Shown: positions 1 to 64,000, counted from the stretch's first letter. The stretch: 64,000 bases of DNA from Verrucomicrobiales bacterium (GCA_028293125.1 JAQGPJ010000005.1:1-64000); one strand, 5' to 3'. The notes: generated by a model from the sequence alone, not told the origin. Numbers and translations: made by a program.

Positions 1-1
1 T

Positions 2-3000
2 GAGGTGCCCGAAGGGTTGGCCCAATCAGACTGGCAGGGGATACGCGCCGCCTATGAGGCCGGGCGTCACGCCTTTCAGCGGGTGGGGGACGGGTGGATG
101 GGGAGCAATCCGGGCCAGCGGCTGGACACCCGGTTTGACGGGCGCGGCTTTGTGGCCCGCCCGAAGGACGGCGGCTGGGAATGGGGACTTGAATTAAAGA
201 GTTATGGTTTCGCCGGCCAGGAACGGGCCGTCACCGGGCAGCCTGTGATCGAAGCCGCCGGATCCCGTCTGAGCTATCAATGGGACGGCATGCTGCGGGA
301 ATGGTGGGTCAATGATTCCCGCGGACTGGAGCACGGGTTCACCCTGCAGGCCCGCCCGCCGCACGATCCCGCGGCGGATAATGCCCAATCCTCCCCCCTG
401 CTCAGCTTCAGGCTGGGGGTGCGCGGGGGCCTGAGTCCGCGGACCACGGCGGACGCCCAGAGCGTGGAATTCCTGAACGGCGGGGGCGGTGCGGTGCTCA
501 CCTATTCCGGGCTGAAGGTATGGGATGCGACCGGAAGGATTCTGCCCTCCCGTTTCGCGGCGGGGGACACGGAACTGCAGCTGTTGATCGAGGAGCAGGG
601 GGCTCTTTATCCGGTGACGATCGATCCCATCGTCCAGCAGGCTTACCTCAAGGCTTCCAATACGGAAGTTGGCGACAACTTCGGCCAGTCTGTTGCGGTC
701 TCCGGCGATACGGTGGTCGTCGGGGCTCCGGGGGAGGACAGCAACGCCACCGGGGTGAACGGCAACCAGGCTGACGATTCCCGGTATACAGGAGCGGCCT
801 ACGTGTTTGTGCGCAGTGGCGCCACGTGGAGCCAGCAGGCCTACCTCAAAGCTTCCAACACGGGATATGATGACGGCTTCGGCTCTTCTGTCGCGGTCTC
901 CGGCGATACAGTGGTTGTAGGGGCTCCTTTCGAGGACAGCAACGCGACCGGAGTGAACGGCAACCAAGCTGACGATTCAGCCCAGATGTCGGGTGCCGCC
1001 TATATCTTTGTGCGCAGCGGCGCCACGTGGAGCCAGCAGGCCTATCTCAAGGCTTCCAACACAGGGGCTGAGGACTACTTCGGGTCTGTCGCGGTCTCCG
1101 GCGATACAGTGGTGGTCGGAGCTTCAGGCGAGGACAGCAACGCCACCGGGGTGAACGGCAATCAGGCTGACAATTCCGCTCAGTGGTCCGGAGCGGCCTA
1201 CGTGTTTGTGCGCAGCGGCGCCACATGGAGCCAGCAGGCCTACCTCAAGGCTTCCAGTACGGGGGCTGAGGACTACTTCGGGGTTGTCGCGGTCTCCGGC
1301 GATACGGTGATTGTGGGGGCCAGGGGCGAGGACAGCAGCGCCACCGGAGTGAACGGCAACCAAGCTGACAATTCAGCTGAAAATTCGGGTGCCGCCTACG
1401 TCTTTGTGCGCAGTGGAACCGCGTGGAGCCAGCAGGCCTACCTCAAGGCTTCCAATACGGGAGCTGACGACCAGTTCGGCCAGTCTGTCGCGGTCTCCGG
1501 CGATACGGTGGTGGCCGGGGCCGGGCGCGAGTCCAGCAAAGCGATCGGGGTGAACGGCGACCAGGATGACAATTCCGCTTCCGCTTCCGGTTCAGGAGCG
1601 GCCTACGTGTTCGTGCGCAGTGGCACCACGTGGAGCCAGCAGGCCTACCTCAAGGCTTCCAACACGGAATGGGAAGACAACTTCGGCGTGTCTGTCGCGG
1701 TCTCCGGCGATACGGTGGTGGTCGGGGCTTATTGGGAGTCCAGCGGCGCCACCGGGGTGAACGGTGACCAGGTTGACAATTCAGCCCCAAGGTCGGGTGC
1801 CGCCTACATCCTGGTGCGCAGCGGCGCCACATGGAGCCATCACGCCTACCTCAAGGCTTCCAATACGGGATTTGAAGACAACTTCGGCCTGTCTGTCGCG
1901 GTCTCCGGCGATACGGTGGTGGTCGGGGCTGTTAACGAGGCCAGCAATGCGACCGGAGTGAATGGCGACCAGACTGACAATTCCGCCCGCTGGTCCGGAG
2001 CGGCCTACGTGTTTACCGTTCCGGCCAATGAGTTTTCCCTTTTAACCACCGCCGTGAACGGGACGGTGACCGGCGCGGGGGACTACACCACCGGCGTCAC
2101 GGCCACGCTCACCGCCACCCCGGACGCCGGTTATGTCTTCACGGGCTGGACCGGTGATGCGGGCGGCACGGCCAACCCGCTGACGGTCGTGATGGATTCC
2201 AAAAAGACGATCGGAGCTACCTTCACCCGGCAATACACGCTGACCACCAGCACGGTGAGCGGCGGGACCATCACCGGGAATGCCCCGGATGGAAAATACC
2301 TCACCGGCGCCACGGCCACGCTCACCGCCACCCCGGACGCCGGTTATGCCTTCACCGGCTGGACCGGCGATGCGGGCGGCACGGCCAACCCGCTGACGGT
2401 GCTGATAAATTCCGACAGGACGATCGGGGCCGCCTTCACCCGGCAATACACCCTGACCACCGGCACGGTGAGCGGCGGGACCATCACGGGCCATGCCCCG
2501 GACGGAAAATACCTTGCCGGCACCACGGCCACACTCACCGCCACCCCGGACGCCGGCTATGTCTTCACGGGCTGGACCGGTGATGCCAGCGGCACGGCGA
2601 ATCCCCTGCCTGTTCCGATGGATTCCGACAGGACGATCGGGGCCGCCTTCGGGCCCGACCCTGTCGATGCCGACGGTGACGGGTTGTCCGCCTATCTTGA
2701 ACGGGTGGTGTATGGCACCAATCCCGACCTGGCGGACACCGATGCCGACGGTCTGACGGACGCCTGGGAGGTTGGTCTGGGACGCTTCTCCATCATCGGG
2801 GGAAATTTCACCTGGGAACAGGCCCGCGTGGATGCCAAGCTGAAGGGTGGCGATCTGGCCTCCTTCCCGGATGAAAACCGGTGGAACCGCGCCATGGAAT
2901 CGCTTCCCCCCAATGGGCTCGATCCCCACACCGGCCTTTGGATCGGGGCAAGTGACGCGGCGGAGGAGGGAAACTGGACTTGGGTGAATGGCCAAAGCTT

Positions 3001-3889
3001 TGACTTTCAACAGTGGGCCGCCACCAGACCCGGCACCGCCACCGGCAATACGCTCGACTACGCGGAGGTGGCTGGTGGGAGCGGGAACGGCGGGGAGATC
3101 GGAAAGTGGCACGACCGCGACAGCACCACCACCCGCGATGGATACATTCTTGAAACGGGCTATGCCAGCAGTCCCACGGACGCCGACTCCGACGACGACG
3201 GATTGAGCGACGGGCAGGAGAAGACCCGCGGCACCCATCCTCTTCTCGCGGACACGGACGGGGACGGACTGGGTGATGCCTCCGAGGTAAAATTCCAGCT
3301 CAACCCCCTGAATCCGGACACCGACAGTGATAGCATTCCCGATGGAGCGGAGGACGAGGACGGTGATACTCTTATAAATTCCGAGGAGGCCGCTCTGGGC
3401 ACCTCCCCGCGCCTGGCGGATTCGGACACGGATGGCCTGCCGGATCAGGAGGAGGTCAAAGTCCACCTGACGGACCCCAACAAATCCGACACCGATGGCG
3501 ATTCCCTGAGCGACGGGACCGAGGTCAAAGTCACCCTGACCAACCCATTGGCGGAAGATTCCGATGGAGACGGAATTCAGGATGCGGATGAGGACCCCGA
3601 CGGCGACGGCTTCACCAACGGGCAGGAATTGGCCCTGTTCCAGACCGCGCCAAACAACGGAGCGGACCGCTTCACCATCGCCCTCGAATATACCGCCTCC
3701 GCGCACTCGCTCACTTTCGCCACGGTTGCAGGGCGCATCTATCGGGTTGAACAGTCATTTAGACCCGGAGATGCCGCCGAATGGTCAGAGCGGTTTTCCT
3801 TTATCGCCGGTGGAGGAGTGGTCACCGTCCCGCTTGGGCCGCCCTTATCCTCCCGCTGGTTCTATCGGGTCAGGGTGAGCTTGAATTAG
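2..3889 (+). CDS. Secreted FG-GAP / InlB B-repeat / C-type lectin / TSP3 repeat protein (5' end outside window)
   Basis: Probably a large cell-surface or secreted adhesion-like protein. The frame is open to the left edge and no signal peptide is visible, so the true start probably lies upstream; the first possible start in the window is GTG at 5. Counting from there, residues about 210-675 hold seven FG-GAP-like units (VAVSGDTVVVGA ... GAAYVFVRSG). Residues about 677-884 hold three InlB B-type repeats (ATLTATPDAGY.FTGWTGDA). About 927-1053 is a C-type-lectin-like domain (FTWEQARVDAK ... WIGASD ... GKWHDRD). About 886-920 and 1057-1208 are Asp-rich thrombospondin type 3 / EF-hand-like calcium repeats (DTDGDGLGD). 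The end (FYRVRVSLN) resembles the closing segment of other large verrucomicrobial exoproteins. The ligand is unknown. Confidence 0.85.
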   Translation, partial: EVPEGLAQSDWQGIRAAYEAGRHAFQRVGDGWMGSNPGQRLDTRFDGRGFVARPKDGGWEWGLELKSYGFAGQERAVTGQPVIEAAGSRLSYQWDGMLREWWVNDSRGLEHGFTLQARPPHDPAADNAQSSPLLSFRLGVRGGLSPRTTADAQSVEFLNGGGGAVLTYSGLKVWDATGRILPSRFAAGDTELQLLIEEQGALYPVTIDPIVQQAYLKASNTEVGDNFGQSVAVSGDTVVVGAPGEDSNATGVNGNQADDSRYTGAAYVFVRSGATWSQQAYLKASNTGYDDGFGSSVAVSGDTVVVGAPFEDSNATGVNGNQADDSAQMSGAAYIFVRSGATWSQQAYLKASNTGAEDYFGSVAVSGDTVVVGASGEDSNATGVNGNQADNSAQWSGAAYVFVRSGATWSQQAYLKASSTGAEDYFGVVAVSGDTVIVGARGEDSSATGVNGNQADNSAENSGAAYVFVRSGTAWSQQAYLKASNTGADDQFGQSVAVSGDTVVAGAGRESSKAIGVNGDQDDNSASASGSGAAYVFVRSGTTWSQQAYLKASNTEWEDNFGVSVAVSGDTVVVGAYWESSGATGVNGDQVDNSAPRSGAAYILVRSGATWSHHAYLKASNTGFEDNFGLSVAVSGDTVVVGAVNEASNATGVNGDQTDNSARWSGAAYVFTVPANEFSLLTTAVNGTVTGAGDYTTGVTATLTATPDAGYVFTGWTGDAGGTANPLTVVMDSKKTIGATFTRQYTLTTSTVSGGTITGNAPDGKYLTGATATLTATPDAGYAFTGWTGDAGGTANPLTVLINSDRTIGAAFTRQYTLTTGTVSGGTITGHAPDGKYLAGTTATLTATPDAGYVFTGWTGDASGTANPLPVPMDSDRTIGAAFGPDPVDADGDGLSAYLERVVYGTNPDLADTDADGLTDAWEVGLGRFSIIGGNFTWEQARVDAKLKGGDLASFPDENRWNRAMESLPPNGLDPHTGLWIGASDAAEEGNWTWVNGQSFDFQQWAATRPGTATGNTLDYAEVAGGSGNGGEIGKWHDRDSTTTRDGYILETGYASSPTDADSDDDGLSDGQEKTRGTHPLLADTDGDGLGDASEVKFQLNPLNPDTDSDSIPDGAEDEDGDTLINSEEAALGTSPRLADSDTDGLPDQEEVKVHLTDPNKSDTDGDSLSDGTEVKVTLTNPLAEDSDGDGIQDADEDPDGDGFTNGQELALFQTAPNNGADRFTIALEYTASAHSLTFATVAGRIYRVEQSFRPGDAAEWSERFSFIAGGGVVTVPLGPPLSSRWFYRVRVSLN
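635..2020 (+). repeat. Seven tandem FG-GAP coding repeats, 198-207 bp each
   Basis: Near-identical units begin at about 635, 833, 1034, 1232, 1430, 1637 and 1838. Each encodes an AYLKASNTG... module followed by VAVSGDTVVVGA and a DSNATGVNGNQ segment. Similarity at the DNA level, not only in protein, points to recent tandem duplication or gene conversion. Seven units would fit one beta-propeller. Confidence 0.9.
2035..2655 (+). repeat. Three tandem InlB B-type coding repeats, about 205-215 bp each
   Basis: Three copies of a module containing ATLTATPDAGYVFTGWTGDA, with nearly identical DNA, beginning near 2040, 2240 and 2453. They follow the FG-GAP propeller and probably act as a stalk domain. 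Confidence 0.85.
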
Positions 3890-4325
3890 GGGTGCCGCGG
3901 GATGGCGCCGGCACCGGCGTCCTGCCGGGCATCTCAACCCGTACGAGGCAGATCCCTGCGATGACAAGAATCAGTCCGAAGACGATGGGAACAAGAGTCC
4001 AAAAGTGCCGGATGCTGAGGGTGAGATGCTCGGCGGAGCCTCCGGATTTACTCTCCATCAGGATTTTAACAGATTTCCCGATCCGGGGTTTCCCGGCCGA
4101 TGCATGGCGGGAAGTGAAACGCGTTGCGCCGTCCGGCCCTTCAAACTGGATTTCGGGATAATAATACATGCCTTCACAACCACTTTCCTCCTTGAATCCG
4201 ACAATAACGCCCTCGCTTTTGATCCATTTTCTTTTCCTCCACCAGCCGAGCTCATGGTTTACCCCCCCGGTGATGAGGATCAGCCCCAATAAAGTGAAAA
4301 AAACTTTGAAAGCGATCAGCCACAT
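3870..4325 (-). CDS. DUF3592-like membrane protein
   Basis: A 151-residue protein with a hydrophobic N-terminal segment (FKVFFTLLGLILITGGV), a soluble middle (YYYPEIQFEGPDGATRFTS) and a second hydrophobic segment near residue 112 (TLVPIVFGLILVIAGICL). This TM / beta-rich loop / TM layout, with a 'PEIQF...G' motif, is typical of DUF3592 proteins, whose function is unknown. It is convergent with the preceding gene and overlaps its last 20 bases. Confidence 0.75.
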   Translation of the reverse strand: MWLIAFKVFFTLLGLILITGGVNHELGWWRKRKWIKSEGVIVGFKEESGCEGMYYYPEIQFEGPDGATRFTSRHASAGKPRIGKSVKILMESKSGGSAEHLTLSIRHFWTLVPIVFGLILVIAGICLVRVEMPGRTPVPAPSRGTPNSSSP

Positions 4326-4514
4326 ATCTTTCAGTCCGGATGACGGCGTCGGGTTTCAGTGGTTTTCCGGTTTCCGGGAAGTTCCCCGGCAGGCTCTTTT
4401 TTGCTGCCGAATCGGAACATGAAAGCGCTTGGTGGAGTGGGGGAGAGCCGGTGATGAAATGCTGTGAAGCCCGACGGTTAAGCGGCCTTGGAGGCCGGCA
4501 CCAGCAGGGATTTC

Positions 4515-4793
4515 TCAGTAGGTCCCGTTGGTGCCGAAGTGAATGAGGGCGCCGCAAACGCAGCAAAGGAACAGATCCGAATTTTTCATCCACTTCCCGC
4601 CCGCCGCGAATCCAAGGAGGGAGGCGGCGCACAAAATCAGGTCAATGCCTGAACGGTCAATGGCGACGCGCCAGCGTTTCTCCTGTATCAGCATATCCGC
4701 CAAAATCAGGCCTATCCACAAAACGATACAGCCCGTCAGCATCCACCTGGCCTGCCGGGCTGGTCCGTATGCCGGATCGTGGGGTGGTTTCAT
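4515..4793 (-). CDS. Small two-to-three-helix membrane protein, hypothetical
   Basis: 92 residues with hydrophobic stretches at about 19-35 (LTGCIVLWIGLILADML), 49-63 (IDLILCAASLLGFAA) and 72-85 (DLFLCCVCGALIHF). No family is recognised. It is read in the same direction as the DUF3592-like gene 190 bp downstream. The gap between them shows no recognisable feature. Confidence 0.5.
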   Translation of the reverse strand: MKPPHDPAYGPARQARWMLTGCIVLWIGLILADMLIQEKRWRVAIDRSGIDLILCAASLLGFAAGGKWMKNSDLFLCCVCGALIHFGTNGTY

Positions 4794-4847
4794 CGGATTT
4801 TCGGCGGGTGTGTGTCTGCCAGGGTGGGGATGGCCAGGGGGATAGGG

Positions 4848-5183
4848 TCACCAGCCCGCGTATTTCGCGCGCCTAACGCCCCGCCATGCCCGCAGGCGTT
4901 CCCTCGTGGCGTCGAACCGCTGCTGCAGCTTCGGCGGCAGTGTTTGGCGATTGAGGAGCCGGGTGAAAATCTCACGGGTATATTGGGCCCGGCAGTAAAA
5001 AGGCCGCAACTCCAGATACCGGATGGCGGTTTCAATGGCCTGCAGATCACCTGTCCCGATCCGACGCAGCCCGGACCGGAGACCGCCGGGGAAGGCCAGT
5101 CGGCATCCGGGGGCAGTTATTGGCTTATCGGTTATTAGGTGTTGGAATCCAAGCGACGGCTCAATTTGAAGCTCGGAGGGCAA
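4848..5183 (-). CDS. Hypothetical protein, N-terminus arising in a repeat element
   Basis: 111 residues. The last 75 (RSGLRRIGTGDLQAIETAIR..., charged, helical, ending in a basic RRAKYAGW tail) look like a real small protein. I recall similar short helical proteins in Verrucomicrobiota but no named function. The only ATG in frame is at 5183, which puts about 25 codons inside the hairpin repeat at 5114-5239. Either the repeat donated the start, or the real 5' end has been lost or frameshifted. Confidence 0.45.
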   Translation of the reverse strand: MPSELQIEPSLGFQHLITDKPITAPGCRLAFPGGLRSGLRRIGTGDLQAIETAIRYLELRPFYCRAQYTREIFTRLLNRQTLPPKLQQRFDATRERLRAWRGVRRAKYAGW

Positions 5184-5239
5184 ATTTTTGGTTTGCGCTA
5201 CTATTACTATTAACTATTAACCAATAACCCCTCCCCCCT
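5114..5239. repeat. Intergenic heptamer hairpin element (GGTTATT arm type)
   Basis: The left arm (5114-5138) reads GTTATTGGCTTATCGGTTAT. The right arm (about 5203-5239) reads TAACTATTAACCAATAACC followed by CCTCCCCCC. The arms are imperfect reverse complements around a core of about 65 bp. The outer right edge reaches the stop codon of the gene ending at 5238. Confidence 0.7.
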
Positions 5240-6014
5240 ACTTGGGCACCGCCGGTGCGGCAGGCGCGGCAGGCGCTCCCGGCACCGCCTCCCCCGGTTT
5301 GCCCGCCGGCGGTGCCTGGGTGATGGTGAGTTCCGAATACACGGGCGTGAAGGTTTTTTTGGACGTGCTGATGGCGGCGACGCCGGCCAGCACGGTGTTG
5401 GTGGTCCATGAGGGCGATTCCAGCACCTTGGAGTTCCCGGGCGTCCAGGTCACTCCGTCCTGGCTCATGGAGCCAAAAACTTCCCGGCCTTTCCTTTCGA
5501 TCCGCAGCCAAGTCGGCTTGCCCGCCAAGGTGGGGGTATCCCCGGTGGAGCCGATGTTCTTCAGCTGCCCGTCCACGCGGATTTCAAAGTTGATGTAGGG
5601 GCGGGGCCCACGGGTGCCGCCAGTCTCAAGGGAGGCGCGCTCGATCCGTACATAGTTCCGGCTGTCCGCGAAAATCACCAGTCCCGCGCCCGTATAGCCG
5701 GTGCGGCCCTCCTGCGTGGACTCCCCGCCGGGCTGGAACTCGCCCTCAACCTTCACTTGGATGCGGAAATCCCCGATCAGCGGCTGAAGCACGCGGGGGG
5801 CGGTCAGGTTTTCCAGCTCGGCGCTCAGATCGTGCGCCTTGTCCGATCCCGGCACGGTGATGGTCAGCTTCCCGTCCTTGACGGAGAACCCGCAGTCGCC
5901 CGCGGGATTCCGGGCCATGCCCCAGCCCTTGATGGCCTCGTCCTTCTGATCCTCAGCCCCCGCCATCAGCGGCAGCATTCCCATCATGGTCAGTAAAACG
6001 GTGGTTGTTTTCAT
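5238..6014 (-). CDS. Secreted DUF1349-like beta-sandwich protein
   Basis: 258 residues starting with a signal peptide (MKTTTVLLTMMGMLPLMAGA). The body (GDFRIQVKVEGEFQP ... YTGAGLVIFADSRNYVRIERA ... LRIERKGREVFGSMSQDGVTWT) has the order typical of DUF1349 concanavalin-like domains, which are thought to bind or act on carbohydrate. The C-terminus is a low-complexity Ala/Pro tail (GAPAAPAAPAVPK). It is probably exported; the substrate is unknown. Confidence 0.75.
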   Translation of the reverse strand: MKTTTVLLTMMGMLPLMAGAEDQKDEAIKGWGMARNPAGDCGFSVKDGKLTITVPGSDKAHDLSAELENLTAPRVLQPLIGDFRIQVKVEGEFQPGGESTQEGRTGYTGAGLVIFADSRNYVRIERASLETGGTRGPRPYINFEIRVDGQLKNIGSTGDTPTLAGKPTWLRIERKGREVFGSMSQDGVTWTPGNSKVLESPSWTTNTVLAGVAAISTSKKTFTPVYSELTITQAPPAGKPGEAVPGAPAAPAAPAVPK

Positions 6015-6205
6015 GGTTTTGATAAGTGCGGGGTTCAGAGCGGGCAGGAGCCCTGTCTATTCAATCAAGGAACAGCAAACAGAATCAAGGAACAACAAGC
6101 AAATCAACGCCCCTGGTGGCGGCTGTCCTGCACTGGCGAATGCCGTTTCGGAACTGCCGGTGAAAAACACAGTATCGGATTCCGGAGTGAAGCATGGCGG
6201 GGCGG

Positions 6206-6292
6206 GTTGCGTGTGTGTGGGGTAAGTAAGTTTGTATGTGGGTTTGCAGGGTGAGTGCGTGATCGCGTGAGTGCGTGAGTGCATGCAATCAT
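6206..6292 (+). repeat. G/T-rich low-complexity tract with GTGAGTGC octamers
   Basis: Within the 415-bp gap 6015-6432, this stretch is strongly G/T-biased on the plus strand (GTGTGTGTGGGGTAAGTAAG) and ends in repeated GTGAGTGC units. The rest of the gap shows nothing recognisable. Confidence 0.6.
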
Positions 6293-6432
6293 GCTGGGAA
6301 ATGGGTCGGAAACGGTCCAGTGCACTCCACCGCCCTGGCCGGATCAGACCGTCAGTCAATAAACCATATTGCCTCCACCGCCGATCCGTTATAGGGTGCC
6401 CATCCTGAATCATTCCTTGGTGTTCCCTCATG

Positions 6433-7170
6433 ATGTCCCCCGGTTTTCCCGAGCCCGCCGTTCACGCGCCGCCGCCGCCGCGGACCGGAATCACCTGGCT
6501 TCTGGGAGTGTCTGTGATGATAACCGGAGCCTTTTTGATTTGGACGCTGCTCATGGGGTGGTTGCCGCCGCTGCCGCTGGGCGGGTCGTCACCGCCGGGC
6601 TCCTGTGAGCCGGGCGCACTTCTGGTGTTCCACCTGCTCGGTCTGACGCTTTTCACGCTGGGAATCCGGTTCATCCGCCGTCCGGATCTAAAGCATCTGA
6701 GGACCATCATCGGCTTTTTCACGTTTGGTGCGGGCCTCTGCCTCGCAGGCGCGCTGAATACGGTTTGCGGTTGGATGCTGCCGAAGAAATCCGCCTTCGC
6801 CGCCGCCCTGCTCACCGTCCCCGTCCTGCTTCTCCCTGCCTATGTCCTGGCGTTGGTCCGATGCGCCGGGCTGACAGGGCTGGGCCGGCTCAATCCCTGG
6901 AGGGCTGTCAACCGGAACTGGCTTGTGATCCTGATGGTTGGGATGAGTGTGCCTTTGACATATTTTTTGCTTGATGTGTGGCCATCGCTGCTTCCACAGG
7001 CTGGCAGTGGCTCCGGCTCCGACGGGATGCTCCCCGCTTTCATTTCCTTTATCCGGCCCTGCCTTCTTTACATGCCCATCCTGGCTCCCGTGCTCTTTAC
7101 CTGGAGGGCTGCTTGGTGGCTGTCGAGGAAGGCCCAGGCATGGGACGCGCGGCATGCCGGCGCGGAATGA
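6433..7170 (+). CDS. Six-helix integral membrane protein, paralogue A
   Basis: 245 residues. The start is set at ATG 6433 because the paralogue at 7761 begins with the same MSPGFPEPAV peptide. A Pro-rich cytoplasmic leader is followed by six hydrophobic helices (for example WLLGVSVMITGAFLIW, LLVFHLLGLTLFTLGIRF, LTVPVLLLPAYVLALV). Conserved between the two copies are GIRF/GVRF, VRCAGLTGL/VRCAALTGL, RLNPW and the closing WWLSRKA.AWDA. No named family is recognised. The pair probably arose by local duplication. Confidence 0.7.
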   Translation: MSPGFPEPAVHAPPPPRTGITWLLGVSVMITGAFLIWTLLMGWLPPLPLGGSSPPGSCEPGALLVFHLLGLTLFTLGIRFIRRPDLKHLRTIIGFFTFGAGLCLAGALNTVCGWMLPKKSAFAAALLTVPVLLLPAYVLALVRCAGLTGLGRLNPWRAVNRNWLVILMVGMSVPLTYFLLDVWPSLLPQAGSGSGSDGMLPAFISFIRPCLLYMPILAPVLFTWRAAWWLSRKAQAWDARHAGAE

Positions 7171-7333
7171 GCGGGGACGATGAAGCAAAATGAAAGGCAT
7201 GGGGCGGGAACTGGTTGATACTTATGGGTTAAGGCGGATCGAAATCCACAGTTGCCGGATTTGGAATCATAGGGTGATACTCCGGTATTTGAGCCCTGCA
7301 GCCAATCGCTTTTACTGTAACCGCTCTGTCAAA

Positions 7334-7612
7334 ATGCACGCCGAACCCGAAGCCGAACCTGAAGGAATGTTCCGTAAATTATCAATTTCGCTGGTATGGA
7401 TTCTGATAGGCGCGGCATGGGGCCGCGCCGTGCTTTTCCTGATTGCTTTATCAAGCTTGAGTGATGGGTCATCCCGGTCTGGTTACTACCCCGCCCGTTA
7501 TGTGCGTGAGGGTATTTTACTCTGGGTTCCCTTGATCGTTCCCATACTGGCCATTTTCTCACCTTACAGCTGGTTCCCGAAAAAGCGGCTCGGATTTGCC
7601 TGCTGGCCCTGA
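7334..7612 (+). CDS. Small membrane protein, possibly frameshifted at its 3' end
   Basis: A 92-residue reading from ATG 7334 (MHAEPEAEPEGMFRKLSISL). It starts with an EPEAEPE hexanucleotide-type repeat and has two hydrophobic segments (SLVWILIGAAWGRAVLFLIAL and LLWVPLIVPILAIF). It ends abruptly at KKRLGFACWP. In the adjacent frame, from about 7578, the sequence reads AARICLLALISIFLYSW, a good third helix. A one-base change in the GAAAAAGC run near 7576 may therefore have truncated the gene. Function unknown. Confidence 0.45.
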   Translation: MHAEPEAEPEGMFRKLSISLVWILIGAAWGRAVLFLIALSSLSDGSSRSGYYPARYVREGILLWVPLIVPILAIFSPYSWFPKKRLGFACWP

Positions 7613-7760
7613 TCTCCATCTTTTTATATTCTTGGAATCGCCGTCGGAGTTTTTTTTGTCTTCACCTTGGAATCCCGCTGATGGCTCAGTGCTTTCCCGG
7701 CATGCGCTTTTTCTTTTTTCTATTTTCCATGATGTCATTATTTCCGTACACCCCCTCTTG

Positions 7761-8552
7761 ATGTCTCCCGGTTTTCCTGAGCCCGCCGTTCCCACGCCTC
7801 AGCTGCCACCGCCGCCATGGTGGCAGTCCCAAAAGCAGGCGGCGCGCACCAAAACGTCGTGGCTTCTGGGCGCGGTCTCCATCGGGGTGGGAGCCTTTTG
7901 GACATGGGGACTGCTTGTTGAGGCTCTTTTACGGGGAGGACCGCCTGACGGTCCAGTCGCGCTGCTGGCTTGCACCATATTCCTGCTATTGGGCCTTCCG
8001 GGCCTGCTGCTGCTGATCCTGGGTGTCCGGTTCATGCGGCGGCCAAGCCTCCGTGGACTGGAAAGCATCCTGACCCTGCTCGCGTTCGCGAGCGGGGTCT
8101 TCCTGACGGTCGCGCTGCTGGTGGTTTGGAGCCGCCTCCTGCCGGAGGCGGTCGTCCTGTCGGCGTCCGTGTTCACCGCCTCCCTCCTGATCCTGCCGGT
8201 GCATGTGCTGGCGCGTGTGCGGTGCGCCGCCCTGACAGGACTGGCGCGGCTCAATCCATGGATGGCGGTTGGCGCCAGCTGGGTCGTGTTCCTCGCGCTG
8301 CAGATTTGGCTGGGTCTGACCTTTTTCGGCTATGAACGGGGGCGGCCCTGGCTTCTTCGGCTTGGTGGCAGTCCGGACTCCGCGGATTACAGCCGCACTC
8401 CCGCGTCCGTCACCCTGCACATCATCCTGCCTCTCGTCCTGCCCATCCTCGCCGCATGGCTCTTCGCCCGCCTGACGGCCTGGTGGCTGTCCCGCAAAGC
8501 CCGGGCCTGGGACGCCCTGCACCCCGGCGCGGACTATCCGCGGCTGGGGTAG
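7761..8552 (+). CDS. Six-helix integral membrane protein, paralogue B
   Basis: 263 residues from ATG 7761 (MSPGFPEPAVPTPQLPPPPW), paralogous over its full length to the protein at 6433. Shared features are the Pro-rich leader, six helices, LGVRFMRRPSLR, VRCAALTGLARLNPW and the end WWLSRKARAWDALHPGA. An open frame extends further upstream, but the alignment with the paralogue fixes this start. The gene is followed by a hairpin repeat element. Function unknown. Confidence 0.7.
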   Translation: MSPGFPEPAVPTPQLPPPPWWQSQKQAARTKTSWLLGAVSIGVGAFWTWGLLVEALLRGGPPDGPVALLACTIFLLLGLPGLLLLILGVRFMRRPSLRGLESILTLLAFASGVFLTVALLVVWSRLLPEAVVLSASVFTASLLILPVHVLARVRCAALTGLARLNPWMAVGASWVVFLALQIWLGLTFFGYERGRPWLLRLGGSPDSADYSRTPASVTLHIILPLVLPILAAWLFARLTAWWLSRKARAWDALHPGADYPRLG

Positions 8553-8565
8553 GGGGTTGAAGGTA

Positions 8566-8742
8566 AGGAGGGGAGGGTTATTAGTTAATAGTTATTGGTT
8601 ATTAGTGGTGGAAAAACTGGAAAACTGGTTTTACTTGGATCGCCGAATTCGCATCCTGCCCGATTTCGCAGCACCTGCCACCCATTTCCCGGCACCCAGT
8701 TCCCAATAACCAATAACCGATAACTATTAACTCCTCTCCCCC
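8566..8742. repeat. Intergenic heptamer hairpin element (GGTTATT arm type)
   Basis: The left arm has AGGAGGGGAGGG then TTATTAGTTAATAGTTATTG. The right arm has CAATAACCAATAACCGATAA then CTATTAACTCCTCTCCCCC. They are near reverse complements separated by about 100 bp. The element fills the gap between the stop at 8552 and the start at 8754. Confidence 0.85.
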
Positions 8743-8753
8743 ATCCCTGCCCC

Positions 8754-11420
8754 ATGCCCCCCCTCTCCAGTGCCGTCCTCATCATTTTCCTCCTCACGGC
8801 CTCCCTGTCCCGGCTGGCGGCGGTGGCCCCGGCGGTGGCGGCGGGGGACGGCTTCACCCTTTTGCTGAAGGCGGACGGCACGGTGCTGGCCACGGGCGTC
8901 AATCAATCCGGGCAGCTGGGCGACGGCACGGCCACCGGCCACGGCACCCCGCAGCCAGTGGCCGGTCTGAGCGGGGTGCAGGCCATGGCGGCGGGGGCCA
9001 GCCACAGTTTGTTTCTGAAAACCGACGGGACGGTGTGGGCCGCGGGGCGGAATTATTCCGGACAGCTGGGGGACGGCACCGGGATAAATCGCAGCTCCGC
9101 TCAGCCGGTGACCGGTTTGACCGGGGTGCGGGCCATCGCCGCCGGCGATTACCACAGTTTGTTTCTGAAAACCGACGGCACGGTGTGGGTCGCCGGCCTC
9201 AACGAATCCGGCCAGCTGGGGGATGGCACCACCACCGCCCGCTTCACCCCGGTGCGGGTGATGGAGGGGATAAAGGCCATCGCGGCAGGGGCCAAAAGCA
9301 GTTTTTTCCTGAAAATGAACGGCACCGTCCGGGCCGCCGGGGAGAATGCCTCCGGGCAGCTGGGGGACGGGACTGTCAAAAACCGGCCGGTGCCAGCCCC
9401 GGTGAAGGCCTTGGGCAGCACTCAGGAGCTGACCGGGGTGGCGTCCGTTTCGGCGGGCGGCGCACACACGTTTTTCCTGAAGTCGGACGGTGCCGTTTTC
9501 GCCACCGGGCTTAATGTTTACGGTGAGCTCAGTGATGGATCCATGGTCAACCGCGCCACGCCGGTGCCGGTGCGCACCGGTGGCGTGCGGTCCGTCACGG
9601 CGGGACGGAACTGCACCTTTTTCCTTGGAACCGACGGAGTCCTGACCGGCGTGGGTTACAATGTGGTCGGCCAGCTGGGGGACGGAACGGAAACCAACCG
9701 CCCGGAACCGGTGGTGCTCATGACCAGCGTGGCATCCGTGGCCGCCGGCGGGGGCCACACCTGTTTCCTGAAAACCGACGGCACGGTGCTGGCCACCGGG
9801 GACAATTACAATGGCCAGCTGGGGGACGGCCGCATGGGTTACAGCACGGTCCCAGTGCCTGTCCCCGGACTGGCGGCCGGCGTGCAGGCGGTCTCGGCGG
9901 GGCAGTGGTGCAGCCTTTTCCTGAAAACCGACGGCACGGTCCTGGGGACGGGGCTCAATTTTTCGGGGCAATTGGGGGATGGCAGTGATATCAACCGGCG
10001 TTCCCCGGTGCCCTGCGCCATCAACGGAGTGAACCGCATCAGCGCCGGCTATTCGGTGAGTATCTTTATCAAAACCGACGGATCGGTGCATTTCTCGGGG
10101 GGAAACCTGTTCAGCCGGTTCGGCGGCAGTTACACCCGGCCGGTGGCGCTGCCCGCCGTGGGCGCGTGCTGGATGGCGTCGTCCGGGGAGCATGTCCTAT
10201 TTCTCCAAAGCGCGCGCACGGTTGCGGCGGCGGGTAACAATTTCATGGGGCAGCTGGGGGATGGAACCGGTGAGTACCGGCAGTCCCTGGTCCAGGCGGC
10301 CGGTGTCAGCGGGGCGGTCGGCGTGGCGGCAGGGTGGGATCACAGCCTTTTTCTGCTGGGGAACGGCACCGTGATGGCGTGCGGGCGCAACACCCAGGGC
10401 CAGCTGGGCGGATACTATGATTCCGATTGGGATGGCTGGAGCTACACCAGCCGTCTGAGCCCGCTGCCGGTGCAGGGCCTGTCCGGGATCACGGCGGTCG
10501 CCGCCGGCGGCTGGCACAGTTTTTTCCTGAAGGGCGACGGCACGGTGCTGGCGGCGGGATTCAACGGCACGGGCCAGCTGGGCGATGGGACCTCGATCGA
10601 CCGCTCCACTCCCGTTCCGGTGTCCGGTCTGCGGAATGTCCAGGCTGTCGCCGCCGGACATGACCACAGCCTGTTTCTGAAACAGGACGGCACGGTGTGG
10701 GCGGTCGGGGGCAACTTCAGCGGGCAGCTGGGGGATGGCACCACCACCATCCGCCTCCTCCCGGTTCCCGTGGCCGGCCTGCGGGATATCCAAGCCGTGG
10801 CGGCGGGGGACGGCGTGAGTTTTTTCCTGACAAAGAGCGGCGCGGTGCTGGTCAGCGGCACCAACTTCAACGGCGCGGCGGGGCTGGGCTCCCAGGACCG
10901 GTCCGCGCCCGTGGAGGTGCTGAACCTGGGACAGGATCCCGGCGCCTCCTGGCAGCGGGAGCAGTTCGGCGCGCTGGCCACCGATCCCGCGGTGTCCGGC
11001 TGGCTGGCGGATCCGGACAGGGACGGGGTGGTGAACCTGCTGGAACGCGCCTTCAACCTGCCCGCCCTGCAGTCAGGCCGCCCGGTCCTGACGCCGGGCG
11101 CTGGGAATGAGGAGGAGGGCAGGGCGGGCCTCCCATGGGTCACCCTTGTCTCCAAACCCCAGGGGCCGGTACTGGCCGTGCATTATGTCAGGCTGAAAAC
11201 CAAACTGGGGGCGGAGGCCCATGGCGGACTGGTTTACACCCCGGAGTTCTGCACCGCGCCGGACGGCGGAAGCGGGGGCGGGGAGGGGGGCGGCTGGACC
11301 GCCGCCACCGGCCCGGAGATGGTGGTGTCCATCGATGACCACTGGGAGCGGGTCACGGTGGAGGACACCGGCGGGGGCGGTGCGCGTTTTGCGAGAGTCA
11401 GGGTGGGGGGGAGAGGTTAA
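8754..11420 (+). CDS. Secreted RCC1-repeat (double beta-propeller) protein
   Basis: 888 residues with an N-terminal signal sequence (LIIFLLTASLSRLAAVAPA). Residues about 30-735 form a run of about 14 RCC1 / alpha-tubulin-suppressor-like units, each with AAG..HS.FLKTDGTV.A.G.N..GQLGDGT. Two are degenerate (near SRFGGSYTR and GGYYDSDWDGWSY). Fourteen units would make two seven-bladed propellers. A short linker follows (WLADPDRDGVVNLLERAFNL, a segment common in verrucomicrobial exoproteins), then a C-terminal beta-sandwich-like tail. Partners are unknown. The TAA stop lies inside the arm of the next hairpin element. Confidence 0.88.
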   Translation: MPPLSSAVLIIFLLTASLSRLAAVAPAVAAGDGFTLLLKADGTVLATGVNQSGQLGDGTATGHGTPQPVAGLSGVQAMAAGASHSLFLKTDGTVWAAGRNYSGQLGDGTGINRSSAQPVTGLTGVRAIAAGDYHSLFLKTDGTVWVAGLNESGQLGDGTTTARFTPVRVMEGIKAIAAGAKSSFFLKMNGTVRAAGENASGQLGDGTVKNRPVPAPVKALGSTQELTGVASVSAGGAHTFFLKSDGAVFATGLNVYGELSDGSMVNRATPVPVRTGGVRSVTAGRNCTFFLGTDGVLTGVGYNVVGQLGDGTETNRPEPVVLMTSVASVAAGGGHTCFLKTDGTVLATGDNYNGQLGDGRMGYSTVPVPVPGLAAGVQAVSAGQWCSLFLKTDGTVLGTGLNFSGQLGDGSDINRRSPVPCAINGVNRISAGYSVSIFIKTDGSVHFSGGNLFSRFGGSYTRPVALPAVGACWMASSGEHVLFLQSARTVAAAGNNFMGQLGDGTGEYRQSLVQAAGVSGAVGVAAGWDHSLFLLGNGTVMACGRNTQGQLGGYYDSDWDGWSYTSRLSPLPVQGLSGITAVAAGGWHSFFLKGDGTVLAAGFNGTGQLGDGTSIDRSTPVPVSGLRNVQAVAAGHDHSLFLKQDGTVWAVGGNFSGQLGDGTTTIRLLPVPVAGLRDIQAVAAGDGVSFFLTKSGAVLVSGTNFNGAAGLGSQDRSAPVEVLNLGQDPGASWQREQFGALATDPAVSGWLADPDRDGVVNLLERAFNLPALQSGRPVLTPGAGNEEEGRAGLPWVTLVSKPQGPVLAVHYVRLKTKLGAEAHGGLVYTPEFCTAPDGGSGGGEGGGWTAATGPEMVVSIDDHWERVTVEDTGGGGARFARVRVGGRG

Positions 11421-11588
11421 AGGGTTCAGGATTCAGGAGAAAAGGCTGCAGGATGGACTGAGTGGACAAACTGAAACCCGCCCGGGAGAAGAAGGGGCTG
11501 TTCCAAGCTTCTGAACATCATGAACCCATGAGCCCGACACCCAATAACCAACCATCCCCTGAACCCTGAACCCTTCAACCTCTTTTCC
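11409..11588 (+). repeat. Intergenic heptamer hairpin element (GGGTTCA arm type)
   Basis: The left arm has GGGGAGAGGTTAAAGGGTTC then AGGATTCAGG. The right arm has CCTGAACCCTGAACCC then TTCAACCTCTTTT, its near reverse complement. The inner part holds GGATGGACTGAGTGGACAAA and a degenerate CCGGGAG...GTTCC stem. The stop codon of the RCC1 gene lies in the left arm. Confidence 0.85.
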
Positions 11589-11589
11589 C

Positions 11590-12624
11590 ATGCCGCGCAC
11601 CTCCATTCTCCTGACCTTCCATCTCCTGCTGCTGCTCCTTCTCCTGAACCCCCTCACGGCACCGGGGGCGCTGGAGAGAACCCTGGTGTCCGACAAGGTG
11701 TATCCCGCCCTGAAAACGGCGGAGGCCTGCGACCGGGCGGAGCGGGAGCGGCTGCCCATCTGCTTTTGTTATCTGGGACAGTTCGCGCCCGATGCTGAGA
11801 TGCCGATGGATCTGGACCGCGTGTGGCGGGACAGCATGGATCTGCTGGCCAAGGAGTGCGTCGTGATCGTGGGCCGGCATGGGGACCGGGGCTGGGCGGA
11901 TTTTTCCCAGCTGATTCTCCGGCGGGCCGCCACCAGCCCGCGCCATAACGCTGACGGCGTGCTGCTGGTGGACTCCTGGCAGGAGGAGCGCCTGGGTCAG
12001 GCCAAGTTCCGTTCTGCCGACCCCGGCGATCCCCGGAATCTGAAGGGAGCGCTTCCCGTGTTCTCCAAGGAGGTGGCCGGGCTGTTGAAGACGGCGGCGG
12101 CCTGGAAAAAGCTCAAGCCGGAGTCCTGGCAGGACACCAAGGGCCGCGCCATCACCGCCACCGCCGTTTCATGGAACGGGAAGACCGCTGTCCTGCGCCT
12201 GCCGACCGGCAAAACGGTGAGCCTGCCCGCCGCGACCCTCTCCGCCGAGAGCGCCGGGCGGCTGTCCAAACTGTTCCGTCCCCAAGTGCCCATGGTGAAC
12301 CCCATGGATCCCGCGGAGCTGGAATCCCATCTCGGCCGGCAGGTCTGCGTGGTGGGCCGGGAGCGGAAGGTGACGCCGGTGTCCACCATGGTGACAACGG
12401 GTGATGTCAAAACCCATTATCTGTATTTCAGCTCCCATTTCGCGATGGAGTACGGGGAGTCACTCCACAATGAGATCGCAGCGAACAACCCTGACGGTTA
12501 TCCACAGGGCCGGGGCCGGCTTTACGGTGTTCTGGAAAAAGGAAAAGTCGTTGGCAGTAAGGAGATTTACGTCATCCGGCCCGCCGACACCCGGGATTTC
12601 GGCCCTGGGATGGTGCTGGAATAA
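11590..12624 (+). CDS. Exported protein with SHD1-like segment
   Basis: 344 residues with a strong signal peptide (SILLTFHLLLLLLLLNPLTA). Residues about 38-160 may be thioredoxin-like in layout (ERERLPICFCYLGQFAP ... CVVIVGRHGD) but lack a CxxC. Residues about 175-220 (WQDTKGRAITATAVSWNGKT followed by VSLPAATLS) match the pattern of SHD1 domains, common in planctomycete and verrucomicrobial exoproteins. The C-terminus is unassigned. It sits between two large exported proteins. Role unknown. Confidence 0.65.
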   Translation: MPRTSILLTFHLLLLLLLLNPLTAPGALERTLVSDKVYPALKTAEACDRAERERLPICFCYLGQFAPDAEMPMDLDRVWRDSMDLLAKECVVIVGRHGDRGWADFSQLILRRAATSPRHNADGVLLVDSWQEERLGQAKFRSADPGDPRNLKGALPVFSKEVAGLLKTAAAWKKLKPESWQDTKGRAITATAVSWNGKTAVLRLPTGKTVSLPAATLSAESAGRLSKLFRPQVPMVNPMDPAELESHLGRQVCVVGRERKVTPVSTMVTTGDVKTHYLYFSSHFAMEYGESLHNEIAANNPDGYPQGRGRLYGVLEKGKVVGSKEIYVIRPADTRDFGPGMVLE

Positions 12625-12778
12625 GGAAAGAGGGGAGGTCGGATTAAAGATTCGCGTCGGATCAGGTTATTGAGGCTTGATGGGATGACGGGATGTATTA
12701 GGGTTCTGACAAAACACAGCCGGCATGCATCAACGGGGGCCGGGCTCCGCCAAATTCCGCCAGGATTCGATTTCCCTC

Positions 12779-15625
12779 ATGATCAAACGGTCCACGTTAT
12801 CCCGCCTGCTGGCCACTGCATTTCTGGCCGCGCCGACCGTCTTTTTCTCCTCCGCGTCCTCGTGTTTTGCGGCCCCGCCCGCCAATGACAGCTTTGCCAA
12901 TGCTGTCACGCTGGTCACCGGCACCCCTCTGGAGGGCACCACCCGGGAGGCTACGCTGGAGGCCGGGGAGCCCATGCCGCCGGGCTATGATGAGGATACC
13001 TATGCCCGCACGGTGTGGTGGACCTGGATGGCTCCGGTCACGGGCCGTTTTGATATTACGGCGCGGGGCAATGGTTTCGCCGCCGTGGTGGCGGTGTGGA
13101 CCGGGGACACCCCCGGGGCACTGACGCCGGTGCCGGAGGTGGATACCGGGGTGGACAGTGGCGGAACCGCCACTGGCAGGGCCCGCATCGAGGCCAGGGC
13201 GGGCACGGTTTACCGCATCGCCACCGCCAGCCGGGGGATTGACTTTGACAGACAGGGCGCCTTCACGCTCATGGCCGCCCCCTCCCCGCCGCCGCCACCG
13301 AATGACCATTTTGCCAACCGCATCCCCCTGACCACCGGCACCCTCTGGCAGGGCCCGGCCGCCGGGGCCACGCGCGAGGCCGGGGAGCCCCGCCCGCCAT
13401 CCGGGCGCAGGGGGGATGTCTCTATCTGGTTCACCTGGACGGCACCCTCCACCGGCTGGTTTTATATTGAAAAAAGCGCCGGGTTTTTCTGGGGAGCCCA
13501 ACGGCTGGCGGCTTGGACGGGCTCTGATCCCGCCGGTCTTCAGCCGGTGCAAGCAGGGGGATATGGAAGCAACCTCCTCATGCACGCGGCGGAAGGCACC
13601 ATCTATCAGATGGCGCTGATCACGGACACCTGGGATGAGCCGCCGGAGGAGGGGACACTGATCATCCGGCCCGGCCAGGAGCACTACCGTTCACAGATCA
13701 CCTCCTTCACGGTCACGCCCGGCTTTGTGGATGTGACCGGGGAGGACCGTGTGGTGAATGTGGTATTCACGGCCAAAGCCTATGCCCTGCCGGGGAATGC
13801 CGCCGTAGTGATGCGGTTCGCGGACCGGGAAATGTCCGTTCCGTTCACCAGTGCCCATCTGACATCCGGCACGCCCATGGACGGCACGTGGACCGTGCCC
13901 ATCCTCATTCCCCGCCACTTCACACCGGCCGTTGTTTGGTTTTCAATTCAGTGGGACACCTCTGAACGGGTGGGGATGGTGGAGGATTACTATCCCTTCG
14001 CCACGCCCACTGCTCCCTATCTGAGGATCACCAATACCGGAGCGGAGGACAAAACAGAGCCGGTGCTGGCCAGTGTGGAGCTGAGCCCCGGCACCGTGGA
14101 CATCACCGAGGGCGACCGGGAGACCACCGTCACCGTCAGGGCGGTGGATGCCCTGTCGGGAGTGCGCCGGATCTCCGTGTTTTTGAAGAGGAGCCAGACC
14201 GGAATGAAGGTGTCCACCCTGGTCCTGGATGCGGCCAGCCGGGTGTCCGGGACAGCCCGGGACGGCCTTTACACCGGCACGCTGACGGTCCCCGGATACC
14301 TCCATCCGGGAGTCCACGCCTTGGAGGCCGAAGTGGAGGATCTGAACGGCAACCGGCGGGAGTGGTCGGCGGAGAAGGGCAATCCCCTGCCGGGTCCCTC
14401 CAGTGGCGGAATCACCGTGCGGCGGGACACGCGGATCCACATCCGCTCCCTCACCGCGGACCCCGACCCGCTGGATATGACCGCCGGGAGCCGGGACCTC
14501 ACCGTCACCTTCCGCCTGACGGCGGACAAAGGGGCGGTGCTCAGCAGCAGCAGCTTTCTCCGGTTTGATGCCGACGGGGTGCCGGGCGGGCCGGCCCTGC
14601 GTCCTGTGAACTTCGGCGCACCCGACCGCATCCAAGGCACGGACGCCGACGGGATCTATCAGGTGCGGTTTGTGGTGCCGGAGGGCATGCCTCCGGGGGA
14701 CTATCAGGCGTCCCTTTACACGCAGTGGGTTATTTTCGGAGCGTTCTCGCAGCAGGGCTGGGATTCCCACGGATGGAAAAATCCGGATGAGACCGGGGAG
14801 CTGTATCCTTGGCCGGCCGGGGTGCCGCAGACCGTGCGGGTGGTCAACCATGGCACGGTGGACACGGAGGCGCCCACCGCGGAGCTGACGGTGCCGAATC
14901 CCGTCATGATCAGGGAGAAATCGAAGGACGGCGGGGGATGGAGGCTGGATTACCAGCTCACCGTCACCGACAACGTGGACCGATCCCCCGGCAGTTATAT
15001 TTACATGACCGACGGGCAGGGCGGGGAATGGCCCGGTGATTACGGCGGTTTCCGCCCTTTGCGGATGGACGTCCGGACCCCGCCGGGCAGCTATTTTCTG
15101 GCCGTGATGACCGTGGATGAGGTGGGCAACACCCGCACTTGGCGCAGTGACATGCCGGACTTTCCGGGGCCGTTCCGCGGGGCCGTCACCGTCCCCGTGG
15201 CCATCGATATGGCTCCCTTCTGGAGCGCGTGGAAGGCTGAGGTCTTTAACACCGCGCAGGCCGACGATGCCGCCATCAGCGGGGAGAACGCCGACCCGGA
15301 CGCCGATGGCCTGACCAATCTGATGGAGTATGCCCTTGGCCTACCCCCGCTGCAGCCGGACAACCCCGCCGCGGCCATGCCGGAGCTCGTGCGTCCGGAG
15401 GGGGGCGGCAGCGGCCTGCAGCTCCGCTGCACCCGCGCCGCCGGCCGCCGGGACCTGATCTGGACGGTGCAGGAGGCGCCCACCCCGTCCGGCCCATGGA
15501 CCCCCATCCAGATAGACCCCCAGGTGCCCCAGGAGACCAACGTCGCCCGGGAGACTATTTTCTGGCACATCTCCCCCTCCGCCACCGGCACTGGCTTCCT
15601 GCGGCTGCAAATCACGCGGCACTGA
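12779..15625 (+). CDS. Large secreted multidomain beta-sandwich protein
   Basis: 949 residues from ATG 12779, chosen because it begins a signal peptide (MIKRSTLSRLLATAFLAAPT ... CFA). Two related N-terminal modules (ANDSFANAVTLVTGTPLEGT ... VWWTWMAPVTG and PNDHFANRIPLTTGTLW ... IWFTWTAPSTG) are of a type common in Verrucomicrobiota. Three or four Ig-like segments follow (ELSPGTVDITEGDRETTVTV, LTADPDPLDMTAGSRDLTVT). Near the end is GNTRTWRSDMPDFPGPFRG, then an Asp-rich NADPDADGLTNLMEYALGL linker and a closing domain ending GTGFLRLQITRH. Probably surface-associated. Function unknown. Confidence 0.8.
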   Translation: MIKRSTLSRLLATAFLAAPTVFFSSASSCFAAPPANDSFANAVTLVTGTPLEGTTREATLEAGEPMPPGYDEDTYARTVWWTWMAPVTGRFDITARGNGFAAVVAVWTGDTPGALTPVPEVDTGVDSGGTATGRARIEARAGTVYRIATASRGIDFDRQGAFTLMAAPSPPPPPNDHFANRIPLTTGTLWQGPAAGATREAGEPRPPSGRRGDVSIWFTWTAPSTGWFYIEKSAGFFWGAQRLAAWTGSDPAGLQPVQAGGYGSNLLMHAAEGTIYQMALITDTWDEPPEEGTLIIRPGQEHYRSQITSFTVTPGFVDVTGEDRVVNVVFTAKAYALPGNAAVVMRFADREMSVPFTSAHLTSGTPMDGTWTVPILIPRHFTPAVVWFSIQWDTSERVGMVEDYYPFATPTAPYLRITNTGAEDKTEPVLASVELSPGTVDITEGDRETTVTVRAVDALSGVRRISVFLKRSQTGMKVSTLVLDAASRVSGTARDGLYTGTLTVPGYLHPGVHALEAEVEDLNGNRREWSAEKGNPLPGPSSGGITVRRDTRIHIRSLTADPDPLDMTAGSRDLTVTFRLTADKGAVLSSSSFLRFDADGVPGGPALRPVNFGAPDRIQGTDADGIYQVRFVVPEGMPPGDYQASLYTQWVIFGAFSQQGWDSHGWKNPDETGELYPWPAGVPQTVRVVNHGTVDTEAPTAELTVPNPVMIREKSKDGGGWRLDYQLTVTDNVDRSPGSYIYMTDGQGGEWPGDYGGFRPLRMDVRTPPGSYFLAVMTVDEVGNTRTWRSDMPDFPGPFRGAVTVPVAIDMAPFWSAWKAEVFNTAQADDAAISGENADPDADGLTNLMEYALGLPPLQPDNPAAAMPELVRPEGGGSGLQLRCTRAAGRRDLIWTVQEAPTPSGPWTPIQIDPQVPQETNVARETIFWHISPSATGTGFLRLQITRH

Positions 15626-16009
15626 GGAAGGGGAGCGGCGGGGGCGATTCCCAGTCCGTCCATGGAGCGGGTGATGCGGGCGCGGGAGACGCGAGCCTCC
15701 GTGAGGCTGCTGGCCACCTCACGCAGGCGCGGGGCATCATCGGTTTCAGATCAGGCGTTTTGCAAAACCGGATTTCCGCGTGGCAGGGGTGGCTTCGCTC
15801 TTGTCGGGCATCGGCGCATGCCGGCATCTTCAGTCACCAGCGGACAAGCCGGATGCCATTAGGGACGTGAAGCGGGAGGACAATTGGCGTCCTGCCGCTT
15901 CGCTTCCATGGCCTTTTGTAAATAGGACCGATGCATCGCTGACCGGAAACCGGAGCACACCTTCTTCGGAAGGCAGCAGCCTTGCGGCACCATAAAATAC
16001 ATTATGGGG
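15626..16009. other. Intergenic, 384 bp, no gene
   Basis: Lies between convergent genes. Nothing convincing is seen. The minus strand at about 15640-15720 can be read as DAPRLREVASSLTEARVSRA without a start, which might be a gene remnant, but I cannot identify it. Confidence 0.4.
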
Positions 16010-17347
16010 TTACTGGCTGGGCTGTGGAGGCTGGTCAGCAGGAAAGCGGCAGGTGAAGACGGCACCCTTTCCAAGCTCACTGGTCACGGTGACGGTGCCG
16101 CCGTGGGCCTCCACCAAGGTGCGCACGATGGCGAGGCCAAGGCCGGCGCCGCCGCCGGCGCGGCTGCGGGCTTTGTCCACGCGGTGAAAACGGTCGAAGA
16201 TGCGGGGAAGATGAGCGGGAGGAATGCCCTCCCCGGTGTCGGCGACCCGGAGAATGATGGCTCCGCCCTCCTGCGCGGCGGTGAGCGTGGCACTGTCCCC
16301 GGCGGGCGTGTGGCGGAGGGCGTTGCTGATGAGATTGCCGAGCACCTGCCCGATGGCGGGCGCATCGGCGCGGCACGGCAGGGTGGCGGGCGCGTCCACG
16401 GCGAGCGTGACGCCTTTCTCCGCCGCCACGCGCGCAAAGCGCCGGCACACGGCGCGTGCGAGGTCCGCGGCGTCACAGGGCGCGCGGTGGATGAGCGCCT
16501 GACCCGCGTCCGCCGTGGCGAGCGCGAGAAGATTTTCGGAAAGCCGGGAGAGACGCTCAATCTCCTCCCGGCAACTCGCGAGGGCGGCGCGGTAGTCATC
16601 GGCGCTGCGTTCGCGGCGCAGCGCGATGTCGATCTCCCCGCGCAGCACGGCGAGCGGAGTTCCGAGCTCATGCGCGGCATCCCCGATGAACCGGTGCTGC
16701 GCGGCTTGGATGATTTCCGACTCCTTCCGCGCCCGCTCCGCCGCTGCGAGCACCGCCGTGCGGAGAGCGGCGAGAAACAGCGCGCCGAATCCCACGAGTG
16801 ACGCCGCCATGATCCGGGTGAAGCGCTCCATGCGACGTTCCGTGTCCGGCTGGAGCAGTCCCGCCTGGGCGTAGCCATGGAACCGCAGCCCCTCCCCGGT
16901 GCCCTGTCCGGTGTGGACGGGGTAGGTGACCAGCCTCAGAGGGCGGCCGTCCGGAGTGGCGGAGTCATGCGTGCTCCAGCCCTGCCCCGGCACGGCGGCG
17001 GGCGCCAGCGTGATGCCCGGCGGCGTGTTGGAGGAGGCGGCCACCAGTCCCCCATCAAGAGTGAAGACCTGCATGAAGATATCGCGGTTGTAGTCGGCAT
17101 GGTTGCGGGTGAGCACGTCCGACAGGTCCTCAGGCCAGTCCTGCTCCCTGTCCCACCGCTCGGAAAGCGTCCCGGCGAGGAAGCGCGAGCGGTCGCGCAG
17201 GGCGAGATCAAGGAAGGCCAGATGGACTTTGTTTCCGTCGGCGAGCGTTTCCGAGACCCACGCCCGCAGGAGAAACCCGGCCAGCGCCAGCAGCGTGCCC
17301 GCGGCGAGCGCCGACCGGAACAACAGGCGGCGGTCCTCACGGCTCAT
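16010..17347 (-). CDS. Sensor histidine kinase
   Basis: 445 residues from ATG 17347, which overlaps the end of the response-regulator gene by 11 bases; an alternative start lies at 17371. TM1 is at about 11-29 (SALAAGTLLALAGFLLRAW), a periplasmic sensor region at about 30-175, and TM2 at about 180-200. Next come the H-box with His226 (AAHELGTPLAVL; Gly replaces the usual Arg), the N-box (QVLGNLISNALRHTP), and the G1/F/G2 boxes (VADTGEGIP, IFDRFHRVD, GLGLAIV). The layout is CusS/BaeS-like, but no HAMP domain is evident. It autophosphorylates and should pass phosphate to the adjacent regulator. The signal is unknown. Confidence 0.9.
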   Translation of the reverse strand: MSREDRRLLFRSALAAGTLLALAGFLLRAWVSETLADGNKVHLAFLDLALRDRSRFLAGTLSERWDREQDWPEDLSDVLTRNHADYNRDIFMQVFTLDGGLVAASSNTPPGITLAPAAVPGQGWSTHDSATPDGRPLRLVTYPVHTGQGTGEGLRFHGYAQAGLLQPDTERRMERFTRIMAASLVGFGALFLAALRTAVLAAAERARKESEIIQAAQHRFIGDAAHELGTPLAVLRGEIDIALRRERSADDYRAALASCREEIERLSRLSENLLALATADAGQALIHRAPCDAADLARAVCRRFARVAAEKGVTLAVDAPATLPCRADAPAIGQVLGNLISNALRHTPAGDSATLTAAQEGGAIILRVADTGEGIPPAHLPRIFDRFHRVDKARSRAGGGAGLGLAIVRTLVEAHGGTVTVTSELGKGAVFTCRFPADQPPQPSQ

Positions 17348-18020
17348 GGCGGGCGGGGTCGCGGATGACATAACCGGAACCCCGGACGGTGTGCACCAGC
17401 GCCGGGCCGCGTGCGTGGAGTTTTTCCCGCAGGCGGTACACGGTCACATCCACCACGTTGCTCATGGCGTCGAAATTCTCATCCCATGCATGCTCGGTGA
17501 GTGTGGTGCGTGAAATCACCCGGCCCTTGTGCCTGAGCAGATATTCGAGGATGGCGAACTCCTTCGCTGTCAGTCCCACCGCGTGCCCGCCACGGGTCAC
17601 GGTTCTGGCGTGCGGGTCCAGGAGGACATCGTCGGCGCGCAGGCGGACATCCGGCTCGGGCGAGGAGCGCCGCAGCAGAGCGTGGACGCGCGCCAGCAGC
17701 TCCTCGAAGTCGAAAGGTTTTTTCAGATAATCATCCGCCCCGCTGTTCAGTCCGCGCACGCGGTCCGCCAGCCCGCCGCGCGCGGTGAGCATCAGCACGG
17801 GCGTCCGCCTTCCCTTCGACCGGAGTTTCTCCAGCACCTGAAATCCATCCATGCCCGGCAGCATCACATCAAGCACAATGGCATCGTAATCGTTCTCCGC
17901 CGCCTGCCACGCGCCCTCGCCGCCCTCGTCGGCGGTGTCCACCGCGAAGCCCTCCTCGCGCAATCCCCGCGCAAGCAGCGCGGAGAGCTTGCGGTCATCC
18001 TCAATAAGCAGAAGTCGCAT
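17337..18020 (-). CDS. OmpR/PhoB-family response regulator
   Basis: 227 residues from ATG 18020 (MRLLLIEDDRKLSALLARGL). The receiver domain carries acidic residues at 8-9, phospho-acceptor Asp51 (VLDVMLPGMDG), Thr79 and the DDYLKKPF lysine near 100. The C-terminal winged helix includes TEHAWDENFDAMSNVVDVTV and ends VRGSGYVIRDP, close to the CusR/CopR pattern. It is co-transcribed and overlapping with the kinase. Four direct/inverted half sites in the divergent promoter gap (18059-18107) are its likely binding site. Confidence 0.92.
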   Translation of the reverse strand: MRLLLIEDDRKLSALLARGLREEGFAVDTADEGGEGAWQAAENDYDAIVLDVMLPGMDGFQVLEKLRSKGRRTPVLMLTARGGLADRVRGLNSGADDYLKKPFDFEELLARVHALLRRSSPEPDVRLRADDVLLDPHARTVTRGGHAVGLTAKEFAILEYLLRHKGRVISRTTLTEHAWDENFDAMSNVVDVTVYRLREKLHARGPALVHTVRGSGYVIRDPARHEP

Positions 18021-18058
18021 GATGAAATGGTTCCGGAATGGGGGTTTCGTCTTCCTGA

Positions 18059-18107
18059 ATGACAGAGACATGACACAAAAAGCCGCACGGTGTCATCCGG
18101 TTGTCAT
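18059..18107. promoter_or_regulatory. Symmetrical four-half-site operator between divergent genes
   Basis: The sequence contains ATGACA at 18059 and 18070 and TGTCAT at 18091 and 18102. Each pair is spaced 11 bp start to start, and the two pairs are reverse complements around a 15-bp centre (CAAAAAGCCGCACGG). OmpR/PhoB regulators typically bind tandem half sites spaced 11 bp. The site lies between the regulator start (18020) and the pectate-lyase-like start (18123), so autoregulation plus control of the divergent genes is inferred. Confidence 0.7.
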
Positions 18108-18122
18108 GCAAAGACTCCAAGA

Positions 18123-19961
18123 ATGCCCTCTGTGAAACTTCCCGCCGCTCTTTTTCCGCTCTGCACCATGATTGCCCATGCGGACATTCAATCGTATCCG
18201 CCGCACATGAATGTGGTGGATGTGACGCGTCCGCCCTACTCCGCCGCCGGTGATGGGCGGGCGGATGACACGGCGGCGCTCCAGCGCGCGCTCAATGAGA
18301 ACGTGGGGCGCCACCGCGTGCTCTATTTTCCAAAAGGCACCTATCTGGTCTCGGCCACGCTGAGGTGGCCCAAAAAGTATGACGGGCACGACAACTGGGG
18401 GAAAACCATGCTGCGCGGCGCGGACCGCGACGGGTGCGTGCTGCGCCTAAAGGACGCCACGTTCACCGATGGGGGAAACCCGGCGGCCATCATGTGGTGC
18501 GGCGGGTTCGGGAGCGCGGACTGGTTTCACAACCACATCGAAAACCTCACCTTCGATGCCGGCGCGGGAAATCCGGGCGCGGTGGGCCTGCAGTTCTACT
18601 CCAACAACACAGGGGCGGTGCGCGGCTGCCGTTTCACCGCGCAGGAGAGCAGCGGCGCGGTCGGCCTGGACCTTGCCCACCGCGACATGAACGGGCCGCT
18701 GCTGGTGGCGGATTGCGAGGTCACCGGCTTCGCCTGCGGCATCGCCACGGGGCACTCGGTGAACAGCCAGACCTTCGAAAACATCACCCTGCGGGGTCAG
18801 CGGGGGGTGGGATTCCGGAATGAGGGCCAGACCGTCAGCATCAGAGGGCTGGTGAGCGATAACGCAGTGCCGGCCGTCAGCACCTATGGAAATCTGCTGC
18901 TGCTCAATGCCGCACTCACAGGACGGGGCGGCGCGGGGAAGCATCCGGCCATCGTGAATTTCAACGGCGGCCGCGTCTTTCTCCGCGACGTGGGAACGGC
19001 GGGCTATGCCCGCGCCCTCGCGGATATCGGGACGCCGGAATTCGCCGCCGCCTACCGGATCGCGGGACCCGACAAGCCGGGCAGCCTCGGCCCGGATATT
19101 CCGGAATACTGCTCCCGGACTCCGGCAACCGTTTTTCCCTCGCCTGCGGCCTCGTTGCGCCTGCCTGTCAGGGAGACGCCGCTCCCGGTATGGGAGCCGG
19201 CGGGCCAATGGGCGGTGGTGGATGCCTTCGGCGCGGACCCCACCGCGGAAATGGATTCCAGCCAAGCCATCCAGAAGGCGCTCGATTCCGGCGCGGCGAC
19301 AGTCTTTTTTCCGGGCCAGTACCGGGCCAGGGAAAAACTCATCGTGCGGGGGAAGGTGCGGCGCATGCTGGGCCTTGGCGGCGCAATCAACTACGGGGAG
19401 GACGGGCGGATGGATCTCCGTCTGGCCGACGGGGACGCGCCGGTGCTCTTTGTGGAGAATTTCGCCGGTTTTGGCGGCGGGCTGGAGATTGACACCCGGC
19501 GCACCATCGTCCTGCGCAACGTGGAGACGGAGACGATCCGCTCCACGGCGCGCAGCGGGGACGGTGAGATTTTTCTGGAGAACGTCTGCGGGGGTGACTT
19601 CCGCTTCCGCAGGCAGCGGGTCTGGGCGCGGCAGCTCAATATTGAGAACGAGGGCACGCATCTCACCAATGACGGCGGCGATGTATGGGTGCTCGGTTAT
19701 AAAACCGAGCGCGGCGGCACTTTGGCGCACACGCTCGGCGGCGGACGCACGGAGATCCTCGGCGGCTTCAGCTACACCACCACGGAGGGGAAACTCGCGC
19801 CGATGTTCGTGAACGACGAATCCTCCATGTGGGCGTTTTTCGGCGAGATATGCTATAACGGCGATCCATTCACCACCGCCGTCAGGGAGACCCGGGCGGG
19901 CGTGACCGGGACGCTTGGCGGACACGGGGCCGGTGCCGCGCTTTACTCGGGATACCGCTGA
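18123..19961 (+). CDS. Secreted pectate-lyase-superfamily (right-handed beta-helix) protein, paralogue 1
   Basis: 612 residues from ATG 18123, chosen because it begins a short signal peptide (MPSVKLPAALFPLCTMIAHA) and leaves the operator outside the gene; a GTG at 18090 would overlap it. The N-terminal motif (NVVDVTRPPYSAAGDGRADD ... ALQRALNE ... LYFPKGTYLVSATL) is that of the Pectate_lyase_3 / GH55-like fold. A second such module starts near residue 360 (WAVVDAFGADPTAEMDSSQA ... VFFPGQYRAREKL). The two halves resemble a double beta-helix, as in GH55 enzymes. The polysaccharide substrate is unknown. It is 32 bp upstream of its paralogue. Confidence 0.82.
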   Translation: MPSVKLPAALFPLCTMIAHADIQSYPPHMNVVDVTRPPYSAAGDGRADDTAALQRALNENVGRHRVLYFPKGTYLVSATLRWPKKYDGHDNWGKTMLRGADRDGCVLRLKDATFTDGGNPAAIMWCGGFGSADWFHNHIENLTFDAGAGNPGAVGLQFYSNNTGAVRGCRFTAQESSGAVGLDLAHRDMNGPLLVADCEVTGFACGIATGHSVNSQTFENITLRGQRGVGFRNEGQTVSIRGLVSDNAVPAVSTYGNLLLLNAALTGRGGAGKHPAIVNFNGGRVFLRDVGTAGYARALADIGTPEFAAAYRIAGPDKPGSLGPDIPEYCSRTPATVFPSPAASLRLPVRETPLPVWEPAGQWAVVDAFGADPTAEMDSSQAIQKALDSGAATVFFPGQYRAREKLIVRGKVRRMLGLGGAINYGEDGRMDLRLADGDAPVLFVENFAGFGGGLEIDTRRTIVLRNVETETIRSTARSGDGEIFLENVCGGDFRFRRQRVWARQLNIENEGTHLTNDGGDVWVLGYKTERGGTLAHTLGGGRTEILGGFSYTTTEGKLAPMFVNDESSMWAFFGEICYNGDPFTTAVRETRAGVTGTLGGHGAGAALYSGYR

Positions 19962-19993
19962 CAAGCCTGAAACTTCCAATACCGCTGAATACG

Positions 19994-21856
19994 ATGATCA
20001 ACAAATTCCGTCTTATTGCCTGGGGGATTGCGGGCTGCCTGTCAGCCCATATGGCCAGCGCGGGCGCCGGGGAGGTGTTCGTCCCCCGCGATGCGGGCCT
20101 GATCAACGTGCGGGATTTCGGTGCGGCGGGCGATGGGCGCACCGACGACACCGCCGCGCTGCGCAGTGCGGTGCGGGCGAATCTGAATGCGCACAGGACC
20201 CTCCTTTTTCCTGCCGGCACCTATCTCGTGAGCGACACCATCGACTGGGCGGGGGAGGATGGCATTTTTTGGCCGTGGATGACCTGGCAGGGTGAGGGGC
20301 GTGGGCGGACAATCATCCGGCTGGCCAACGCCTCACCGGGTTTTGGTGATGCGGGGAATCCCAAACCGCTCACCAAAACAGGGTGTTACCGCGGCGATGG
20401 GAAGGGCGAGAACGCGGCGCACGGCTGCTATTTTTTCGATCTCACGATCAGTGCCGGCTCACGGAATCCGGGAGCAGTGGCGCTGGATTACAACTCGCAC
20501 AACACCGGCGCGGTCGTGCGGGTGGACCTGATCTCGGAGGATGGGGCGGGGCGGGCCGGACTCCGTCTGGTGCGTGATCCGGGACCGTGTCTGATCAAGG
20601 ATGTAAGTGTGCGGGGGTTTGACCGGGGAATCGAGCTGGAAAGCCTGCTTTTCAGTGTGACCTTTGAGCGCATCCGGCTGGAGGGCCAGCGCGTGGCGGG
20701 TTTTGAAAACGCCGGAAACGCCGCCGCGATCCGCCAACTCACCAGCGTCAACCGCGTGCCCGCGCTGCGCAATCATGGCTGGGCCGCGGCCATTGTGCTG
20801 CTGGACTCCACCCTTGCCGGCGGCGCTTCCACCGCGGCCGCCATTGAGCACAGCGGCGCTCCCACGCTTCTTCTGCGCAATATAGCCATTGGCGGCTATG
20901 GGACCGCCGTCAAAACAGACTCCGAGCCCATTCCGATCCCGTCCGGGGGAGTGATTGCCGAAGAGATCCTCGGAAAGAAATTCACACTGTTTCCCGGCGA
21001 GGCCCGGACTCTCAATCTGCCGGTCGAGGAGACTCCGGAGTTTCACGATGGCGGTGGTCAGGACTGGGTGAGCGTGACGGAATTCGGCGCGCGGGGGGAC
21101 GGGGAGGATGCGAGCGGCGCGGTGCAGCGCGCGGTGGATTCAGGAAAGCCGGTCGTGTATTTTCCGGCAGGCGATTACCGGTTTGCCAAGCCGGTGATTC
21201 TCCGGGGAAAGGTGCGCCGCGTGGTCGGTTTTTCCAGCCGCTTCCAAGGTGCCAGGGGCAGGGTGCTGTTCCGCTGTGAGAACAGGGAGGCGCCTGTCAG
21301 CCTGGAGAACTTCCGTTTCTTTGATGGCGGCAAAATCGAACATGCCTCACCGCAGCCCGTGGTGCTGAAATACTGCACCGGGCTTGACCGCCGCGGGCTG
21401 ATCATGACCGATCAGGGAAGCACATGGTTTCTTGAGGATGTGTGCCACAGCCATCTGCGGCTGCCGGCGGGCAAAAAGCTTTACGCGCGCCAGTGGAACA
21501 ATGAGCCGGAGCCGCCGGGGGCCGGGTTCGTCAACGACGGCGGCCTGGTCTGGGTTCTCGGACTCAAATCGGAGTTCGGCAACACCGTCGGCGTCTCGCG
21601 GAATGGCGGACGCACGGAGATTCTCGGGGGCATGGCTGTTCCCGCGCAGGGGTTCAAAGACCCCGAAGCCCCTATTTTCGTTTGTCAGGACGCCGCGCTT
21701 TCCTTCACCCTCAATGAGATGACTTTTGGCAATCCCTGCTATCGCCACGCGGTGCGCGAGACCCGCAAAGGCATGGTGAGGCTGCTGCGCCACGACGATT
21801 ATTTCAAAGGAGGCACTCAGATCCCATGGACCTTCTTCTCCACCGCCGGGCGTTGA
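19994..21856 (+). CDS. Secreted pectate-lyase-superfamily (right-handed beta-helix) protein, paralogue 2
   Basis: 620 residues with a signal peptide (FRLIAWGIAGCLSAHMASA). Same layout as the preceding gene: first module INVRDFGAAGDGRTDDTAAL ... LLFPAGTYLVSDTI, second module near residue 355 (WVSVTEFGARGDGEDASGAV ... VYFPAGDYRFAKPV). Shared C-terminal motifs are FVNDGG.VWVLGLK, NGGRTEILGG and AVRETRKG. The 32-bp gap to the upstream paralogue implies one operon, and tandem duplication followed by divergence is likely. Probable role: extracellular polysaccharide cleavage. Confidence 0.82.
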   Translation: MINKFRLIAWGIAGCLSAHMASAGAGEVFVPRDAGLINVRDFGAAGDGRTDDTAALRSAVRANLNAHRTLLFPAGTYLVSDTIDWAGEDGIFWPWMTWQGEGRGRTIIRLANASPGFGDAGNPKPLTKTGCYRGDGKGENAAHGCYFFDLTISAGSRNPGAVALDYNSHNTGAVVRVDLISEDGAGRAGLRLVRDPGPCLIKDVSVRGFDRGIELESLLFSVTFERIRLEGQRVAGFENAGNAAAIRQLTSVNRVPALRNHGWAAAIVLLDSTLAGGASTAAAIEHSGAPTLLLRNIAIGGYGTAVKTDSEPIPIPSGGVIAEEILGKKFTLFPGEARTLNLPVEETPEFHDGGGQDWVSVTEFGARGDGEDASGAVQRAVDSGKPVVYFPAGDYRFAKPVILRGKVRRVVGFSSRFQGARGRVLFRCENREAPVSLENFRFFDGGKIEHASPQPVVLKYCTGLDRRGLIMTDQGSTWFLEDVCHSHLRLPAGKKLYARQWNNEPEPPGAGFVNDGGLVWVLGLKSEFGNTVGVSRNGGRTEILGGMAVPAQGFKDPEAPIFVCQDAALSFTLNEMTFGNPCYRHAVRETRKGMVRLLRHDDYFKGGTQIPWTFFSTAGR

Positions 21857-22241
21857 GGCTGAATTCCGCGGTATCAAAACGGATTGGCCGTTCCTCGTTT
21901 CGAAAAAGGGAAACGCGCGGCGGCATGGCCGGAGCGGAAACAACAACGCGCATTCCAGCGGTCCTGAGATCGCGGAGATGTCTCCCGGTGATGAGCCCGA
22001 TCCCCAGCGGAAACAGGGGTCAGCACCCCTTTGCAGGCGGGGGAACTGGTTTGGAATCCGCGGGCTTGGCCATGGCTGAATCCTGCCGGGGATGCCTTCA
22101 CGCTCATTTTCACCGAATGCAAAAGCAACGAATCGTGGAACACCGCAAGGGGGCGCTTCGTTTCAAAGGAGGCCCGGTGATGGTTCCGCTCCGCCGGGGC
22201 CTGCCCGCCGCGCCTCCCTGTTATTTTCCGGATCACCCCGC
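21857..22241. other. Intergenic, 385 bp, no gene supported
   Basis: A start-less open frame at about 22003-22180 reads ELVWNPRAWPWLNPAG...; it could be a remnant but matches no family I know. A purine-rich AAAGGAGG at 22171 is too far from the next start (22242) to serve it. The gap suggests the DUF1593 gene may have its own promoter. Confidence 0.4.
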
Positions 22242-23600
22242 ATGAAATGTCCGCTGCTCCTGCTGTTTTTGGCTTTGGCTGTGACTTTGCCTGTGCCTCC
22301 GTCGCCGGTTCATGCCGCTCCGGTTCCTGAAACTCAGGAGCGCCTCCGCCTGATCATCGAAACGGATGCCGGGGGCGACCCGGATGATGAGCAGTCGCTG
22401 GTGCGCTTTCTTTTATATGTCAATGAGTGGGATGTGGAGGGCATTGTCTGCAACCGGCTGGAGGTGCGTGACGGAGAGAACCGCAACCCTGAACGCACCG
22501 GTTTGGGCGTGGTGCGGGCGCTTGTCAAAGCCTATGGGAAGTGCCGCGCGAACCTGATCCTCCATGATCCCCGCTACCCGGAGGAAAAACATCTGTGGGA
22601 GCGCACCGTCCCGGGGGACGGGGGCACGGCGCGGGCGGTGGATCTGATCCTTGCCGCGGTGGACTCCCCGGACCCGCGCCCGCTCTGGTACTGCGACTGG
22701 GGAAGCGATCACGGCTCCGGGGAGAACAATCTCAAACGCGCCCTGGACCGGGTGCTGCGGGAGCGGGGGCCGGAGGGCTATGCCCGTTTCAAAAACCGGC
22801 TGCGGCTCAGCTCCCATGACGCCTTTGGGGATCACACCCGGAAAATCAGTCCTCCCTTCAGGCTTTGGGTGGACACCTATCGTCCCGAACTCAACGGACG
22901 GCGGTGGTATCACCGGTTCTCCGACCTGACCGCGAAGGCCGGGGGCTTTGACTTGGAACGCGACGTGCGCGCGGGACACGGGCCGCTGGGTGCGCTTTAT
23001 CCCGTCAACACCACCAGCGGGCAGAAGGAGGGGGACAGCATGACTTTTCTCCACCTCGTGCCCACCGGAATGAATGACCCCGCCCATCCTGGCCGCGGGA
23101 GCTGGGCCGGCCGCTACGGGATCAATGAGGAGGAGGATGGACGGTCTTATTACTGGGCCAACCAGTCCGACACATGGAACGGATCCACCGGCCGCGACGC
23201 CACGCTGGCGCGGTGGGCGGTTCAGCTTCAGAATGATTTCAAAGCCCGCATGGATTGGTGCGTGACAGACTTCGCCGGTGCCAATCATCCGCCGCGGCCC
23301 CGGCTGAAGGGCGAGGCGGAGCGGACGGTTCCGCCGGGCTCGGAAATCATCCTGGATGCGGGGGGATCGAATGATCCTGACGGCGGGCAGAGCCTGAACT
23401 GCCGCTGGACTCTCTATCCGGAGGCCGGCACCTACCGGGGGCCGCCTCCTGAATTGACAGATGCGCACACGCCGCGCGCCCGGTTCACCGTCCCCCGCAC
23501 GCAGGCTGGGCAAACTCTCCACTTTATACTGGAGGCCACGGACACCGGCTCTCCGCCTCTGACCCGCTGCCGCCGTGTCATCATCACCGTGAAGGAGTGA
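22242..23600 (+). CDS. Secreted DUF1593 nucleoside-hydrolase-like protein
   Basis: 452 residues from ATG 22242 (signal peptide MKCPLLLLFLALAVTLPVPP). The mature part opens with RLIIETDAGGDPDDEQSLVR, the Asp cluster that binds Ca2+ in nucleoside hydrolases and is characteristic of DUF1593. It continues with WDVEGIVCN and LWYCDWGSDHGSGENNLKRA. A C-terminal Ig/cadherin-like domain (IILDAGGSNDPDGGQSLNCR ... RRVIITVKE) completes the usual DUF1593 layout. Next to pectate-lyase-like genes, a role in breaking down a glycan or glycoside is inferred. The signal peptide codons show a hexamer pattern (TTGGCT, GTGACT, TTGCCT). Confidence 0.85.
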   Translation: MKCPLLLLFLALAVTLPVPPSPVHAAPVPETQERLRLIIETDAGGDPDDEQSLVRFLLYVNEWDVEGIVCNRLEVRDGENRNPERTGLGVVRALVKAYGKCRANLILHDPRYPEEKHLWERTVPGDGGTARAVDLILAAVDSPDPRPLWYCDWGSDHGSGENNLKRALDRVLRERGPEGYARFKNRLRLSSHDAFGDHTRKISPPFRLWVDTYRPELNGRRWYHRFSDLTAKAGGFDLERDVRAGHGPLGALYPVNTTSGQKEGDSMTFLHLVPTGMNDPAHPGRGSWAGRYGINEEEDGRSYYWANQSDTWNGSTGRDATLARWAVQLQNDFKARMDWCVTDFAGANHPPRPRLKGEAERTVPPGSEIILDAGGSNDPDGGQSLNCRWTLYPEAGTYRGPPPELTDAHTPRARFTVPRTQAGQTLHFILEATDTGSPPLTRCRRVIITVKE

Positions 23601-23878
23601 CCCGAATAACAAAGGCAGGCGCGGCAAAAGCACTTTGCGCATGGCCGCAAGGAGGGCTGATCCCGGAACGGCGCGGTCTGCATCCGGAAATTTGCCGGGC
23701 CAGCGCAAAAGCAGCCATTGCGCAGCAGATATCACAGCGTGTTGAGGTGTCCGTCGATGGCGGTCGCCCGGCTGCTGTCAGGGGAGGCCATGGCGGCGTC
23801 ACGGAACTCACCGATTCGACAAGCCCTGGTTGTCTTCCGGTTCCGGAAGCGTCCGAAAATAATAATAATCATTTTGAT

Positions 23879-24367
23879 ATGGTTGATAAAAAATACATCC
23901 ATAAATCATTTTTTGAACAGTGGATCGAAGATGCGATTCATAGCCAAATTAAATTACGACCGTTCAAAGTGGGTCGGGATAAAAAAAGCTGGTTTGGGAG
24001 ACCCAAAATCAAAAATTTGCTAAATTGCAAGCAAATAATAGATATAATGACAGAGCCTTATATTCACTTGATGCCTGTGGAAGAGCGCTCGCAGGCGATT
24101 CTTCCGCTATTTATTTCTATTGCTTCGTTTTTGTTAAAAACCAAGCATGAACTCATTTCATGGTTGGACGGTGATTTCTTTGAGGCCATTAAAGTTACAA
24201 TCAGCAACCTGGTCGCGACCTTTGGCTTATTGCGGAAAACGGAACTTGAATTAATACGTCGTTTTCTGTCGGTAATGGTGGAATTGTCATTGAATGATGA
24301 TGAAACAGAAATATACTCCAATTTTCTTCAGGAATGCTTGAATGTCATCAATAGTTGCAGCCATTAG
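23879..24367 (+). CDS. AT-rich hypothetical protein (probable acquired gene)
   Basis: 162 residues from ATG 23879 (MVDKKYIHKSFFEQWIEDAI). The frame extends upstream, but composition changes sharply at about 23860: from here the codons are A/T-ending and rich in Lys, Ile and Asn, unlike all neighbours. The protein is mostly helical and Leu/Ile-rich (LPLFISIASFLLKTKHELIS, LIRRFLSVMVELSLNDDETE), with no signal peptide or known motif. The base composition points to horizontal acquisition. Function unknown. Confidence 0.65.
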   Translation: MVDKKYIHKSFFEQWIEDAIHSQIKLRPFKVGRDKKSWFGRPKIKNLLNCKQIIDIMTEPYIHLMPVEERSQAILPLFISIASFLLKTKHELISWLDGDFFEAIKVTISNLVATFGLLRKTELELIRRFLSVMVELSLNDDETEIYSNFLQECLNVINSCSH

Positions 24368-24464
24368 GGCTTTTCGACAATGAGCGCCAGAGGTTGTCAC
24401 CCGTGTGAATGGCGGTCATCACCAGTTCAAATAAGCAAACAAAGGCAATGCCGCCAACCCCAAA

Positions 24465-24562
24465 AAGTGGACTGGGTGGACTAGATGAACAGCGTGTAAG
24501 TTCTGGAGCGTGAAGACGCTGTTTCAGACTTCTGAACCCTGAACCCTTTAACCTCCTCCCCC
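24465..24562 (+). repeat. Half heptamer hairpin element (nonamer, core stem, CTGAACC arm)
   Basis: AGTGGACTGGGTGGAC, then a core stem CTGGAGCG...CGCTG, then TTCTGAACCCTGAACCC and TTTAACCTCCTCCCCC. The matching left arm is missing, so this is a truncated copy. It precedes the 3' end of the minus-strand histidine phosphatase gene. Confidence 0.7.
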
Positions 24563-24576
24563 CTGAAACCTCCCCC

Positions 24577-25098
24577 TCACCGAGTATAAGTATGCAGCGT
24601 GGCATGCCGCGCCAGCCGCAGTCTGGGGCCAGTGAAGCCGCGGCGGCGGAGCTCGGCGCTGAGGAACATCATCATGCCGGCGTGGGACACCATGAGAGTG
24701 TTGCCAGGAAGGGTTTCCAGCAGATCGGCGGCGGCGCGCACGCGGCGCTGGAAATCGTCGCGGCAGGCGCGCTGGGACCGGTGGCCCATGGCCCACGACA
24801 GACCGAAGACCACGCGCCACACCCGCATCGGCAGGCGCAGACGGCCCATGCCGAAGGGGGCGGATTCCGGCTCCCGCAGCAGCCGCGGCACAATCTCCAC
24901 CGGCCCCGGAAACACCGTTTCCGCCGTCACGCGGGCGCGGTCCACATCACTGCACAGGCACCGGTCCCAAGGCACGGCCCCCAGATCCGCCGGCCCCGGC
25001 ACCGCGGGGGAAAGATCATACTCGGCCCGCCACCGCCGCAGATCCTCCTCCGTCCGCCATCCGGACGGAAGCGGCAGGCGGACCGGGAAGTGACGCAT
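24577..25098 (-). CDS. Histidine phosphatase family protein
   Basis: 173 residues. The N-terminus MRHFPV carries the RH of the catalytic motif directly at the start. SDVDRARVTAE provides the Arg of the substrate pocket, LREPESAP the catalytic acid, and LMVSHAGMMMFL the second catalytic His. Short members of this branch (PhoE/CobC-like) of about 170-200 residues are common and act on small phosphorylated metabolites; the substrate here is not predictable. Flanked on both sides by hairpin repeat elements. Confidence 0.8.
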   Translation of the reverse strand: MRHFPVRLPLPSGWRTEEDLRRWRAEYDLSPAVPGPADLGAVPWDRCLCSDVDRARVTAETVFPGPVEIVPRLLREPESAPFGMGRLRLPMRVWRVVFGLSWAMGHRSQRACRDDFQRRVRAAADLLETLPGNTLMVSHAGMMMFLSAELRRRGFTGPRLRLARHATLHTYTR

Positions 25099-25109
25099 GA
25101 GGCCGATGT

Positions 25110-25270
25110 TGGAGGGGGAGAGGTTAAAGGGTTCAGGGTTCAGGGTTCAGGCGGGTTATTGGTTATTAAGTGCCGGGCACGGCACCTTGGCGCTTCAAGC
25201 GTCGGCCAGCGTTCATTTAGTCCACCCAGTCCACCCAGTCCACTCTGAACCCTGAACCCTTTAACCTCTC
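25110..25270 (-). repeat. Intergenic heptamer hairpin element (GGGTTCA arm type)
   Basis: The left arm has GGAGGGGGAGAGGTTAAAGG then GTTCAGGGTTCAGGGTTCAG. The right arm has CTGAACCCTGAACCC then TTTAACCTCTC, its reverse complement. An extra GGTTATTGGTTATTAAG lies inside the left arm, and three GTCCACCCA nonamers lie beside the right arm, so the inner part reads on the minus strand. Confidence 0.85.
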
Positions 25271-25796
25271 ACGGAATCGCCCCCATGCGGTCGGTCAGGG
25301 TGCGGGCGTCAGGGATGGGGGGCGGTGTGAAGATGCTGCGTTTGTGAAGCTGTATGCGGCGGCAGTTATTGAGCTCTGTCACCCGGTCCGGCCCTTGCCC
25401 TTGTCCATGCTCCTGCGCGGGGTCGGGGAACTCTCCGGGCCAGGTGGCATAGGGCAGGCCGTCGCGGAACTGGGCAGTGTATTTGGATGCGATGACATGT
25501 TTGGCCCAGGGCAGCCACACCATGCCCACCAGCAGGGGCCCGCCGCACACGATTCCGCAGAGCGCCATCAGCGACCCTGCATCCGCCAGGAGGGTCCACC
25601 ATGTCCGGACGGGAGTGAGAAGGGGGCGGGGCGGGGCGGTCCCCATGCGCCGGCGGACCGCACCGGTGCCGACGGCAACGGACAGAGCGGGAAAGCCGGG
25701 GTTAACACCGCCACCGCCAACACGGGCATTCCGGACCGCATCCCCGCCTTGGGATGCCGGCGGACCGGCGGGGAATGCGCGTTTTTGATCCTGCAT
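25269..25796 (-). CDS. Hypothetical single-pass membrane protein
   Basis: 175 residues from ATG 25796 (MQDQKRAFPAGPPASQGGDA). A low-complexity Gly/Ala/Pro/Arg N-terminal half is followed by one long hydrophobic segment at about 92-113 (LMALCGIVCGGPLLVGMVWL) and a polar C-terminus (CRRIQLHKRSIFTPP). No family is recognised. Its 3' end abuts the hairpin element at 25110-25270. Confidence 0.5.
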   Translation of the reverse strand: MQDQKRAFPAGPPASQGGDAVRNARVGGGGVNPGFPALSVAVGTGAVRRRMGTAPPRPLLTPVRTWWTLLADAGSLMALCGIVCGGPLLVGMVWLPWAKHVIASKYTAQFRDGLPYATWPGEFPDPAQEHGQGQGPDRVTELNNCRRIQLHKRSIFTPPPIPDARTLTDRMGAIP

Positions 25797-26469
25797 GGCC
25801 TGGTGGGAAAGGCAAAGGGGTGACCGGCGGAAGGCCACCGTGCCGGAAAACACCGGTAAGGAAGAATGGTTGATTTATCCAATTCCGCAATGCGCCACTA
25901 TGTTAAATTTTAAGCAAATCCTTAAGATTTTCCATCATTTTCCCCATGCCGTGCCGTGTCATGCCGTGCCGGCCTTGGCCGGATGCGCACGGAGAGTCCC
26001 GCCAAGCTCCGTCGGGGAACCCGCAATCTCCGGAAAACACCCCTGACCCACCCCGGCATGTTCCCGCTCAGGAGGGCGGTGGATCCTTCCGTAGCGAATG
26101 CACCCTTTGAAACCGGACTTGCCGCCGGTCTCTGCCGCCTGAGGGTTGGCGGTCACCATAACTCCCGGCACGCGGTTACTGCCTGACGGTGACGGTGAAG
26201 GATATGCCGGGCAACACCCGCACCTGGCGCATCAACCTGCCGGATTTCCCCGGCCCCTTCCATGGATACGTCACCAAACCGGAGACTCCCGCGACTGCAT
26301 CCATAGAGGGCACGGTGGCAGGCCGCTGGGCCGGATTTCCTTGGCTTGGAGCGGCGGGGCTGATACTCAGGGAGTTATTGGGACCAGCCACAAGCTCAAA
26401 GTTCCCCCCGCCAATTTCCGTATCGCCAAAAACCAAGGTGAAAGCAGCCTCTCTCATCCGCCGTCCGCC
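25797..26469. other. Intergenic, 673 bp, with one decayed gene fragment
   Basis: An A/T-richer stretch at about 25870-25940 could hold a promoter, but no clear -35/-10 pair is assigned. The fragment at 26176-26283 is listed separately. Frames open upstream of the kinase are not supported because the kinase start at 26470 is well placed. Confidence 0.4.
26176..26283 (+). pseudogene. Fragment homologous to the large exoprotein at 12779-15625
   Basis: The frame reads LTVTVKDMPGNTRTWRINLP then DFPGPFHGYVTKP. This matches the exoprotein segment DEVGNTRTWRSDMPDFPGPF near 15115-15185, with clear DNA identity (GGCAACACCCGCAC.TGGCGC). No start and no continuation are found on either side, so it is a remnant of a related gene. 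Confidence 0.6.
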
Positions 26470-29400
26470 ATGATTGACGAATCGAAAATTTTTGGAATCG
26501 CGGCGGCTCTCCCCCCTGAGGAGAGGCCCTCATATCTCGATCTCTCCTGCACCGGGCATCCCGAGGCCCGCGCGCGGCTGGAGGAACAACTCCGTTTGCA
26601 TGATGTGGAGGGGTTCACGGAAAGCCAAACTTTTCGCTTTCCGTCGATCCAGGCGGAACCGGCAAGCCTGAAGCCCGGGGCGGCGGGGGAGCGCATCGGT
26701 TTCTACAAGCTGCTGGAACAAATCGGCGAGGGCGGGTTCGGCACCGTGTGGGCGGCGGAGCAGTCGCAGCCCATCCGGCGCCGTGTGGCTCTGAAGATTA
26801 TCAAGCCGGGCATGGACACCAGGGAGGTCATCGCCCGGTTCGGGCAGGAACGGCAGGCCCTGGCACTGATGGATCATCCGAATATCGCGAAGGTGCTGGA
26901 CGCGGGTTCGACCTCCTGGGGGCGGCCGTATTTTGTGATGGAGCTGGTGCGCGGCATCCGGATCACGGATTACTGCGACCAGGCGAATCTTCCGACGGCG
27001 GAGCGGCTGGCGCTTTTCATCCAGGTCTGCCATGCCGTGCAGCACGCGCACCAGAAAGGGATCATCCACCGGGACCTCAAGCCCTCCAACATTCTGGTCA
27101 CCCTGCAGGACGGCGTGCCGGTTCCAAAAGTCATCGACTTCGGCGTGGCGAAAGCGACGCAGCAACAGCGGCTCACGGACCTGACAATTTACACGCGGAT
27201 CCAGCAGATGATCGGCACGCCGCTCTACATGTCGCCCGAGCAGGCGGAGATGAGCGGGCTCGATATTGACACGCGCAGCGACATTTACTCGCTGGGCGTT
27301 TTGCTTTACGAACTGCTCACGGGCCGCACGCCCTTCGATCCCGTGGTTTTGATGCGGGAGGGCTTGGATGAAATCCGCCGGGTCATCCGCGAGCAGGAGC
27401 CGCAGACGCCTTCGATGTTTGTCAGTAAGATGACTGAGCAGTTTCGCGGGCCGGTCGCGCAGCGCCGGCAGGCTGACGGCGCGAAACTCGCCGGCCTGCT
27501 CCGGGGCGACCTCGACTGTGTCGTGATGAAGGCGCTCGAAAAAGATCGCACGCGCCGCTACCAAAGCGCTGACGAGCTTGCCCTCGATCTGAAACGCCAC
27601 CTCGCGCACGAGCCGGTCATCGCCCGGCCCGCGACCGCGCTCCACCGCTTTCGGCGGCTCGTCCGGCGCAACAGGCTCGCTTTCACCGCCGGGCTCGTTG
27701 CGACCGCGCTGCTCGTCGGAACGATTTTTTCCACCTTTTCCTGGAAGCGTGAGCGGGCGCAACGCCGCGAAACCGATCTCCAGCGTGAGAAAGCAGTGCA
27801 ACTCGAACACCGCTCGCTTCGGACGGAAGGGCTCGCCGGCGGCCGCACCAGCGCGCTGGCCGCCCTGCGCGCCGCCTGGGCGATTTCGCCCTCCGCTGAA
27901 CTGCGCAACGAAGCCATCGCCTGCCTCGCGCTGCACGAGGTGCAGTTTGCTAAGACGCTGCCGCCGGACGATCCGCTGGCGCGTCCGCCGGAACCGGGCG
28001 CGAGCGCCGATGGACGCTGGGTTTTGCGTTTTGAAAACAATGCGCTCGAAGTGCTCGAACGCGCCTCCGGGAGACATGTTGCGCAATTTCCCGACCTCCC
28101 GGGCCGCCCCCCCGCACAGCTCGACGACATGGGCCGCCGCCTCGCGATCGTGCGCGATGCCAAAGACGTGACATTGCACGAGCTGCCCTCGGGCAGGCTG
28201 CTCCACAAGTTGCCTCACCCGCAACCCGTGTCGTGTCTCGACTGGACGGGAGAGCTGCTCGCCACGGGCGGCGGCTACGATCGCCTCATCCACCTTTGGG
28301 ACACCACTACGGGAAAGCGGCTGCGGCGATTCAGCGGACACGACTCGCACATCGAGGCGCTGCGCTTCCGGCCCGGCGGGCAGGAGCTTATTTCGCTGGC
28401 GCAGGATTCGGTTCTGCGCGTCTGGCACGCGGCGCGCGGAGTCGAAATTCTACGGGTCGAAGGGGTCGTGAATCATCGCGGGCCGGCGTGGTGGAGCGCG
28501 GATGGACGCGAGTTCTTTTGTCCGCAGGCGCTCAGCGGCAAGGTCGATGTTTTCCAGTGCGATTGGTCCCGCACGACGCAGGTGCTGGCCCCGGGCGAGG
28601 ACGAACCGCGCTCCGAAAATGTGCCCAGCCTTGTGCTCGACGGCACAGGTGAACTCGCAGCCGCGGTGGATGAAACCGCCTGCCGCGTTTGGTCGCTCGC
28701 CGCCGGACGGCTCGCCGCGACTTTTCCAAAGGATGGGCAGGAATGGATGGCCGTGCAATTCGCCGGAGACGACAGCCTCTGGCTAAGCGGTTGGAATCGC
28801 GCCCTGCGCCGGGTGCCCGTGGTGCGCCAGCGGCGCGGCTGGCCCGAGTTTGCCGCGGAGGAGCACACCGGGCTCCGCTCCGGACCCTTGCTTGTTGGAG
28901 CGCGCGCGGACGGCGGTGCGCTGGCGCTCACGGCGAACGAACAGACGGACGCCGCCGATCGGGTCGAGATTTATTATCCCGGAGAAAAGCGCGCCGTCCG
29001 GCTCGCGCAACGCGACCCGTTTTCTGCCGCGCTCAGCCCGGACGGACGCTGGGGGGCGACGGGGAGTTTCCGCGATCCGGGCGCGCGGCTTTGGCACCTG
29101 CCATCGGGCGAACCGGCGCGCACGATTTCCCATCCCGACACGGTGTTGGGCCTCTTTTTTGCCGGCGGGAATCTTTGGCTGGTCAGCCCCACGGGAGTGC
29201 AGCGGACTTCGCCCAACAGTGCGCCGGCTGACGGCGTCACTATTCCCGGCAATTTCCCCGGCTTTACCGTGAGCCCCGATGGCCGCCACGCCGCCAGCCT
29301 GGCGCGCACCGAAGTGGTGCTGCACCGTCAGTCCGACCTCGCTAAAATTGCGCGCTTCCCCGTGCCTGCTTACGCGGGCGCCATCGGTTCCGGGACGCTC

Positions 29401-29514
29401 GCCTTCAGCCGGGATGGCGCGCATCTCGCCCTGCACACCGCCGGTGGCACGGTGATCACGTGGCGATTGGAAACGTTGCGCGCCGAGTTGCGCGCATTGG
29501 GCATGGATTGGTGA
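26470..29514 (+). CDS. Membrane Ser/Thr protein kinase with WD40-type C-terminal propeller
   Basis: 1014 residues from ATG 26470. The kinase domain spans about 75-380, with Gly loop IGEGGFGTVWAAEQ (86-99), VALKII lysine, catalytic HRDLKPSNIL (from about 200), DFGVAK (from about 223) and GTPLYMSPEQ. A single TM segment follows at about 402-420 (LAFTAGLVATALLVGTIFS), then a charged coiled-coil-like stretch and an outer domain of WD40-like repeats (LATGGGYDRLIHLWDTTTGK, GHDSHIEALRFRPGGQELIS). This kinase/TM/WD40 design is typical of PVC bacteria. It probably senses an external signal and phosphorylates cytoplasmic targets. Confidence 0.9.
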   Translation: MIDESKIFGIAAALPPEERPSYLDLSCTGHPEARARLEEQLRLHDVEGFTESQTFRFPSIQAEPASLKPGAAGERIGFYKLLEQIGEGGFGTVWAAEQSQPIRRRVALKIIKPGMDTREVIARFGQERQALALMDHPNIAKVLDAGSTSWGRPYFVMELVRGIRITDYCDQANLPTAERLALFIQVCHAVQHAHQKGIIHRDLKPSNILVTLQDGVPVPKVIDFGVAKATQQQRLTDLTIYTRIQQMIGTPLYMSPEQAEMSGLDIDTRSDIYSLGVLLYELLTGRTPFDPVVLMREGLDEIRRVIREQEPQTPSMFVSKMTEQFRGPVAQRRQADGAKLAGLLRGDLDCVVMKALEKDRTRRYQSADELALDLKRHLAHEPVIARPATALHRFRRLVRRNRLAFTAGLVATALLVGTIFSTFSWKRERAQRRETDLQREKAVQLEHRSLRTEGLAGGRTSALAALRAAWAISPSAELRNEAIACLALHEVQFAKTLPPDDPLARPPEPGASADGRWVLRFENNALEVLERASGRHVAQFPDLPGRPPAQLDDMGRRLAIVRDAKDVTLHELPSGRLLHKLPHPQPVSCLDWTGELLATGGGYDRLIHLWDTTTGKRLRRFSGHDSHIEALRFRPGGQELISLAQDSVLRVWHAARGVEILRVEGVVNHRGPAWWSADGREFFCPQALSGKVDVFQCDWSRTTQVLAPGEDEPRSENVPSLVLDGTGELAAAVDETACRVWSLAAGRLAATFPKDGQEWMAVQFAGDDSLWLSGWNRALRRVPVVRQRRGWPEFAAEEHTGLRSGPLLVGARADGGALALTANEQTDAADRVEIYYPGEKRAVRLAQRDPFSAALSPDGRWGATGSFRDPGARLWHLPSGEPARTISHPDTVLGLFFAGGNLWLVSPTGVQRTSPNSAPADGVTIPGNFPGFTVSPDGRHAASLARTEVVLHRQSDLAKIARFPVPAYAGAIGSGTLAFSRDGAHLALHTAGGTVITWRLETLRAELRALGMDW

Positions 29515-29936
29515 TCACCTTGCGTGCGGTTCAACAGCATATTTCCTCTCACCGCCAGGAATGTGGGATAACTCCACCCGTGACCATACGCTCCCCGGGG
29601 CCGAATCCGTCGGATCGGCAATACTGGGTGGTGGCACGCTCTCTAAAAAGCAGATTTTAAGAATTATTAATCCGGTATCGAATTGGGCGACACACCCCAT
29701 GATTTTGCATGAAAAACGCGATGGATGGAGGCTGGACCGCAAAACGATGGATAATGATCCGATGGAACGCGCTGCGGACGATTTGGCCGTCATGAAGCGC
29801 TGGCTCCGCTTCATCCTCAGCTTTTTCGAACAGCCGGACACGGCGTAAGTCCACCACGCCGCCCAACCCGATACCGCATTGGTAATAACCAATAACTGGC
29901 AACCACTAACTCTTCCCTGTCTCCCTCCCCCTCACT
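29515..29936. other. Intergenic, 422 bp, possible short ORF and a half repeat
   Basis: A plus-strand frame at 29699-29848 (MILHEKRDGWRLDRKTMDND ... LRFILSFFEQPDTA, 49 residues) could be a small protein or a remnant; support is weak. At 29881-29931 lies a lone GGTTATT-type arm in reverse sense (TAATAACCAATAACTGGCAA then a C-rich tract), an incomplete member of the heptamer hairpin family. Confidence 0.4.
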
Positions 29937-30566
29937 TCACCAATAAACCGAGAAGGGCGCGATGCGGTCGCCCGTCCAGGCGTTGCGGTATTCCTGGCCG
30001 GAGGGGATCAGGTGGCTCCAGGAGTTCCGGCATTCCCGGCCACGGTTTTCCCGGCTGAAGGAGCCGTAACCGAACACGGTGTGGTTGAAGCCGGCGTAGG
30101 TGGTGAGGTAATGGTTGTCATCCAGCACCGCGTAGTAGCTGCCGTGGCCGCCGCTGCCGCAGCTGCCAGGAGCGTTTGCGGGACTGTGTCCGTTCCCGGT
30201 CGGGTTGGCGTGCCCGTGCCCGTTCCCATGGGGGCGGGCGGCTTTGTCCCCATCCGGGTTCACGGCGCGGATCAGGGCCTTCAGGCGGCGGCCGGTGATG
30301 CTCTCCAAGGGCACCATCTCCTCCGTGAAGTCGTCGATGAGCTCCGCGGGTCTGGTGGTGGAGTCCCGGCGGAACGGGCGCAGAGGATTGGTCAGGTTGA
30401 GATGGACGCCATTCTCCAGAATGAGCCCCAGATCATAACAAAGCGCGCCCTCCACACCGTTCCACCCGCATATCACCTCCGTCACGGGACTCCCCAGCAC
30501 CTCCCGCCAGCCGTAGTGGAGCGGGGAGCTTGCAATGGAATGCGGGTCTTGAGCGCAGGTGTCCAT
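29937..30566 (-). CDS. Hypothetical soluble protein with Gly/His/Asn-rich insert
   Basis: 209 residues, no signal peptide or TM segment. The N-terminal part (WREVLGSPVTEVICGWNGVE ... LILENGVHLNLTNPLRP) and the C-terminal part (YYAVLDDNHYLTTYAGFNHT ... NAWTGDRIAPFSVYW) look structured. They are separated by a low-complexity insert (HGNGHGHANPTGNGHSPANA) built from degenerate hexanucleotides. No family is recognised. Confidence 0.6.
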   Translation of the reverse strand: MDTCAQDPHSIASSPLHYGWREVLGSPVTEVICGWNGVEGALCYDLGLILENGVHLNLTNPLRPFRRDSTTRPAELIDDFTEEMVPLESITGRRLKALIRAVNPDGDKAARPHGNGHGHANPTGNGHSPANAPGSCGSGGHGSYYAVLDDNHYLTTYAGFNHTVFGYGSFSRENRGRECRNSWSHLIPSGQEYRNAWTGDRIAPFSVYW

Positions 30567-30680
30567 ACTCCCGGAGGATCGCCTACCGGCAGGATAAAGT
30601 CAAGAAGGCGGGAGGGGAGGGGGCTTTCCACCTCCGGGGCGGTGGGGGAATGAGCATAGGAAAGTCTTCCTTATACTTAA

Positions 30681-31210
30681 AGGCTGTCTGAACAATCGCG
30701 ATAACTTGGTCCAAAAGGCGAAAAATGGATCGTTCCGGGTAAAATTCCGGGATGAATGCCTACCCCTCCAGGCTGAGCGAGCGATCCTGCATGGGAAATT
30801 CTGGAATCCCCTCCGGCCGTCCCGGTCGGACACCCGGCGCGGCAGCGTTGACGGCATTTCCGGTCCTGAGCGCGCATACTGCTGGCGCGCTCATCCTAGC
30901 CTTTGGATGGATTAAATTGATTTGGACCGACAGCAGCTACGCAGGTCTGTTGGAGAATGATGTAAAAAGCATTCCCCGCCACCGCAAAGGCAAGCTGGAG
31001 ACCGTGAAGCGCTCCGATGACGTTCAAGGCTTCAAAGTGCTGTCCAAACGGGGAATCGGTGAGGGGATTTTTGGCTGGCTCATCCAGTCCCGCCGCCGCC
31101 TGGTTCGGGACTGCGGGGCCAAAATCAGCCATTCCGAGTCCATGATCCACATCTTCATGGTCAAACGCATGCTTGCCAGAATCGCCCGCTGGTTACTGTT
31201 AAGACAGCCT
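30681..31210 (+). mobile_element. Decayed IS5-family-like element, copy 1
   Basis: Bounded by AGGCTGTCTGAACAATCGCG on the left and, as the reverse complement, AGGCTGTCTTAACAGTAACC on the right, so the ends are imperfect inverted repeats. About 530 bp long, far shorter than a complete IS5-type element, so the middle is deleted. It shares both ends and internal sequence with the copy at 62950-63461. No target duplication is visible. Confidence 0.75.
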
Positions 31211-31243
31211 CGGAGGCAAGATCGCCTTGCGCACGCCGTTTAA
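30752..31243 (+). pseudogene. Transposase remnant, IS5-like, internally deleted
   Basis: The open frame starts MNAYPSRLSE, matching the YPSxLS start of IS5-type transposases. It then runs out of homology and resumes with the family C-terminus (VKRSDDVQGFKVLSKRGIGE, FGWLIQSRRRLVRDCG, SESMIHIFMVKRMLARIARW). The catalytic DDE core is missing, so it cannot be active. The frame runs past the right inverted repeat by about 30 bp. Confidence 0.75.
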
Positions 31244-31261
31244 CTCATAGATAATGAACGC

Positions 31262-31501
31262 ATGAAATTCCTGTATGATTTAATTCCTATTATTTGTTCA
31301 ATTATTATGTTTTCCTCGAGTGTGTGGATTTTATTTTTCAATGGTTGCGAAAAAATGTACGACAAATATCAGGATTCATTCGGGTTCGGAGGTTTTTTCT
31401 CTTCAAAACAAGGATATGTAAAATTCCATCGGATGTTTTATGCTTGGCCTATATTCTGGGGTGCGTTGTTTTTCTGGGTGACGAGAATTATTAATATTTA
31501 G
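31262..31501 (+). CDS. Small AT-rich membrane protein, hypothetical
   Basis: 79 residues (MKFLYDLIPIICSIIMFSSS). A first TM segment is at about 7-26, a short loop of Lys/Phe/Gly follows (YDKYQDSFGFGGFFSSKQGY), and a second TM segment is at about 60-76 (AWPIFWGALFFWVTRII). Its composition is much more A/T-rich than the neighbours, and it starts 52 bp after the IS remnant, so acquisition with or beside the element is plausible. Function unknown. Confidence 0.6.
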   Translation: MKFLYDLIPIICSIIMFSSSVWILFFNGCEKMYDKYQDSFGFGGFFSSKQGYVKFHRMFYAWPIFWGALFFWVTRIINI

Positions 31502-31755
31502 GCTCGTCAGGGTTTTGCGGTCTGCGGACTTGCGGGCAAAGGTCAGAAAACCATCCCCGGCGGACCTCCCGGCAAGGGGGCTCCTTTCCTCCCTCCCTCT
31601 CCCCCTGGCGGGGCCTGAAGTGTTGGAGTAAAACCACCGGCGGCCTCCGGAAAAGGATCATCATGGAAACAAACAGGGGGGCGGATGCCGATGAATCCGC
31701 TGAATTTTCCATGTTCCTGCAAGTCTCCCTCCCCGCCGGGGCGTAAAAACCCGCC

Positions 31756-33321
31756 ATGAACCACCCCATCCCATCCCGTTCCCGTCTCCGTTTCCGGAGG
31801 CTGATCCTGGCCGGCCCGCTCCTCATCACTGCCCTGACCTGTTCGGTGATGTCCGGCGCGCCGGACGCCCAGGCCCTGCGGAAACCTGCGGTCCAAGCGG
31901 GCTTTGCGGAACGCGATATCACGCCCGCCATCGGCATGGAGGAGCCCGGAGGCTACGGCAAGTCCTTCCACCGGACCTTCCACGATCCGTGCAAGGTCCG
32001 CGCTTCGGTCTTCGAGGAGGGCGGGAAGCGGGTGGCCGTGGTCGGCGTGGATGCGCTGATGCTCTCCCGGGACCTGGTCCAGCGGTGCCGCGCCGCCATT
32101 GAGAATGCCTGCGGCATCCCCGCGGCGAATGTGATGATCGCCGCTTCACACTCCCATTCCTCCGGTCCCACCGGCATGGTGCAGCCCGGGGAGTATGACC
32201 ACGCGGATGAGTTCGTGAAGGACCTCGCCTACAACCAGTCCTCCACGGCGGATTCCGCCTATCTGAAGACTGTGGAAAAGGCCATCCTCGACGCCGTCGT
32301 CCAGGCGGACCAGGGGAAGGTGCCGGCAAAAATGGGCTTCGGCAAAGGCCATGAGGACAAGGCCGCCTTCAACCGTCGCCTGCGCATGAAGAACGGGCAG
32401 ACGTGGAGCCATTCCGGCATCGGGAACCCGGACATCATCAGCTATGCGGGACCCATCGATCCCGATGTGGGCGTGATCGCCGCATGGGATCTTGAGAACA
32501 AACTGCTGGGCGTGATGGTGAACTATTCCTGCCACTGCACCACGAACCCCGGCGGCATCTCCGCCAACTGGGTGCAATACCTGGAGCAGACGCTTCAGGG
32601 AGGGCTCGCCTCCAAGGCTCCTGTGGTCTTCCTGGCGGGCGCCTGCGGCGACCTCACGCAGGTGGACAACCTTTCGAAGACCGTCCAGCGTCAGGGGGAG
32701 GAAATGTCCCGCTACGTCGGCGGACGCGTGGGGGCGGAGGCGCTGAAAGCTGTGCTCTCCATGGCCAGGGACACGGAGGTGCCGGTGGATGTCCGGCGGA
32801 AGGTCTGGGAGGCCGGCCGCCGCGTGCCGGCCCCGGAGCGGGTGGCGGATTCCATGGCCATCCTCAAGGGGGAGAAACCGGCGGATGCGACCGCGAAAAC
32901 CTTCGCCAGGGAGATCGTGATGCTGGATGCCGCCATCCGGCATTCCCCAAAAGTGGAAGTGGAGGTCCAGGCCATTCAAGTGGGCCCGGCCGTCCTCGTC
33001 AGCAACCCCGCCGAGTACTTCGTCGCCAACGGCCTCCGCATCAAAAAGGAAAGCCCTTTCCCTTTCACCTGGTCCGTGGAGCTGGCCAACGGCTGCGCGG
33101 GCTATGTGCCCACCGAGGAGGCCTTCCTCCCGGACGGCGGGGGCTATGAAACGCGCCTCACCTCCTACAGCAATCTGGAAGTGACCGCCGGCACCCAAAT
33201 GGCGGATGCCGGCATCGGGCTCGCGAAAGAAATGAAACCCGGCCCCGTGCCGGTGTTCGGCCCGCCCGCGCCATTCACCGCTCCGTGGACGTATGGCAAC
33301 CTCGGCCCGGAAACCAAATAA
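31756..33321 (+). CDS. Neutral/alkaline ceramidase-like secreted protein, copy 1
   Basis: 521 residues with an N-terminal signal segment (LILAGPLLITALTCSVMSGA). The domain begins AGFAERDITPAIGMEEPGGY. It carries the metal-binding ASHSHSSGPTG motif near residues 129-139, a VNYSCHCTT motif and FLAGACGDLT, all typical of the neutral ceramidase N-terminal domain. It lacks the C-terminal domain of true ceramidases, as do most PVC homologues, so ceramide hydrolysis is not proven. It is 15 bp upstream of the haem-domain dehydrogenase, so the two are probably co-transcribed. A paralogue lies at 41153. Confidence 0.82.
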   Translation: MNHPIPSRSRLRFRRLILAGPLLITALTCSVMSGAPDAQALRKPAVQAGFAERDITPAIGMEEPGGYGKSFHRTFHDPCKVRASVFEEGGKRVAVVGVDALMLSRDLVQRCRAAIENACGIPAANVMIAASHSHSSGPTGMVQPGEYDHADEFVKDLAYNQSSTADSAYLKTVEKAILDAVVQADQGKVPAKMGFGKGHEDKAAFNRRLRMKNGQTWSHSGIGNPDIISYAGPIDPDVGVIAAWDLENKLLGVMVNYSCHCTTNPGGISANWVQYLEQTLQGGLASKAPVVFLAGACGDLTQVDNLSKTVQRQGEEMSRYVGGRVGAEALKAVLSMARDTEVPVDVRRKVWEAGRRVPAPERVADSMAILKGEKPADATAKTFAREIVMLDAAIRHSPKVEVEVQAIQVGPAVLVSNPAEYFVANGLRIKKESPFPFTWSVELANGCAGYVPTEEAFLPDGGGYETRLTSYSNLEVTAGTQMADAGIGLAKEMKPGPVPVFGPPAPFTAPWTYGNLGPETK

Positions 33322-33336
33322 CTCTTTCTTTTAAGG

Positions 33337-36300
33337 ATGCGTCTCTTCCCCCTGCTTGCCGCCGCCGCTTTTCCCTGCGCCGCCCTCGTGCTGCCCGCCA
33401 GCGCGGAGGAGCGGGAGACCGCCTGGTCTCCTGAAAAAACCCTCGCCTCGATCGAGATCGACGGCCCTTACGAAGTGCGCCTCGCCGCCGCCGAGCCACT
33501 GGTCCGGGACCCGGTCGAGATGTGCTGGGACGCCGCCGGCCGCTGCTATGTGGCGGACATGATCGACTACCCGCTGGGCAGCCCGGACGGAACCCCGTTG
33601 TCCCGCGTGCAGCAACTCATCGATGACGACCATGACGGCCAATTCGATCGGGCCGTCACGTTTGCCGACAGGCTCGATCACGTCCAAGGCCTGCTCCCTC
33701 ACCAGGGCGGGCTCATCGCCACCACCCGCACCCAGGTGCTTTTCCTCAAAGACACCAACGGGGATGGCGTGGCGGAGGTGAGGAAGCCGCTGATTGCCGG
33801 CTTCAATCCCTCCTTCTCCCAACTCCAGGTTTCCTCCCCCCGGTGGGGCCTGGATGGGGAGGTGTATTTCAACAATGGTCTGGACAGCGCGCAGATCTAC
33901 CCCGTGGCGGCGGACGGCGTCGCCAAGGGGGAGACCGTGGAGGCTGCGGGGAGCAATCTACGCTGGAATCCGGACACCGGGCAACTCCACCGCGCCGCGG
34001 GCTTCGGCCAGTACGGCGGGGGCTTCGACGACTGGGGGCGCCACTTCTGCTCGTCGAACCGCAGCCCGGTGATGTTCGCCGTGGTCCCGCCGGAAACGCT
34101 GACCAGCAATACCGCCCCGCCCCGGCCACCGTGGGAAAACATCGCCCCCTTCGGCCCCGCCTCGCGGGTCTATCCCCTTCAGATCACCCATACCACCTCG
34201 GACGCGCACTCCGGGACGAACACCTCCGCCTGCGGGCTGGGCGTGTACCGGGCCCATCTGATGCCGGACCTCTCCGGGGATATCTTCGTGTGCGATCCCA
34301 CCGGCCAGCTCATCACCCGTTTCCGGAAACCCGTGGCCGCCGGTGGCAGCCTCGCCACCTCCCGCACCGGGCAGCAGACGGAGTTTTTCCGCAGCCGGGA
34401 TGAATGGTGCCGGCCCGTCAATATCACGACCGGGCCGGATGGCGCGCTTTATGTCTGCGATATCCACCGCCGCTTCATCGACCACGCGCGCTTCTTCCCG
34501 GATGAATTCGTGAGGAGCCACGACATGCGGGCCGGTGAGAACGAGGGACGCATCTGGAAAATCGTGCCCAAAGGCTTCCCCTCGGGAAAGGCCCACCCCG
34601 TTTCCGCGCCGGAGGACACCGCAGGCCGCATCGCCTGGCTGTCCCATGAAAACGCCTGGCAGCGCGAAACCGCCCAGCGTCTCTTCCGCGAGCAGGCATC
34701 CTCCACGCCGGAAGCGTTGTCCGCCGTCAGCAACGCCCTGGCGGCCAGCCAGCCCTCCACGGCGGCCGGCAGGCTCCACACCCTGTGGCTGCACGTCGCG
34801 CTTTCCGCACGGAGCCCCGCAGGCACAGGCACCCCGCTGACCGCCCTCACCGAGGCTCCCACGCCGGAAGTGGCGGAGAACCTCGTCCTCATGGCCCATC
34901 GTCATCCGGCTTACTTTGGCGCGGCGGTGAAGGAGGTCATTTTCCGCGCCGTGCAGGCAGGCGGCCCGCGGGCGCGCATGCTCGCGCTGCTGACCACCCG
35001 CCCATCCGCGGAGGAGATCGACGCCGCCGTCAGGACTCTTGCCGGAGCAGGCAGGGAACTGGATGATCCCTGGTTCCAGCAGGCGGTCCTGATCCACTTG
35101 GACGGCCACACCGGCCGCTTTGCGGAAGCCTTGATGAAAGGCGGGTTCAGCCAAGCCGCTTCGGACGCCCGCACCACCTTCATCCGCAACCTCACGGCGA
35201 TGTCCGCCGCCAACCCGGACCGCGGGGACCTCGGCCATGCGCTGGCCAGCCTGCGCACCGCTCCCGGTGAACTGCTCTGGTGGAAGGCCGCGCTCCTGGA
35301 GGGACTGGCCCAAGGGCTGCCGCGGTCCGGCGTTCCGTCGTTGCCAGCGTTTGTGGCGGACCCGCCGCTCCGGGACGGCGGCGACGATGTCCGCGCGGAG
35401 ATCCCGCGCCTGCTGGAGCGGGCAGGGCGGATCATCACCGACACTTCCCTGCCGGATGATCTGCGCGTAGCTTCCCTGCCGCTGCTTTCCCAGCAGCCAT
35501 ATGAAGCCGCGGTCCCCGTCCTCAGGGAACTCCTTTCCGGCAGGCAGTCCGCGGCCATCTCGCAGGCGGCCTTCGCCATCGTGAGACACCATGGTGCCCG
35601 CAGGACCGCCGCCCTGCTCTACGAAATCCTCCCGACGGCCCATCCATCACAGCGTCAGGAGATTATCACCCTGCTGGGCAATGACGCCGCCACCCTGCCG
35701 GACCTGCTGCGGCGCATGGACCGCGGGGAGGTTCCCAAAGCGCTGGTCGATGCGGAGACGCGCTGGCACCTGCTCCAAAGCGTCGATCCCGTGATTAAGC
35801 CTCTGGCGGAGAAGCTCTTCGAGCGTCCCGCGGCGGACCGCGCGGCCGTCATCACGGCCTACATGGGCGCGGCCACCGCCAAGGGCGACGCCGCGAAGGG
35901 CAGGGAGCTCTATACCGTCCTCTGCTCCGTCTGCCACACCTGGCAGGGGCAGGGCACCGCCGTGGGCCCGGACATCTCGGACGTCCGGGCGCGGGACAAG
36001 CGGGCCTTGATCAACGACATCCTCGACCCCAACCGGATGGTAGAGGCCCGCTGGAGCGCCTGTCAGGTCCAGACCCGCGACGGCCGCACCCTCATCGGCA
36101 TCCTCCATTCCGAATCCCCCGCCGCTGTGGTTATCAAAATGCCGGGCGGTGTTTCGGAAACGATCCATCGTCCGGACATCACTGCCATGAGGTCCCTTGA
36201 TGCCAGCCTGATGCCCGTCGGCCTTGAAGGAGGGATCTCCGTCGCTCAGATGGCGGACCTCCTCGCATTCCTCGGCGGCGAAACCGGCTCATCAAAATAA
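33337..36300 (+). CDS. PVC-type membrane-bound dehydrogenase with HEAT repeats and C-terminal CxxCH haem domain, copy 1
   Basis: 987 residues with a signal peptide (LFPLLAAAAFPCAALVLPASA). Residues about 45-410 form the Pirellula/Verrucomicrobium dehydrogenase propeller (VEMCWDAAGRCYVADMIDYP, TNGDGVAEVRKPL, GPDGALYVCDIHRRFIDHAR). About 430-830 are HEAT-like helical repeats. The C-terminal domain holds the haem site C863-S-V-C866-H867 and then DISDVRARDKRALINDILDP, the PVC haem-binding signature. Predicted to work in the periplasm, perhaps oxidising a sugar or sugar acid. The substrate is unknown. Confidence 0.88.
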   Translation: MRLFPLLAAAAFPCAALVLPASAEERETAWSPEKTLASIEIDGPYEVRLAAAEPLVRDPVEMCWDAAGRCYVADMIDYPLGSPDGTPLSRVQQLIDDDHDGQFDRAVTFADRLDHVQGLLPHQGGLIATTRTQVLFLKDTNGDGVAEVRKPLIAGFNPSFSQLQVSSPRWGLDGEVYFNNGLDSAQIYPVAADGVAKGETVEAAGSNLRWNPDTGQLHRAAGFGQYGGGFDDWGRHFCSSNRSPVMFAVVPPETLTSNTAPPRPPWENIAPFGPASRVYPLQITHTTSDAHSGTNTSACGLGVYRAHLMPDLSGDIFVCDPTGQLITRFRKPVAAGGSLATSRTGQQTEFFRSRDEWCRPVNITTGPDGALYVCDIHRRFIDHARFFPDEFVRSHDMRAGENEGRIWKIVPKGFPSGKAHPVSAPEDTAGRIAWLSHENAWQRETAQRLFREQASSTPEALSAVSNALAASQPSTAAGRLHTLWLHVALSARSPAGTGTPLTALTEAPTPEVAENLVLMAHRHPAYFGAAVKEVIFRAVQAGGPRARMLALLTTRPSAEEIDAAVRTLAGAGRELDDPWFQQAVLIHLDGHTGRFAEALMKGGFSQAASDARTTFIRNLTAMSAANPDRGDLGHALASLRTAPGELLWWKAALLEGLAQGLPRSGVPSLPAFVADPPLRDGGDDVRAEIPRLLERAGRIITDTSLPDDLRVASLPLLSQQPYEAAVPVLRELLSGRQSAAISQAAFAIVRHHGARRTAALLYEILPTAHPSQRQEIITLLGNDAATLPDLLRRMDRGEVPKALVDAETRWHLLQSVDPVIKPLAEKLFERPAADRAAVITAYMGAATAKGDAAKGRELYTVLCSVCHTWQGQGTAVGPDISDVRARDKRALINDILDPNRMVEARWSACQVQTRDGRTLIGILHSESPAAVVIKMPGGVSETIHRPDITAMRSLDASLMPVGLEGGISVAQMADLLAFLGGETGSSK

Positions 36301-36402
36301 CCCGGTCGCCACCATGCGACGAAATACCCTCCTCAACTGTCTCTGCCTCCGCCCTGCGGCTTCCCCGGCACGCTTCGCGGGTCAACCCGGACTAACTTTT
36401 TA

Positions 36403-39400
36403 ATGATGATGAAGATGAAGATTCCACGACTGTTATTGACGTCCTCCTTTGGACCTGCCCGCCCTCCTGCCGCTGCTTGTGCCGGCCTCATGCTGCTCAT
36501 GGGCCTGGCCGCCTGCGGGGAGGCCTCGGCGGAATGGCTGCCACGCGCCATCCCGTCCCAGGCTCCGGCTGCGGTGCCTGCCGCCACGGGCCAGCCCCTC
36601 CACTACCGCGCCCATCTGAAGGTCGCTCCGGGCCTGGTGGACCGGCCGGATGAAAAGGACCTGTGGCGGGAATCGATGACCTTGGCCCTTCAGGATATCC
36701 CTGGTCCGTTCGAGGTGTTCCTCAACGGAAAGAGGATCATCCAATCCGCCGATGTGGGCGCGGAGGCCCCAAAACGCTTCAAGGTCCCCAAGGACATCCT
36801 TCAGAAAGAGGTCTTCAACACCCTGGTGATCCGGCTGACCGGCCCCGCCGCGGCGCGGGGTCTAACGCACGCTCCCGTCTTCGGCGGCTATCTCGATGAA
36901 GTCCGGCTCGACCGTGAGTGGCTCGTCCAGCAGGGCGGGATCAGCCCGGAGGATCTGCAGCCCGTCGCCGCCAAGCCCGCCACCGCAGCTTACTCGCCGG
37001 AGGACTGGCGTCCCGCCAGCACCGTGCTGCAGGCCACCACCGAGCCCTTCCGCGGCAGGCAGGTCTCCCCGGCGGAGGCCCTGGCGGCTCTGAGGACGGC
37101 GGATGATCTGCAGGTGGACAGCCTGCTGCACGAGCCGGAGGTTGCGCAGCCCACCCATGTGAGCTTCGACTCCCGGGGGCGCCTGTGGGTTTCCCAATAC
37201 CGCCAGTATCCCTATCCCGCGGGGTTGAAGATGATTTCCCGGGATGCCTACTACCGCGGCAAATATGACCGCATCCCCCCCGCGCCGCCGAACCATGACC
37301 GCGGCGCGGACATCATCAGCGTGCATGAGGACACGGATGGCGACGGCGTCTATGACCGCCACAAAAACGTCCTCACCGGCCTCAACATGGCGAACTCCGC
37401 CGTGCAGGGCCATGGCGGCATCTGGGTGACGCATGCCCCCTATCTTCTTTTCTATCCGGATGCGGACGGCGATGATGTGCCGGACCGCGCCCCCGAGGTC
37501 CGCCTCGCGGGCTTCGGCATCGAGGACACCCACAGCTCCGTCAACGGGCTGGCATGGGGCCCGGATGGCTGGCTCTACGGAGCCCAGGGCAGCACCGTCA
37601 CCAGCCACATCAGCCGCCCCGGCGCCGATGATCCGTCCGTCACGCCGCTCTATCTGGAAGGCTGCGGGGTCTGGCGTTACCACCCGGAGACGAAGCAGTT
37701 CGAGATCTTCGCGGATGGCAGCGGCAACACCTTCGGCCTCCACTTCGATGCCGAGGGCCGGCTCTTCAGCGGCCACAATGGCGGCAGCACCCGCGGCTGG
37801 CACCACATCCAGGATGGTCTCTATCTGAAACAGGGCATCTCCCCTGACAAGTTCGGCCCAACGACCAATCCCTATTCCTTCGGGGAGCTGCAGCCCATGG
37901 ATACCAGCCATCCCATCGCGCGCTTCACCCACAATATCATCATGATGGAGGGCACGGCCCTTCCAGCGAAATGGAGAGGCCTCATGCTCGGCGCGGATCC
38001 CCTGCACTGGAAGCTCACCGCCTCCACCCGCATCCCCGCCGGCAGCACCTTCACCACCACCGATGTGGACCCGGCGCTGAGCACCGATGATATGACCTTC
38101 CGCCCGGTCTATCTCACCCCCTCCCCGGACGGCAGTATCACCATCGCGGACTTCCGTGAGGAATACATCGCCCATGGCCAGAACTATCAGGGCCAGATCG
38201 ATCCGTTCACGGGCCGCATCTACCGCCTCCGCGGGAAAGATCTGCCGCTGGAGCGCGACATCAACCTCGCCGCCAAAAGCGACGCCGATCTCATCGCCAC
38301 GCTGGCCCATCCCAACCTTTGGCACCGCCAGACCGCCGTCCGGCTGCTGTCGGAACGCAGGGCGGGGATCCCGGATGCCCTGGCCCGCATCGCCGCCTCC
38401 GGCACGGACGCCCATCCCGCCCTGGAGATTCTCTGGACCCTGCACCAGACCGGCGCGCTGGATGAGGCCGCCGCCCTGCGGGCCCTCCGGCATGCCTCGC
38501 CCATGGTCCGCGCCTGGACCATCCGCCTGGCGGGGGACGCCCGGAAACTCAGCCCGGAGTTTTATAAGGCAGTCCTGGAGCTGGCGGTCACGGAGCCGGA
38601 TGCGGAGGTGCGCTCCCAGATCCTTTCCACCGCCCGGCGCGTGCCAGGGGACCAAGCCCTGCCGCTGGTGGCGGCCATTCTCACGCGGGACGTGGATGCC
38701 AAGGACGCCTTCATCCCCCTCATGGCCTGGTATGTTCTGGAGTCCCACTGCGGATCCGCCGCGGAGGAGGTCATCGCCCTGTTCGGGCGCCAGCCGGATC
38801 TCTGGGGACGCGCCATTGTGCGCTCCCACATCACCGCGCGGCTGATGCGCCGCTTTGCCGCGGCGGGCTCCCGTGCGGATCTGCTGCATGCGGCGCGCCT
38901 GCTCGCGCTCGCCCCTGCGGCGGAGGACAAAGCCGCGCTGATGGAGGGCTTCGGCCAGGCCTTCCAAGGCCGCACCCTGCCGGTGCTGCCGCAGGAACTG
39001 GCGGAGGCGATGGCCACGATGGGCAAAGGATCGCTGCTGCTCCGGCTGCGCCGGCAGGATGCCGCGGCGAAGGATGAGGCCCTCGCCATCCTCGCCAACC
39101 CGGCCTCCCCCGCCGCGGACCGTCTCCAGATGGTCCGCATCTTCGGAGAGATCCAGCACCCGCCCGCCAGGGACGCCCTCATCAGCATCGCCAAGGCGGC
39201 GGATTCCTCCGTGGAGATGGCGAACGGCAGTCTGGCGGCCCTCACGCTTTACGATGACCCGCGGATCGGCGCGGAGATCGCCGCCGCCCTGCCAGGCCTC
39301 CCCCGCGACCGCCGGGATGCGGCGCTGGTCCTGCTGGCATCACGCCCCGCCTCCACGCTGGCGCTCCTCTCCGCGGTCGAAACCTCCGCCATCCCGCGGG

Positions 39401-39975
39401 ATGCCCTTTCCAACGACCTCATCGTCCGCCTGCGGCAGCACCAGGAGGAGGCGGTGAAGTCCAAGGTCGCCGCCCTGTTCCCCGTCAAGACCCCCGCCGC
39501 CCGCGAATCCTTCCGCCCGCGGATCGATGAGGTGAAGCGCATTCTCGCCGCCGCGCCGGGAGATCCCTACCCCGGAGAGGCCCTCTACATGGAGCGCTGC
39601 GGCTCTTGCCATATGCTCTTCTTCAAAGGCGGCAAAATCGGCCCGAACCTCACCACCTACCAGCGGGAGGACCTCGGCACCATGCTGGTCAGCATCGTCG
39701 ACCCCAACGCCGAGATCCGCGAAGGCTACGCCAACCACACCGTCACCACCAGGGATGGCCGTATCCTGGGAGGCTTCCTCGCGGACCAGGACAGCAACGT
39801 CATCGTGCTCCGAGGCTTCGACGGCAATGACACCACCATCCCGCGGGATCAGATCGCCGAGAGCCGGGCCGCCGGATTCAGCCTCATGCCCGAGGGTCTC
39901 CTGGAGCACCTCTCCGATGAGCAGCTCCGGGACCTCTTCGCCTACCTGCGGATTTCCCAGCCGATCTCGAAATGA
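36403..39975 (+). CDS. PVC-type membrane-bound dehydrogenase with C-terminal CxxCH haem domain, copy 2 (possible lipoprotein)
   Basis: 1190 residues. The hydrophobic leader ends LMGLAACGEASA with a possible lipobox Cys at 38. An extra N-terminal beta-sandwich (LHYRAHLKVAPGLVDRPDEK ... GYLDEVRLDREWL) at about 60-180 is absent from the paralogue just upstream. The dehydrogenase domain spans about 235-640 (THVSFDSRGRLWVSQYRQYP, DTDGDGVYDRHKNVLTGLNM, GPDGWLYGAQGS), HEAT-like repeats about 640-1040, and the haem site is C1066-G-S-C1069-H1070, followed by KIGPNLTTYQREDL. Predicted periplasmic redox enzyme. Confidence 0.88.
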   Translation: MMMKMKIPRLLLTSSFGPARPPAAACAGLMLLMGLAACGEASAEWLPRAIPSQAPAAVPAATGQPLHYRAHLKVAPGLVDRPDEKDLWRESMTLALQDIPGPFEVFLNGKRIIQSADVGAEAPKRFKVPKDILQKEVFNTLVIRLTGPAAARGLTHAPVFGGYLDEVRLDREWLVQQGGISPEDLQPVAAKPATAAYSPEDWRPASTVLQATTEPFRGRQVSPAEALAALRTADDLQVDSLLHEPEVAQPTHVSFDSRGRLWVSQYRQYPYPAGLKMISRDAYYRGKYDRIPPAPPNHDRGADIISVHEDTDGDGVYDRHKNVLTGLNMANSAVQGHGGIWVTHAPYLLFYPDADGDDVPDRAPEVRLAGFGIEDTHSSVNGLAWGPDGWLYGAQGSTVTSHISRPGADDPSVTPLYLEGCGVWRYHPETKQFEIFADGSGNTFGLHFDAEGRLFSGHNGGSTRGWHHIQDGLYLKQGISPDKFGPTTNPYSFGELQPMDTSHPIARFTHNIIMMEGTALPAKWRGLMLGADPLHWKLTASTRIPAGSTFTTTDVDPALSTDDMTFRPVYLTPSPDGSITIADFREEYIAHGQNYQGQIDPFTGRIYRLRGKDLPLERDINLAAKSDADLIATLAHPNLWHRQTAVRLLSERRAGIPDALARIAASGTDAHPALEILWTLHQTGALDEAAALRALRHASPMVRAWTIRLAGDARKLSPEFYKAVLELAVTEPDAEVRSQILSTARRVPGDQALPLVAAILTRDVDAKDAFIPLMAWYVLESHCGSAAEEVIALFGRQPDLWGRAIVRSHITARLMRRFAAAGSRADLLHAARLLALAPAAEDKAALMEGFGQAFQGRTLPVLPQELAEAMATMGKGSLLLRLRRQDAAAKDEALAILANPASPAADRLQMVRIFGEIQHPPARDALISIAKAADSSVEMANGSLAALTLYDDPRIGAEIAAALPGLPRDRRDAALVLLASRPASTLALLSAVETSAIPRDALSNDLIVRLRQHQEEAVKSKVAALFPVKTPAARESFRPRIDEVKRILAAAPGDPYPGEALYMERCGSCHMLFFKGGKIGPNLTTYQREDLGTMLVSIVDPNAEIREGYANHTVTTRDGRILGGFLADQDSNVIVLRGFDGNDTTIPRDQIAESRAAGFSLMPEGLLEHLSDEQLRDLFAYLRISQPISK

Positions 39976-39993
39976 TAATATTTTCGTTAATTA

Positions 39994-40097
39994 TTTATAG
40001 AAATACCGGCGGAAGCCGGCTCGATAACCGGGTAGAACAGGCGTCCCGCCTGTTCTACCCGTTATACAGCCGGCGTTCGCCGGTTTTATTCTATAAA
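39994..40097. repeat. Long palindromic hairpin, AACAGGCG family; probable bidirectional terminator
   Basis: Perfect 14-bp stem GGGTAGAACAGGCG / CGCCTGTTCTACCC (40030-40043, 40047-40060) with loop TCC. It is nested in a wider palindrome whose outer arms are TTTATAGAA...ACCGGCG and CGCCGGTTTTATTCTATAAA. It lies between convergent genes ending at 39975 and 40110. The core word recurs at 51668 and 51841. Confidence 0.85.
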
Positions 40098-40109
40098 AAG
40101 AAAATGCCA

Positions 40110-41141
40110 TCACTTCGCGGCCTCAGCGCGGGCCTTGTCCATCACTTCCTTCAGCGTGACCGCCGCGCCGCCGCGGCGCTTGCTTTCATCCGCCGCCTCC
40201 ATGAACGCGTAGATTTCCATGGTCTCCTCCAGGGTCACCGGTTTCTCCCCGGTGCGGAAGAACTCTCCCACCGCGATCAGCAGCGGCTCGTAGCCATCGA
40301 AAGTTCCGATGGCCATCTCGCCCTTGTCGCCCTTGGCGGTGCCACCGAAGCCCTTGCGGTCCGTGGTGTTGGCCTCACGGAAAATGCCCGTCCTGCCGCC
40401 GCTCCACTCACCCGTCACTTCGATCAATCCATCCGCAGTGGTTCCACGCTTCACCTGGACGGCGCCTTTGCCCAACACCGTGAAGACCGACTCCACGCCG
40501 TGGATGCCATACCAGAAAAGATCCACGTGGCTCTTCTCCGTCTTGGCCGGGCTGTAGGCGGTCACTTCCTTCACGGTGCCGACTTTTCCGCTGCGGGCCT
40601 CCACCGTCCCCTTGCCGAACCGCAGGGCGGACGACGTGAAAATCGGCGTGCCGGAAGCGGCAGCCTCATCCACGATCCGCACACAATCCGCCAGCGTGGC
40701 TGCGACAGGCTTGTCAATGAAGACCGGCTTCTTCGATTTAAAGACCGGGCGCACCTGCTCCAGGTGAACCTTGCCGTCATTGGTTTCCAGCAGGACGGCA
40801 TCCACCATGGGCAGCAGCTCTTCGATGCTCGACACCATTTGCACGCCCATCTTTTTCACCTCCTCGGTGTATTCCGGGATGTGCTCATAGCTTTCCGGGA
40901 TGTCCCGGCTGCCCTGCGCATAGGCGGCCACCACCTTCAGGCCCGCCAGCTTCGGGGCATCCGCGGGATTCGCCGGCCCCACGTTGAGGATCTTGGTGAA
41001 ATTCGTCGAATGGCTGGTGTCGAGTCCGATGATGCCGATCCGGATTTCCTTGTTGTTGTCCTTGTCCTTCTCCGCCGCGGACGCGAACGGAGCCACCAGC
41101 AGGGCGCACAGTCCCGCGATTTTCCATGGTTTTATAGTCAT
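40110..41141 (-). CDS. Secreted Gfo/Idh/MocA-family oxidoreductase
   Basis: 343 residues with an N-terminal signal peptide (WKIAGLCALLVAPFASAAEK). A nucleotide-binding start follows (IRIGIIGLDTSHSTNFTKIL), which departs from the usual GxGxxG. The family active-site region appears as KPVFIDKPVAATLADCVRIV, with Asp in place of Glu in the EKP motif. The C-terminal domain (EVTAYSPAKTEKSHVDLFWY) has the beta-sheet pattern of the family. Predicted NAD(P)-linked sugar oxidoreductase acting outside the cytoplasm. It is 11 bp downstream of the ceramidase-like gene at 41153. Confidence 0.85.
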   Translation of the reverse strand: MTIKPWKIAGLCALLVAPFASAAEKDKDNNKEIRIGIIGLDTSHSTNFTKILNVGPANPADAPKLAGLKVVAAYAQGSRDIPESYEHIPEYTEEVKKMGVQMVSSIEELLPMVDAVLLETNDGKVHLEQVRPVFKSKKPVFIDKPVAATLADCVRIVDEAAASGTPIFTSSALRFGKGTVEARSGKVGTVKEVTAYSPAKTEKSHVDLFWYGIHGVESVFTVLGKGAVQVKRGTTADGLIEVTGEWSGGRTGIFREANTTDRKGFGGTAKGDKGEMAIGTFDGYEPLLIAVGEFFRTGEKPVTLEETMEIYAFMEAADESKRRGGAAVTLKEVMDKARAEAAK

Positions 41142-41152
41142 ATTTCAAAGTG

Positions 41153-42589
41153 TCAGGGTTTGGCCGATCCGGCCATGTCGAGAACCGCCTCCAGCATCCC
41201 GCCGGCCGCCTTCGGCTCTAGGTAATTGGTGCCCGGCCACGTTTCATAACCGCCCAGATCCAGCTGGCGCGGGGGAGGCAGGTAGCCCAGGTAATCGTGC
41301 GCGATGCTGACGAGGAACGATTGTGGCAAGGGTGCCCGCTTTTTGAATTCCAGGCCCGTCTCCGCGAACACCTCCCCGGGCATGGTCCCGATGCCGATGT
41401 CCCCGATGCGGAGGTATTGCAGCGGCGCCTGCACGGTCTGCTCCGCCCTGCGGATGGCGAGCACCCGCTCCGCATAGACTTTGGGAAGATCCACGGCTCC
41501 CGCCGGAATCTCCTTCTTCGAGGTCTCTTCCGCCCAGGCGAGGAGTTCCGCATCCATCGGCTTCCGCAGCAGGGGCAACACCCTGAAGCGGGCATCCACA
41601 CTCAGCCCCTTTTTCCACTCCACAGTTCCCAGCGCGCCGTTCACCTTCTCCGCCACATCCCGGCCCACGACCCTCATCTTCTCATAGGGGCCGTACGCCG
41701 GGCCGCCTCCGCGGAAATTGATGTTATTGATGTCGCCGCTGGTGCCGTTCGCCAGCATCGCCACAAAGGCGGGCGCGGCCGGACTTGGGGGCTCCGGCTG
41801 CATCTTTTTGAGCTCCTCGCTGAACACCGCGAAGTAGTCCGCGGAAACGTCCCCATACGCCCCCCCGCCGATGTAGTGCAGGGAATACGCGGCGAACAGG
41901 GAGATCAGGCGGCCGCCCGGCTCGCGGAAGGCCACGAACGAAAGCGTGGGATCCGTGGGGCCCACGGGCTCCACCAGATCCGGATTTCCGACCGGCGGGT
42001 TCATCCTGGCCTTGTCGATCTTTCCGAACGGATTCGGGGACATGGTCCCCTCCTTCATCGACCATCGGCGGTTGAACACGTGCTCGGGGATATCCACCTT
42101 GCCGAAGGCGGCTTCCGCGGGGCGCAGCCGCCGGTCCGCCATGGCCACCGCGTCCGCCACCCGGTGGGCCACGAATTTTTGATAGTCGGTCAGCCCCTCC
42201 CGCTGTTCGTGAGGGTTGCCCAGCGCATCCCCGCCGGAGTGGGTGTGGGTGGCGGTCACCAGCACATGCTCCTTGGGGATGCCGGTTATCTCCTCGATCC
42301 GCCGGCGCGCCTCCTCGGAGACCATGCCCCGGAAGCCCAGCAGATCGCACACCGCCATCGCCACTTTTTTCTTCCCGTCATCCACCACCACGGCTCTGAC
42401 ATGCAGCTCATCGTGCACATTCGACGCCAGCATCTCGCCGAAGTTCCCGATGACCGGAATCCCCAGCGGCGGCGTGATGTTCGTCATGGCGGCGCCCGCC
42501 CGGAGTTCCTGGGCATACGCCGGCACCGGGGCCGCGGCCAAAACCGTCAGGGCCGCAGTCAGGGCAAGGAGAGCAGGGATGGATTTCAT
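41153..42589 (-). CDS. Neutral/alkaline ceramidase-like secreted protein, copy 2
   Basis: 478 residues with a signal peptide (LLALTAALTVLAAAPVPAYA). The N-terminal domain opens with RAGAAMTNITPPLGIPVIGN. The metal motif is TATHTHSGGDALG near residue 110, and a second signature MLANGTSGDINNINF replaces the FLAGACGDLT of copy 1. Same family as the gene at 31756 but clearly diverged. Upstream of the oxidoreductase gene and read in the same direction. Hydrolysis of an amide-linked lipid or a sugar amide is possible but unproven. Confidence 0.82.
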   Translation of the reverse strand: MKSIPALLALTAALTVLAAAPVPAYAQELRAGAAMTNITPPLGIPVIGNFGEMLASNVHDELHVRAVVVDDGKKKVAMAVCDLLGFRGMVSEEARRRIEEITGIPKEHVLVTATHTHSGGDALGNPHEQREGLTDYQKFVAHRVADAVAMADRRLRPAEAAFGKVDIPEHVFNRRWSMKEGTMSPNPFGKIDKARMNPPVGNPDLVEPVGPTDPTLSFVAFREPGGRLISLFAAYSLHYIGGGAYGDVSADYFAVFSEELKKMQPEPPSPAAPAFVAMLANGTSGDINNINFRGGGPAYGPYEKMRVVGRDVAEKVNGALGTVEWKKGLSVDARFRVLPLLRKPMDAELLAWAEETSKKEIPAGAVDLPKVYAERVLAIRRAEQTVQAPLQYLRIGDIGIGTMPGEVFAETGLEFKKRAPLPQSFLVSIAHDYLGYLPPPRQLDLGGYETWPGTNYLEPKAAGGMLEAVLDMAGSAKP

Positions 42590-42692
42590 GGGTCAAGAAG
42601 GAGGGGGTCGGCACCGCTGCCGCGATGTCCCTCCAGGATACCCAGGGAAACGCCTTTTCCTTTCGGGGTCCCGCCATGGCCTCCCCCGCTGT

Positions 42693-43535
42693 TCAGCCCT
42701 CCATCCCGCTAGCGTGTCCCGGATTCCGGCTGGCCAAGGAGCGGCGGCCCCGGCCCATGAGCAGGCAGCCCGCCGCCAGGATCAGCCCCGAGGCGGTGGA
42801 GGGCTCCGGCACGGCGTAAAGGGTTTCATTGATATTGAAACCGCCCGTGTATTCAAACACCCGCGCCTCGGAGATGACGCCGTTGAATGCCCGGAAATCC
42901 CCCGATCCCACGCTGCCGGCCCCCAGGCGGATGCCGGGAGCGGGATCATAGGCGGCGGTTCCAAAGCTGGTGACCTGCACGCCGTCCACCCAAAGCTGCC
43001 AGCCGGCGGCGTCCCGCACCGCCGCCAGATGCTGGGTCTGCCCCACGGCCACGGGATTGGCGCCATTGGTGATGGCGACGTTTGACCGGTGAATGGCCCA
43101 GGCACCGCCGCCAAAGGTCTCCAAAAGGATTCCGTCCTGGCCGCCGCCAATCTCCAGAACCCCCAGCTCCTGATTGGGGGACGGCAGCACATCGATGCGC
43201 ACGATGGCCTCGATCCCCCACTGCGCGGTATTGGTCACCCCCACATCACCCGTGCCGGAGTAATATTCCGTGGCCAGCACATTGTGCGCGCTGTTCTGGT
43301 TATTGAACTTCACGCCGGTGCCGCCGCCGAGGGTTTCGTAAACAGGCGTGCCTGTCAGGGACAGATCCAGATTCCCGACGGTGTCCACCAGAGTGGCCGC
43401 CGCAGTCTGTCCCGGGACGCCGTTTTCCTCATCCCCCATGGACCAGGAATGCAGCACCGTGAGGGCTGCGGAGGCGGAGGAGGCGGAAAGCGCGAGGCAG
43501 AGCGCGCCGGTGAGGAGCAATGGGCATGAATTCAT
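42693..43535 (-). CDS. PEP-CTERM protein with LamG-like lectin domain
   Basis: 280 residues from ATG 43535 (signal peptide NSCPLLLTGALCLALSASSA). The LamG / concanavalin-like domain runs from about 25 to 235 (VKFNNQNSAHNVLATEYYSG ... LWVDGVQVTSFGT ... FNGVISEARVFEYTG). The C-terminus carries the sorting signal AVPEPSTASGLILAAGCLLM followed by GRGRR, the PEP-CTERM pattern recognised by exosortase, so the protein is probably processed and displayed on the surface. Confidence 0.85.
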   Translation of the reverse strand: MNSCPLLLTGALCLALSASSASAALTVLHSWSMGDEENGVPGQTAAATLVDTVGNLDLSLTGTPVYETLGGGTGVKFNNQNSAHNVLATEYYSGTGDVGVTNTAQWGIEAIVRIDVLPSPNQELGVLEIGGGQDGILLETFGGGAWAIHRSNVAITNGANPVAVGQTQHLAAVRDAAGWQLWVDGVQVTSFGTAAYDPAPGIRLGAGSVGSGDFRAFNGVISEARVFEYTGGFNINETLYAVPEPSTASGLILAAGCLLMGRGRRSLASRNPGHASGMEG

Positions 43536-43692
43536 GGATATCAAATTAAAGAGGCGGGATGGCCATGCGCGAGACAATTTTTCATAAAATGAAATGAAAT
43601 AATCAATCCGCTTTATTGATGCTTCCGTCCGTTCACCGCTGGCCGATACTCTCTGCCCGGCAATCCTGACACTGGGATTTTTGGGGGCTGCC

Positions 43693-43823
43693 TTGGATGG
43701 ACTGAGTGGATGGGGTGCACGGGATGGACGGGATGGAATGAGTGGACTCCGAGGCCCTTGGCCGGAGCACGGAGGGCCTGCCGCTGAACTCTAAACTCTG
43801 AAAACTGAAAACTCCTCCCTCCG
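43693..43823 (+). repeat. Heptamer hairpin element, partial (AGTTTTC arm type, right half)
   Basis: GGATGGACTGAGTGGATGGG, GGATGGAATGAGTGGACTCC, a core CCGGAGCACGGAGGGCC, then CTGAACTCTAAACTCTGAAA and ACTGAAAACTCCTCCCTCC. The left arm is not evident. The 298-bp gap 43578-43875 otherwise shows nothing. Confidence 0.75.
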
Positions 43824-43875
43824 CTTTCCATCGTTGAATTCACAGGGCCGGAAAAAAGGACAGTGCCCGGATGAA

Positions 43876-45333
43876 ATGAAAAAACCCTTCCCCATGCCGC
43901 ACCGAAAAAAGGCCCGCGCAGGCGGGATGACTCCCGGAACCGCTGCCGGCTCCGGCAGTCTCCGTCCTGTCAAACCCAAGCCCGAAGCAGCCCAGGCCGC
44001 CACCGCCGCCGCCGCAGCAGCAGCCGTCGCCACTGTCACCGCCGCCGATCCAAAAGCCGTGGCCAAAGCCGCCATCCTGCCGGAGCTGAAGGCACGGCAT
44101 CTCGTCTTCAGCCATGACGGCATGCCGGGCTACCGTCGGCAGCGGCAGGGAAAGGGATTCCGTTTTCTGCTGCCGGGCAGCGGCGGCGGGGGAACGCTGC
44201 GGGATGCGGAGGAGCGGCGGCGCATCCTGTCGCTGGCTATCCCGCCCGCATGGCGGGAGGTGTGGATTTGCACGCACCCCCAAGGGCACCTGCAGGCCAC
44301 CGGCGTGGATGAAAAGGGCCGCAAGCAATACCGTTATCATGCCCAGTGGGCGGAGCTGAGCGCGGACCGGAAGTTCACCGGCATCGCGGACTTTGCCCGT
44401 GCCCTGCCGGCGCTGCGGGGGCGCGTGGCCGCGGCCCTGGCGGCGGAGGGATTTGAAAAGGAGCGCATCGTGGCCGGCATTGTGGGCCTGCTGGACCACA
44501 CCGGCTACCGCATCGGCAACCGGCGCTACGCCAGCGAAAACCGCAGCTACGGCCTGGTGTCGCTGCTCAGCCGGCACTTGGTGGAGGAGGACGGCCAGTG
44601 GGTCCTGCGCTTCCGGGGGAAATCCGGCCAATGGCACCGTGCGGAAGTGCGCAACGCCCGCCTGATGAAACTGGTGGCCGAGCTGCACGAACTGCCGGGC
44701 CAGCATCTCTTCCGCTATGAGCGGGCCCCGGGGCAGTGGAGCGACATCGACACCGGGGATGTGAACGCGTGGCTGAAGGAGGCCGGTGGCGGAGATTTCA
44801 CCGCCAAGCAGTTCCGCACCTGGCGGGCCACGGTGCTGTGCGCCCGGGAGCTGGCGCGCCTGCCCATGCCGGTGGCTGTGGCTGTGGCTGCGTCCGCCTC
44901 TGTTTCCGCCTTGGAGGCGGTGTCTGTGCCCGTGCCTGTGCCGGCGGATGAAGCCGGAGCCAGTGCCGAAGTTGGAGCTGGAGCTGGAGTCGATGCCAAT
45001 GCCAATGCCGGAGCCAGCAGTGGAACCAAGCCCAAAGGGGGCGCTGGCACCTCCGCGGCGGCGCTGCGGTCCGCGGAGCTGGCGGCGGTCCGCGCCACGG
45101 CGGCGCGCCTGCACCACACCCCGGCGGTCTGCCGGCAGTATTATCTGCACCCGGCAGTCATGGCGGCTTTCCGCTCCGGCAGCCTGCACCGCGTGATGCA
45201 GGGCCGCCCGCCCAAGTTCCCTGCCGGCGACCGCGCCGGCCTGCTGCGTGCGGACGAGCGCCGGGTGCTGTGGCTGATCGAGCAGGCGGGGCAGGGCCAC
45301 GCCGCGCGTGGAAAGCGCGGGACGCGTGGTTAG
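43876..45333 (+). CDS. DNA topoisomerase IB (eukaryote/poxvirus type)
   Basis: 485 residues from ATG 43876; a TTG upstream is less likely. It relaxes supercoils through a 3'-phosphotyrosine. The N-terminal domain includes IPPAWREVWICTHPQGHLQA and DEKGRKQYRYHAQW. The catalytic domain shows IGNRRYASENRSYGLVSL (Arg), RFRGKSGQWHRAEV (Lys), DFTAKQFRTWRATV (Arg) and TPAVCRQYYLHPAVM (nucleophilic Tyr). It is longer than usual because of an Ala-rich N-terminal extension (about 30-70) and an 80-residue low-complexity insert before the Tyr motif (VAVAVAASASVSALEAVSVP), built from degenerate hexanucleotides. Probably active. Confidence 0.92.
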   Translation: MKKPFPMPHRKKARAGGMTPGTAAGSGSLRPVKPKPEAAQAATAAAAAAAVATVTAADPKAVAKAAILPELKARHLVFSHDGMPGYRRQRQGKGFRFLLPGSGGGGTLRDAEERRRILSLAIPPAWREVWICTHPQGHLQATGVDEKGRKQYRYHAQWAELSADRKFTGIADFARALPALRGRVAAALAAEGFEKERIVAGIVGLLDHTGYRIGNRRYASENRSYGLVSLLSRHLVEEDGQWVLRFRGKSGQWHRAEVRNARLMKLVAELHELPGQHLFRYERAPGQWSDIDTGDVNAWLKEAGGGDFTAKQFRTWRATVLCARELARLPMPVAVAVAASASVSALEAVSVPVPVPADEAGASAEVGAGAGVDANANAGASSGTKPKGGAGTSAAALRSAELAAVRATAARLHHTPAVCRQYYLHPAVMAAFRSGSLHRVMQGRPPKFPAGDRAGLLRADERRVLWLIEQAGQGHAARGKRGTRG

Positions 45334-45387
45334 ACGAAGTGGACCCGGTGATGGGATCACAGCCGGCGCACGCCGGGCGTTCGGTCC

Positions 45388-45951
45388 TCACCGGGAACCG
45401 GCGATGAAATCAATCGTGACCATGGGCACATTATCAATCTCTGCGGTTCGATAGAACACGCGAAACACCTTTGACGGATCAACCCGCAGGAACAGCACCG
45501 AGCCGCCCACACTGAAGTCGCCGACGGGCTCCCCCTGAGTGCCACCAGTCACGGCGCATGTCCGCAAATCCTCCGGAGCCCAGGCCGCCAGCAGGCAGCC
45601 CGAGGGGAATGACAGGCTGATCCCGGAGTCCACAAGACTGCCGGCGGAGCGGTTCAGGCAGTCGGTCAGCACTTCGGATGGCAGAAAATCATCGGCCCAG
45701 TAATGCATGAGGGAAATTTGATCCCCCATGGGTATAAGGGCCGCACTGCCGGCGCTCCCGGTATGCCAGATCACGGCTTTGCCCGGCCCGACCGCCATTT
45801 CCGCCACACGGCTGTCTCCCACCGTTTCACAGGCGGATTCATAGTTCGCCCCGTCCTCCGAGACACCCTTCCACAGGGATAGAATGTTCAGATCCCCGAT
45901 GATGAAGGGGCCACCCTCGCTGCTGATGTAATGGAATCCGTTGTCCGGCAT
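45388..45951 (-). CDS. Imm21-like protein (possible orphan immunity protein)
   Basis: 187 residues, soluble. The order EGGPFIIGDLNILSLWKGVS, NYESAC, EMAVGPGKAVIWHTGSAGSA and ISLMHYWADD resembles Imm21 immunity proteins of polymorphic toxin systems (GGPLI..., W.G, DY..AC, VG.G.ALV). The match is from memory and not strong. No toxin gene is next to it. The C-terminal half (VFRVFYRTAEIDNVPMVTID) is unassigned. Confidence 0.5.
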   Translation of the reverse strand: MPDNGFHYISSEGGPFIIGDLNILSLWKGVSEDGANYESACETVGDSRVAEMAVGPGKAVIWHTGSAGSAALIPMGDQISLMHYWADDFLPSEVLTDCLNRSAGSLVDSGISLSFPSGCLLAAWAPEDLRTCAVTGGTQGEPVGDFSVGGSVLFLRVDPSKVFRVFYRTAEIDNVPMVTIDFIAGSR

Positions 45952-46056
45952 GGCTGTTGAAGGAACGACGCGCCGGCCATGGACGCATGGCGGGAGCGGA
46001 CAGGCAATCGGGATGCCACCGCCCGTGACGCCAGTACCCGGGAAACGACACCCGCC

Positions 46057-46536
46057 TTAAAGAGAGGTGTCGGCCAGGCAGTGAGTCCCGGACGAGTGCA
46101 TGCCCAGAATGACGATGCGCCGGTAGCCGGCCTGCCGCATCCAGCCGGTGACCTTCTCCACTTCCTGCCTGATGACGGGTTTGTCATCCCACATGACGGA
46201 CTTGCCGAACTCCACCACCACCAAGTTTTTGTGCTTCTCGGTTTGCAGAAAATATCCGATCTGGTCAAATTTAAGCATGATGGGGGAGTCCCGCCACACC
46301 GGAAAAACATCATCCCCTTTCACCACGCCGCCGAGTCCCAGATCGAAACGCCCCCCGCCGTCATAGCGGAGAACGCGGTCGGCGCTTGCCTGCAGTTTGA
46401 ACACGCGGTCCGCCGTTGGTTTTCCATCCTCCGGAAAGACGGAGTAAAACCCGGGCTCAAGACGGCGGTGCACGCAGCCTGCTTGGAAAGCCAGCAGGAT
46501 CAGGAGAAGGGGGAGAAGGGAGGTCAAAGGTTTCAA
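46057..46536 (-). CDS. Small lipoprotein, hypothetical
   Basis: 159 residues. A type II signal peptide ends LLLILLAFQAGC, giving lipid-modified Cys21. The body (FYSVFPEDGKPTADRVFKLQ, DDVFPVWRDSPIMLKFDQIG, QEVEKVTGWMRQAGYRRIVI) suggests a small beta-rich domain followed by helices. Read in the same direction as the Imm21-like gene and 105 bp upstream of it. No family is recognised. Confidence 0.6.
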   Translation of the reverse strand: MKPLTSLLPLLLILLAFQAGCVHRRLEPGFYSVFPEDGKPTADRVFKLQASADRVLRYDGGGRFDLGLGGVVKGDDVFPVWRDSPIMLKFDQIGYFLQTEKHKNLVVVEFGKSVMWDDKPVIRQEVEKVTGWMRQAGYRRIVILGMHSSGTHCLADTSL

Positions 46537-46539
46537 TAG

Positions 46540-46731
46540 GGGAGGGAAGGTGGAAGGGGGGTGGATGGTTATTGGTTATTGGTTAATGGTTATTAGGGTG
46601 GAAAGATGGATGGAGTGGACGGGATGGACAAACTGAAAGCGGTCCGGAGCGGATGGCGGTGCTCCGGGTTTCTGAACCCTGTGGGTCCATGACCCAATAA
46701 CCAATACCCAATAACCCATCAACCCTCCCCC
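46540..46731 (+). repeat. Intergenic heptamer hairpin element (GGTTATT arm type)
   Basis: The left arm has GGATGGTTATTGGTTATTGG then TTAATGGTTATTAG. The right arm has CCAATAACCAATACCCAATA then ACCCATCAACCCTCCCCC. The inner part has GGATGGACAAACTGAAAGCG and the stem CCGGAGC...GCTCCGG followed by TTTCTGAACCC. The right arm contains the stop codon of the minus-strand GloVer reading frame (46719). Confidence 0.88.
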
Positions 46732-47017
46732 TGCCCCTGCCCCTCCCCCGAAACCACCGCCCGCAGCCGGACAAAGGATTTCCCAGCCTGCGCCGGAGGC
46801 AGGACGCAGCGGATCAGGTTGAACTCTGTGCCGGTGGATTCCTCAATCACCACTCCCGGACCGGAATCGGCGGTGGTTTTCCCCAGTTTGAGTGACTGCC
46901 AGTGGGTCAGGTCCGTGGAGGTCTCGGCCGCGAGGCTGATGCCGGGGTCTTCCGCCGCATCCGGAGCTCGGTGGAATTCCAAGGCCGGTGGGCCGCCCCC
47001 GGTGCTGTCCAGTCCGG

Positions 47018-48760
47018 TCAGCCGGGGCAGGACTTCAGGGGAGGGCTGGCGGGGATCCGCGCCGAGGACGTATTCCAAGGCGTTGGCAGGCCGTCGGCAT
47101 CCGGGTCCGCGCCGGGCAGGGCCTCCGCTCCGGTGAAGCCGTGGGCGGCCAGCCAGGGGGCCAGGCCGCGCTCGGAGGTGGTGAAGCTGAGGATCTCCCC
47201 AGTCTGGGGGTTCGTGTTGTCCGGATTCACGGCGCGCAGCCGGTAATGATAGGTGGTGGCCGGCTCCAGTCCCCGCAGGAAGGCGGTGACAGGCTGCTCC
47301 CCGTCCAGCACGGCGGGGGAAGTAACCGGCAGGGCGAGGCTTCCGGTCAGCGCCGGATCGGTGCTGTAATCCAGAAACACCTCGGAGGCGGAATCATTGG
47401 AATGCACGGTGCCGGGGATGCGGGCCGTTGTGGCGGAGACAGAAGCGGGCGGCAGGGTGTGCGGCAGGGGGCCGAGATGCAGGCGGAAGATCTGCCCGCG
47501 TCCCGCCGGGCTGCCGTCCGCCAGCACGCCGCCCCGCTGGGCCACGCCGTAAAAATGGCCGTCGGTGTGCTTCAGCAGCGGGGCGGAGGGAAGCCATTCT
47601 CCGGGAGCCGCGCCGCCAAGCCTTGTCAGTTGGTGCAGGATCACGGTCCGGTGGGTGTCGCGGGCCGTTTTGTAGATGATTTCGCCACCGGCGGTGCCCC
47701 ACATCCATCCAGCCCCGTCATGGACCAGATTCCCCGCCACACTGCCCGGGGGCTCACTGATGCCGGTGAAGGCGCCTGTGGCGGCGGCGTTTATTTTGTA
47801 GATCGCTCCCTTCGTGCTGCTGGTCGCGTTCGTGACCCCCCACAGAAAGCCTAGTCCGTCCTTGGCAAGACCCGTGATCGGAAGGACCGGTCTCGACCCG
47901 GCGGGAATCCCCAATTCCCACACATTGGTGAACGCGCCGGAGCCGGCATCCAGTTTGAACAGGCTGCCCCGGACTTCCGTGCCGCCATAAAAGGTGGTGC
48001 CCCAAATACTGCTCAGGCCGTCGCTGGCAAGGCCGGGATTGGGAGTCAGGCCCACTGCGGCCCCGGTGGCTCCCGTGAAGGTGGTGACGGTGGTGAAGGC
48101 TCCCGTGTCCGTATGGATTTTGAACACGGTCCCCAGGGATGCCTCCCCGCCCCCGTAGTCGCCCCGGGTGACACCCCAGATATTGCCCTGTCCGTCAAGG
48201 AAGGGCGCGCCGCCGGGATAACGTCCATCCGAGGCTCCGGTGAAGTCCCTGACAGTGGTCAGCACCCCACTGGCCGGATCCACGCGGAACACCGTGCCGA
48301 AATCCGCGCCGCCGCCCTGCCGGCTGAATCCCCAGAGCCGGCCCTGGTTGTCCATGGTCAGGCCTCCGTCCAGCGCTGTGCCCTTGGCGGACCCGGTCCG
48401 GCCGGTGAAGACAAGACGGCGGGTCACCTCGCCGGTGCGGGGATCCAAGGTATAGAGACCGCCGTATCCAAGGGTGCCGTGCCCGCCCTGATCGGCGATA
48501 TCCGCTCCTCCCCACAGCAGGCCCTGACTGTCCGCGGTCAGGGCGGTGGCGGGCGCCCCCAGCCCCGGCGCTCCGACGCCCCCCAAGCCGGTGACCAGCG
48601 ACCAAGTGTCCGTCGCTGGATCGATGGCATAGACCGTTCCCCGGTTGCCCGGGCCGCCCCTTTCGGTCATTCCACGCAGTTTGCCGTCCGGGGCCAGGAT
48701 CAGTCCGGTGGATGGAATCCTGCCGGGGAACGCTCCCTCCCCAGCCGTGAACATCACCAC
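47018..48760 (-). CDS. GloVer repeat protein, middle piece
   Basis: 580 residues starting artificially at a Met (MVMFTAGEGAFPGRIPSTGL) with no signal peptide. GloVer repeats run to about residue 440, then a fibronectin-III-like domain (EPATTYHYRLRAVNPDNTNP). It ends out of frame at TPWNTSSARIPASPPLKSCP. The correct end lies in the neighbouring frame, 46719-47078. Confidence 0.75.
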   Translation of the reverse strand: MVMFTAGEGAFPGRIPSTGLILAPDGKLRGMTERGGPGNRGTVYAIDPATDTWSLVTGLGGVGAPGLGAPATALTADSQGLLWGGADIADQGGHGTLGYGGLYTLDPRTGEVTRRLVFTGRTGSAKGTALDGGLTMDNQGRLWGFSRQGGGADFGTVFRVDPASGVLTTVRDFTGASDGRYPGGAPFLDGQGNIWGVTRGDYGGGEASLGTVFKIHTDTGAFTTVTTFTGATGAAVGLTPNPGLASDGLSSIWGTTFYGGTEVRGSLFKLDAGSGAFTNVWELGIPAGSRPVLPITGLAKDGLGFLWGVTNATSSTKGAIYKINAAATGAFTGISEPPGSVAGNLVHDGAGWMWGTAGGEIIYKTARDTHRTVILHQLTRLGGAAPGEWLPSAPLLKHTDGHFYGVAQRGGVLADGSPAGRGQIFRLHLGPLPHTLPPASVSATTARIPGTVHSNDSASEVFLDYSTDPALTGSLALPVTSPAVLDGEQPVTAFLRGLEPATTYHYRLRAVNPDNTNPQTGEILSFTTSERGLAPWLAAHGFTGAEALPGADPDADGLPTPWNTSSARIPASPPLKSCPG

Positions 48761-49848
48761 CGTCCGGAATTCCCGGTCTGAATATTCACTTTGAAGACTG
48801 TGCCCGCCCCGAAATATCCCGAGCCCATGGAAATCCCTCCCTCATCAGTGGTGCCCCACATCCATCCCCGGCCGTCGGCGCACAGGGCGGTGGACGGCCT
48901 GCTGGTCTTGATGCCTCCGCCCGTGACGGTGTCCGGGATGTCGGCGACAATGGTCAGCGCTCCGGTCGCGGTCTCCACCTTGTAGACGGTGCCCATCCCA
49001 TAGGCTCCCGCCTCCGCCGTGGTTCCCCAGAAAAAGCCCTTTCCATCCGGACTGAGCCCCCCCACAGGCCGCCGTCCCCGGTCCCATCCGAAGGCGGCCA
49101 CCGTGGTGCGGATGCCGGTGGGGACGCTGATTTTATAAACTGAGCCGTCAACGTCGCCATTGCCGTTGGGGGACTGCCCCCAGAGAAACCCCAGTCCGTC
49201 GGCCGCCAAGTCCGGTGCCGCCTCCTGCTCCCGGGGAACGGTGCTCAGCAGGGTGAGAGCGCCGGACACCGGGTCCAGCCGATGGAGGGAGGTTTCCTTC
49301 ACACCCTTCTCAAAGTTGTTCGTCACGGTCAGGAACCAAAAATGAACCTGGCCATCCGGGACCAGATTCGATACCGGGACCGTGCTGAAATTCGCGCCGG
49401 GAAGTGTGTTGAATTCAATGACCTCCACATACTGCCCGGAAGCCGGGGTGAAGTGGAAAATGGCGGCGATGGCAGCGGAGGAGGGCTTGCTGGCGATCCC
49501 CCACAGTCTCCCCGCGGCGTCGGACACCAGCCTTTCCGACGGTCTGGTGGACCCGGTGAAACCGTCAAGCGGATACACCAGGCGGGCGACAGCCGCCACC
49601 CGCCCGTCGGGGGAGATCCGGTAAAGGAGACCGGGACCGCCTCCCTCTATATTGCTGTCGCCACCGTGGAAATTCCCGTCCGTATGCAGCGTAAGCCGCC
49701 CGCGCACCGGGTTTGCCAGGCTGGCGGGAAAACCAGCCAGCGGCTGGTAAATGCTCCCGTTCGCGGCGGAGGCGGTTACGGGCAACAGGGCGGGAAGCAG
49801 GAAAGTCAGGACAGGCAACAGCCTCGACAGCAGGCGGTGGGCGGACAT
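48754..49848 (-). CDS. GloVer repeat protein, N-terminal piece
   Basis: 364 residues from ATG 49848 (MSAHRLLSRLLPVLTFLLPA). It carries repeats such as GLLYRISPDGRVAAVARLVY and GMGTVYKVETATGALTIVAD and stops at NIQTGNSGRW because of the frameshift. The continuing sequence in the next frame reads EFRTVVMFTAGEGAF. An open frame begins 12 codons further upstream, but the signal peptide fixes this start. Confidence 0.75.
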   Translation of the reverse strand: MSAHRLLSRLLPVLTFLLPALLPVTASAANGSIYQPLAGFPASLANPVRGRLTLHTDGNFHGGDSNIEGGGPGLLYRISPDGRVAAVARLVYPLDGFTGSTRPSERLVSDAAGRLWGIASKPSSAAIAAIFHFTPASGQYVEVIEFNTLPGANFSTVPVSNLVPDGQVHFWFLTVTNNFEKGVKETSLHRLDPVSGALTLLSTVPREQEAAPDLAADGLGFLWGQSPNGNGDVDGSVYKISVPTGIRTTVAAFGWDRGRRPVGGLSPDGKGFFWGTTAEAGAYGMGTVYKVETATGALTIVADIPDTVTGGGIKTSRPSTALCADGRGWMWGTTDEGGISMGSGYFGAGTVFKVNIQTGNSGRW

Positions 49849-49898
49849 TGCAATTTGATAGTAAGGTTCATGCTCACAGTCCAAGGCGAAAAGGAGGG

Positions 49899-50098
49899 CG
49901 GGGGAAGGTGAAAGGGTTCAGGGTTCAGGGTTCAGATGGAAGGGGGTGGATGGTTATTGGTTATTAGGGTGGAAAGATGGACTGAGTGGACTGAGTGGAC
50001 TGAGTGGACGGGATGGACTGAAAGTTGCCCGGAGCGGGAAGGCGTTGCTCCAAAGGTCTGAAAACTGAAAAATGAAAAACTGAAAACTCCCCCGCCCC
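49899..50098 (+). repeat. Composite heptamer hairpin element with three nonamers
   Basis: The left side has GGGTTCAGGGTTCAGGGTTC then GGTTATTGGTTATTAGGG. The inner part has three or four GGACTGAGT nonamers and a CCGGAGC...TTGCTCC stem. The right side has TCTGAAAACTGAAAAATGAA then AAACTGAAAACTCCCCC. It carries all three heptamer types in one copy. It fills most of the gap 49849-50178 between divergent genes. Confidence 0.88.
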
Positions 50099-50178
50099 TT
50101 TTCCGATAGCGGGCCGTAAAGGAATGACGGACCGGTTTCCCCGTTCCATCCTTTTCCCTCCCTGCCCCCCCCGCCCGC

Positions 50179-50799
50179 ATGACCTCATTGCCTGCCCCTG
50201 TCCGCGAATTCGCGGAATTCGCCCGGACCTGGTTGCGGTCCCCCCGCCGGATGGGGGCCATCGCACCCTCCGGACCCGGTCTGGCGCGGGTCATCACCGC
50301 CGGCATATCGCGATCCACGGGGCCGGTGCTGGAGTTGGGGCCCGGCACGGGGGTCTTCACCCGCGCTTTGGTGGCCAAGGGGGTGCCGGAGGAGAATCTG
50401 ACCCTGCTGGAGCGGGATCCACGCTTCGCCCGCCGGCTGCGGACCCAGTTTCCCGGGGCGCGGGTCATTTCCGGCTGCGCCACCGCGCTTGATGAGATGC
50501 CGGGGCCCGTATCCGGCTCCGATTCAGGCTCCGGCTCCGGCCCGTGCTTTGGTGCCGTGGTCAGCGGGCTGCCGCTGCTGTCCCTGCCGCCGGCGGACGT
50601 GCGGCGCATCATCAGCGGTGCCTTCACCCATCTGGACGCGGGGCGGCCGCTTTACCAGTTCACCTACCGGCCCGTTTGCCCGGTGCCGCGGGATGTGCTG
50701 CGGGACCTGGGGCTGGAGGCGCGGCTGACGGGATTCAGCCTGCGTAATCTGCCGCCGGCGTGGGTTTATGCGTTGCGGCGGCGGGCGGGGAGGGGGTGA
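50179..50799 (+). CDS. Class I SAM-dependent methyltransferase, phospholipid N-methyltransferase-like
   Basis: 206 residues. SAM site VLELGPGTGVFTRAL (about 50-64), acidic residue in LTLLERDPRF, and motif IV-like FGAVVSGLPLLSLP. The opening (RTWLRSPRRMGAIAPSGPGL) is typical of PmtA / ribosomal-adenine-dimethylase-like phospholipid methyltransferases. Inserted before motif IV is a low-complexity GSDSGSGSGP tract encoded by GGCTCC/GATTCA hexamers. The likely role is methylation of phosphatidylethanolamine, but no specificity can be read from sequence alone. The stop lies in the G-rich border of the next repeat element. Confidence 0.8.
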   Translation: MTSLPAPVREFAEFARTWLRSPRRMGAIAPSGPGLARVITAGISRSTGPVLELGPGTGVFTRALVAKGVPEENLTLLERDPRFARRLRTQFPGARVISGCATALDEMPGPVSGSDSGSGSGPCFGAVVSGLPLLSLPPADVRRIISGAFTHLDAGRPLYQFTYRPVCPVPRDVLRDLGLEARLTGFSLRNLPPAWVYALRRRAGRG

Positions 50800-50893
50800 G
50801 GGGGAAGAGTTCTCAGTTTTCAGTTTTCAGAAATCCGGAGCTGCGTCCTGCGCTTTGGAAATAGGGTTGCGTCAGTCCATCCCGTCCATCCGG
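50788..50893 (-). repeat. Half heptamer hairpin element (AGTTTTC arm type)
   Basis: GGGGAGGGGGTGAGGGGGAA, then TCAGTTTTCAGTTTTCAGAA, a core ATCCGGAGCTG and CAGTCCATCCCGTCCATCC. Read on the minus strand it has the standard order nonamer, core, CTGAAAAC arm. The partner arm is missing. Confidence 0.75.
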
Positions 50894-51105
50894 AACCCTG
50901 TCAAAAACAGGAATACGACTGAAAACAAAGCTTATCCTGTAACTGCCGGCCCGTGCTGCCGGAGCAGCCTCCAGGCGGCGGCCTGAACCAGTTTCCACCG
51001 ATTTGACAAACACACTCCCAGGCGATAGAATAACCGCACCACCCGATGGTCTGTTCCCACGGTGCCAACCCTCCTCTGGAAGGAGCACGCACCAAGGAAA
51101 TTGCG

Positions 51106-51149
51106 GCCCCGGCTGCTTGGGATTCTGACAGTCCCGTGGCAGCCGGGGC
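51106..51149. terminator. Strong stem-loop terminator followed by T-rich tract
   Basis: GCCCCGGCTGC (51106-51116) pairs with GCAGCCGGGGC (51139-51149), with an inner GGGA/TCCC stem and the loop TTCTGACAG. TGATTTATTTT follows. It lies between the methyltransferase gene and the convergent HTH gene. The remaining gap 50894-51105 shows nothing recognisable. Confidence 0.8.
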
Positions 51150-51188
51150 TGATTTATTTTGGGTGGCCGGCGTTTGTGCCAGTGTGGC

Positions 51189-51536
51189 CTACGCCACGCC
51201 CCGCGCCCGGCAGTAGGCGTCGAGATCCCGCTGGTAAACGTGGCGGCGTCGGAGACCAGGGCGGTGGGAGCGGATGGCGCCGCTGGCCATGAGGCGCTGG
51301 GCCTGGCGGACGCCGATGCCTAGGCGGGCGGCGACATCGGCCACGCTGAGCAGGGCCTCCCCCAGGCGCGGCGTTACGGTCGTGCGCAGCTGGAAAAGGT
51401 CGGCCCGTCCGGGGATGGGCGTCACCTGATGGGAGACGGCGAAACCCAGATCCGCAGGGGGGCGGGCGGGCGGGGGAGGAGGAAAAGGAGTGGAAACAGG
51501 GGCGGAGGAGAAGCGGGAATCCGATGCCGGTGCCAT
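51189..51536 (-). CDS. Helix-turn-helix DNA-binding protein (excisionase-like)
   Basis: 115 residues. A Pro-rich N-terminal region (FPPPPPARPPADLG) is followed by a winged-helix/MerR-like HTH (LLSVADVAARLGIGVRQAQR) and a closing segment typical of excisionase-type HTH_17 proteins (SHRPGLRRRHVYQRDLDAYC). It marks the left edge of the phage-like block and is read against the structural genes. It could be a regulator of that block or an excisionase without its integrase. Confidence 0.7.
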   Translation of the reverse strand: MAPASDSRFSSAPVSTPFPPPPPARPPADLGFAVSHQVTPIPGRADLFQLRTTVTPRLGEALLSVADVAARLGIGVRQAQRLMASGAIRSHRPGLRRRHVYQRDLDAYCRARGVA

Positions 51537-51667
51537 AGTGTTTAACAGATAGAGAGGAACGGATTGATTGCAAGGAAATGAGGCGGAAATTAAGAAAAAT
51601 CAGGGCGTCTTTTTGGGATGGAAACCGCGTGTGCTTGGAGAGTTTCACAGCGGCCTTGGGCAGCAGC

Positions 51668-51890
51668 GGGGTAGAACAGGCGTCCCGCCTGTCCCGCCGG
51701 GCATCCTGCCCGGTGCCCTTGCCCTGGCAGCTGTTATCTACCTTGGCGACTTCTGCCGGCTTGATTTTAAAGGAGAAAACACCTTTGAGGCGGATTCTGT
51801 TCAGGGCTGGCGGTCTTCTGCGGAGGGTGCCGGGGCATCGGCACCGGGCGGGACGCCCGGCGGGACAGGCGGGACGCCTGTTCCACCCGG
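51668..51890. repeat. Inverted pair of AACAGGCG-family REP-like hairpins
   Basis: Copy 1 at 51668-51718 (GGGGTAGAACAGGCGTCCCG, then CCTGTCCCGCCGGGCATCCT). Copy 2 at 51841-51890 is the reverse complement (CGGGACAGGCGGGACGCCTG, then TTCCACCCGG). They face each other about 120 bp apart in the 508-bp gap 51537-52044, which holds no supported gene. The core word is the same as in the hairpin at 39994-40097. Confidence 0.8.
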
Positions 51891-52044
51891 AGAGCTTCCC
51901 GGCTTCGCCGGAAATCGGTTGTTTTGGAGTGGATAGATCATCATTCTGCACTTTTATGTCGCCTGTGTCGTCTATGACGCTAAAGTCCGGTTTTTGTGGT
52001 GGAAAGAGCGGGCGGACAGGCCGGGGAGAGGGCAGGGTGGGGGC

Positions 52045-52425
52045 ATGATCTCCGACGCTCTTTCCACTGTCACCGCCACCGCCACTTCCGCCGCCGGGGC
52101 GGTCTCCGACTGCTTCACGGACTGGCCCGCCCTCATCGCCGCCGTGTTCGCCGGTCTCTCCGGCATGGTCACGCTGGTCTTCGGCCTGCGGGCCAAAGCC
52201 CGGCAGGCGGAGGCCGCCACTGAGTTGGCCCTGATCCGGGCGCGCATGGAGGCGGCGGCGGAGCACGCCGCGGACGCCAGCCAGCAAGCCCTGCGCACCG
52301 CTCAATCCGTGCAGGAAAGCCGCGAGGAGCGGCACTGCCAGATCGACGGCGTCCGCGCGGATCTGGGACGGTTGAGGGCGGAGTTTCAGGGTGGTCAGCA
52401 GGACGGGAATCAGGGGGAAGGCTGA
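52045..52425 (+). CDS. Small membrane protein with coiled-coil tail (phage block)
   Basis: 126 residues from ATG 52045 (MISDALSTVTATATSAAGAV). One TM segment at about 28-48 (PALIAAVFAGLSGMVTLVFG), followed by a charged, Ala-rich helical tail (KARQAEAATELALIRARMEA) likely to form a coiled coil. Placed just before the packaging genes, as holin-like or small Mu proteins often are, but no lysis partner is seen. Function unknown. Confidence 0.6.
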   Translation: MISDALSTVTATATSAAGAVSDCFTDWPALIAAVFAGLSGMVTLVFGLRAKARQAEAATELALIRARMEAAAEHAADASQQALRTAQSVQESREERHCQIDGVRADLGRLRAEFQGGQQDGNQGEG

Positions 52426-52592
52426 GGGGCGGGGGGGAGGAGTTTTCAGTTTTCAGTTTTCAGCGGCGTGGCGCGGTGCCTTTCCGCTCCGTCCATCCAG
52501 TCCACCCAGTCCACAGTCCACTCAGTCCACCAGACCCATCACCCAGCGCCCAGTACACCAGCACCCTGAAAACTGAAAACTGAAAACTTTTC
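52426..52592 (-). repeat. Intergenic heptamer hairpin element (AGTTTTC arm type) between phage genes
   Basis: The left arm has GGGGCGGGGGGGAGGAGTTT then TCAGTTTTCAGTTTTCAG. The right arm has CTGAAAACTGAAAACTGAAA. Between them lie several GTCCACCCA-type nonamers and a CCGCTCC core, so the inner part reads on the minus strand. Its arms are the best matched of this heptamer type in the window. Confidence 0.88.
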
Positions 52593-52597
52593 CATGA

Positions 52598-53227
52598 ATG
52601 ACCACTCCGCCCACCACCAGCTCCATCCCCTCCCCTCTCCGGCGACTGCCGGAGGAACAGCAGATGGCCATCTATGCGGAGCTGCAGAAGCAGCCGCTGG
52701 CCCATGTGCGGGAGGCGCTGCGGGCCGCCGGGGTGGAGACGGATTTGGGGGAGCTTTACGGGTTCTCAGCGTGGTGGCGGGCGCGGCTGCGGTTTCTGGA
52801 GGCGCGGGCGCGGCTGGAGGCGTTGGCGGAATGCCTGACGGAGGAGATGAAGGCGGGAGGGCGCATGCCCACGCCCGCGTCCGCACTCACCCTCATCCTC
52901 ACGGACACTCCCGCGGACAAGGCATCGGCCACGGATTCCCATTCCCTGCTGACCCCAACACTCACCCCGGTGCAGGTGGAGGAGTGGGGGGATTTTTTGT
53001 TTCTGCGGACCGCCGTGGCGGAGGACAATCTGGAGGGCTATGTGAAGCTGCGCGGCATCATGGAGCGCAGCCGCCGCACCCGGCTGGACGAGCGCCGCAT
53101 GGCTCTGCTGGAGGCCCGCGCGGCGCGCATGGAGAATGCCGGACGGGAACGTCAGAAATCCGGCGGGGGTCTGAGCCCCGAGACCCTGGAGCTGATGGAA
53201 TCCATGCTGGGCATGATGCAGTCATGA
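52598..53227 (+). CDS. Mu gp27-like (DUF3486-type) small terminase-associated protein
   Basis: 209 residues. An N-terminal helical domain (LRRLPEEQQMAIYAELQKQP ... LREALRAAGVETDLGELYGF-like order) matches the pattern of DUF3486 proteins, placed directly before the large terminase in Mu-like phages. The middle has a low-complexity insert (TPASALTLILTDTPADKASA), and the C-terminal helices (RRTRLDERRMALLEARAARM) may be a coiled coil. The gene overlaps the next start by ATGA. The role is inferred from position and pattern. Confidence 0.7.
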   Translation: MTTPPTTSSIPSPLRRLPEEQQMAIYAELQKQPLAHVREALRAAGVETDLGELYGFSAWWRARLRFLEARARLEALAECLTEEMKAGGRMPTPASALTLILTDTPADKASATDSHSLLTPTLTPVQVEEWGDFLFLRTAVAEDNLEGYVKLRGIMERSRRTRLDERRMALLEARAARMENAGRERQKSGGGLSPETLELMESMLGMMQS

Positions 53228-54870
53228 GCGCCTTTCACACTTTTCATTCCGGCTCTGATTCCAGTTCCGCATGCGGATTCGATTGCGGTTCCGGGCCCGA
53301 ATGCGAATCCGGTTTCCATCCCGGCTCCCCTGTCAAATCCCCGCCCGTCCTCCCCCGCGAGCCGCAGGCCGGCTGGCGCATCGCCCGCGGCGGGGACCGC
53401 CGTCCGGACCATGCCCGCCGCTTTGCCGGGCGCGCCCGGAACATCCCGGAATCCCCGCAGTTCTGGCTGTGGTATCAGCACCGCTGGATCCACGACCGCA
53501 GCCTCATGCGGCTGTTCTCCAAGAGCCGGCGCGTCGGCATCAGCTACGCCACCGCCTATGACTATGTGCGCACCCGCAGCCTGGCCGCGTGCCGGGCGGA
53601 CGCGTGGGTCAGCAGCCGGGACGAGGTGTCGGCGCTGGAGTTCCAGCGCTACTGCGCGGCCTTCGCCAAAACGCTCAACGTGGGCGCAAGGGACCTCGGC
53701 CTGCAGGTGCTGCAGGAAAGCAAAAGCGGCGCCGTCAAAACCACCGCCCATGTGCTCGGCTTCGCCAACGGGAAGCGCATTTACGCCCTGTCCGGAAACC
53801 CCGACGCCATGGCCAGCAAGGGCGGCGATGTGGGGCTGGACGAGTTCGCCCTGCGGCAGGATCCGCAGCAGGCGTTCTCGATCGCCAAGCCCACCATCAC
53901 ATGGGGCGGACGGCTGGCCCTCATCAGCTCCATGCGCCCCGGATACTTCGCGGACATTTGCCAGGAGATCGAGGAAAAGGGCAATCCCAAGGGATGGAGC
54001 TATCACAAAATCACGCTGCAGGACGCATTGGACCAGGGGTTCCTGTGGAAGCTGCAGTCCCAGCTGGCCCCGGACAATGAACGGCTGGGATGGGACGAGG
54101 CGCAGTATTTCGACCACGAGCGCGCCAGCGCGGCGGACGCCGAGGCCTTCGCCCAGGAATTCATGTGCGTGCCGGCGGATGAGAGCGCGGCCTTCATCAC
54201 CCACGACATGATCCGCGGCTGTGAATACCCGCAGAGCAAGGCGTGGGAATGGACGCTGGAGGAGGCGGAGCAGGCCGCCGGGAACGGCGCCCGGCTTTAC
54301 GGCGGGCTGGACATCGGGCGCAAAAAGGATTTCACATGGTTCACCCTGACGAAAAAGGTCGGCGGCTGCCATTTTGTCAGGAGCATTGTCCGCCTGCGCG
54401 GCGAGACCTTCCAGGAGCAGGAGCGCCGACTGTACCCGTGGTTCCGCGTGTGCCGCCGCCTGTGCGGCGACAGCACGGGACTGGGCGCGCAGTTCATGGA
54501 GGACGCCCGCCGGCTGATCGGCCGCTGGCAGGTGGAGGAGGTCAACTTCACCCAGCCCGTCAAAGAGGACCTGGCCTATCCGGTGCGCACCGCCTTTGAG
54601 GACCGCGCGCTGCGCCTTCCCTGCGACCCGCTGCTGGCCGCGCATCTGCGGGCCATCCGCCGGGAGACCACCAAGTCGGGCAACATCCGGTTCACCGCCG
54701 ATTCCTCGGAGGACGGCCATGCGGACGGCTTCTGGTCGCTGGCCCTCTGTCTCCACGCCGCCGGTGGGCAGCCTCCGCCCGTGATGCCCGCTGCCTTCGC
54801 CGCCGCCACGGGCACCAGCACTGCGGGACGCGGGCTATATGCCTCCGCCCGCCGTCTCCGCGCGCTCTGA
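53224..54870 (+). CDS. Phage terminase large subunit (Mu gp28-like)
   Basis: 548 residues from ATG 53224, which overlaps the upstream TGA. A low-complexity leader (HSGSDSSSACGFDCGSGPEC) is followed by the ATPase domain with a degenerate Walker A region (LMRLFSKSRRVGISYATAYD), Walker B-like GGDVGLDEFAL, and a C-terminal RNase-H-like nuclease (GARLYGGLDIGRKKDFTWFT, then CGDSTGLGAQFMEDA). The end carries EDGHADGFWSLALCLHA, the last nuclease acid. The protein drives DNA packaging. The leader is built from degenerate hexanucleotides and is probably not needed for function. Confidence 0.88.
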   Translation: MSAFHTFHSGSDSSSACGFDCGSGPECESGFHPGSPVKSPPVLPREPQAGWRIARGGDRRPDHARRFAGRARNIPESPQFWLWYQHRWIHDRSLMRLFSKSRRVGISYATAYDYVRTRSLAACRADAWVSSRDEVSALEFQRYCAAFAKTLNVGARDLGLQVLQESKSGAVKTTAHVLGFANGKRIYALSGNPDAMASKGGDVGLDEFALRQDPQQAFSIAKPTITWGGRLALISSMRPGYFADICQEIEEKGNPKGWSYHKITLQDALDQGFLWKLQSQLAPDNERLGWDEAQYFDHERASAADAEAFAQEFMCVPADESAAFITHDMIRGCEYPQSKAWEWTLEEAEQAAGNGARLYGGLDIGRKKDFTWFTLTKKVGGCHFVRSIVRLRGETFQEQERRLYPWFRVCRRLCGDSTGLGAQFMEDARRLIGRWQVEEVNFTQPVKEDLAYPVRTAFEDRALRLPCDPLLAAHLRAIRRETTKSGNIRFTADSSEDGHADGFWSLALCLHAAGGQPPPVMPAAFAAATGTSTAGRGLYASARRLRAL

Positions 54871-54904
54871 CCGTTGGATTGGTAAATTTTTATATTGTCA
54901 GGTT

Positions 54905-56245
54905 ATGATAAAAATTCTGGATCTATTCCGAAAAAAGACCCCGTCCGCCGGCTTCACCCCGGCGGCCCGGCGGACGTGGGTCAGCGCTTTGTCCGCCACC
55001 GACGCCATCGTGCAGGCCGGCGGCTGGCGCGACAGCCACAATCCCCTGCGCGGCCTGACCCCCTGGTATGTCACCGGCATGGTGGAGGCCGCCCAGCGCG
55101 GGGCCCAGACGGAGTTCCAGTGGCTGCTGAAATGGATCCGCGACGAGGACGCGGTGGTGGCCGCCCTGGTGGAGCGCAGTCTTTCCGCGCTCTCGGCGCT
55201 GGAGTGGGATGTGCTCATCCCCGAGCATCTGGACGCCGGCCAAAGGGCCTTGGCGGAGGCCCAGCAGGCGGCGCTGAAGGAGTTCTACACCGGCCTGCGG
55301 TCGCTGCGGGAATCCATCGAGGCCATCGGTCTGGCGCGCTTCACCGGCTGCGCCTTTCTGGAAAAAGTGGCTACCCCGGACGGTCCTCAGCTGTGCCCGG
55401 TGCCGCCGTGGTATTTTGTCAGGAACGGCAGCCGCGGGCCATGGGCCTACAATTCCGCGCTGTCCATGGGCGCCACCACCGGCATCCCGCTGGATCCGCG
55501 CGGGTGGGTGATCCGCGAGGCGGAGGCGCCGGTGGGTCGGAAGGCGGCGCGGCTGTTTGTCATCAAGAACATGTCGGTTAAGGACTGGCAGGGATTTGCG
55601 GAGGTGTTTGGCATCCCGGCCATCTTCGCCATCATGCCGGAGGGCATCACCGACCGGCAGCGGGACGAATTCCAGACCATCGCCCAGCAGATCATCAGCG
55701 ACGCCCGCGGGGCTCTGCCGCCCGGGTCCGACATCAAAACCGTGGAGGCCAAAAACACCGGCAACAGTCCGTTCCGGGAACTGGCCGAGTGGTGCGACAG
55801 CCAGCTGGTCATCGCCGGCACGGGGGGTCTGCTGACCATGCTCACGGCTCCGGGCAGCGGCACTCTGGCGGGGTCGGCGCATCAGGAGGCTTTTCAGTTA
55901 CTGGCCAAACGGGAGGCGGTGATGGTCAGTGAAATCATGCAGGAGCAGGTGGACCAGCCCCTGCTGGAGGACCTGTTTCCCGGACAGCCGGTCCTGGCTT
56001 ACTGGCAGCTGTCACCGGTGGTGGAGCATGACCCCGCGCAGGTCATTGACCATGCGGTGAAGCTGAAGTCCGCCGGCTGCCGGATCCGCCTGGGCCAGCT
56101 GAGGGAGCGCACCGGGTATGAGCTGGAGGCGGTGGACGGGGGCGGGGCAGGGAAGGTGGACGGGATGGACGCGGTGGGCGGGCCGCTGAATCACCGCGGC
56201 GAAGGCTTGGTGGACGGCTGTTCCTTTAACTCCTCACAACCATGA
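54905..56245 (+). CDS. Phage portal protein, DUF935 / Mu gp29-like
   Basis: 446 residues from ATG 54905 (MIKILDLFRKKTPSAGFTPA). DUF935 features: RGLTPWYVTGMVEAAQRGAQ near the start, RDEDAVVAALVERSLSALSA, LEWDVLIPE, and a late PVLAYWQLSPVVEHDPAQVI. It forms the DNA entry ring of the head. The C-terminus (GGGAGKVDGMDAVGGPLNHR) is poorly conserved. A 34-bp AT-rich gap separates it from the terminase, and its TGA overlaps the next ATG. Confidence 0.85.
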   Translation: MIKILDLFRKKTPSAGFTPAARRTWVSALSATDAIVQAGGWRDSHNPLRGLTPWYVTGMVEAAQRGAQTEFQWLLKWIRDEDAVVAALVERSLSALSALEWDVLIPEHLDAGQRALAEAQQAALKEFYTGLRSLRESIEAIGLARFTGCAFLEKVATPDGPQLCPVPPWYFVRNGSRGPWAYNSALSMGATTGIPLDPRGWVIREAEAPVGRKAARLFVIKNMSVKDWQGFAEVFGIPAIFAIMPEGITDRQRDEFQTIAQQIISDARGALPPGSDIKTVEAKNTGNSPFRELAEWCDSQLVIAGTGGLLTMLTAPGSGTLAGSAHQEAFQLLAKREAVMVSEIMQEQVDQPLLEDLFPGQPVLAYWQLSPVVEHDPAQVIDHAVKLKSAGCRIRLGQLRERTGYELEAVDGGGAGKVDGMDAVGGPLNHRGEGLVDGCSFNSSQP

Positions 56246-57306
56246 CCATGAACAAGGCGCCGCAATACATTTTCAATGACCAGGATGGGTGGTTTGACGT
56301 GCTCAGGCCGGGGGAGTTTCCCAACACCAAGGGGGACCGGCATGTGCTGCAGCTGATCGCTCCGGAGGATCTGGCGGGCATCGTGGACCAGTGGGTGGCG
56401 GAGGGGAAACCGGAGTTCCTCGTGGATTCCGACCATTTCAGTTATGACCAGGCGCATGATACCCGGGCGCTGGGATGGGGCACCGGTCTGCGGGTGGATC
56501 ATGGCGTGCTTCAGGCCCGCGCGCGCTGGAGCGCCGCCGGTCAGGCGGATGTGGAGAACGGCAGCTACCGCTTCTGCTCCGCCAGTGTCCACAGCCGCGA
56601 CGAATCCGGGCAGGCGGAGGGGGCCGGCCAAACCCGCGAAGCGCCCATCCGCACCCGGCCTTTCCGGCTGGATTCCATCGCCCTGACCAACCGGCCCAAC
56701 ATCCCCGGCCTGCGTCCTCTCACCAACCGCGCCGCCGCGCCGGTCACTGTTTTTTCACCCACACCCCAACCACCACCAACACCCAACCGCATGGATCACC
56801 AAGCCATCGCCGCCCTTCTGGGCCTTCCCGAATCCGCCACCGACGCGGAGATCACCAACGCCGCCACCGTGCTGACCAACCGCGCGCGCTCCGCCGAGGA
56901 GGCCGCCGCCGATGCCGACATGGCCCGGTTCGCCGCCGTCATCCCAGACGCCTCCAAACCCTACTGGCGCGGCCAGCTCATCAGCAACCGCGCCGCCGCC
57001 CTGCCGGTGCTGGAGTCCATGCTCCCCCTGCTGTCCGCCGCGTCCACTTCCTCCACAGGGCCTGCCCCGTCCACAGGACACACCGCCGGCGGCTTCCAGC
57101 CCGCCCCGCTTCACAACCGCACGGACGCCGCTCCGCCGCCCCCGCCCGGATCCGGCAATGCCGGCGGCCGCCAGCCGCTGACCGAAGCGGACAAAATGAG
57201 CCGTCAGAACTCCGCCATCGCCCTGGTCCTGAACCGCAACCGGGGCCTGTCCCATGCGGAGGCCTTCGACATCGCCCGCACGGAACAGCCCGGCCTGTTT
57301 CAGTAA
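56242..57306 (+). CDS. Phage head protease with C-terminal scaffold, Mu gpI-like
   Basis: 354 residues, start overlapping the portal stop (ATGA). The N-terminal protease domain has VDSDHFSYDQAHDTRALGWG (catalytic His region) and YRFCSASVHSRDESGQ (catalytic Ser region), the pattern of Mu gpI. From about 184 (MDHQAIAALLGLPESATDAE) the protein is helical and Ala-rich and corresponds to the scaffold part. In Mu, gene I contains an internal start for the scaffold gpZ. Confidence 0.82.
   Translation: MTMNKAPQYIFNDQDGWFDVLRPGEFPNTKGDRHVLQLIAPEDLAGIVDQWVAEGKPEFLVDSDHFSYDQAHDTRALGWGTGLRVDHGVLQARARWSAAGQADVENGSYRFCSASVHSRDESGQAEGAGQTREAPIRTRPFRLDSIALTNRPNIPGLRPLTNRAAAPVTVFSPTPQPPPTPNRMDHQAIAALLGLPESATDAEITNAATVLTNRARSAEEAAADADMARFAAVIPDASKPYWRGQLISNRAAALPVLESMLPLLSAASTSSTGPAPSTGHTAGGFQPAPLHNRTDAAPPPPPGSGNAGGRQPLTEADKMSRQNSAIALVLNRNRGLSHAEAFDIARTEQPGLFQ
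56791..57306 (+). CDS. Possible internal scaffold protein (gpZ-like) nested in the protease gene
   Basis: ATG 56791 begins MDHQAIAALLGLPESATDAE after a Pro-rich linker (PTPQPPPTPNR). Translation from here would give a 171-residue scaffold sharing the protease C-terminus, as Mu gpZ does with gpI. There is no clear ribosome binding site just upstream (CACCAACACCCAACCGC), so this is inferred from the family only. Confidence 0.4.
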   Translation: MDHQAIAALLGLPESATDAEITNAATVLTNRARSAEEAAADADMARFAAVIPDASKPYWRGQLISNRAAALPVLESMLPLLSAASTSSTGPAPSTGHTAGGFQPAPLHNRTDAAPPPPPGSGNAGGRQPLTEADKMSRQNSAIALVLNRNRGLSHAEAFDIARTEQPGLFQ

Positions 57307-57389
57307 TCCGTCCGGCTGTCTGTCTGTCTGTCCGACCGACCGGGCAGCCCGAAATTCAGAATCTTATCCAATCCGAACAACCAAACATC

Positions 57390-57761
57390 ATGGTAACCAA
57401 AGAAGGTCTCACTGATCTGCTGACCACCGAAGCCCCCGAAGGCATTCTTGTGGATGCCGCCGGCGTGGCTGTGGCATCCGCCTCCGCGCTGCCCTATGGG
57501 GCTGTCATCCGCTCCGACGACCCGGACGGACTCTCCACCGTGGCCCTGCCGGGCTATGACGGCATTATTGAGCTGAAGTGCCACACCGCCGCCGGCGCCA
57601 TCACCAAGGGCACACTGCTCGTCTCCCACGGCAACGGCACCGTGAAGGCCGATCCCGGCACCGGAGCCCGCGTCATCGTGGGCCGCGCCGTGGAGGTCGG
57701 GGCCAACAGCGCGCTGCTGAAGGCCATCCTGTTCTCCGCGCCCATCCTTTACGCCAGCTGA
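57390..57761 (+). CDS. Small phage head protein (DUF2190/decoration-like)
   Basis: 123 residues from ATG 57390 (MVTKEGLTDLLTTEAPEGIL). Beta-rich with a capsid-decoration-like pattern (IIELKCHTAAGAITKGTLLV, GRAVEVGANSALLKAILFSA). It lies between the protease and the major capsid gene, where Mu-like phages carry decoration or head-stabilising proteins. An open frame continues upstream, but this ATG starts after the protease stop. Confidence 0.65.
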   Translation: MVTKEGLTDLLTTEAPEGILVDAAGVAVASASALPYGAVIRSDDPDGLSTVALPGYDGIIELKCHTAAGAITKGTLLVSHGNGTVKADPGTGARVIVGRAVEVGANSALLKAILFSAPILYAS

Positions 57762-57873
57762 ACCTACCGCAGGCCAGCGGCCCTCCCGCCGCGCCGCGCT
57801 GTCCTATTCCACCCTATTCCATCCTGTCCCGCCATCTCCGGCGATCTCCTATCCCATCTTACTGAATCCCTGA

Positions 57874-58887
57874 ATGAAATCCAAGCTTAGCCATTCCTTT
57901 GCAGCTACTCCGGCCCTCTTCGCCGCCACCGCGTGGCAGAATGACCCCGCCGTCCGCCTCCTGTTCAACAACAGTCCGGCGGCCTTCAACAGCACCCTGA
58001 CGACCTATGCGCAGGGTTATTCCACGGACATCGCCGCGCAGTCCACCGCCTCCTTCATCGCCCCGTGGGTGGTGACCGGCCGGGCGTCCGGGCAATTCAA
58101 GCGCTACGATGAGAAGTCGTCCTTCGCGGTCTATAAAACGGACCGCGGCATCGGCGAGGGCCGCCAGCGCATCGTGTTCGGCGCGGACGATCCGTTCTTC
58201 AATTGCCGGCCCCACGGTCTGGAAATCCCCACGGACGACTTCGAGAAGGAGCAGGCCGGGGTGACCGGCGACCGCTTCCCGCTCATGCAGGCGAAGATCC
58301 GCACCCTCGTGGCCGCCGCCTACCGCAGCCGCGAGTTCAATGTGTGGGCGAAGATCAAAGCCGCCAAGGCCGCCACCGGCGGCATCGGGGTGTGGTCCAA
58401 TGCCGCCAACGATCCTATCAAGGAAATCAATGGGGAGATTCAGGGCATCGCGAATGACACGGGGATGCTGCCCAACCGCATGGTCATGTCCCTCTCCGCC
58501 TGGGCCACGGTGCTGGACCATGCCAAGGTGCTGTCCCGCCGGTCCGGCGTCAGTCAGGACGGAGTCACTTACTCGGACTTCGCCCGCATGCTGCTGAATC
58601 CGCAGATTCAGATCAAGGTGGGCATGATCCCCTACGACACCGCCGCGCGCGGCCTGGCCGTCAGCAAGTCCAACATCATCGGCGCGGAGGTCTTCATCTT
58701 CCACGCCCAGGACCAGCCGGACACTCTTGATCCCTCCTTCGCCAAGTCCTTCAGCACCTTCGGGCGGGGAGTCGATGAAGTGAAGACCTACCGCGAAAAG
58801 GAGCTCATGGAAATCGCCGCCGTGGACTGGTCCGAGGACGTCCAGGTCGTCTCCCCCCTCGCCGGCCGACGCATCACCGTCGGTTGA
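57874..58887 (+). CDS. Phage major capsid protein
   Basis: 337 residues. Mid-size, with features of major capsid proteins of Mu-like phages: a helical N-arm, ASFIAPWVVTGRASGQFKRY, a central FNVWAKIKAAKAATGGIGVW, PNRMVMSLSAWATVLDHAKV, and a beta-rich C-terminal domain (FGRGVDEVKTYREKELMEIA). Position after protease/scaffold and decoration genes supports the call. A 112-bp gap upstream is free of genes. Confidence 0.78.
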   Translation: MKSKLSHSFAATPALFAATAWQNDPAVRLLFNNSPAAFNSTLTTYAQGYSTDIAAQSTASFIAPWVVTGRASGQFKRYDEKSSFAVYKTDRGIGEGRQRIVFGADDPFFNCRPHGLEIPTDDFEKEQAGVTGDRFPLMQAKIRTLVAAAYRSREFNVWAKIKAAKAATGGIGVWSNAANDPIKEINGEIQGIANDTGMLPNRMVMSLSAWATVLDHAKVLSRRSGVSQDGVTYSDFARMLLNPQIQIKVGMIPYDTAARGLAVSKSNIIGAEVFIFHAQDQPDTLDPSFAKSFSTFGRGVDEVKTYREKELMEIAAVDWSEDVQVVSPLAGRRITVG

Positions 58888-58919
58888 CTCTCAATAACCA
58901 ATCAGCCCCTCCCAGCCCC

Positions 58920-59363
58920 ATGCCCTGGACCCAATGCACCACCGCTCTCGCCGAATCCCTGATGGGACCGGCGGAGCTGGACGTCATCCGCCTCCATCTG
59001 GGGGAGGACTACCGCGCCCAGGTGCTGGCCGCTGTGGTGGCCTCCGTGCGTGGTTACTGCGCCGCCCGTGGGGAGCTGGGCGAGGAGGGCAGCATTCCGC
59101 CCGAGTGCGTCCAGGCGCTTGGGAGCCTCTACCGGCAGCGGCTGCTCGCGGCCCTGCCGGTGGACCATCTCATGACTGAAACCCGGCAGGCGGAGACCCG
59201 GGACGCCTGGCAGTTCCTCCGCGATGCGGGGGCCGGGCGGGTGGGCATCACCCGTCCGTCCCCGGTCTCCACCGGTCCGGAACAGCTCAGCACCGGCCCC
59301 GTTTCCCCTGGCATTTGCGCTCCCCGCCGCCGGCGTGACCGGCGGTCGCTGGACGGCAGTTAG
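58920..59363 (+). CDS. Phage head-tail connector-like protein
   Basis: 147 residues from ATG 58920; a TTG at 58884 overlapping the capsid stop is a less likely start. All-helical first part (ELDVIRLHLGEDYRAQVLAA, VRGYCAARGELGEEGSIPPE, LGSLYRQRLLAALPV), similar in layout to Mu gpJ-type connectors. The C-terminal tail (PGICAPRRRRDRRSLDGS) is basic and disordered. Call based on position and helical pattern only. Confidence 0.6.
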   Translation: MPWTQCTTALAESLMGPAELDVIRLHLGEDYRAQVLAAVVASVRGYCAARGELGEEGSIPPECVQALGSLYRQRLLAALPVDHLMTETRQAETRDAWQFLRDAGAGRVGITRPSPVSTGPEQLSTGPVSPGICAPRRRRDRRSLDGS

Positions 59364-59396
59364 GATCCCGCACGGCACCTCTTCATCCCTTTTTTT

Positions 59397-62009
59397 ATGG
59401 AACCCGCTATCTTCTATACCCGCGCCCGCCGGCGCGACAGCCGCCATGGCACTGTAGCCGTGCCTTTCAGCGCCTGGCAGGGCTCCATGATCCGCTGGCG
59501 CATCGGCATCCTGCGGGATGACGGGGTCCTGGACGATCTAAGCGGCATCACCGGCGTCGTTTTGAATATCGTGAGCTACGGCGGCACCAAGCCTGGGGAA
59601 ACCCCGTGGGTGCTGCGCACGGTGCCGGCGGCTGATTTTTCGGCTCCCGCGAATGCCGGCGCGGTGATGGACGGCACCGGCTGGCACGCCGAGGTGTCGC
59701 TGTCCTCCGAGGAGATGACCCTGCCGGTGGAGGACAGCGGCAGCCGGGCGTATTGGTTTGAATGGAGGGCCAACACCGCCGCCGGCACGGTCATCCTCGC
59801 TGCCGGCCAGCTGGTGGTGCGCGGCATCGGCGGCACCAGCGGCAACTACGCCCGCACCGCTGAGGTAACCAGTGAGTCCGCCGCCCGGGCTGCCGCCGAC
59901 ACTGCGGAGGCCACTCTGCGCGCCAGTGGAGACGCTGCCGAAGCCGCCGCGCGGACCGCCGCCCTGAACGCGGAGACCTCCGCCAGAACAGCAGCGGATA
60001 CGGTGGAGGCCACCGCCCGCGCGGAGGCGGACGCCGTCGAGGCCGCCACCCGTCAGGCCGCCGTCAGCGCCGAGGCTTCCGCGCGGACGCAGGCTGTGGG
60101 CAACCTCACCACCACCGTCACCACTCTGACCGAATCCATGCAGGGCCTGCAGGTGGGCGACGCCTTCCGCGTGGCCAATGTGGCGGACCTGCCCGGCACC
60201 GCCAACAGCACCGGGGCGACGCGCTTTGCCGAGGTTTACAACGACAGCGGCAGCGCCGCCAGCAATGGCCGCTACTGGCAGGCCGCCGGGTCCGCCACGT
60301 GGGCCAAGGTCGCCGGCGATGTGACCGGCCGGGTGGCCACGCTGGAGGCCTTCGAGGCTGCCGCCCAGCCCCGGCTGCCCGCGGTGGAGAGCCACGCCGG
60401 CATCCTGGAGGTGCTGCTCGACGCCAACCGCCGCCCTGTCCGGACGCATTGGACCGACGGCACCACCAGCCTGCGGCTGGCCGCTGACAGCATCCCGGAA
60501 ATAGGCCTGTCCCATCTGGCCCCGGAGGTAAAGTCGGCCCTGCCGGCCGCCGATGACTACAACGATGTGCTGCTGCTCTGGAAGGACGGGAGCGGCCGGC
60601 CCCTGCTGTATTTCCGGGACAACGGGCGGGCGGTCCTCCGGCTGGATGACGGCACCGTCACGGGATCCATGCTGACGGACGGCAGCCTGACCACCGCCAA
60701 GCTGGCGGACGGCGCAGTCACCCGCGCCAAGATGGCCGCCGAGGCCCAGGCGGCGTTCCCGGTGCTGGACGACTACAACGGCATTCTCTGGATGCTGCGG
60801 GACGCCAATGGCCGCCCCCTGATGTATTTTGACAGCGACGGCACGCTGCGGGCGAAGATCGCCGGCACTCAGGACACCGCCCAGCTGCGGGCGGATGTGA
60901 CCGCCCTGCGGGGATGGTGCCACGGGGAGCACACTCTTCCCAACGTGCATCTGAGGCTGGCGCGCATCAAATATGGCTATTCCGAGCGGTGCGTGATCGC
61001 CAACATGGGGGACAGCTGGACGGCGCATCCGGGCCGGTTCGGGACTCCGCTGCTGAGGATGCTCCAAGGGGAGTATGGCGGCACCGCCTGCGGGTTCTTC
61101 GGCTTTGGGTATTTCAGCAATGACGGCAGCGTGAACGGTTGCTCCGACCGCGCCAAAGCCAACGGCAGCGCGGACCCGGCCTGGACGCGGGACTCCACCG
61201 CCGCCGGGGGCGTTTACAGTCCCGACGGCTGCCACGTCCACACCGCCACGGCGGGCACTTGGGTGGAGATCAATGTTTTCACGGCCCAGCCCAGTCCGAA
61301 AATCTACTTCCGCCGGCGTCCGGGCGGCGGCGCCTTCCGGTGGTGTGTCAACGCCGGAGCGTGGACCAGTGTCAGCACGGACGGCGCGGACGGATTCGCT
61401 TCCTCCACCATCACCATTCCGGCTGCCGCCTGCACCATCCGCGTGGAGGTGGAGAGTGGCGGCACCCATGGCGTGACCCTCGCCGGCCTCAACTTCGAGA
61501 GCGCCACCGGCATCATGGTCCACAAATGGGCGCGGTCCGGATCCCAGGCCCACGAGTTTGTCAGCGCCCTGAACAAGGACTTCTTTCAGTCCGGCATTCT
61601 GGCCATGGCTCCCCACCTGGTGACCTTCCTGTGGGGGACCAATGAGCAATACTGGAACACGGAGCCGGCGGTGATGGCCGCCGGCATCCTCACCCTTGTC
61701 AGCTGGATCAAGGAGGTGAGGCCCCTCTGCGATTTCCTCCTGATCTGCCCCGCCCAGACAAAGCAGGAGGCGGAGGGACACGCCCACGGCATCCGCGACT
61801 ACCGGGACGCGGTGCGGGCCGCCGCCGTGGCCGCCCGCGCCGGGTTCATCGACCTCACGGAGGTCTGGGGGGACTACGAAAAATACAAATACGCCGGGGA
61901 TGGCACCACTCTCAATTTCCTGACGTCCGACGGCATCCACACCGATATCGACCGCGGGGCCATCGTGACCGCGGACGCTGTTTTCAAATTCTTCACCAAA
62001 CGCGTTTAA
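59397..62009 (+). CDS. Phage tail fibre / receptor-binding protein with SGNH-hydrolase domain
   Basis: 870 residues. Residues 1-145 resemble a BppU-type baseplate attachment domain (AVPFSAWQGSMIRWRIGILR). About 150-240 is a long Ala-rich repetitive helix (SAARAAADTAEATLRASGDA) suited to a trimeric coiled coil. Two related units follow at about 385-400 and 460-475 (DDYNDVLLLWKDGSGRPLLY and DDYNGILWMLRDANGRPLMY). The C-terminal domain has the SGNH blocks G538-D539-S540 (IANMGDSWTAHP), GTNE at 747-750 and DGIH at 845-848 (Asp and catalytic His), so an esterase acting on surface sugar O-acetyl groups is likely. Confidence 0.82.
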   Translation: MEPAIFYTRARRRDSRHGTVAVPFSAWQGSMIRWRIGILRDDGVLDDLSGITGVVLNIVSYGGTKPGETPWVLRTVPAADFSAPANAGAVMDGTGWHAEVSLSSEEMTLPVEDSGSRAYWFEWRANTAAGTVILAAGQLVVRGIGGTSGNYARTAEVTSESAARAAADTAEATLRASGDAAEAAARTAALNAETSARTAADTVEATARAEADAVEAATRQAAVSAEASARTQAVGNLTTTVTTLTESMQGLQVGDAFRVANVADLPGTANSTGATRFAEVYNDSGSAASNGRYWQAAGSATWAKVAGDVTGRVATLEAFEAAAQPRLPAVESHAGILEVLLDANRRPVRTHWTDGTTSLRLAADSIPEIGLSHLAPEVKSALPAADDYNDVLLLWKDGSGRPLLYFRDNGRAVLRLDDGTVTGSMLTDGSLTTAKLADGAVTRAKMAAEAQAAFPVLDDYNGILWMLRDANGRPLMYFDSDGTLRAKIAGTQDTAQLRADVTALRGWCHGEHTLPNVHLRLARIKYGYSERCVIANMGDSWTAHPGRFGTPLLRMLQGEYGGTACGFFGFGYFSNDGSVNGCSDRAKANGSADPAWTRDSTAAGGVYSPDGCHVHTATAGTWVEINVFTAQPSPKIYFRRRPGGGAFRWCVNAGAWTSVSTDGADGFASSTITIPAAACTIRVEVESGGTHGVTLAGLNFESATGIMVHKWARSGSQAHEFVSALNKDFFQSGILAMAPHLVTFLWGTNEQYWNTEPAVMAAGILTLVSWIKEVRPLCDFLLICPAQTKQEAEGHAHGIRDYRDAVRAAAVAARAGFIDLTEVWGDYEKYKYAGDGTTLNFLTSDGIHTDIDRGAIVTADAVFKFFTKRV

Positions 62010-62022
62010 AAAATTCAAAGCC

Positions 62023-62895
62023 ATGCCCAGCAATACCGTTGTCTATCAGGTGCCCGGCGCCATCACGGACACCTCCATTCCGCCCCTGCCGCGCGATGCC
62101 CTGCTCACCGGAGCCAACAGCGGCATCCGGTTCCTCTTCGACCTCGCCAACGCCTACAGCTGGACGCCCGGCGCCCCGGTGCAGGGCAAGGCCGTGAAGG
62201 ACCTGTCGGAGATCAGCGCGGACGGCCTCGTCAACACCGCCGGCACCCTCGCCGCCGCCGGCAACGGCATTGACTTCACGACCAGCGCCGGACGCGCCTG
62301 TCTCTCCGCGCCAACCGGTGTGCTGTCGGACCTCTGGCCGGATCAGGAGTATATCCTCTGCGGTTACTGGAAGCTGCCTGTCCTCGGCAATTTCCCCGGA
62401 GTCGGCGGCGGCCAGAACACCACCCTGCTGACCGCCGAGAGCGGGGCCAGCGACCACTACGGCAACAGCGCGGAAATCGTGATGGCCGCCTGGGACATGG
62501 GCGCCGCAGGCCGCGTGAGGCTCACGCGGCCGACTGCCGTGTCCACATCGGGCGTGGAGTCCATCACTCTGGACCTCACCCCGCACGCCGGGTTCCTCAC
62601 CCAGATCGCCGTGTGGCGCACCGCTGCCAACTGGAATTGCCGCCTAAAATCCAGCGCCGGCACCACCCTCGGCATTCCCAACACCGTCAACGTCAAAAGC
62701 ACCGGCGACTTCAGTTCCAAAGGCCTCCACTTCGGCATGTCCGGCTCCTTCGGCGTCCAGGTCAACAACAGCGCCCGCACCGGCCTGCGCCTTTACCGCG
62801 GCTTCGCGGAGAACACCAAACGCTCCGGCCGCGCAGCCATCACCGTGCTGGACGAGGATTACGGGCGGACGGTCGGGCGTGCGGTGTATGGGTGA
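62023..62895 (+). CDS. Phage structural protein of unknown role
   Basis: 290 residues, no signal peptide. Beta-rich, with a lectin-like or LamG-like arrangement (FLFDLANAYSWTPGAPVQGK, GIDFTTSAGRACLSAPTGVL, WRTAANWNCRLKSSAGTTLG). It is 13 bp after the tail fibre gene and read in the same direction, so it may be a second fibre or adhesin subunit. No family is recognised. Confidence 0.55.
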   Translation: MPSNTVVYQVPGAITDTSIPPLPRDALLTGANSGIRFLFDLANAYSWTPGAPVQGKAVKDLSEISADGLVNTAGTLAAAGNGIDFTTSAGRACLSAPTGVLSDLWPDQEYILCGYWKLPVLGNFPGVGGGQNTTLLTAESGASDHYGNSAEIVMAAWDMGAAGRVRLTRPTAVSTSGVESITLDLTPHAGFLTQIAVWRTAANWNCRLKSSAGTTLGIPNTVNVKSTGDFSSKGLHFGMSGSFGVQVNNSARTGLRLYRGFAENTKRSGRAAITVLDEDYGRTVGRAVYG

Positions 62896-63560
62896 GAGGA
62901 GGGAGGAGGGGAAGGGGGAGTATTAGTTATTATTTATAGATTATTGCTTGTAGGCTGTCTTCAAAATAACCAGCGGATGATTCCGGCGAGCATGCGCTTG
63001 ATCAATAAGCGGTGCGCGCCGCTCCTCAGCCGCATGAGGCAAAGTCCGCAAAATCCATGCCGCCCGCTTATCAGCCCATGGTGTCCCGGGGTATATTCCG
63101 CAAATTTTAGAAAAGCTACTTATTTGTTTTATTTTTATTAACAATAATTAGTAAAAAACAGGAAATCACACACGTTATCCCAAAAATAAAGTGTTTAAAA
63201 CGGAAAACCCCGGCCGCCACTCGGTCATATTCATCCATAGCAAAACAAATAAGCACTATTATAAATATAATTATAAAAAACTTATTCATATCATTGGGGC
63301 AGAGTCACTCCAGTGAAAGTCCGGGGCGGCGGAGGGGATTTCAGGGTGATTCTATTCCGCGCCACTAAGGCTGGAGGGGTGGGCATTCAACCGGAAACCG
63401 TAGTCGGAACCAGCTGTTTCCACCACTCAAATCAGGCAGCCACGATTTTTCAGACAGCCTCTTATGAAAATTCAAAATACTGGCATACGGCCTGAGATGA
63501 GGGACGCGCTTCAGATCCAAGCCGTAATAACCAATAATCAATAACTATCCCCCATCCCCC
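62890..63560. repeat. Heptamer hairpin element apparently split by an IS5-like remnant
   Basis: The left arm (62896-62942) reads GAGGAGGGAGGAGGGGAAGG then TATTAGTTATTATTTATAGA. The right arm (63526-63558) reads TAATAACCAATAATCAATAA then CTATCCCCCATCCCCCC. These pair as in the GGTTATT arm type. Between them sits the IS remnant 62950-63461. Confidence 0.65.
62950..63461 (-). mobile_element. Decayed IS5-family-like element, copy 2, opposite orientation
   Basis: The left end AGGCTGTCTTCAAAATAACC matches the right end of copy 1, and the right end (reverse complement AGGCTGTCTGAAAAATCG) matches its left end. On the minus strand a transposase start LNAHPSSLSGAE is followed at once by a stop. Near the other end KRMLAGIIRWLF is in frame with the copy 1 peptide KRMLARIARWLL. 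The middle (about 63110-63290) is very A/T-rich and unrelated to copy 1. It cannot encode an active transposase. Confidence 0.72.
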
Positions 63561-63561
63561 C

Positions 63562-64000
63562 ATGTCCCACCGCCTCCTCACCTTCCTGGATTCCCTCCGC
63601 TCCCCCCTGGCCTCCATGGCCGGGTTGCCGGTGGAGAGCGTGGCCGTGTATGCGCAGCAAGATATGGCCATGCACATCGCGGGAGTCATCGCCCGGCACC
63701 GATGCGCGGTGATGATGGGGTTCAGCGGCCTGGAGATCGGGGGCAAAGCGGACATCCCCGTGCCCGGTCCGCCGGTGGACGCCACCTTGGAGATCACGGT
63801 GTGGACGCCGGAGGTGGTGCTTCAGGCCGGCGGGCCGCTGGCCATGGACGTGGCGGAATGCATCATCGCCGGCCTGCATGGCCGCAGGCCTCCGGAGGGC
63901 GCGCCGGGCATGGCCTTGGTCCCGCGGTTCCGGTCCGCCTCCATCATCAGCCGCACGGGAGGGCAGGGCACCGCCCGGCACCTGGTGGCCACCCTGATCT
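63562..64000 (+). CDS. Phage tail protein, cut by the window end
   Basis: 146 codons, open to the right edge, starting MSHRLLTFLDSLRSPLASMA. It contains HRCAVMMGFSGLEIGGKADI and TLEITVWTPEVVLQAGGPLA, then IIAGLHGRRPPEGAPGMALV. The pattern of a short N-terminal helix followed by beta strands in a phage tail region suggests a tail terminator or Gp37/DUF1834-like protein, but I am not sure. It lies after the IS remnant and the split repeat. Confidence 0.6.
   Translation, partial: MSHRLLTFLDSLRSPLASMAGLPVESVAVYAQQDMAMHIAGVIARHRCAVMMGFSGLEIGGKADIPVPGPPVDATLEITVWTPEVVLQAGGPLAMDVAECIIAGLHGRRPPEGAPGMALVPRFRSASIISRTGGQGTARHLVATLI

Follow-up and report, generated by a model that had tools for sequence, protein, structure and literature searches.

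Heptamer-armed intergenic hairpins of a Verrucomicrobiales genome as probable non-autonomous relatives of IVP elements

About a dozen gaps between genes in a 64,000-nucleotide stretch of Verrucomicrobiales DNA (termed here the window) hold whole, partial or doubtful sequences of hairpin type with arms of tandem heptamers, which raises the question of what these sequences are and how they spread. An earlier note, made from the sequence alone, had attributed them to one design and had offered REP/BIME-like elements, non-autonomous mobile elements or long RNA terminators as possible identities. The window corresponds to C38:1-64000, where C38 is an 82-kb contig of a 6.48-Mb, 99%-complete genome in 120 contigs. 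Among the three options, non-autonomous mobile elements fit, given the dispersion, the empty sites and the nesting described below: the window elements are quite probably non-coding mobile hairpins, that is, non-autonomous, MITE-like kin of heptamer-armed elements encoding the 23S rRNA intervening-sequence protein (IVP; PF05635/TIGR02436), and intergenic relatives of the 23S rRNA intervening sequences (IVS).

Elements of the window and their genomic spread

A de novo scan returned 13 inverted repeats with a score of at least 13 in the window, versus one or two of any kind in Markov shuffles; five of the 13 (8583-8732, 11412-11583, 25118-25270, 46567-46716 and 52441-52588) have 7-nt-periodic arms. 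The elements are not one sequence: they comprise three heptamer classes (GTTATTG/A, GGGTTCA and GTTTTCA), together with nonamers (TGGACTGAG). The single design first proposed for about twelve gaps holds for five strong elements; two others are weaker or mismatched, and the rest are half elements or decayed, with one doubtful member. The features are as follows (window coordinates, no strand assigned):

5114-5239: imperfect element; GTTATTA-class arms, G- and C-rich borders, short core; weak complementarity of its own arms (score 9.5)
8577-8732: complete element; GTTATTG/A arms (8577-8606 and 8703-8732) and a 102-nt core, occupying the whole gap between two genes
11412-11583: complete composite; GGGTTCA arms outermost, TGGAC nonamers and conserved core, CCAATAACC as inner right arm
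24465-24562: half of an element, with TGGAC nonamers and CTGAACCCTGAACCCTTTAACC as right arm but without a left arm
25118-25270: complete element; 29-nt GGGTTCA arms, 97% complementary, with a GTTATT array and nonamers inside
29881-29931: right arm standing alone, TAATAACCAATAAC, flanked by a C-rich border
43693-43823: half of an element, made up of an array of TGGACNNNN nonamers (43695-43737) with (TGAAAAC)2 as right arm
46558-46725: complete element; GTTATTG arms and conserved core TGGACAAACTGAAAG..CGGAGC..GCTCC
49899-50098: composite with mismatched arms; three GGGTTCA, two GTTATT, five TGGACTGAG and, on the right, four TGAAAAC units; own-arm score only 8
50788-50893: left GTTTTCA arm with G-rich border and a decayed right side
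52436-52593: complete element; each arm built of three perfect GTTTTCA/TGAAAAC heptamers, core nonamers, ending about 1 nt 5' of the next start codon
62890-63560: doubtful member; similar borders, weak GTTATT arms and an AT-rich core of about 600 bp without IVP similarity

Many elements have in common a conserved core module, [TGGACNNNN]n-TGGACAAACTGAAAG-CCGGAGC..GCTCC. The composites place GGGTTCA arms outside GTTATTG arrays, a layout that looks like nesting. Two elements, 25118-25270 and 52436-52593, fold as RNA far more stably than shuffled sequences (z of -7.4 and -5.1, respectively). RNAalifold found no consensus structure in 12 aligned elements, probably as a result of gaps and nesting that disturb the alignment, and the cis-matching of arms was tested instead: of the 28 elements that could be classified, 26 have left and right arms of one heptamer class, versus about 32% expected. 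Moreover, in those elements of this genome that have both arms the G-rich arm is always on the left. The window yielded zero Rfam matches above the gathering score, nor do its non-coding elements show any trace of an IVP gene.

Further copies are indeed present beyond the window: strict triple-heptamer matches number 70 genome-wide (versus 2 with the reversed pattern) and fall into about 49 loci. Nine of these loci lie on the window's contig (binomial p ~1e-8), and the window is therefore a hot spot.

All window elements are intergenic and none lies in 23S rRNA; they are thus possibly IVS-like in their working, yet are not rRNA IVS. With genes called by a simple ORF rule, the outer end of an element is separated from a stop codon by a median of 7 nt, and from a start codon by 20 nt. 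Such abutment on stop codons, along with the stable folds, might indicate long intrinsic terminators, or hairpins for RNA processing that are maintained for expression (as G-quadruplex or RNase III signals), and the comparable heptamers of Xanthomonas are for the most part transcribed and adopt quadruplex structures in vitro (PMC4692102). Convergent genes, however, are not preferred: flanking genes are co-directional, convergent and divergent in 19, 7 and 4 cases, against a background of 169, 63 and 54, and elements also occur 5' of starts and between divergent genes. The aligned cores, as noted, gave no conserved fold. Furthermore, the gene 5' of the element at C110:11034 has element-free homologues in C48 and in four relatives within the genus, which end in their own stop codon followed by an intrinsic terminator, and this terminator is missing at the element locus itself. 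Because element orientation tracks the general gene background and the terminator belongs to the element-free homologues, the terminator option of the earlier note is unsupported, and an expression-related origin is decidedly unlikely.

Two further explanations invoke known recombination systems. Single-gene gaps filled by hairpins resemble a cassette array, as would be expected of integron-type attC sites between gene cassettes. Yet no integron integrase above the cut-off was found in the genome (the best match reaches 79 bits, against a cut-off of 265), neighbouring elements differ in their arms and lack fixed core sites, and the flanks include housekeeping-type genes; the missing intI and the missing common end sequences refute this explanation, which is scarcely credible. 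The many short, intergenic, imperfect palindromes with GGAG in their borders also recall REP/BIME-like elements moved by a RAYT (Y1 transposase), the linkage suggested earlier. Because the 99%-complete genome gave no match above the cut-off to the Y1 transposase family (PF01797), this too is unsupported; the REP design, moreover, is without tandem heptamer arms, and such an origin is very improbable.

An IVP gene between matching arms

A different candidate partner is encoded in the same genome. PF05635, the family of the four-helix-bundle IVP, has exactly one gene in the whole genome, and this gene is enclosed, in an element at C19:49975-50385, by perfect 31-nt arms (AGGTAAAAGGGTTCAGGGTTCAGGTTTCAGA and its reverse complement; score 26), which share heptamers and border with many of the non-coding elements. 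Ends matching those of the non-coding elements are thus found on an IVP element, although IVP is not a known transposase and could be just a passenger. Counting against an IVP-family reading is the ratio of one gene to about 49 or more loci; also, no IVP gene was found in G001, a heptamer-rich but 68%-complete genome.

The association extends well beyond this genome. Within the phylum, 221 of 289 genomes have the IVP family and, among family-level relatives, several IVP genes lie inside inverted period-7 arms of differing units (such as GAACGTT, GGTTGAT and GATTTTT). A test within the phylum set 45 IVP genes, drawn from 40 genomes, against 230 control ORFs of the same regions: an arm score of at least 14 was obtained for 33 of the 45 versus 10 of the controls (p ~7e-24); lag-7 periodicity was seen in 80% versus 17%, and no similar rise appeared at any of the other lags between 4 and 12. 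A cross-phylum test of 79 further IVP loci (from many bacterial phyla and two archaeal contigs) against 324 control genes likewise found inverted arms at 54 IVP loci versus 9 controls (p ~6e-38), mostly with lags of 7 and 14; lag 8 was slightly raised, and a few elements are clearly built of 8-mers. About one third of IVP genes are without clear arms at the threshold used.

The left flank of a locus matches its own right flank at 43 of the 79 cross-phylum IVP loci, versus 13 of 948 comparisons between swapped loci. IVP arms therefore covary in the plain sense that their sequence varies while complementarity is kept. The arm unit has the consensus AG(T/G)NN(T)Y (A 0.80, G 0.94), and G exceeds C in the left arm in 81 of 87 cases. 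AGTGGYY triplets are found in 7 of 9 genomes with IVP arms of AGTGGYY type (2 to 100 matches), versus 2 of 15 others, so the heptamer that builds the arms of an IVP element tends to be the one that is scattered as repeats over that genome.

Certain other properties bear on how these elements are constrained and carried. Of 119 IVP genes, 94 are co-directional with the genes on either side, versus 269 of 486 in the background, an orientation bias that suggests a transcript-level constraint. Across phyla, direct duplications flanking IVP loci give only a weakly positive signal (at least 5 nt shared in 20% versus 12%). A tblastn search of annotated phages with one IVP query gave no match; on IMG/VR contigs, IVP genes with such arms were found in 16 of 19 examined at a score of at least 12, some of these being near-duplicates and host contamination being possible.

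Filled and empty sites

Among Nostocales plasmids the same junctions are found both filled and empty, and the IVP elements are discrete units inserted at stop codons. At a first site, 5' of a VirB10 gene, the empty form (N. linckia, Aulosira) reads AAAAAGTAATTAACAAATAAATATG and the filled form (Trichormus, Scytonema) reads AAAAAGTAAT-element-GTAATTAACAAATAAATATG; the flanks share 97-98% identity, and GTAAT is duplicated. At a second site the empty form is TTTAGGTTCTAGGTTATGC (pNsp_c) and the filled form TTTAGGTTCTA-element-TTCTAGTTATGC (pNsp_a), with TTCTA duplicated. Both 5-bp direct duplications overlap the stop codon. When aligned with each other, the two elements show no gaps over 419 bp (78%); the alignment stops at the arms, and their surroundings are unrelated. 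Target duplication was seen at two of five resolvable cyanobacterial sites, the rest having lost about 10-45 bp of target; two further plasmid sites, for instance, had about 10 and about 45 bp replaced without duplication. Similarly, the cas6/cas4 gap of type I-D CRISPR plasmids contains IVP elements in Anabaena sp. 90 and Pseudanabaena galeata, and is empty (5-23 bp) in Stanieria and Nostoc UHCC 0302.

A heptamer hairpin without a gene is nested in pNsp_a; pNsp_c has the empty site, whereas pNPM1 has a shorter form that is not nested. Non-coding members therefore also insert and can nest.

These comparisons bear directly on the possibility that the arms are slippage-born simple repeats inverted by template switching, with nothing mobile and with IVP genes homing into them. 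In most genomes surveyed, simple repeats with units of 5-11 nt are most often heptamers (cited in PMC4679880), and arm copy number varies clearly among related copies. Most empty sites, however, are short gaps (3-50 bp) free of heptamers, arms and IVP gene come as one unit, and there is an empty site for a non-coding element as well. For the plasmid cases slippage is largely refuted, and as a general account it is unlikely.

By homology with the plasmid cases, the window elements themselves would be mobile hairpins. Within this genome, mobility is indicated indirectly, by dispersion, by paralogous or related empty sites and by nesting, rather than by target duplications. In the genus, the element is absent next to the homologues of the gene at C110:11034, as described above, and at C110:3681 in G003; the paralogous phage block on C57 gave no clean empty site.

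Relation to known systems, and significance

The closest precedent is the rRNA IVS of Coxiella, in which two to three tandem heptamers (GACAGAT), variable in number between strains, precede the IVP ORF and which has been called selfish; rRNA IVS are removed from the transcript by RNase III (PMC4990558). Like the IVP elements described here, 23S IVS carrying an S23p/IVP ORF (Coxiella, Leptospira) have terminal inverted repeats around a single four-helix-bundle ORF. Long-stem terminal inverted repeats are likewise present in the elements studied, and a PF05635/TIGR02436 ORF lies inside the C19 element though not inside the window elements. In contrast to 23S IVS, the present elements are intergenic, sit at stop codons, are mostly non-coding, belong to many heptamer types and reach dozens of copies per genome.

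Heptamers have also been described in other settings. In Xanthomonas and Nostoc, tandem GGGAATC and GGGGA(C/T)T repeats occur. Each Xanthomonas genome has 70-75 convergent inverted pairs, which are G-rich where they follow a stop and C-rich where they precede a start (PMC4692102). These resemble the present elements in forming inverted pairs of tandem heptamers, but they have been read as quadruplex repeats generally not tied to mobile elements, with no IVP link noted in the text covered. The TAACTGA repeats of Beggiatoaceae, Cyanobacteria and Bacteroidetes have, when read in another phase, the reverse complement AGTTATC, which fits an AG-N5 unit, and they share mixed heptamers and 7-nt indel steps; they differ in being mainly direct repeats before start codons, read as translational control (PMC4679880). 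In the open-access literature searched, no report beyond that on Coxiella was found to link heptamers to IVP genes, and none connects intergenic heptamers with them. The earlier statement that no described family has this design needs amending for the inverted pairs of Xanthomonas and the heptamers beside the Coxiella ORF, and it missed the IVP link.

Miniature inverted-repeat elements (MITEs) are likewise short and non-coding, with terminal inverted repeats, many intergenic copies and nesting. The present elements too are repeated, non-coding and bounded by terminal inverted repeats; they differ in that their arms are tandem repeats varying between copies, in an inconsistent target duplication (5 bp at two cyanobacterial IVP sites, absent at three others) and in having a cognate enzyme that is only putative. 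They are most aptly classed as the non-autonomous members of a new, intergenic form of the IVS/IVP elements.

As to mechanism, Avd of diversity-generating retroelements has a related four-helix-bundle pentamer fold and works with a reverse transcriptase. The present genome, in contrast, has no PF00078 reverse transcriptase above the cut-off, and Avd is not among the PDB matches of IVP, which include 2GSC (Xanthomonas IVP, XCC0516). The Xanthomonas IVP structure is a five-membered ring (PMC4990558). Such a ring pentamer could recognise arms having AG every 7 nt and might mobilise coding and non-coding hairpins in trans, with a putative host enzyme cutting and joining; the window elements would then move in the same manner as the plasmid IVP elements. 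Replication slippage may alter arm length, insertions would be tolerated solely in gaps between genes, and the transcript hairpin, by analogy with rRNA intervening sequences, may be cut by RNase III.

It is conceivable, though the balance tips somewhat the other way, that all of these belong to a pan-bacterial superfamily of coding and non-coding AG-N5-armed hairpins, mobilised by a ring-shaped four-helix-bundle protein without a known recombinase, whose footprints are the 23S IVS as well as the heptamers scattered through the genomes of cyanobacteria, Xanthomonas, Beggiatoaceae and Verrucomicrobiota. If the hairpins are gene-less relatives of IVP elements, as seems probable, several unexplained seven-base repeats of bacteria would be joined to one kind of selfish DNA, and heptanucleotide repeats previously reported apart, as quadruplexes, translation signals or slippage products, would have a common explanation. 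The IVP family, unexplained and very common, becomes a likely mark of a mobile element, and the rRNA intervening sequences may be one special landing site of the IVP element. The pairs of filled and empty sites, moreover, provide precise material for the study of insertion chemistry.

Distribution and cores of the heptamer elements

The heptamer elements (intergenic hairpins whose arms are tandem heptamers) are strongly clustered on contig C38, comprising the window and stretch L051: 9 of about 49 strict triple-heptamer loci lie within 1.3% of the genome. A second period, of 9 nt, occurs in element cores that contain nonamers of the type TGGACNNNN, as in three arrays of the window:

43695-43737, nonamer array within a heptamer-element core
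49978-50021, nonamer array within a heptamer-element core
52491-52531, nonamer array within a heptamer-element core

Other repeats and the phage-like block

A distinct repeat family, with inverted arms of 61 bp (90%), is represented at 51669-51888; dozens of copies occur across the genome and in the related genomes G001 and G003, several of them at contig ends. A phage-like block spans 51207-59824, and a paralogue of it, 70-80% identical, occupies C57:18000-26370 of the same genome. The large ORF 5-3889 contains long tandem repeats at 634-2014 and 2089-2650, with units of 198 and 213 bp.

Elements at gene junctions in other bacteria

The cas6-cas4 junction on a plasmid of Dolichospermum UHCC 0315A is occupied by a hairpin of a different family (GTAGGTTGGGTTGA..TTAACCCAACCTAC; L368:1436-1665); in the region of these two genes the plasmid shares 98.9% identity with Anabaena 90. 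In Riemerella, an IVP element (a PF05635 four-helix-bundle protein gene between inverted arms; L365:3908-4481) is flanked by an iron-sulfur assembly gene and by sufB.

Possible core turnover at paralogous genes

Two heptamer elements (L070:1998-2172 and L241:1997-2160) each follow one of two paralogous genes, which are 89% identical; the elements have a similar arm but different cores, which suggests that the core turns over at one site.
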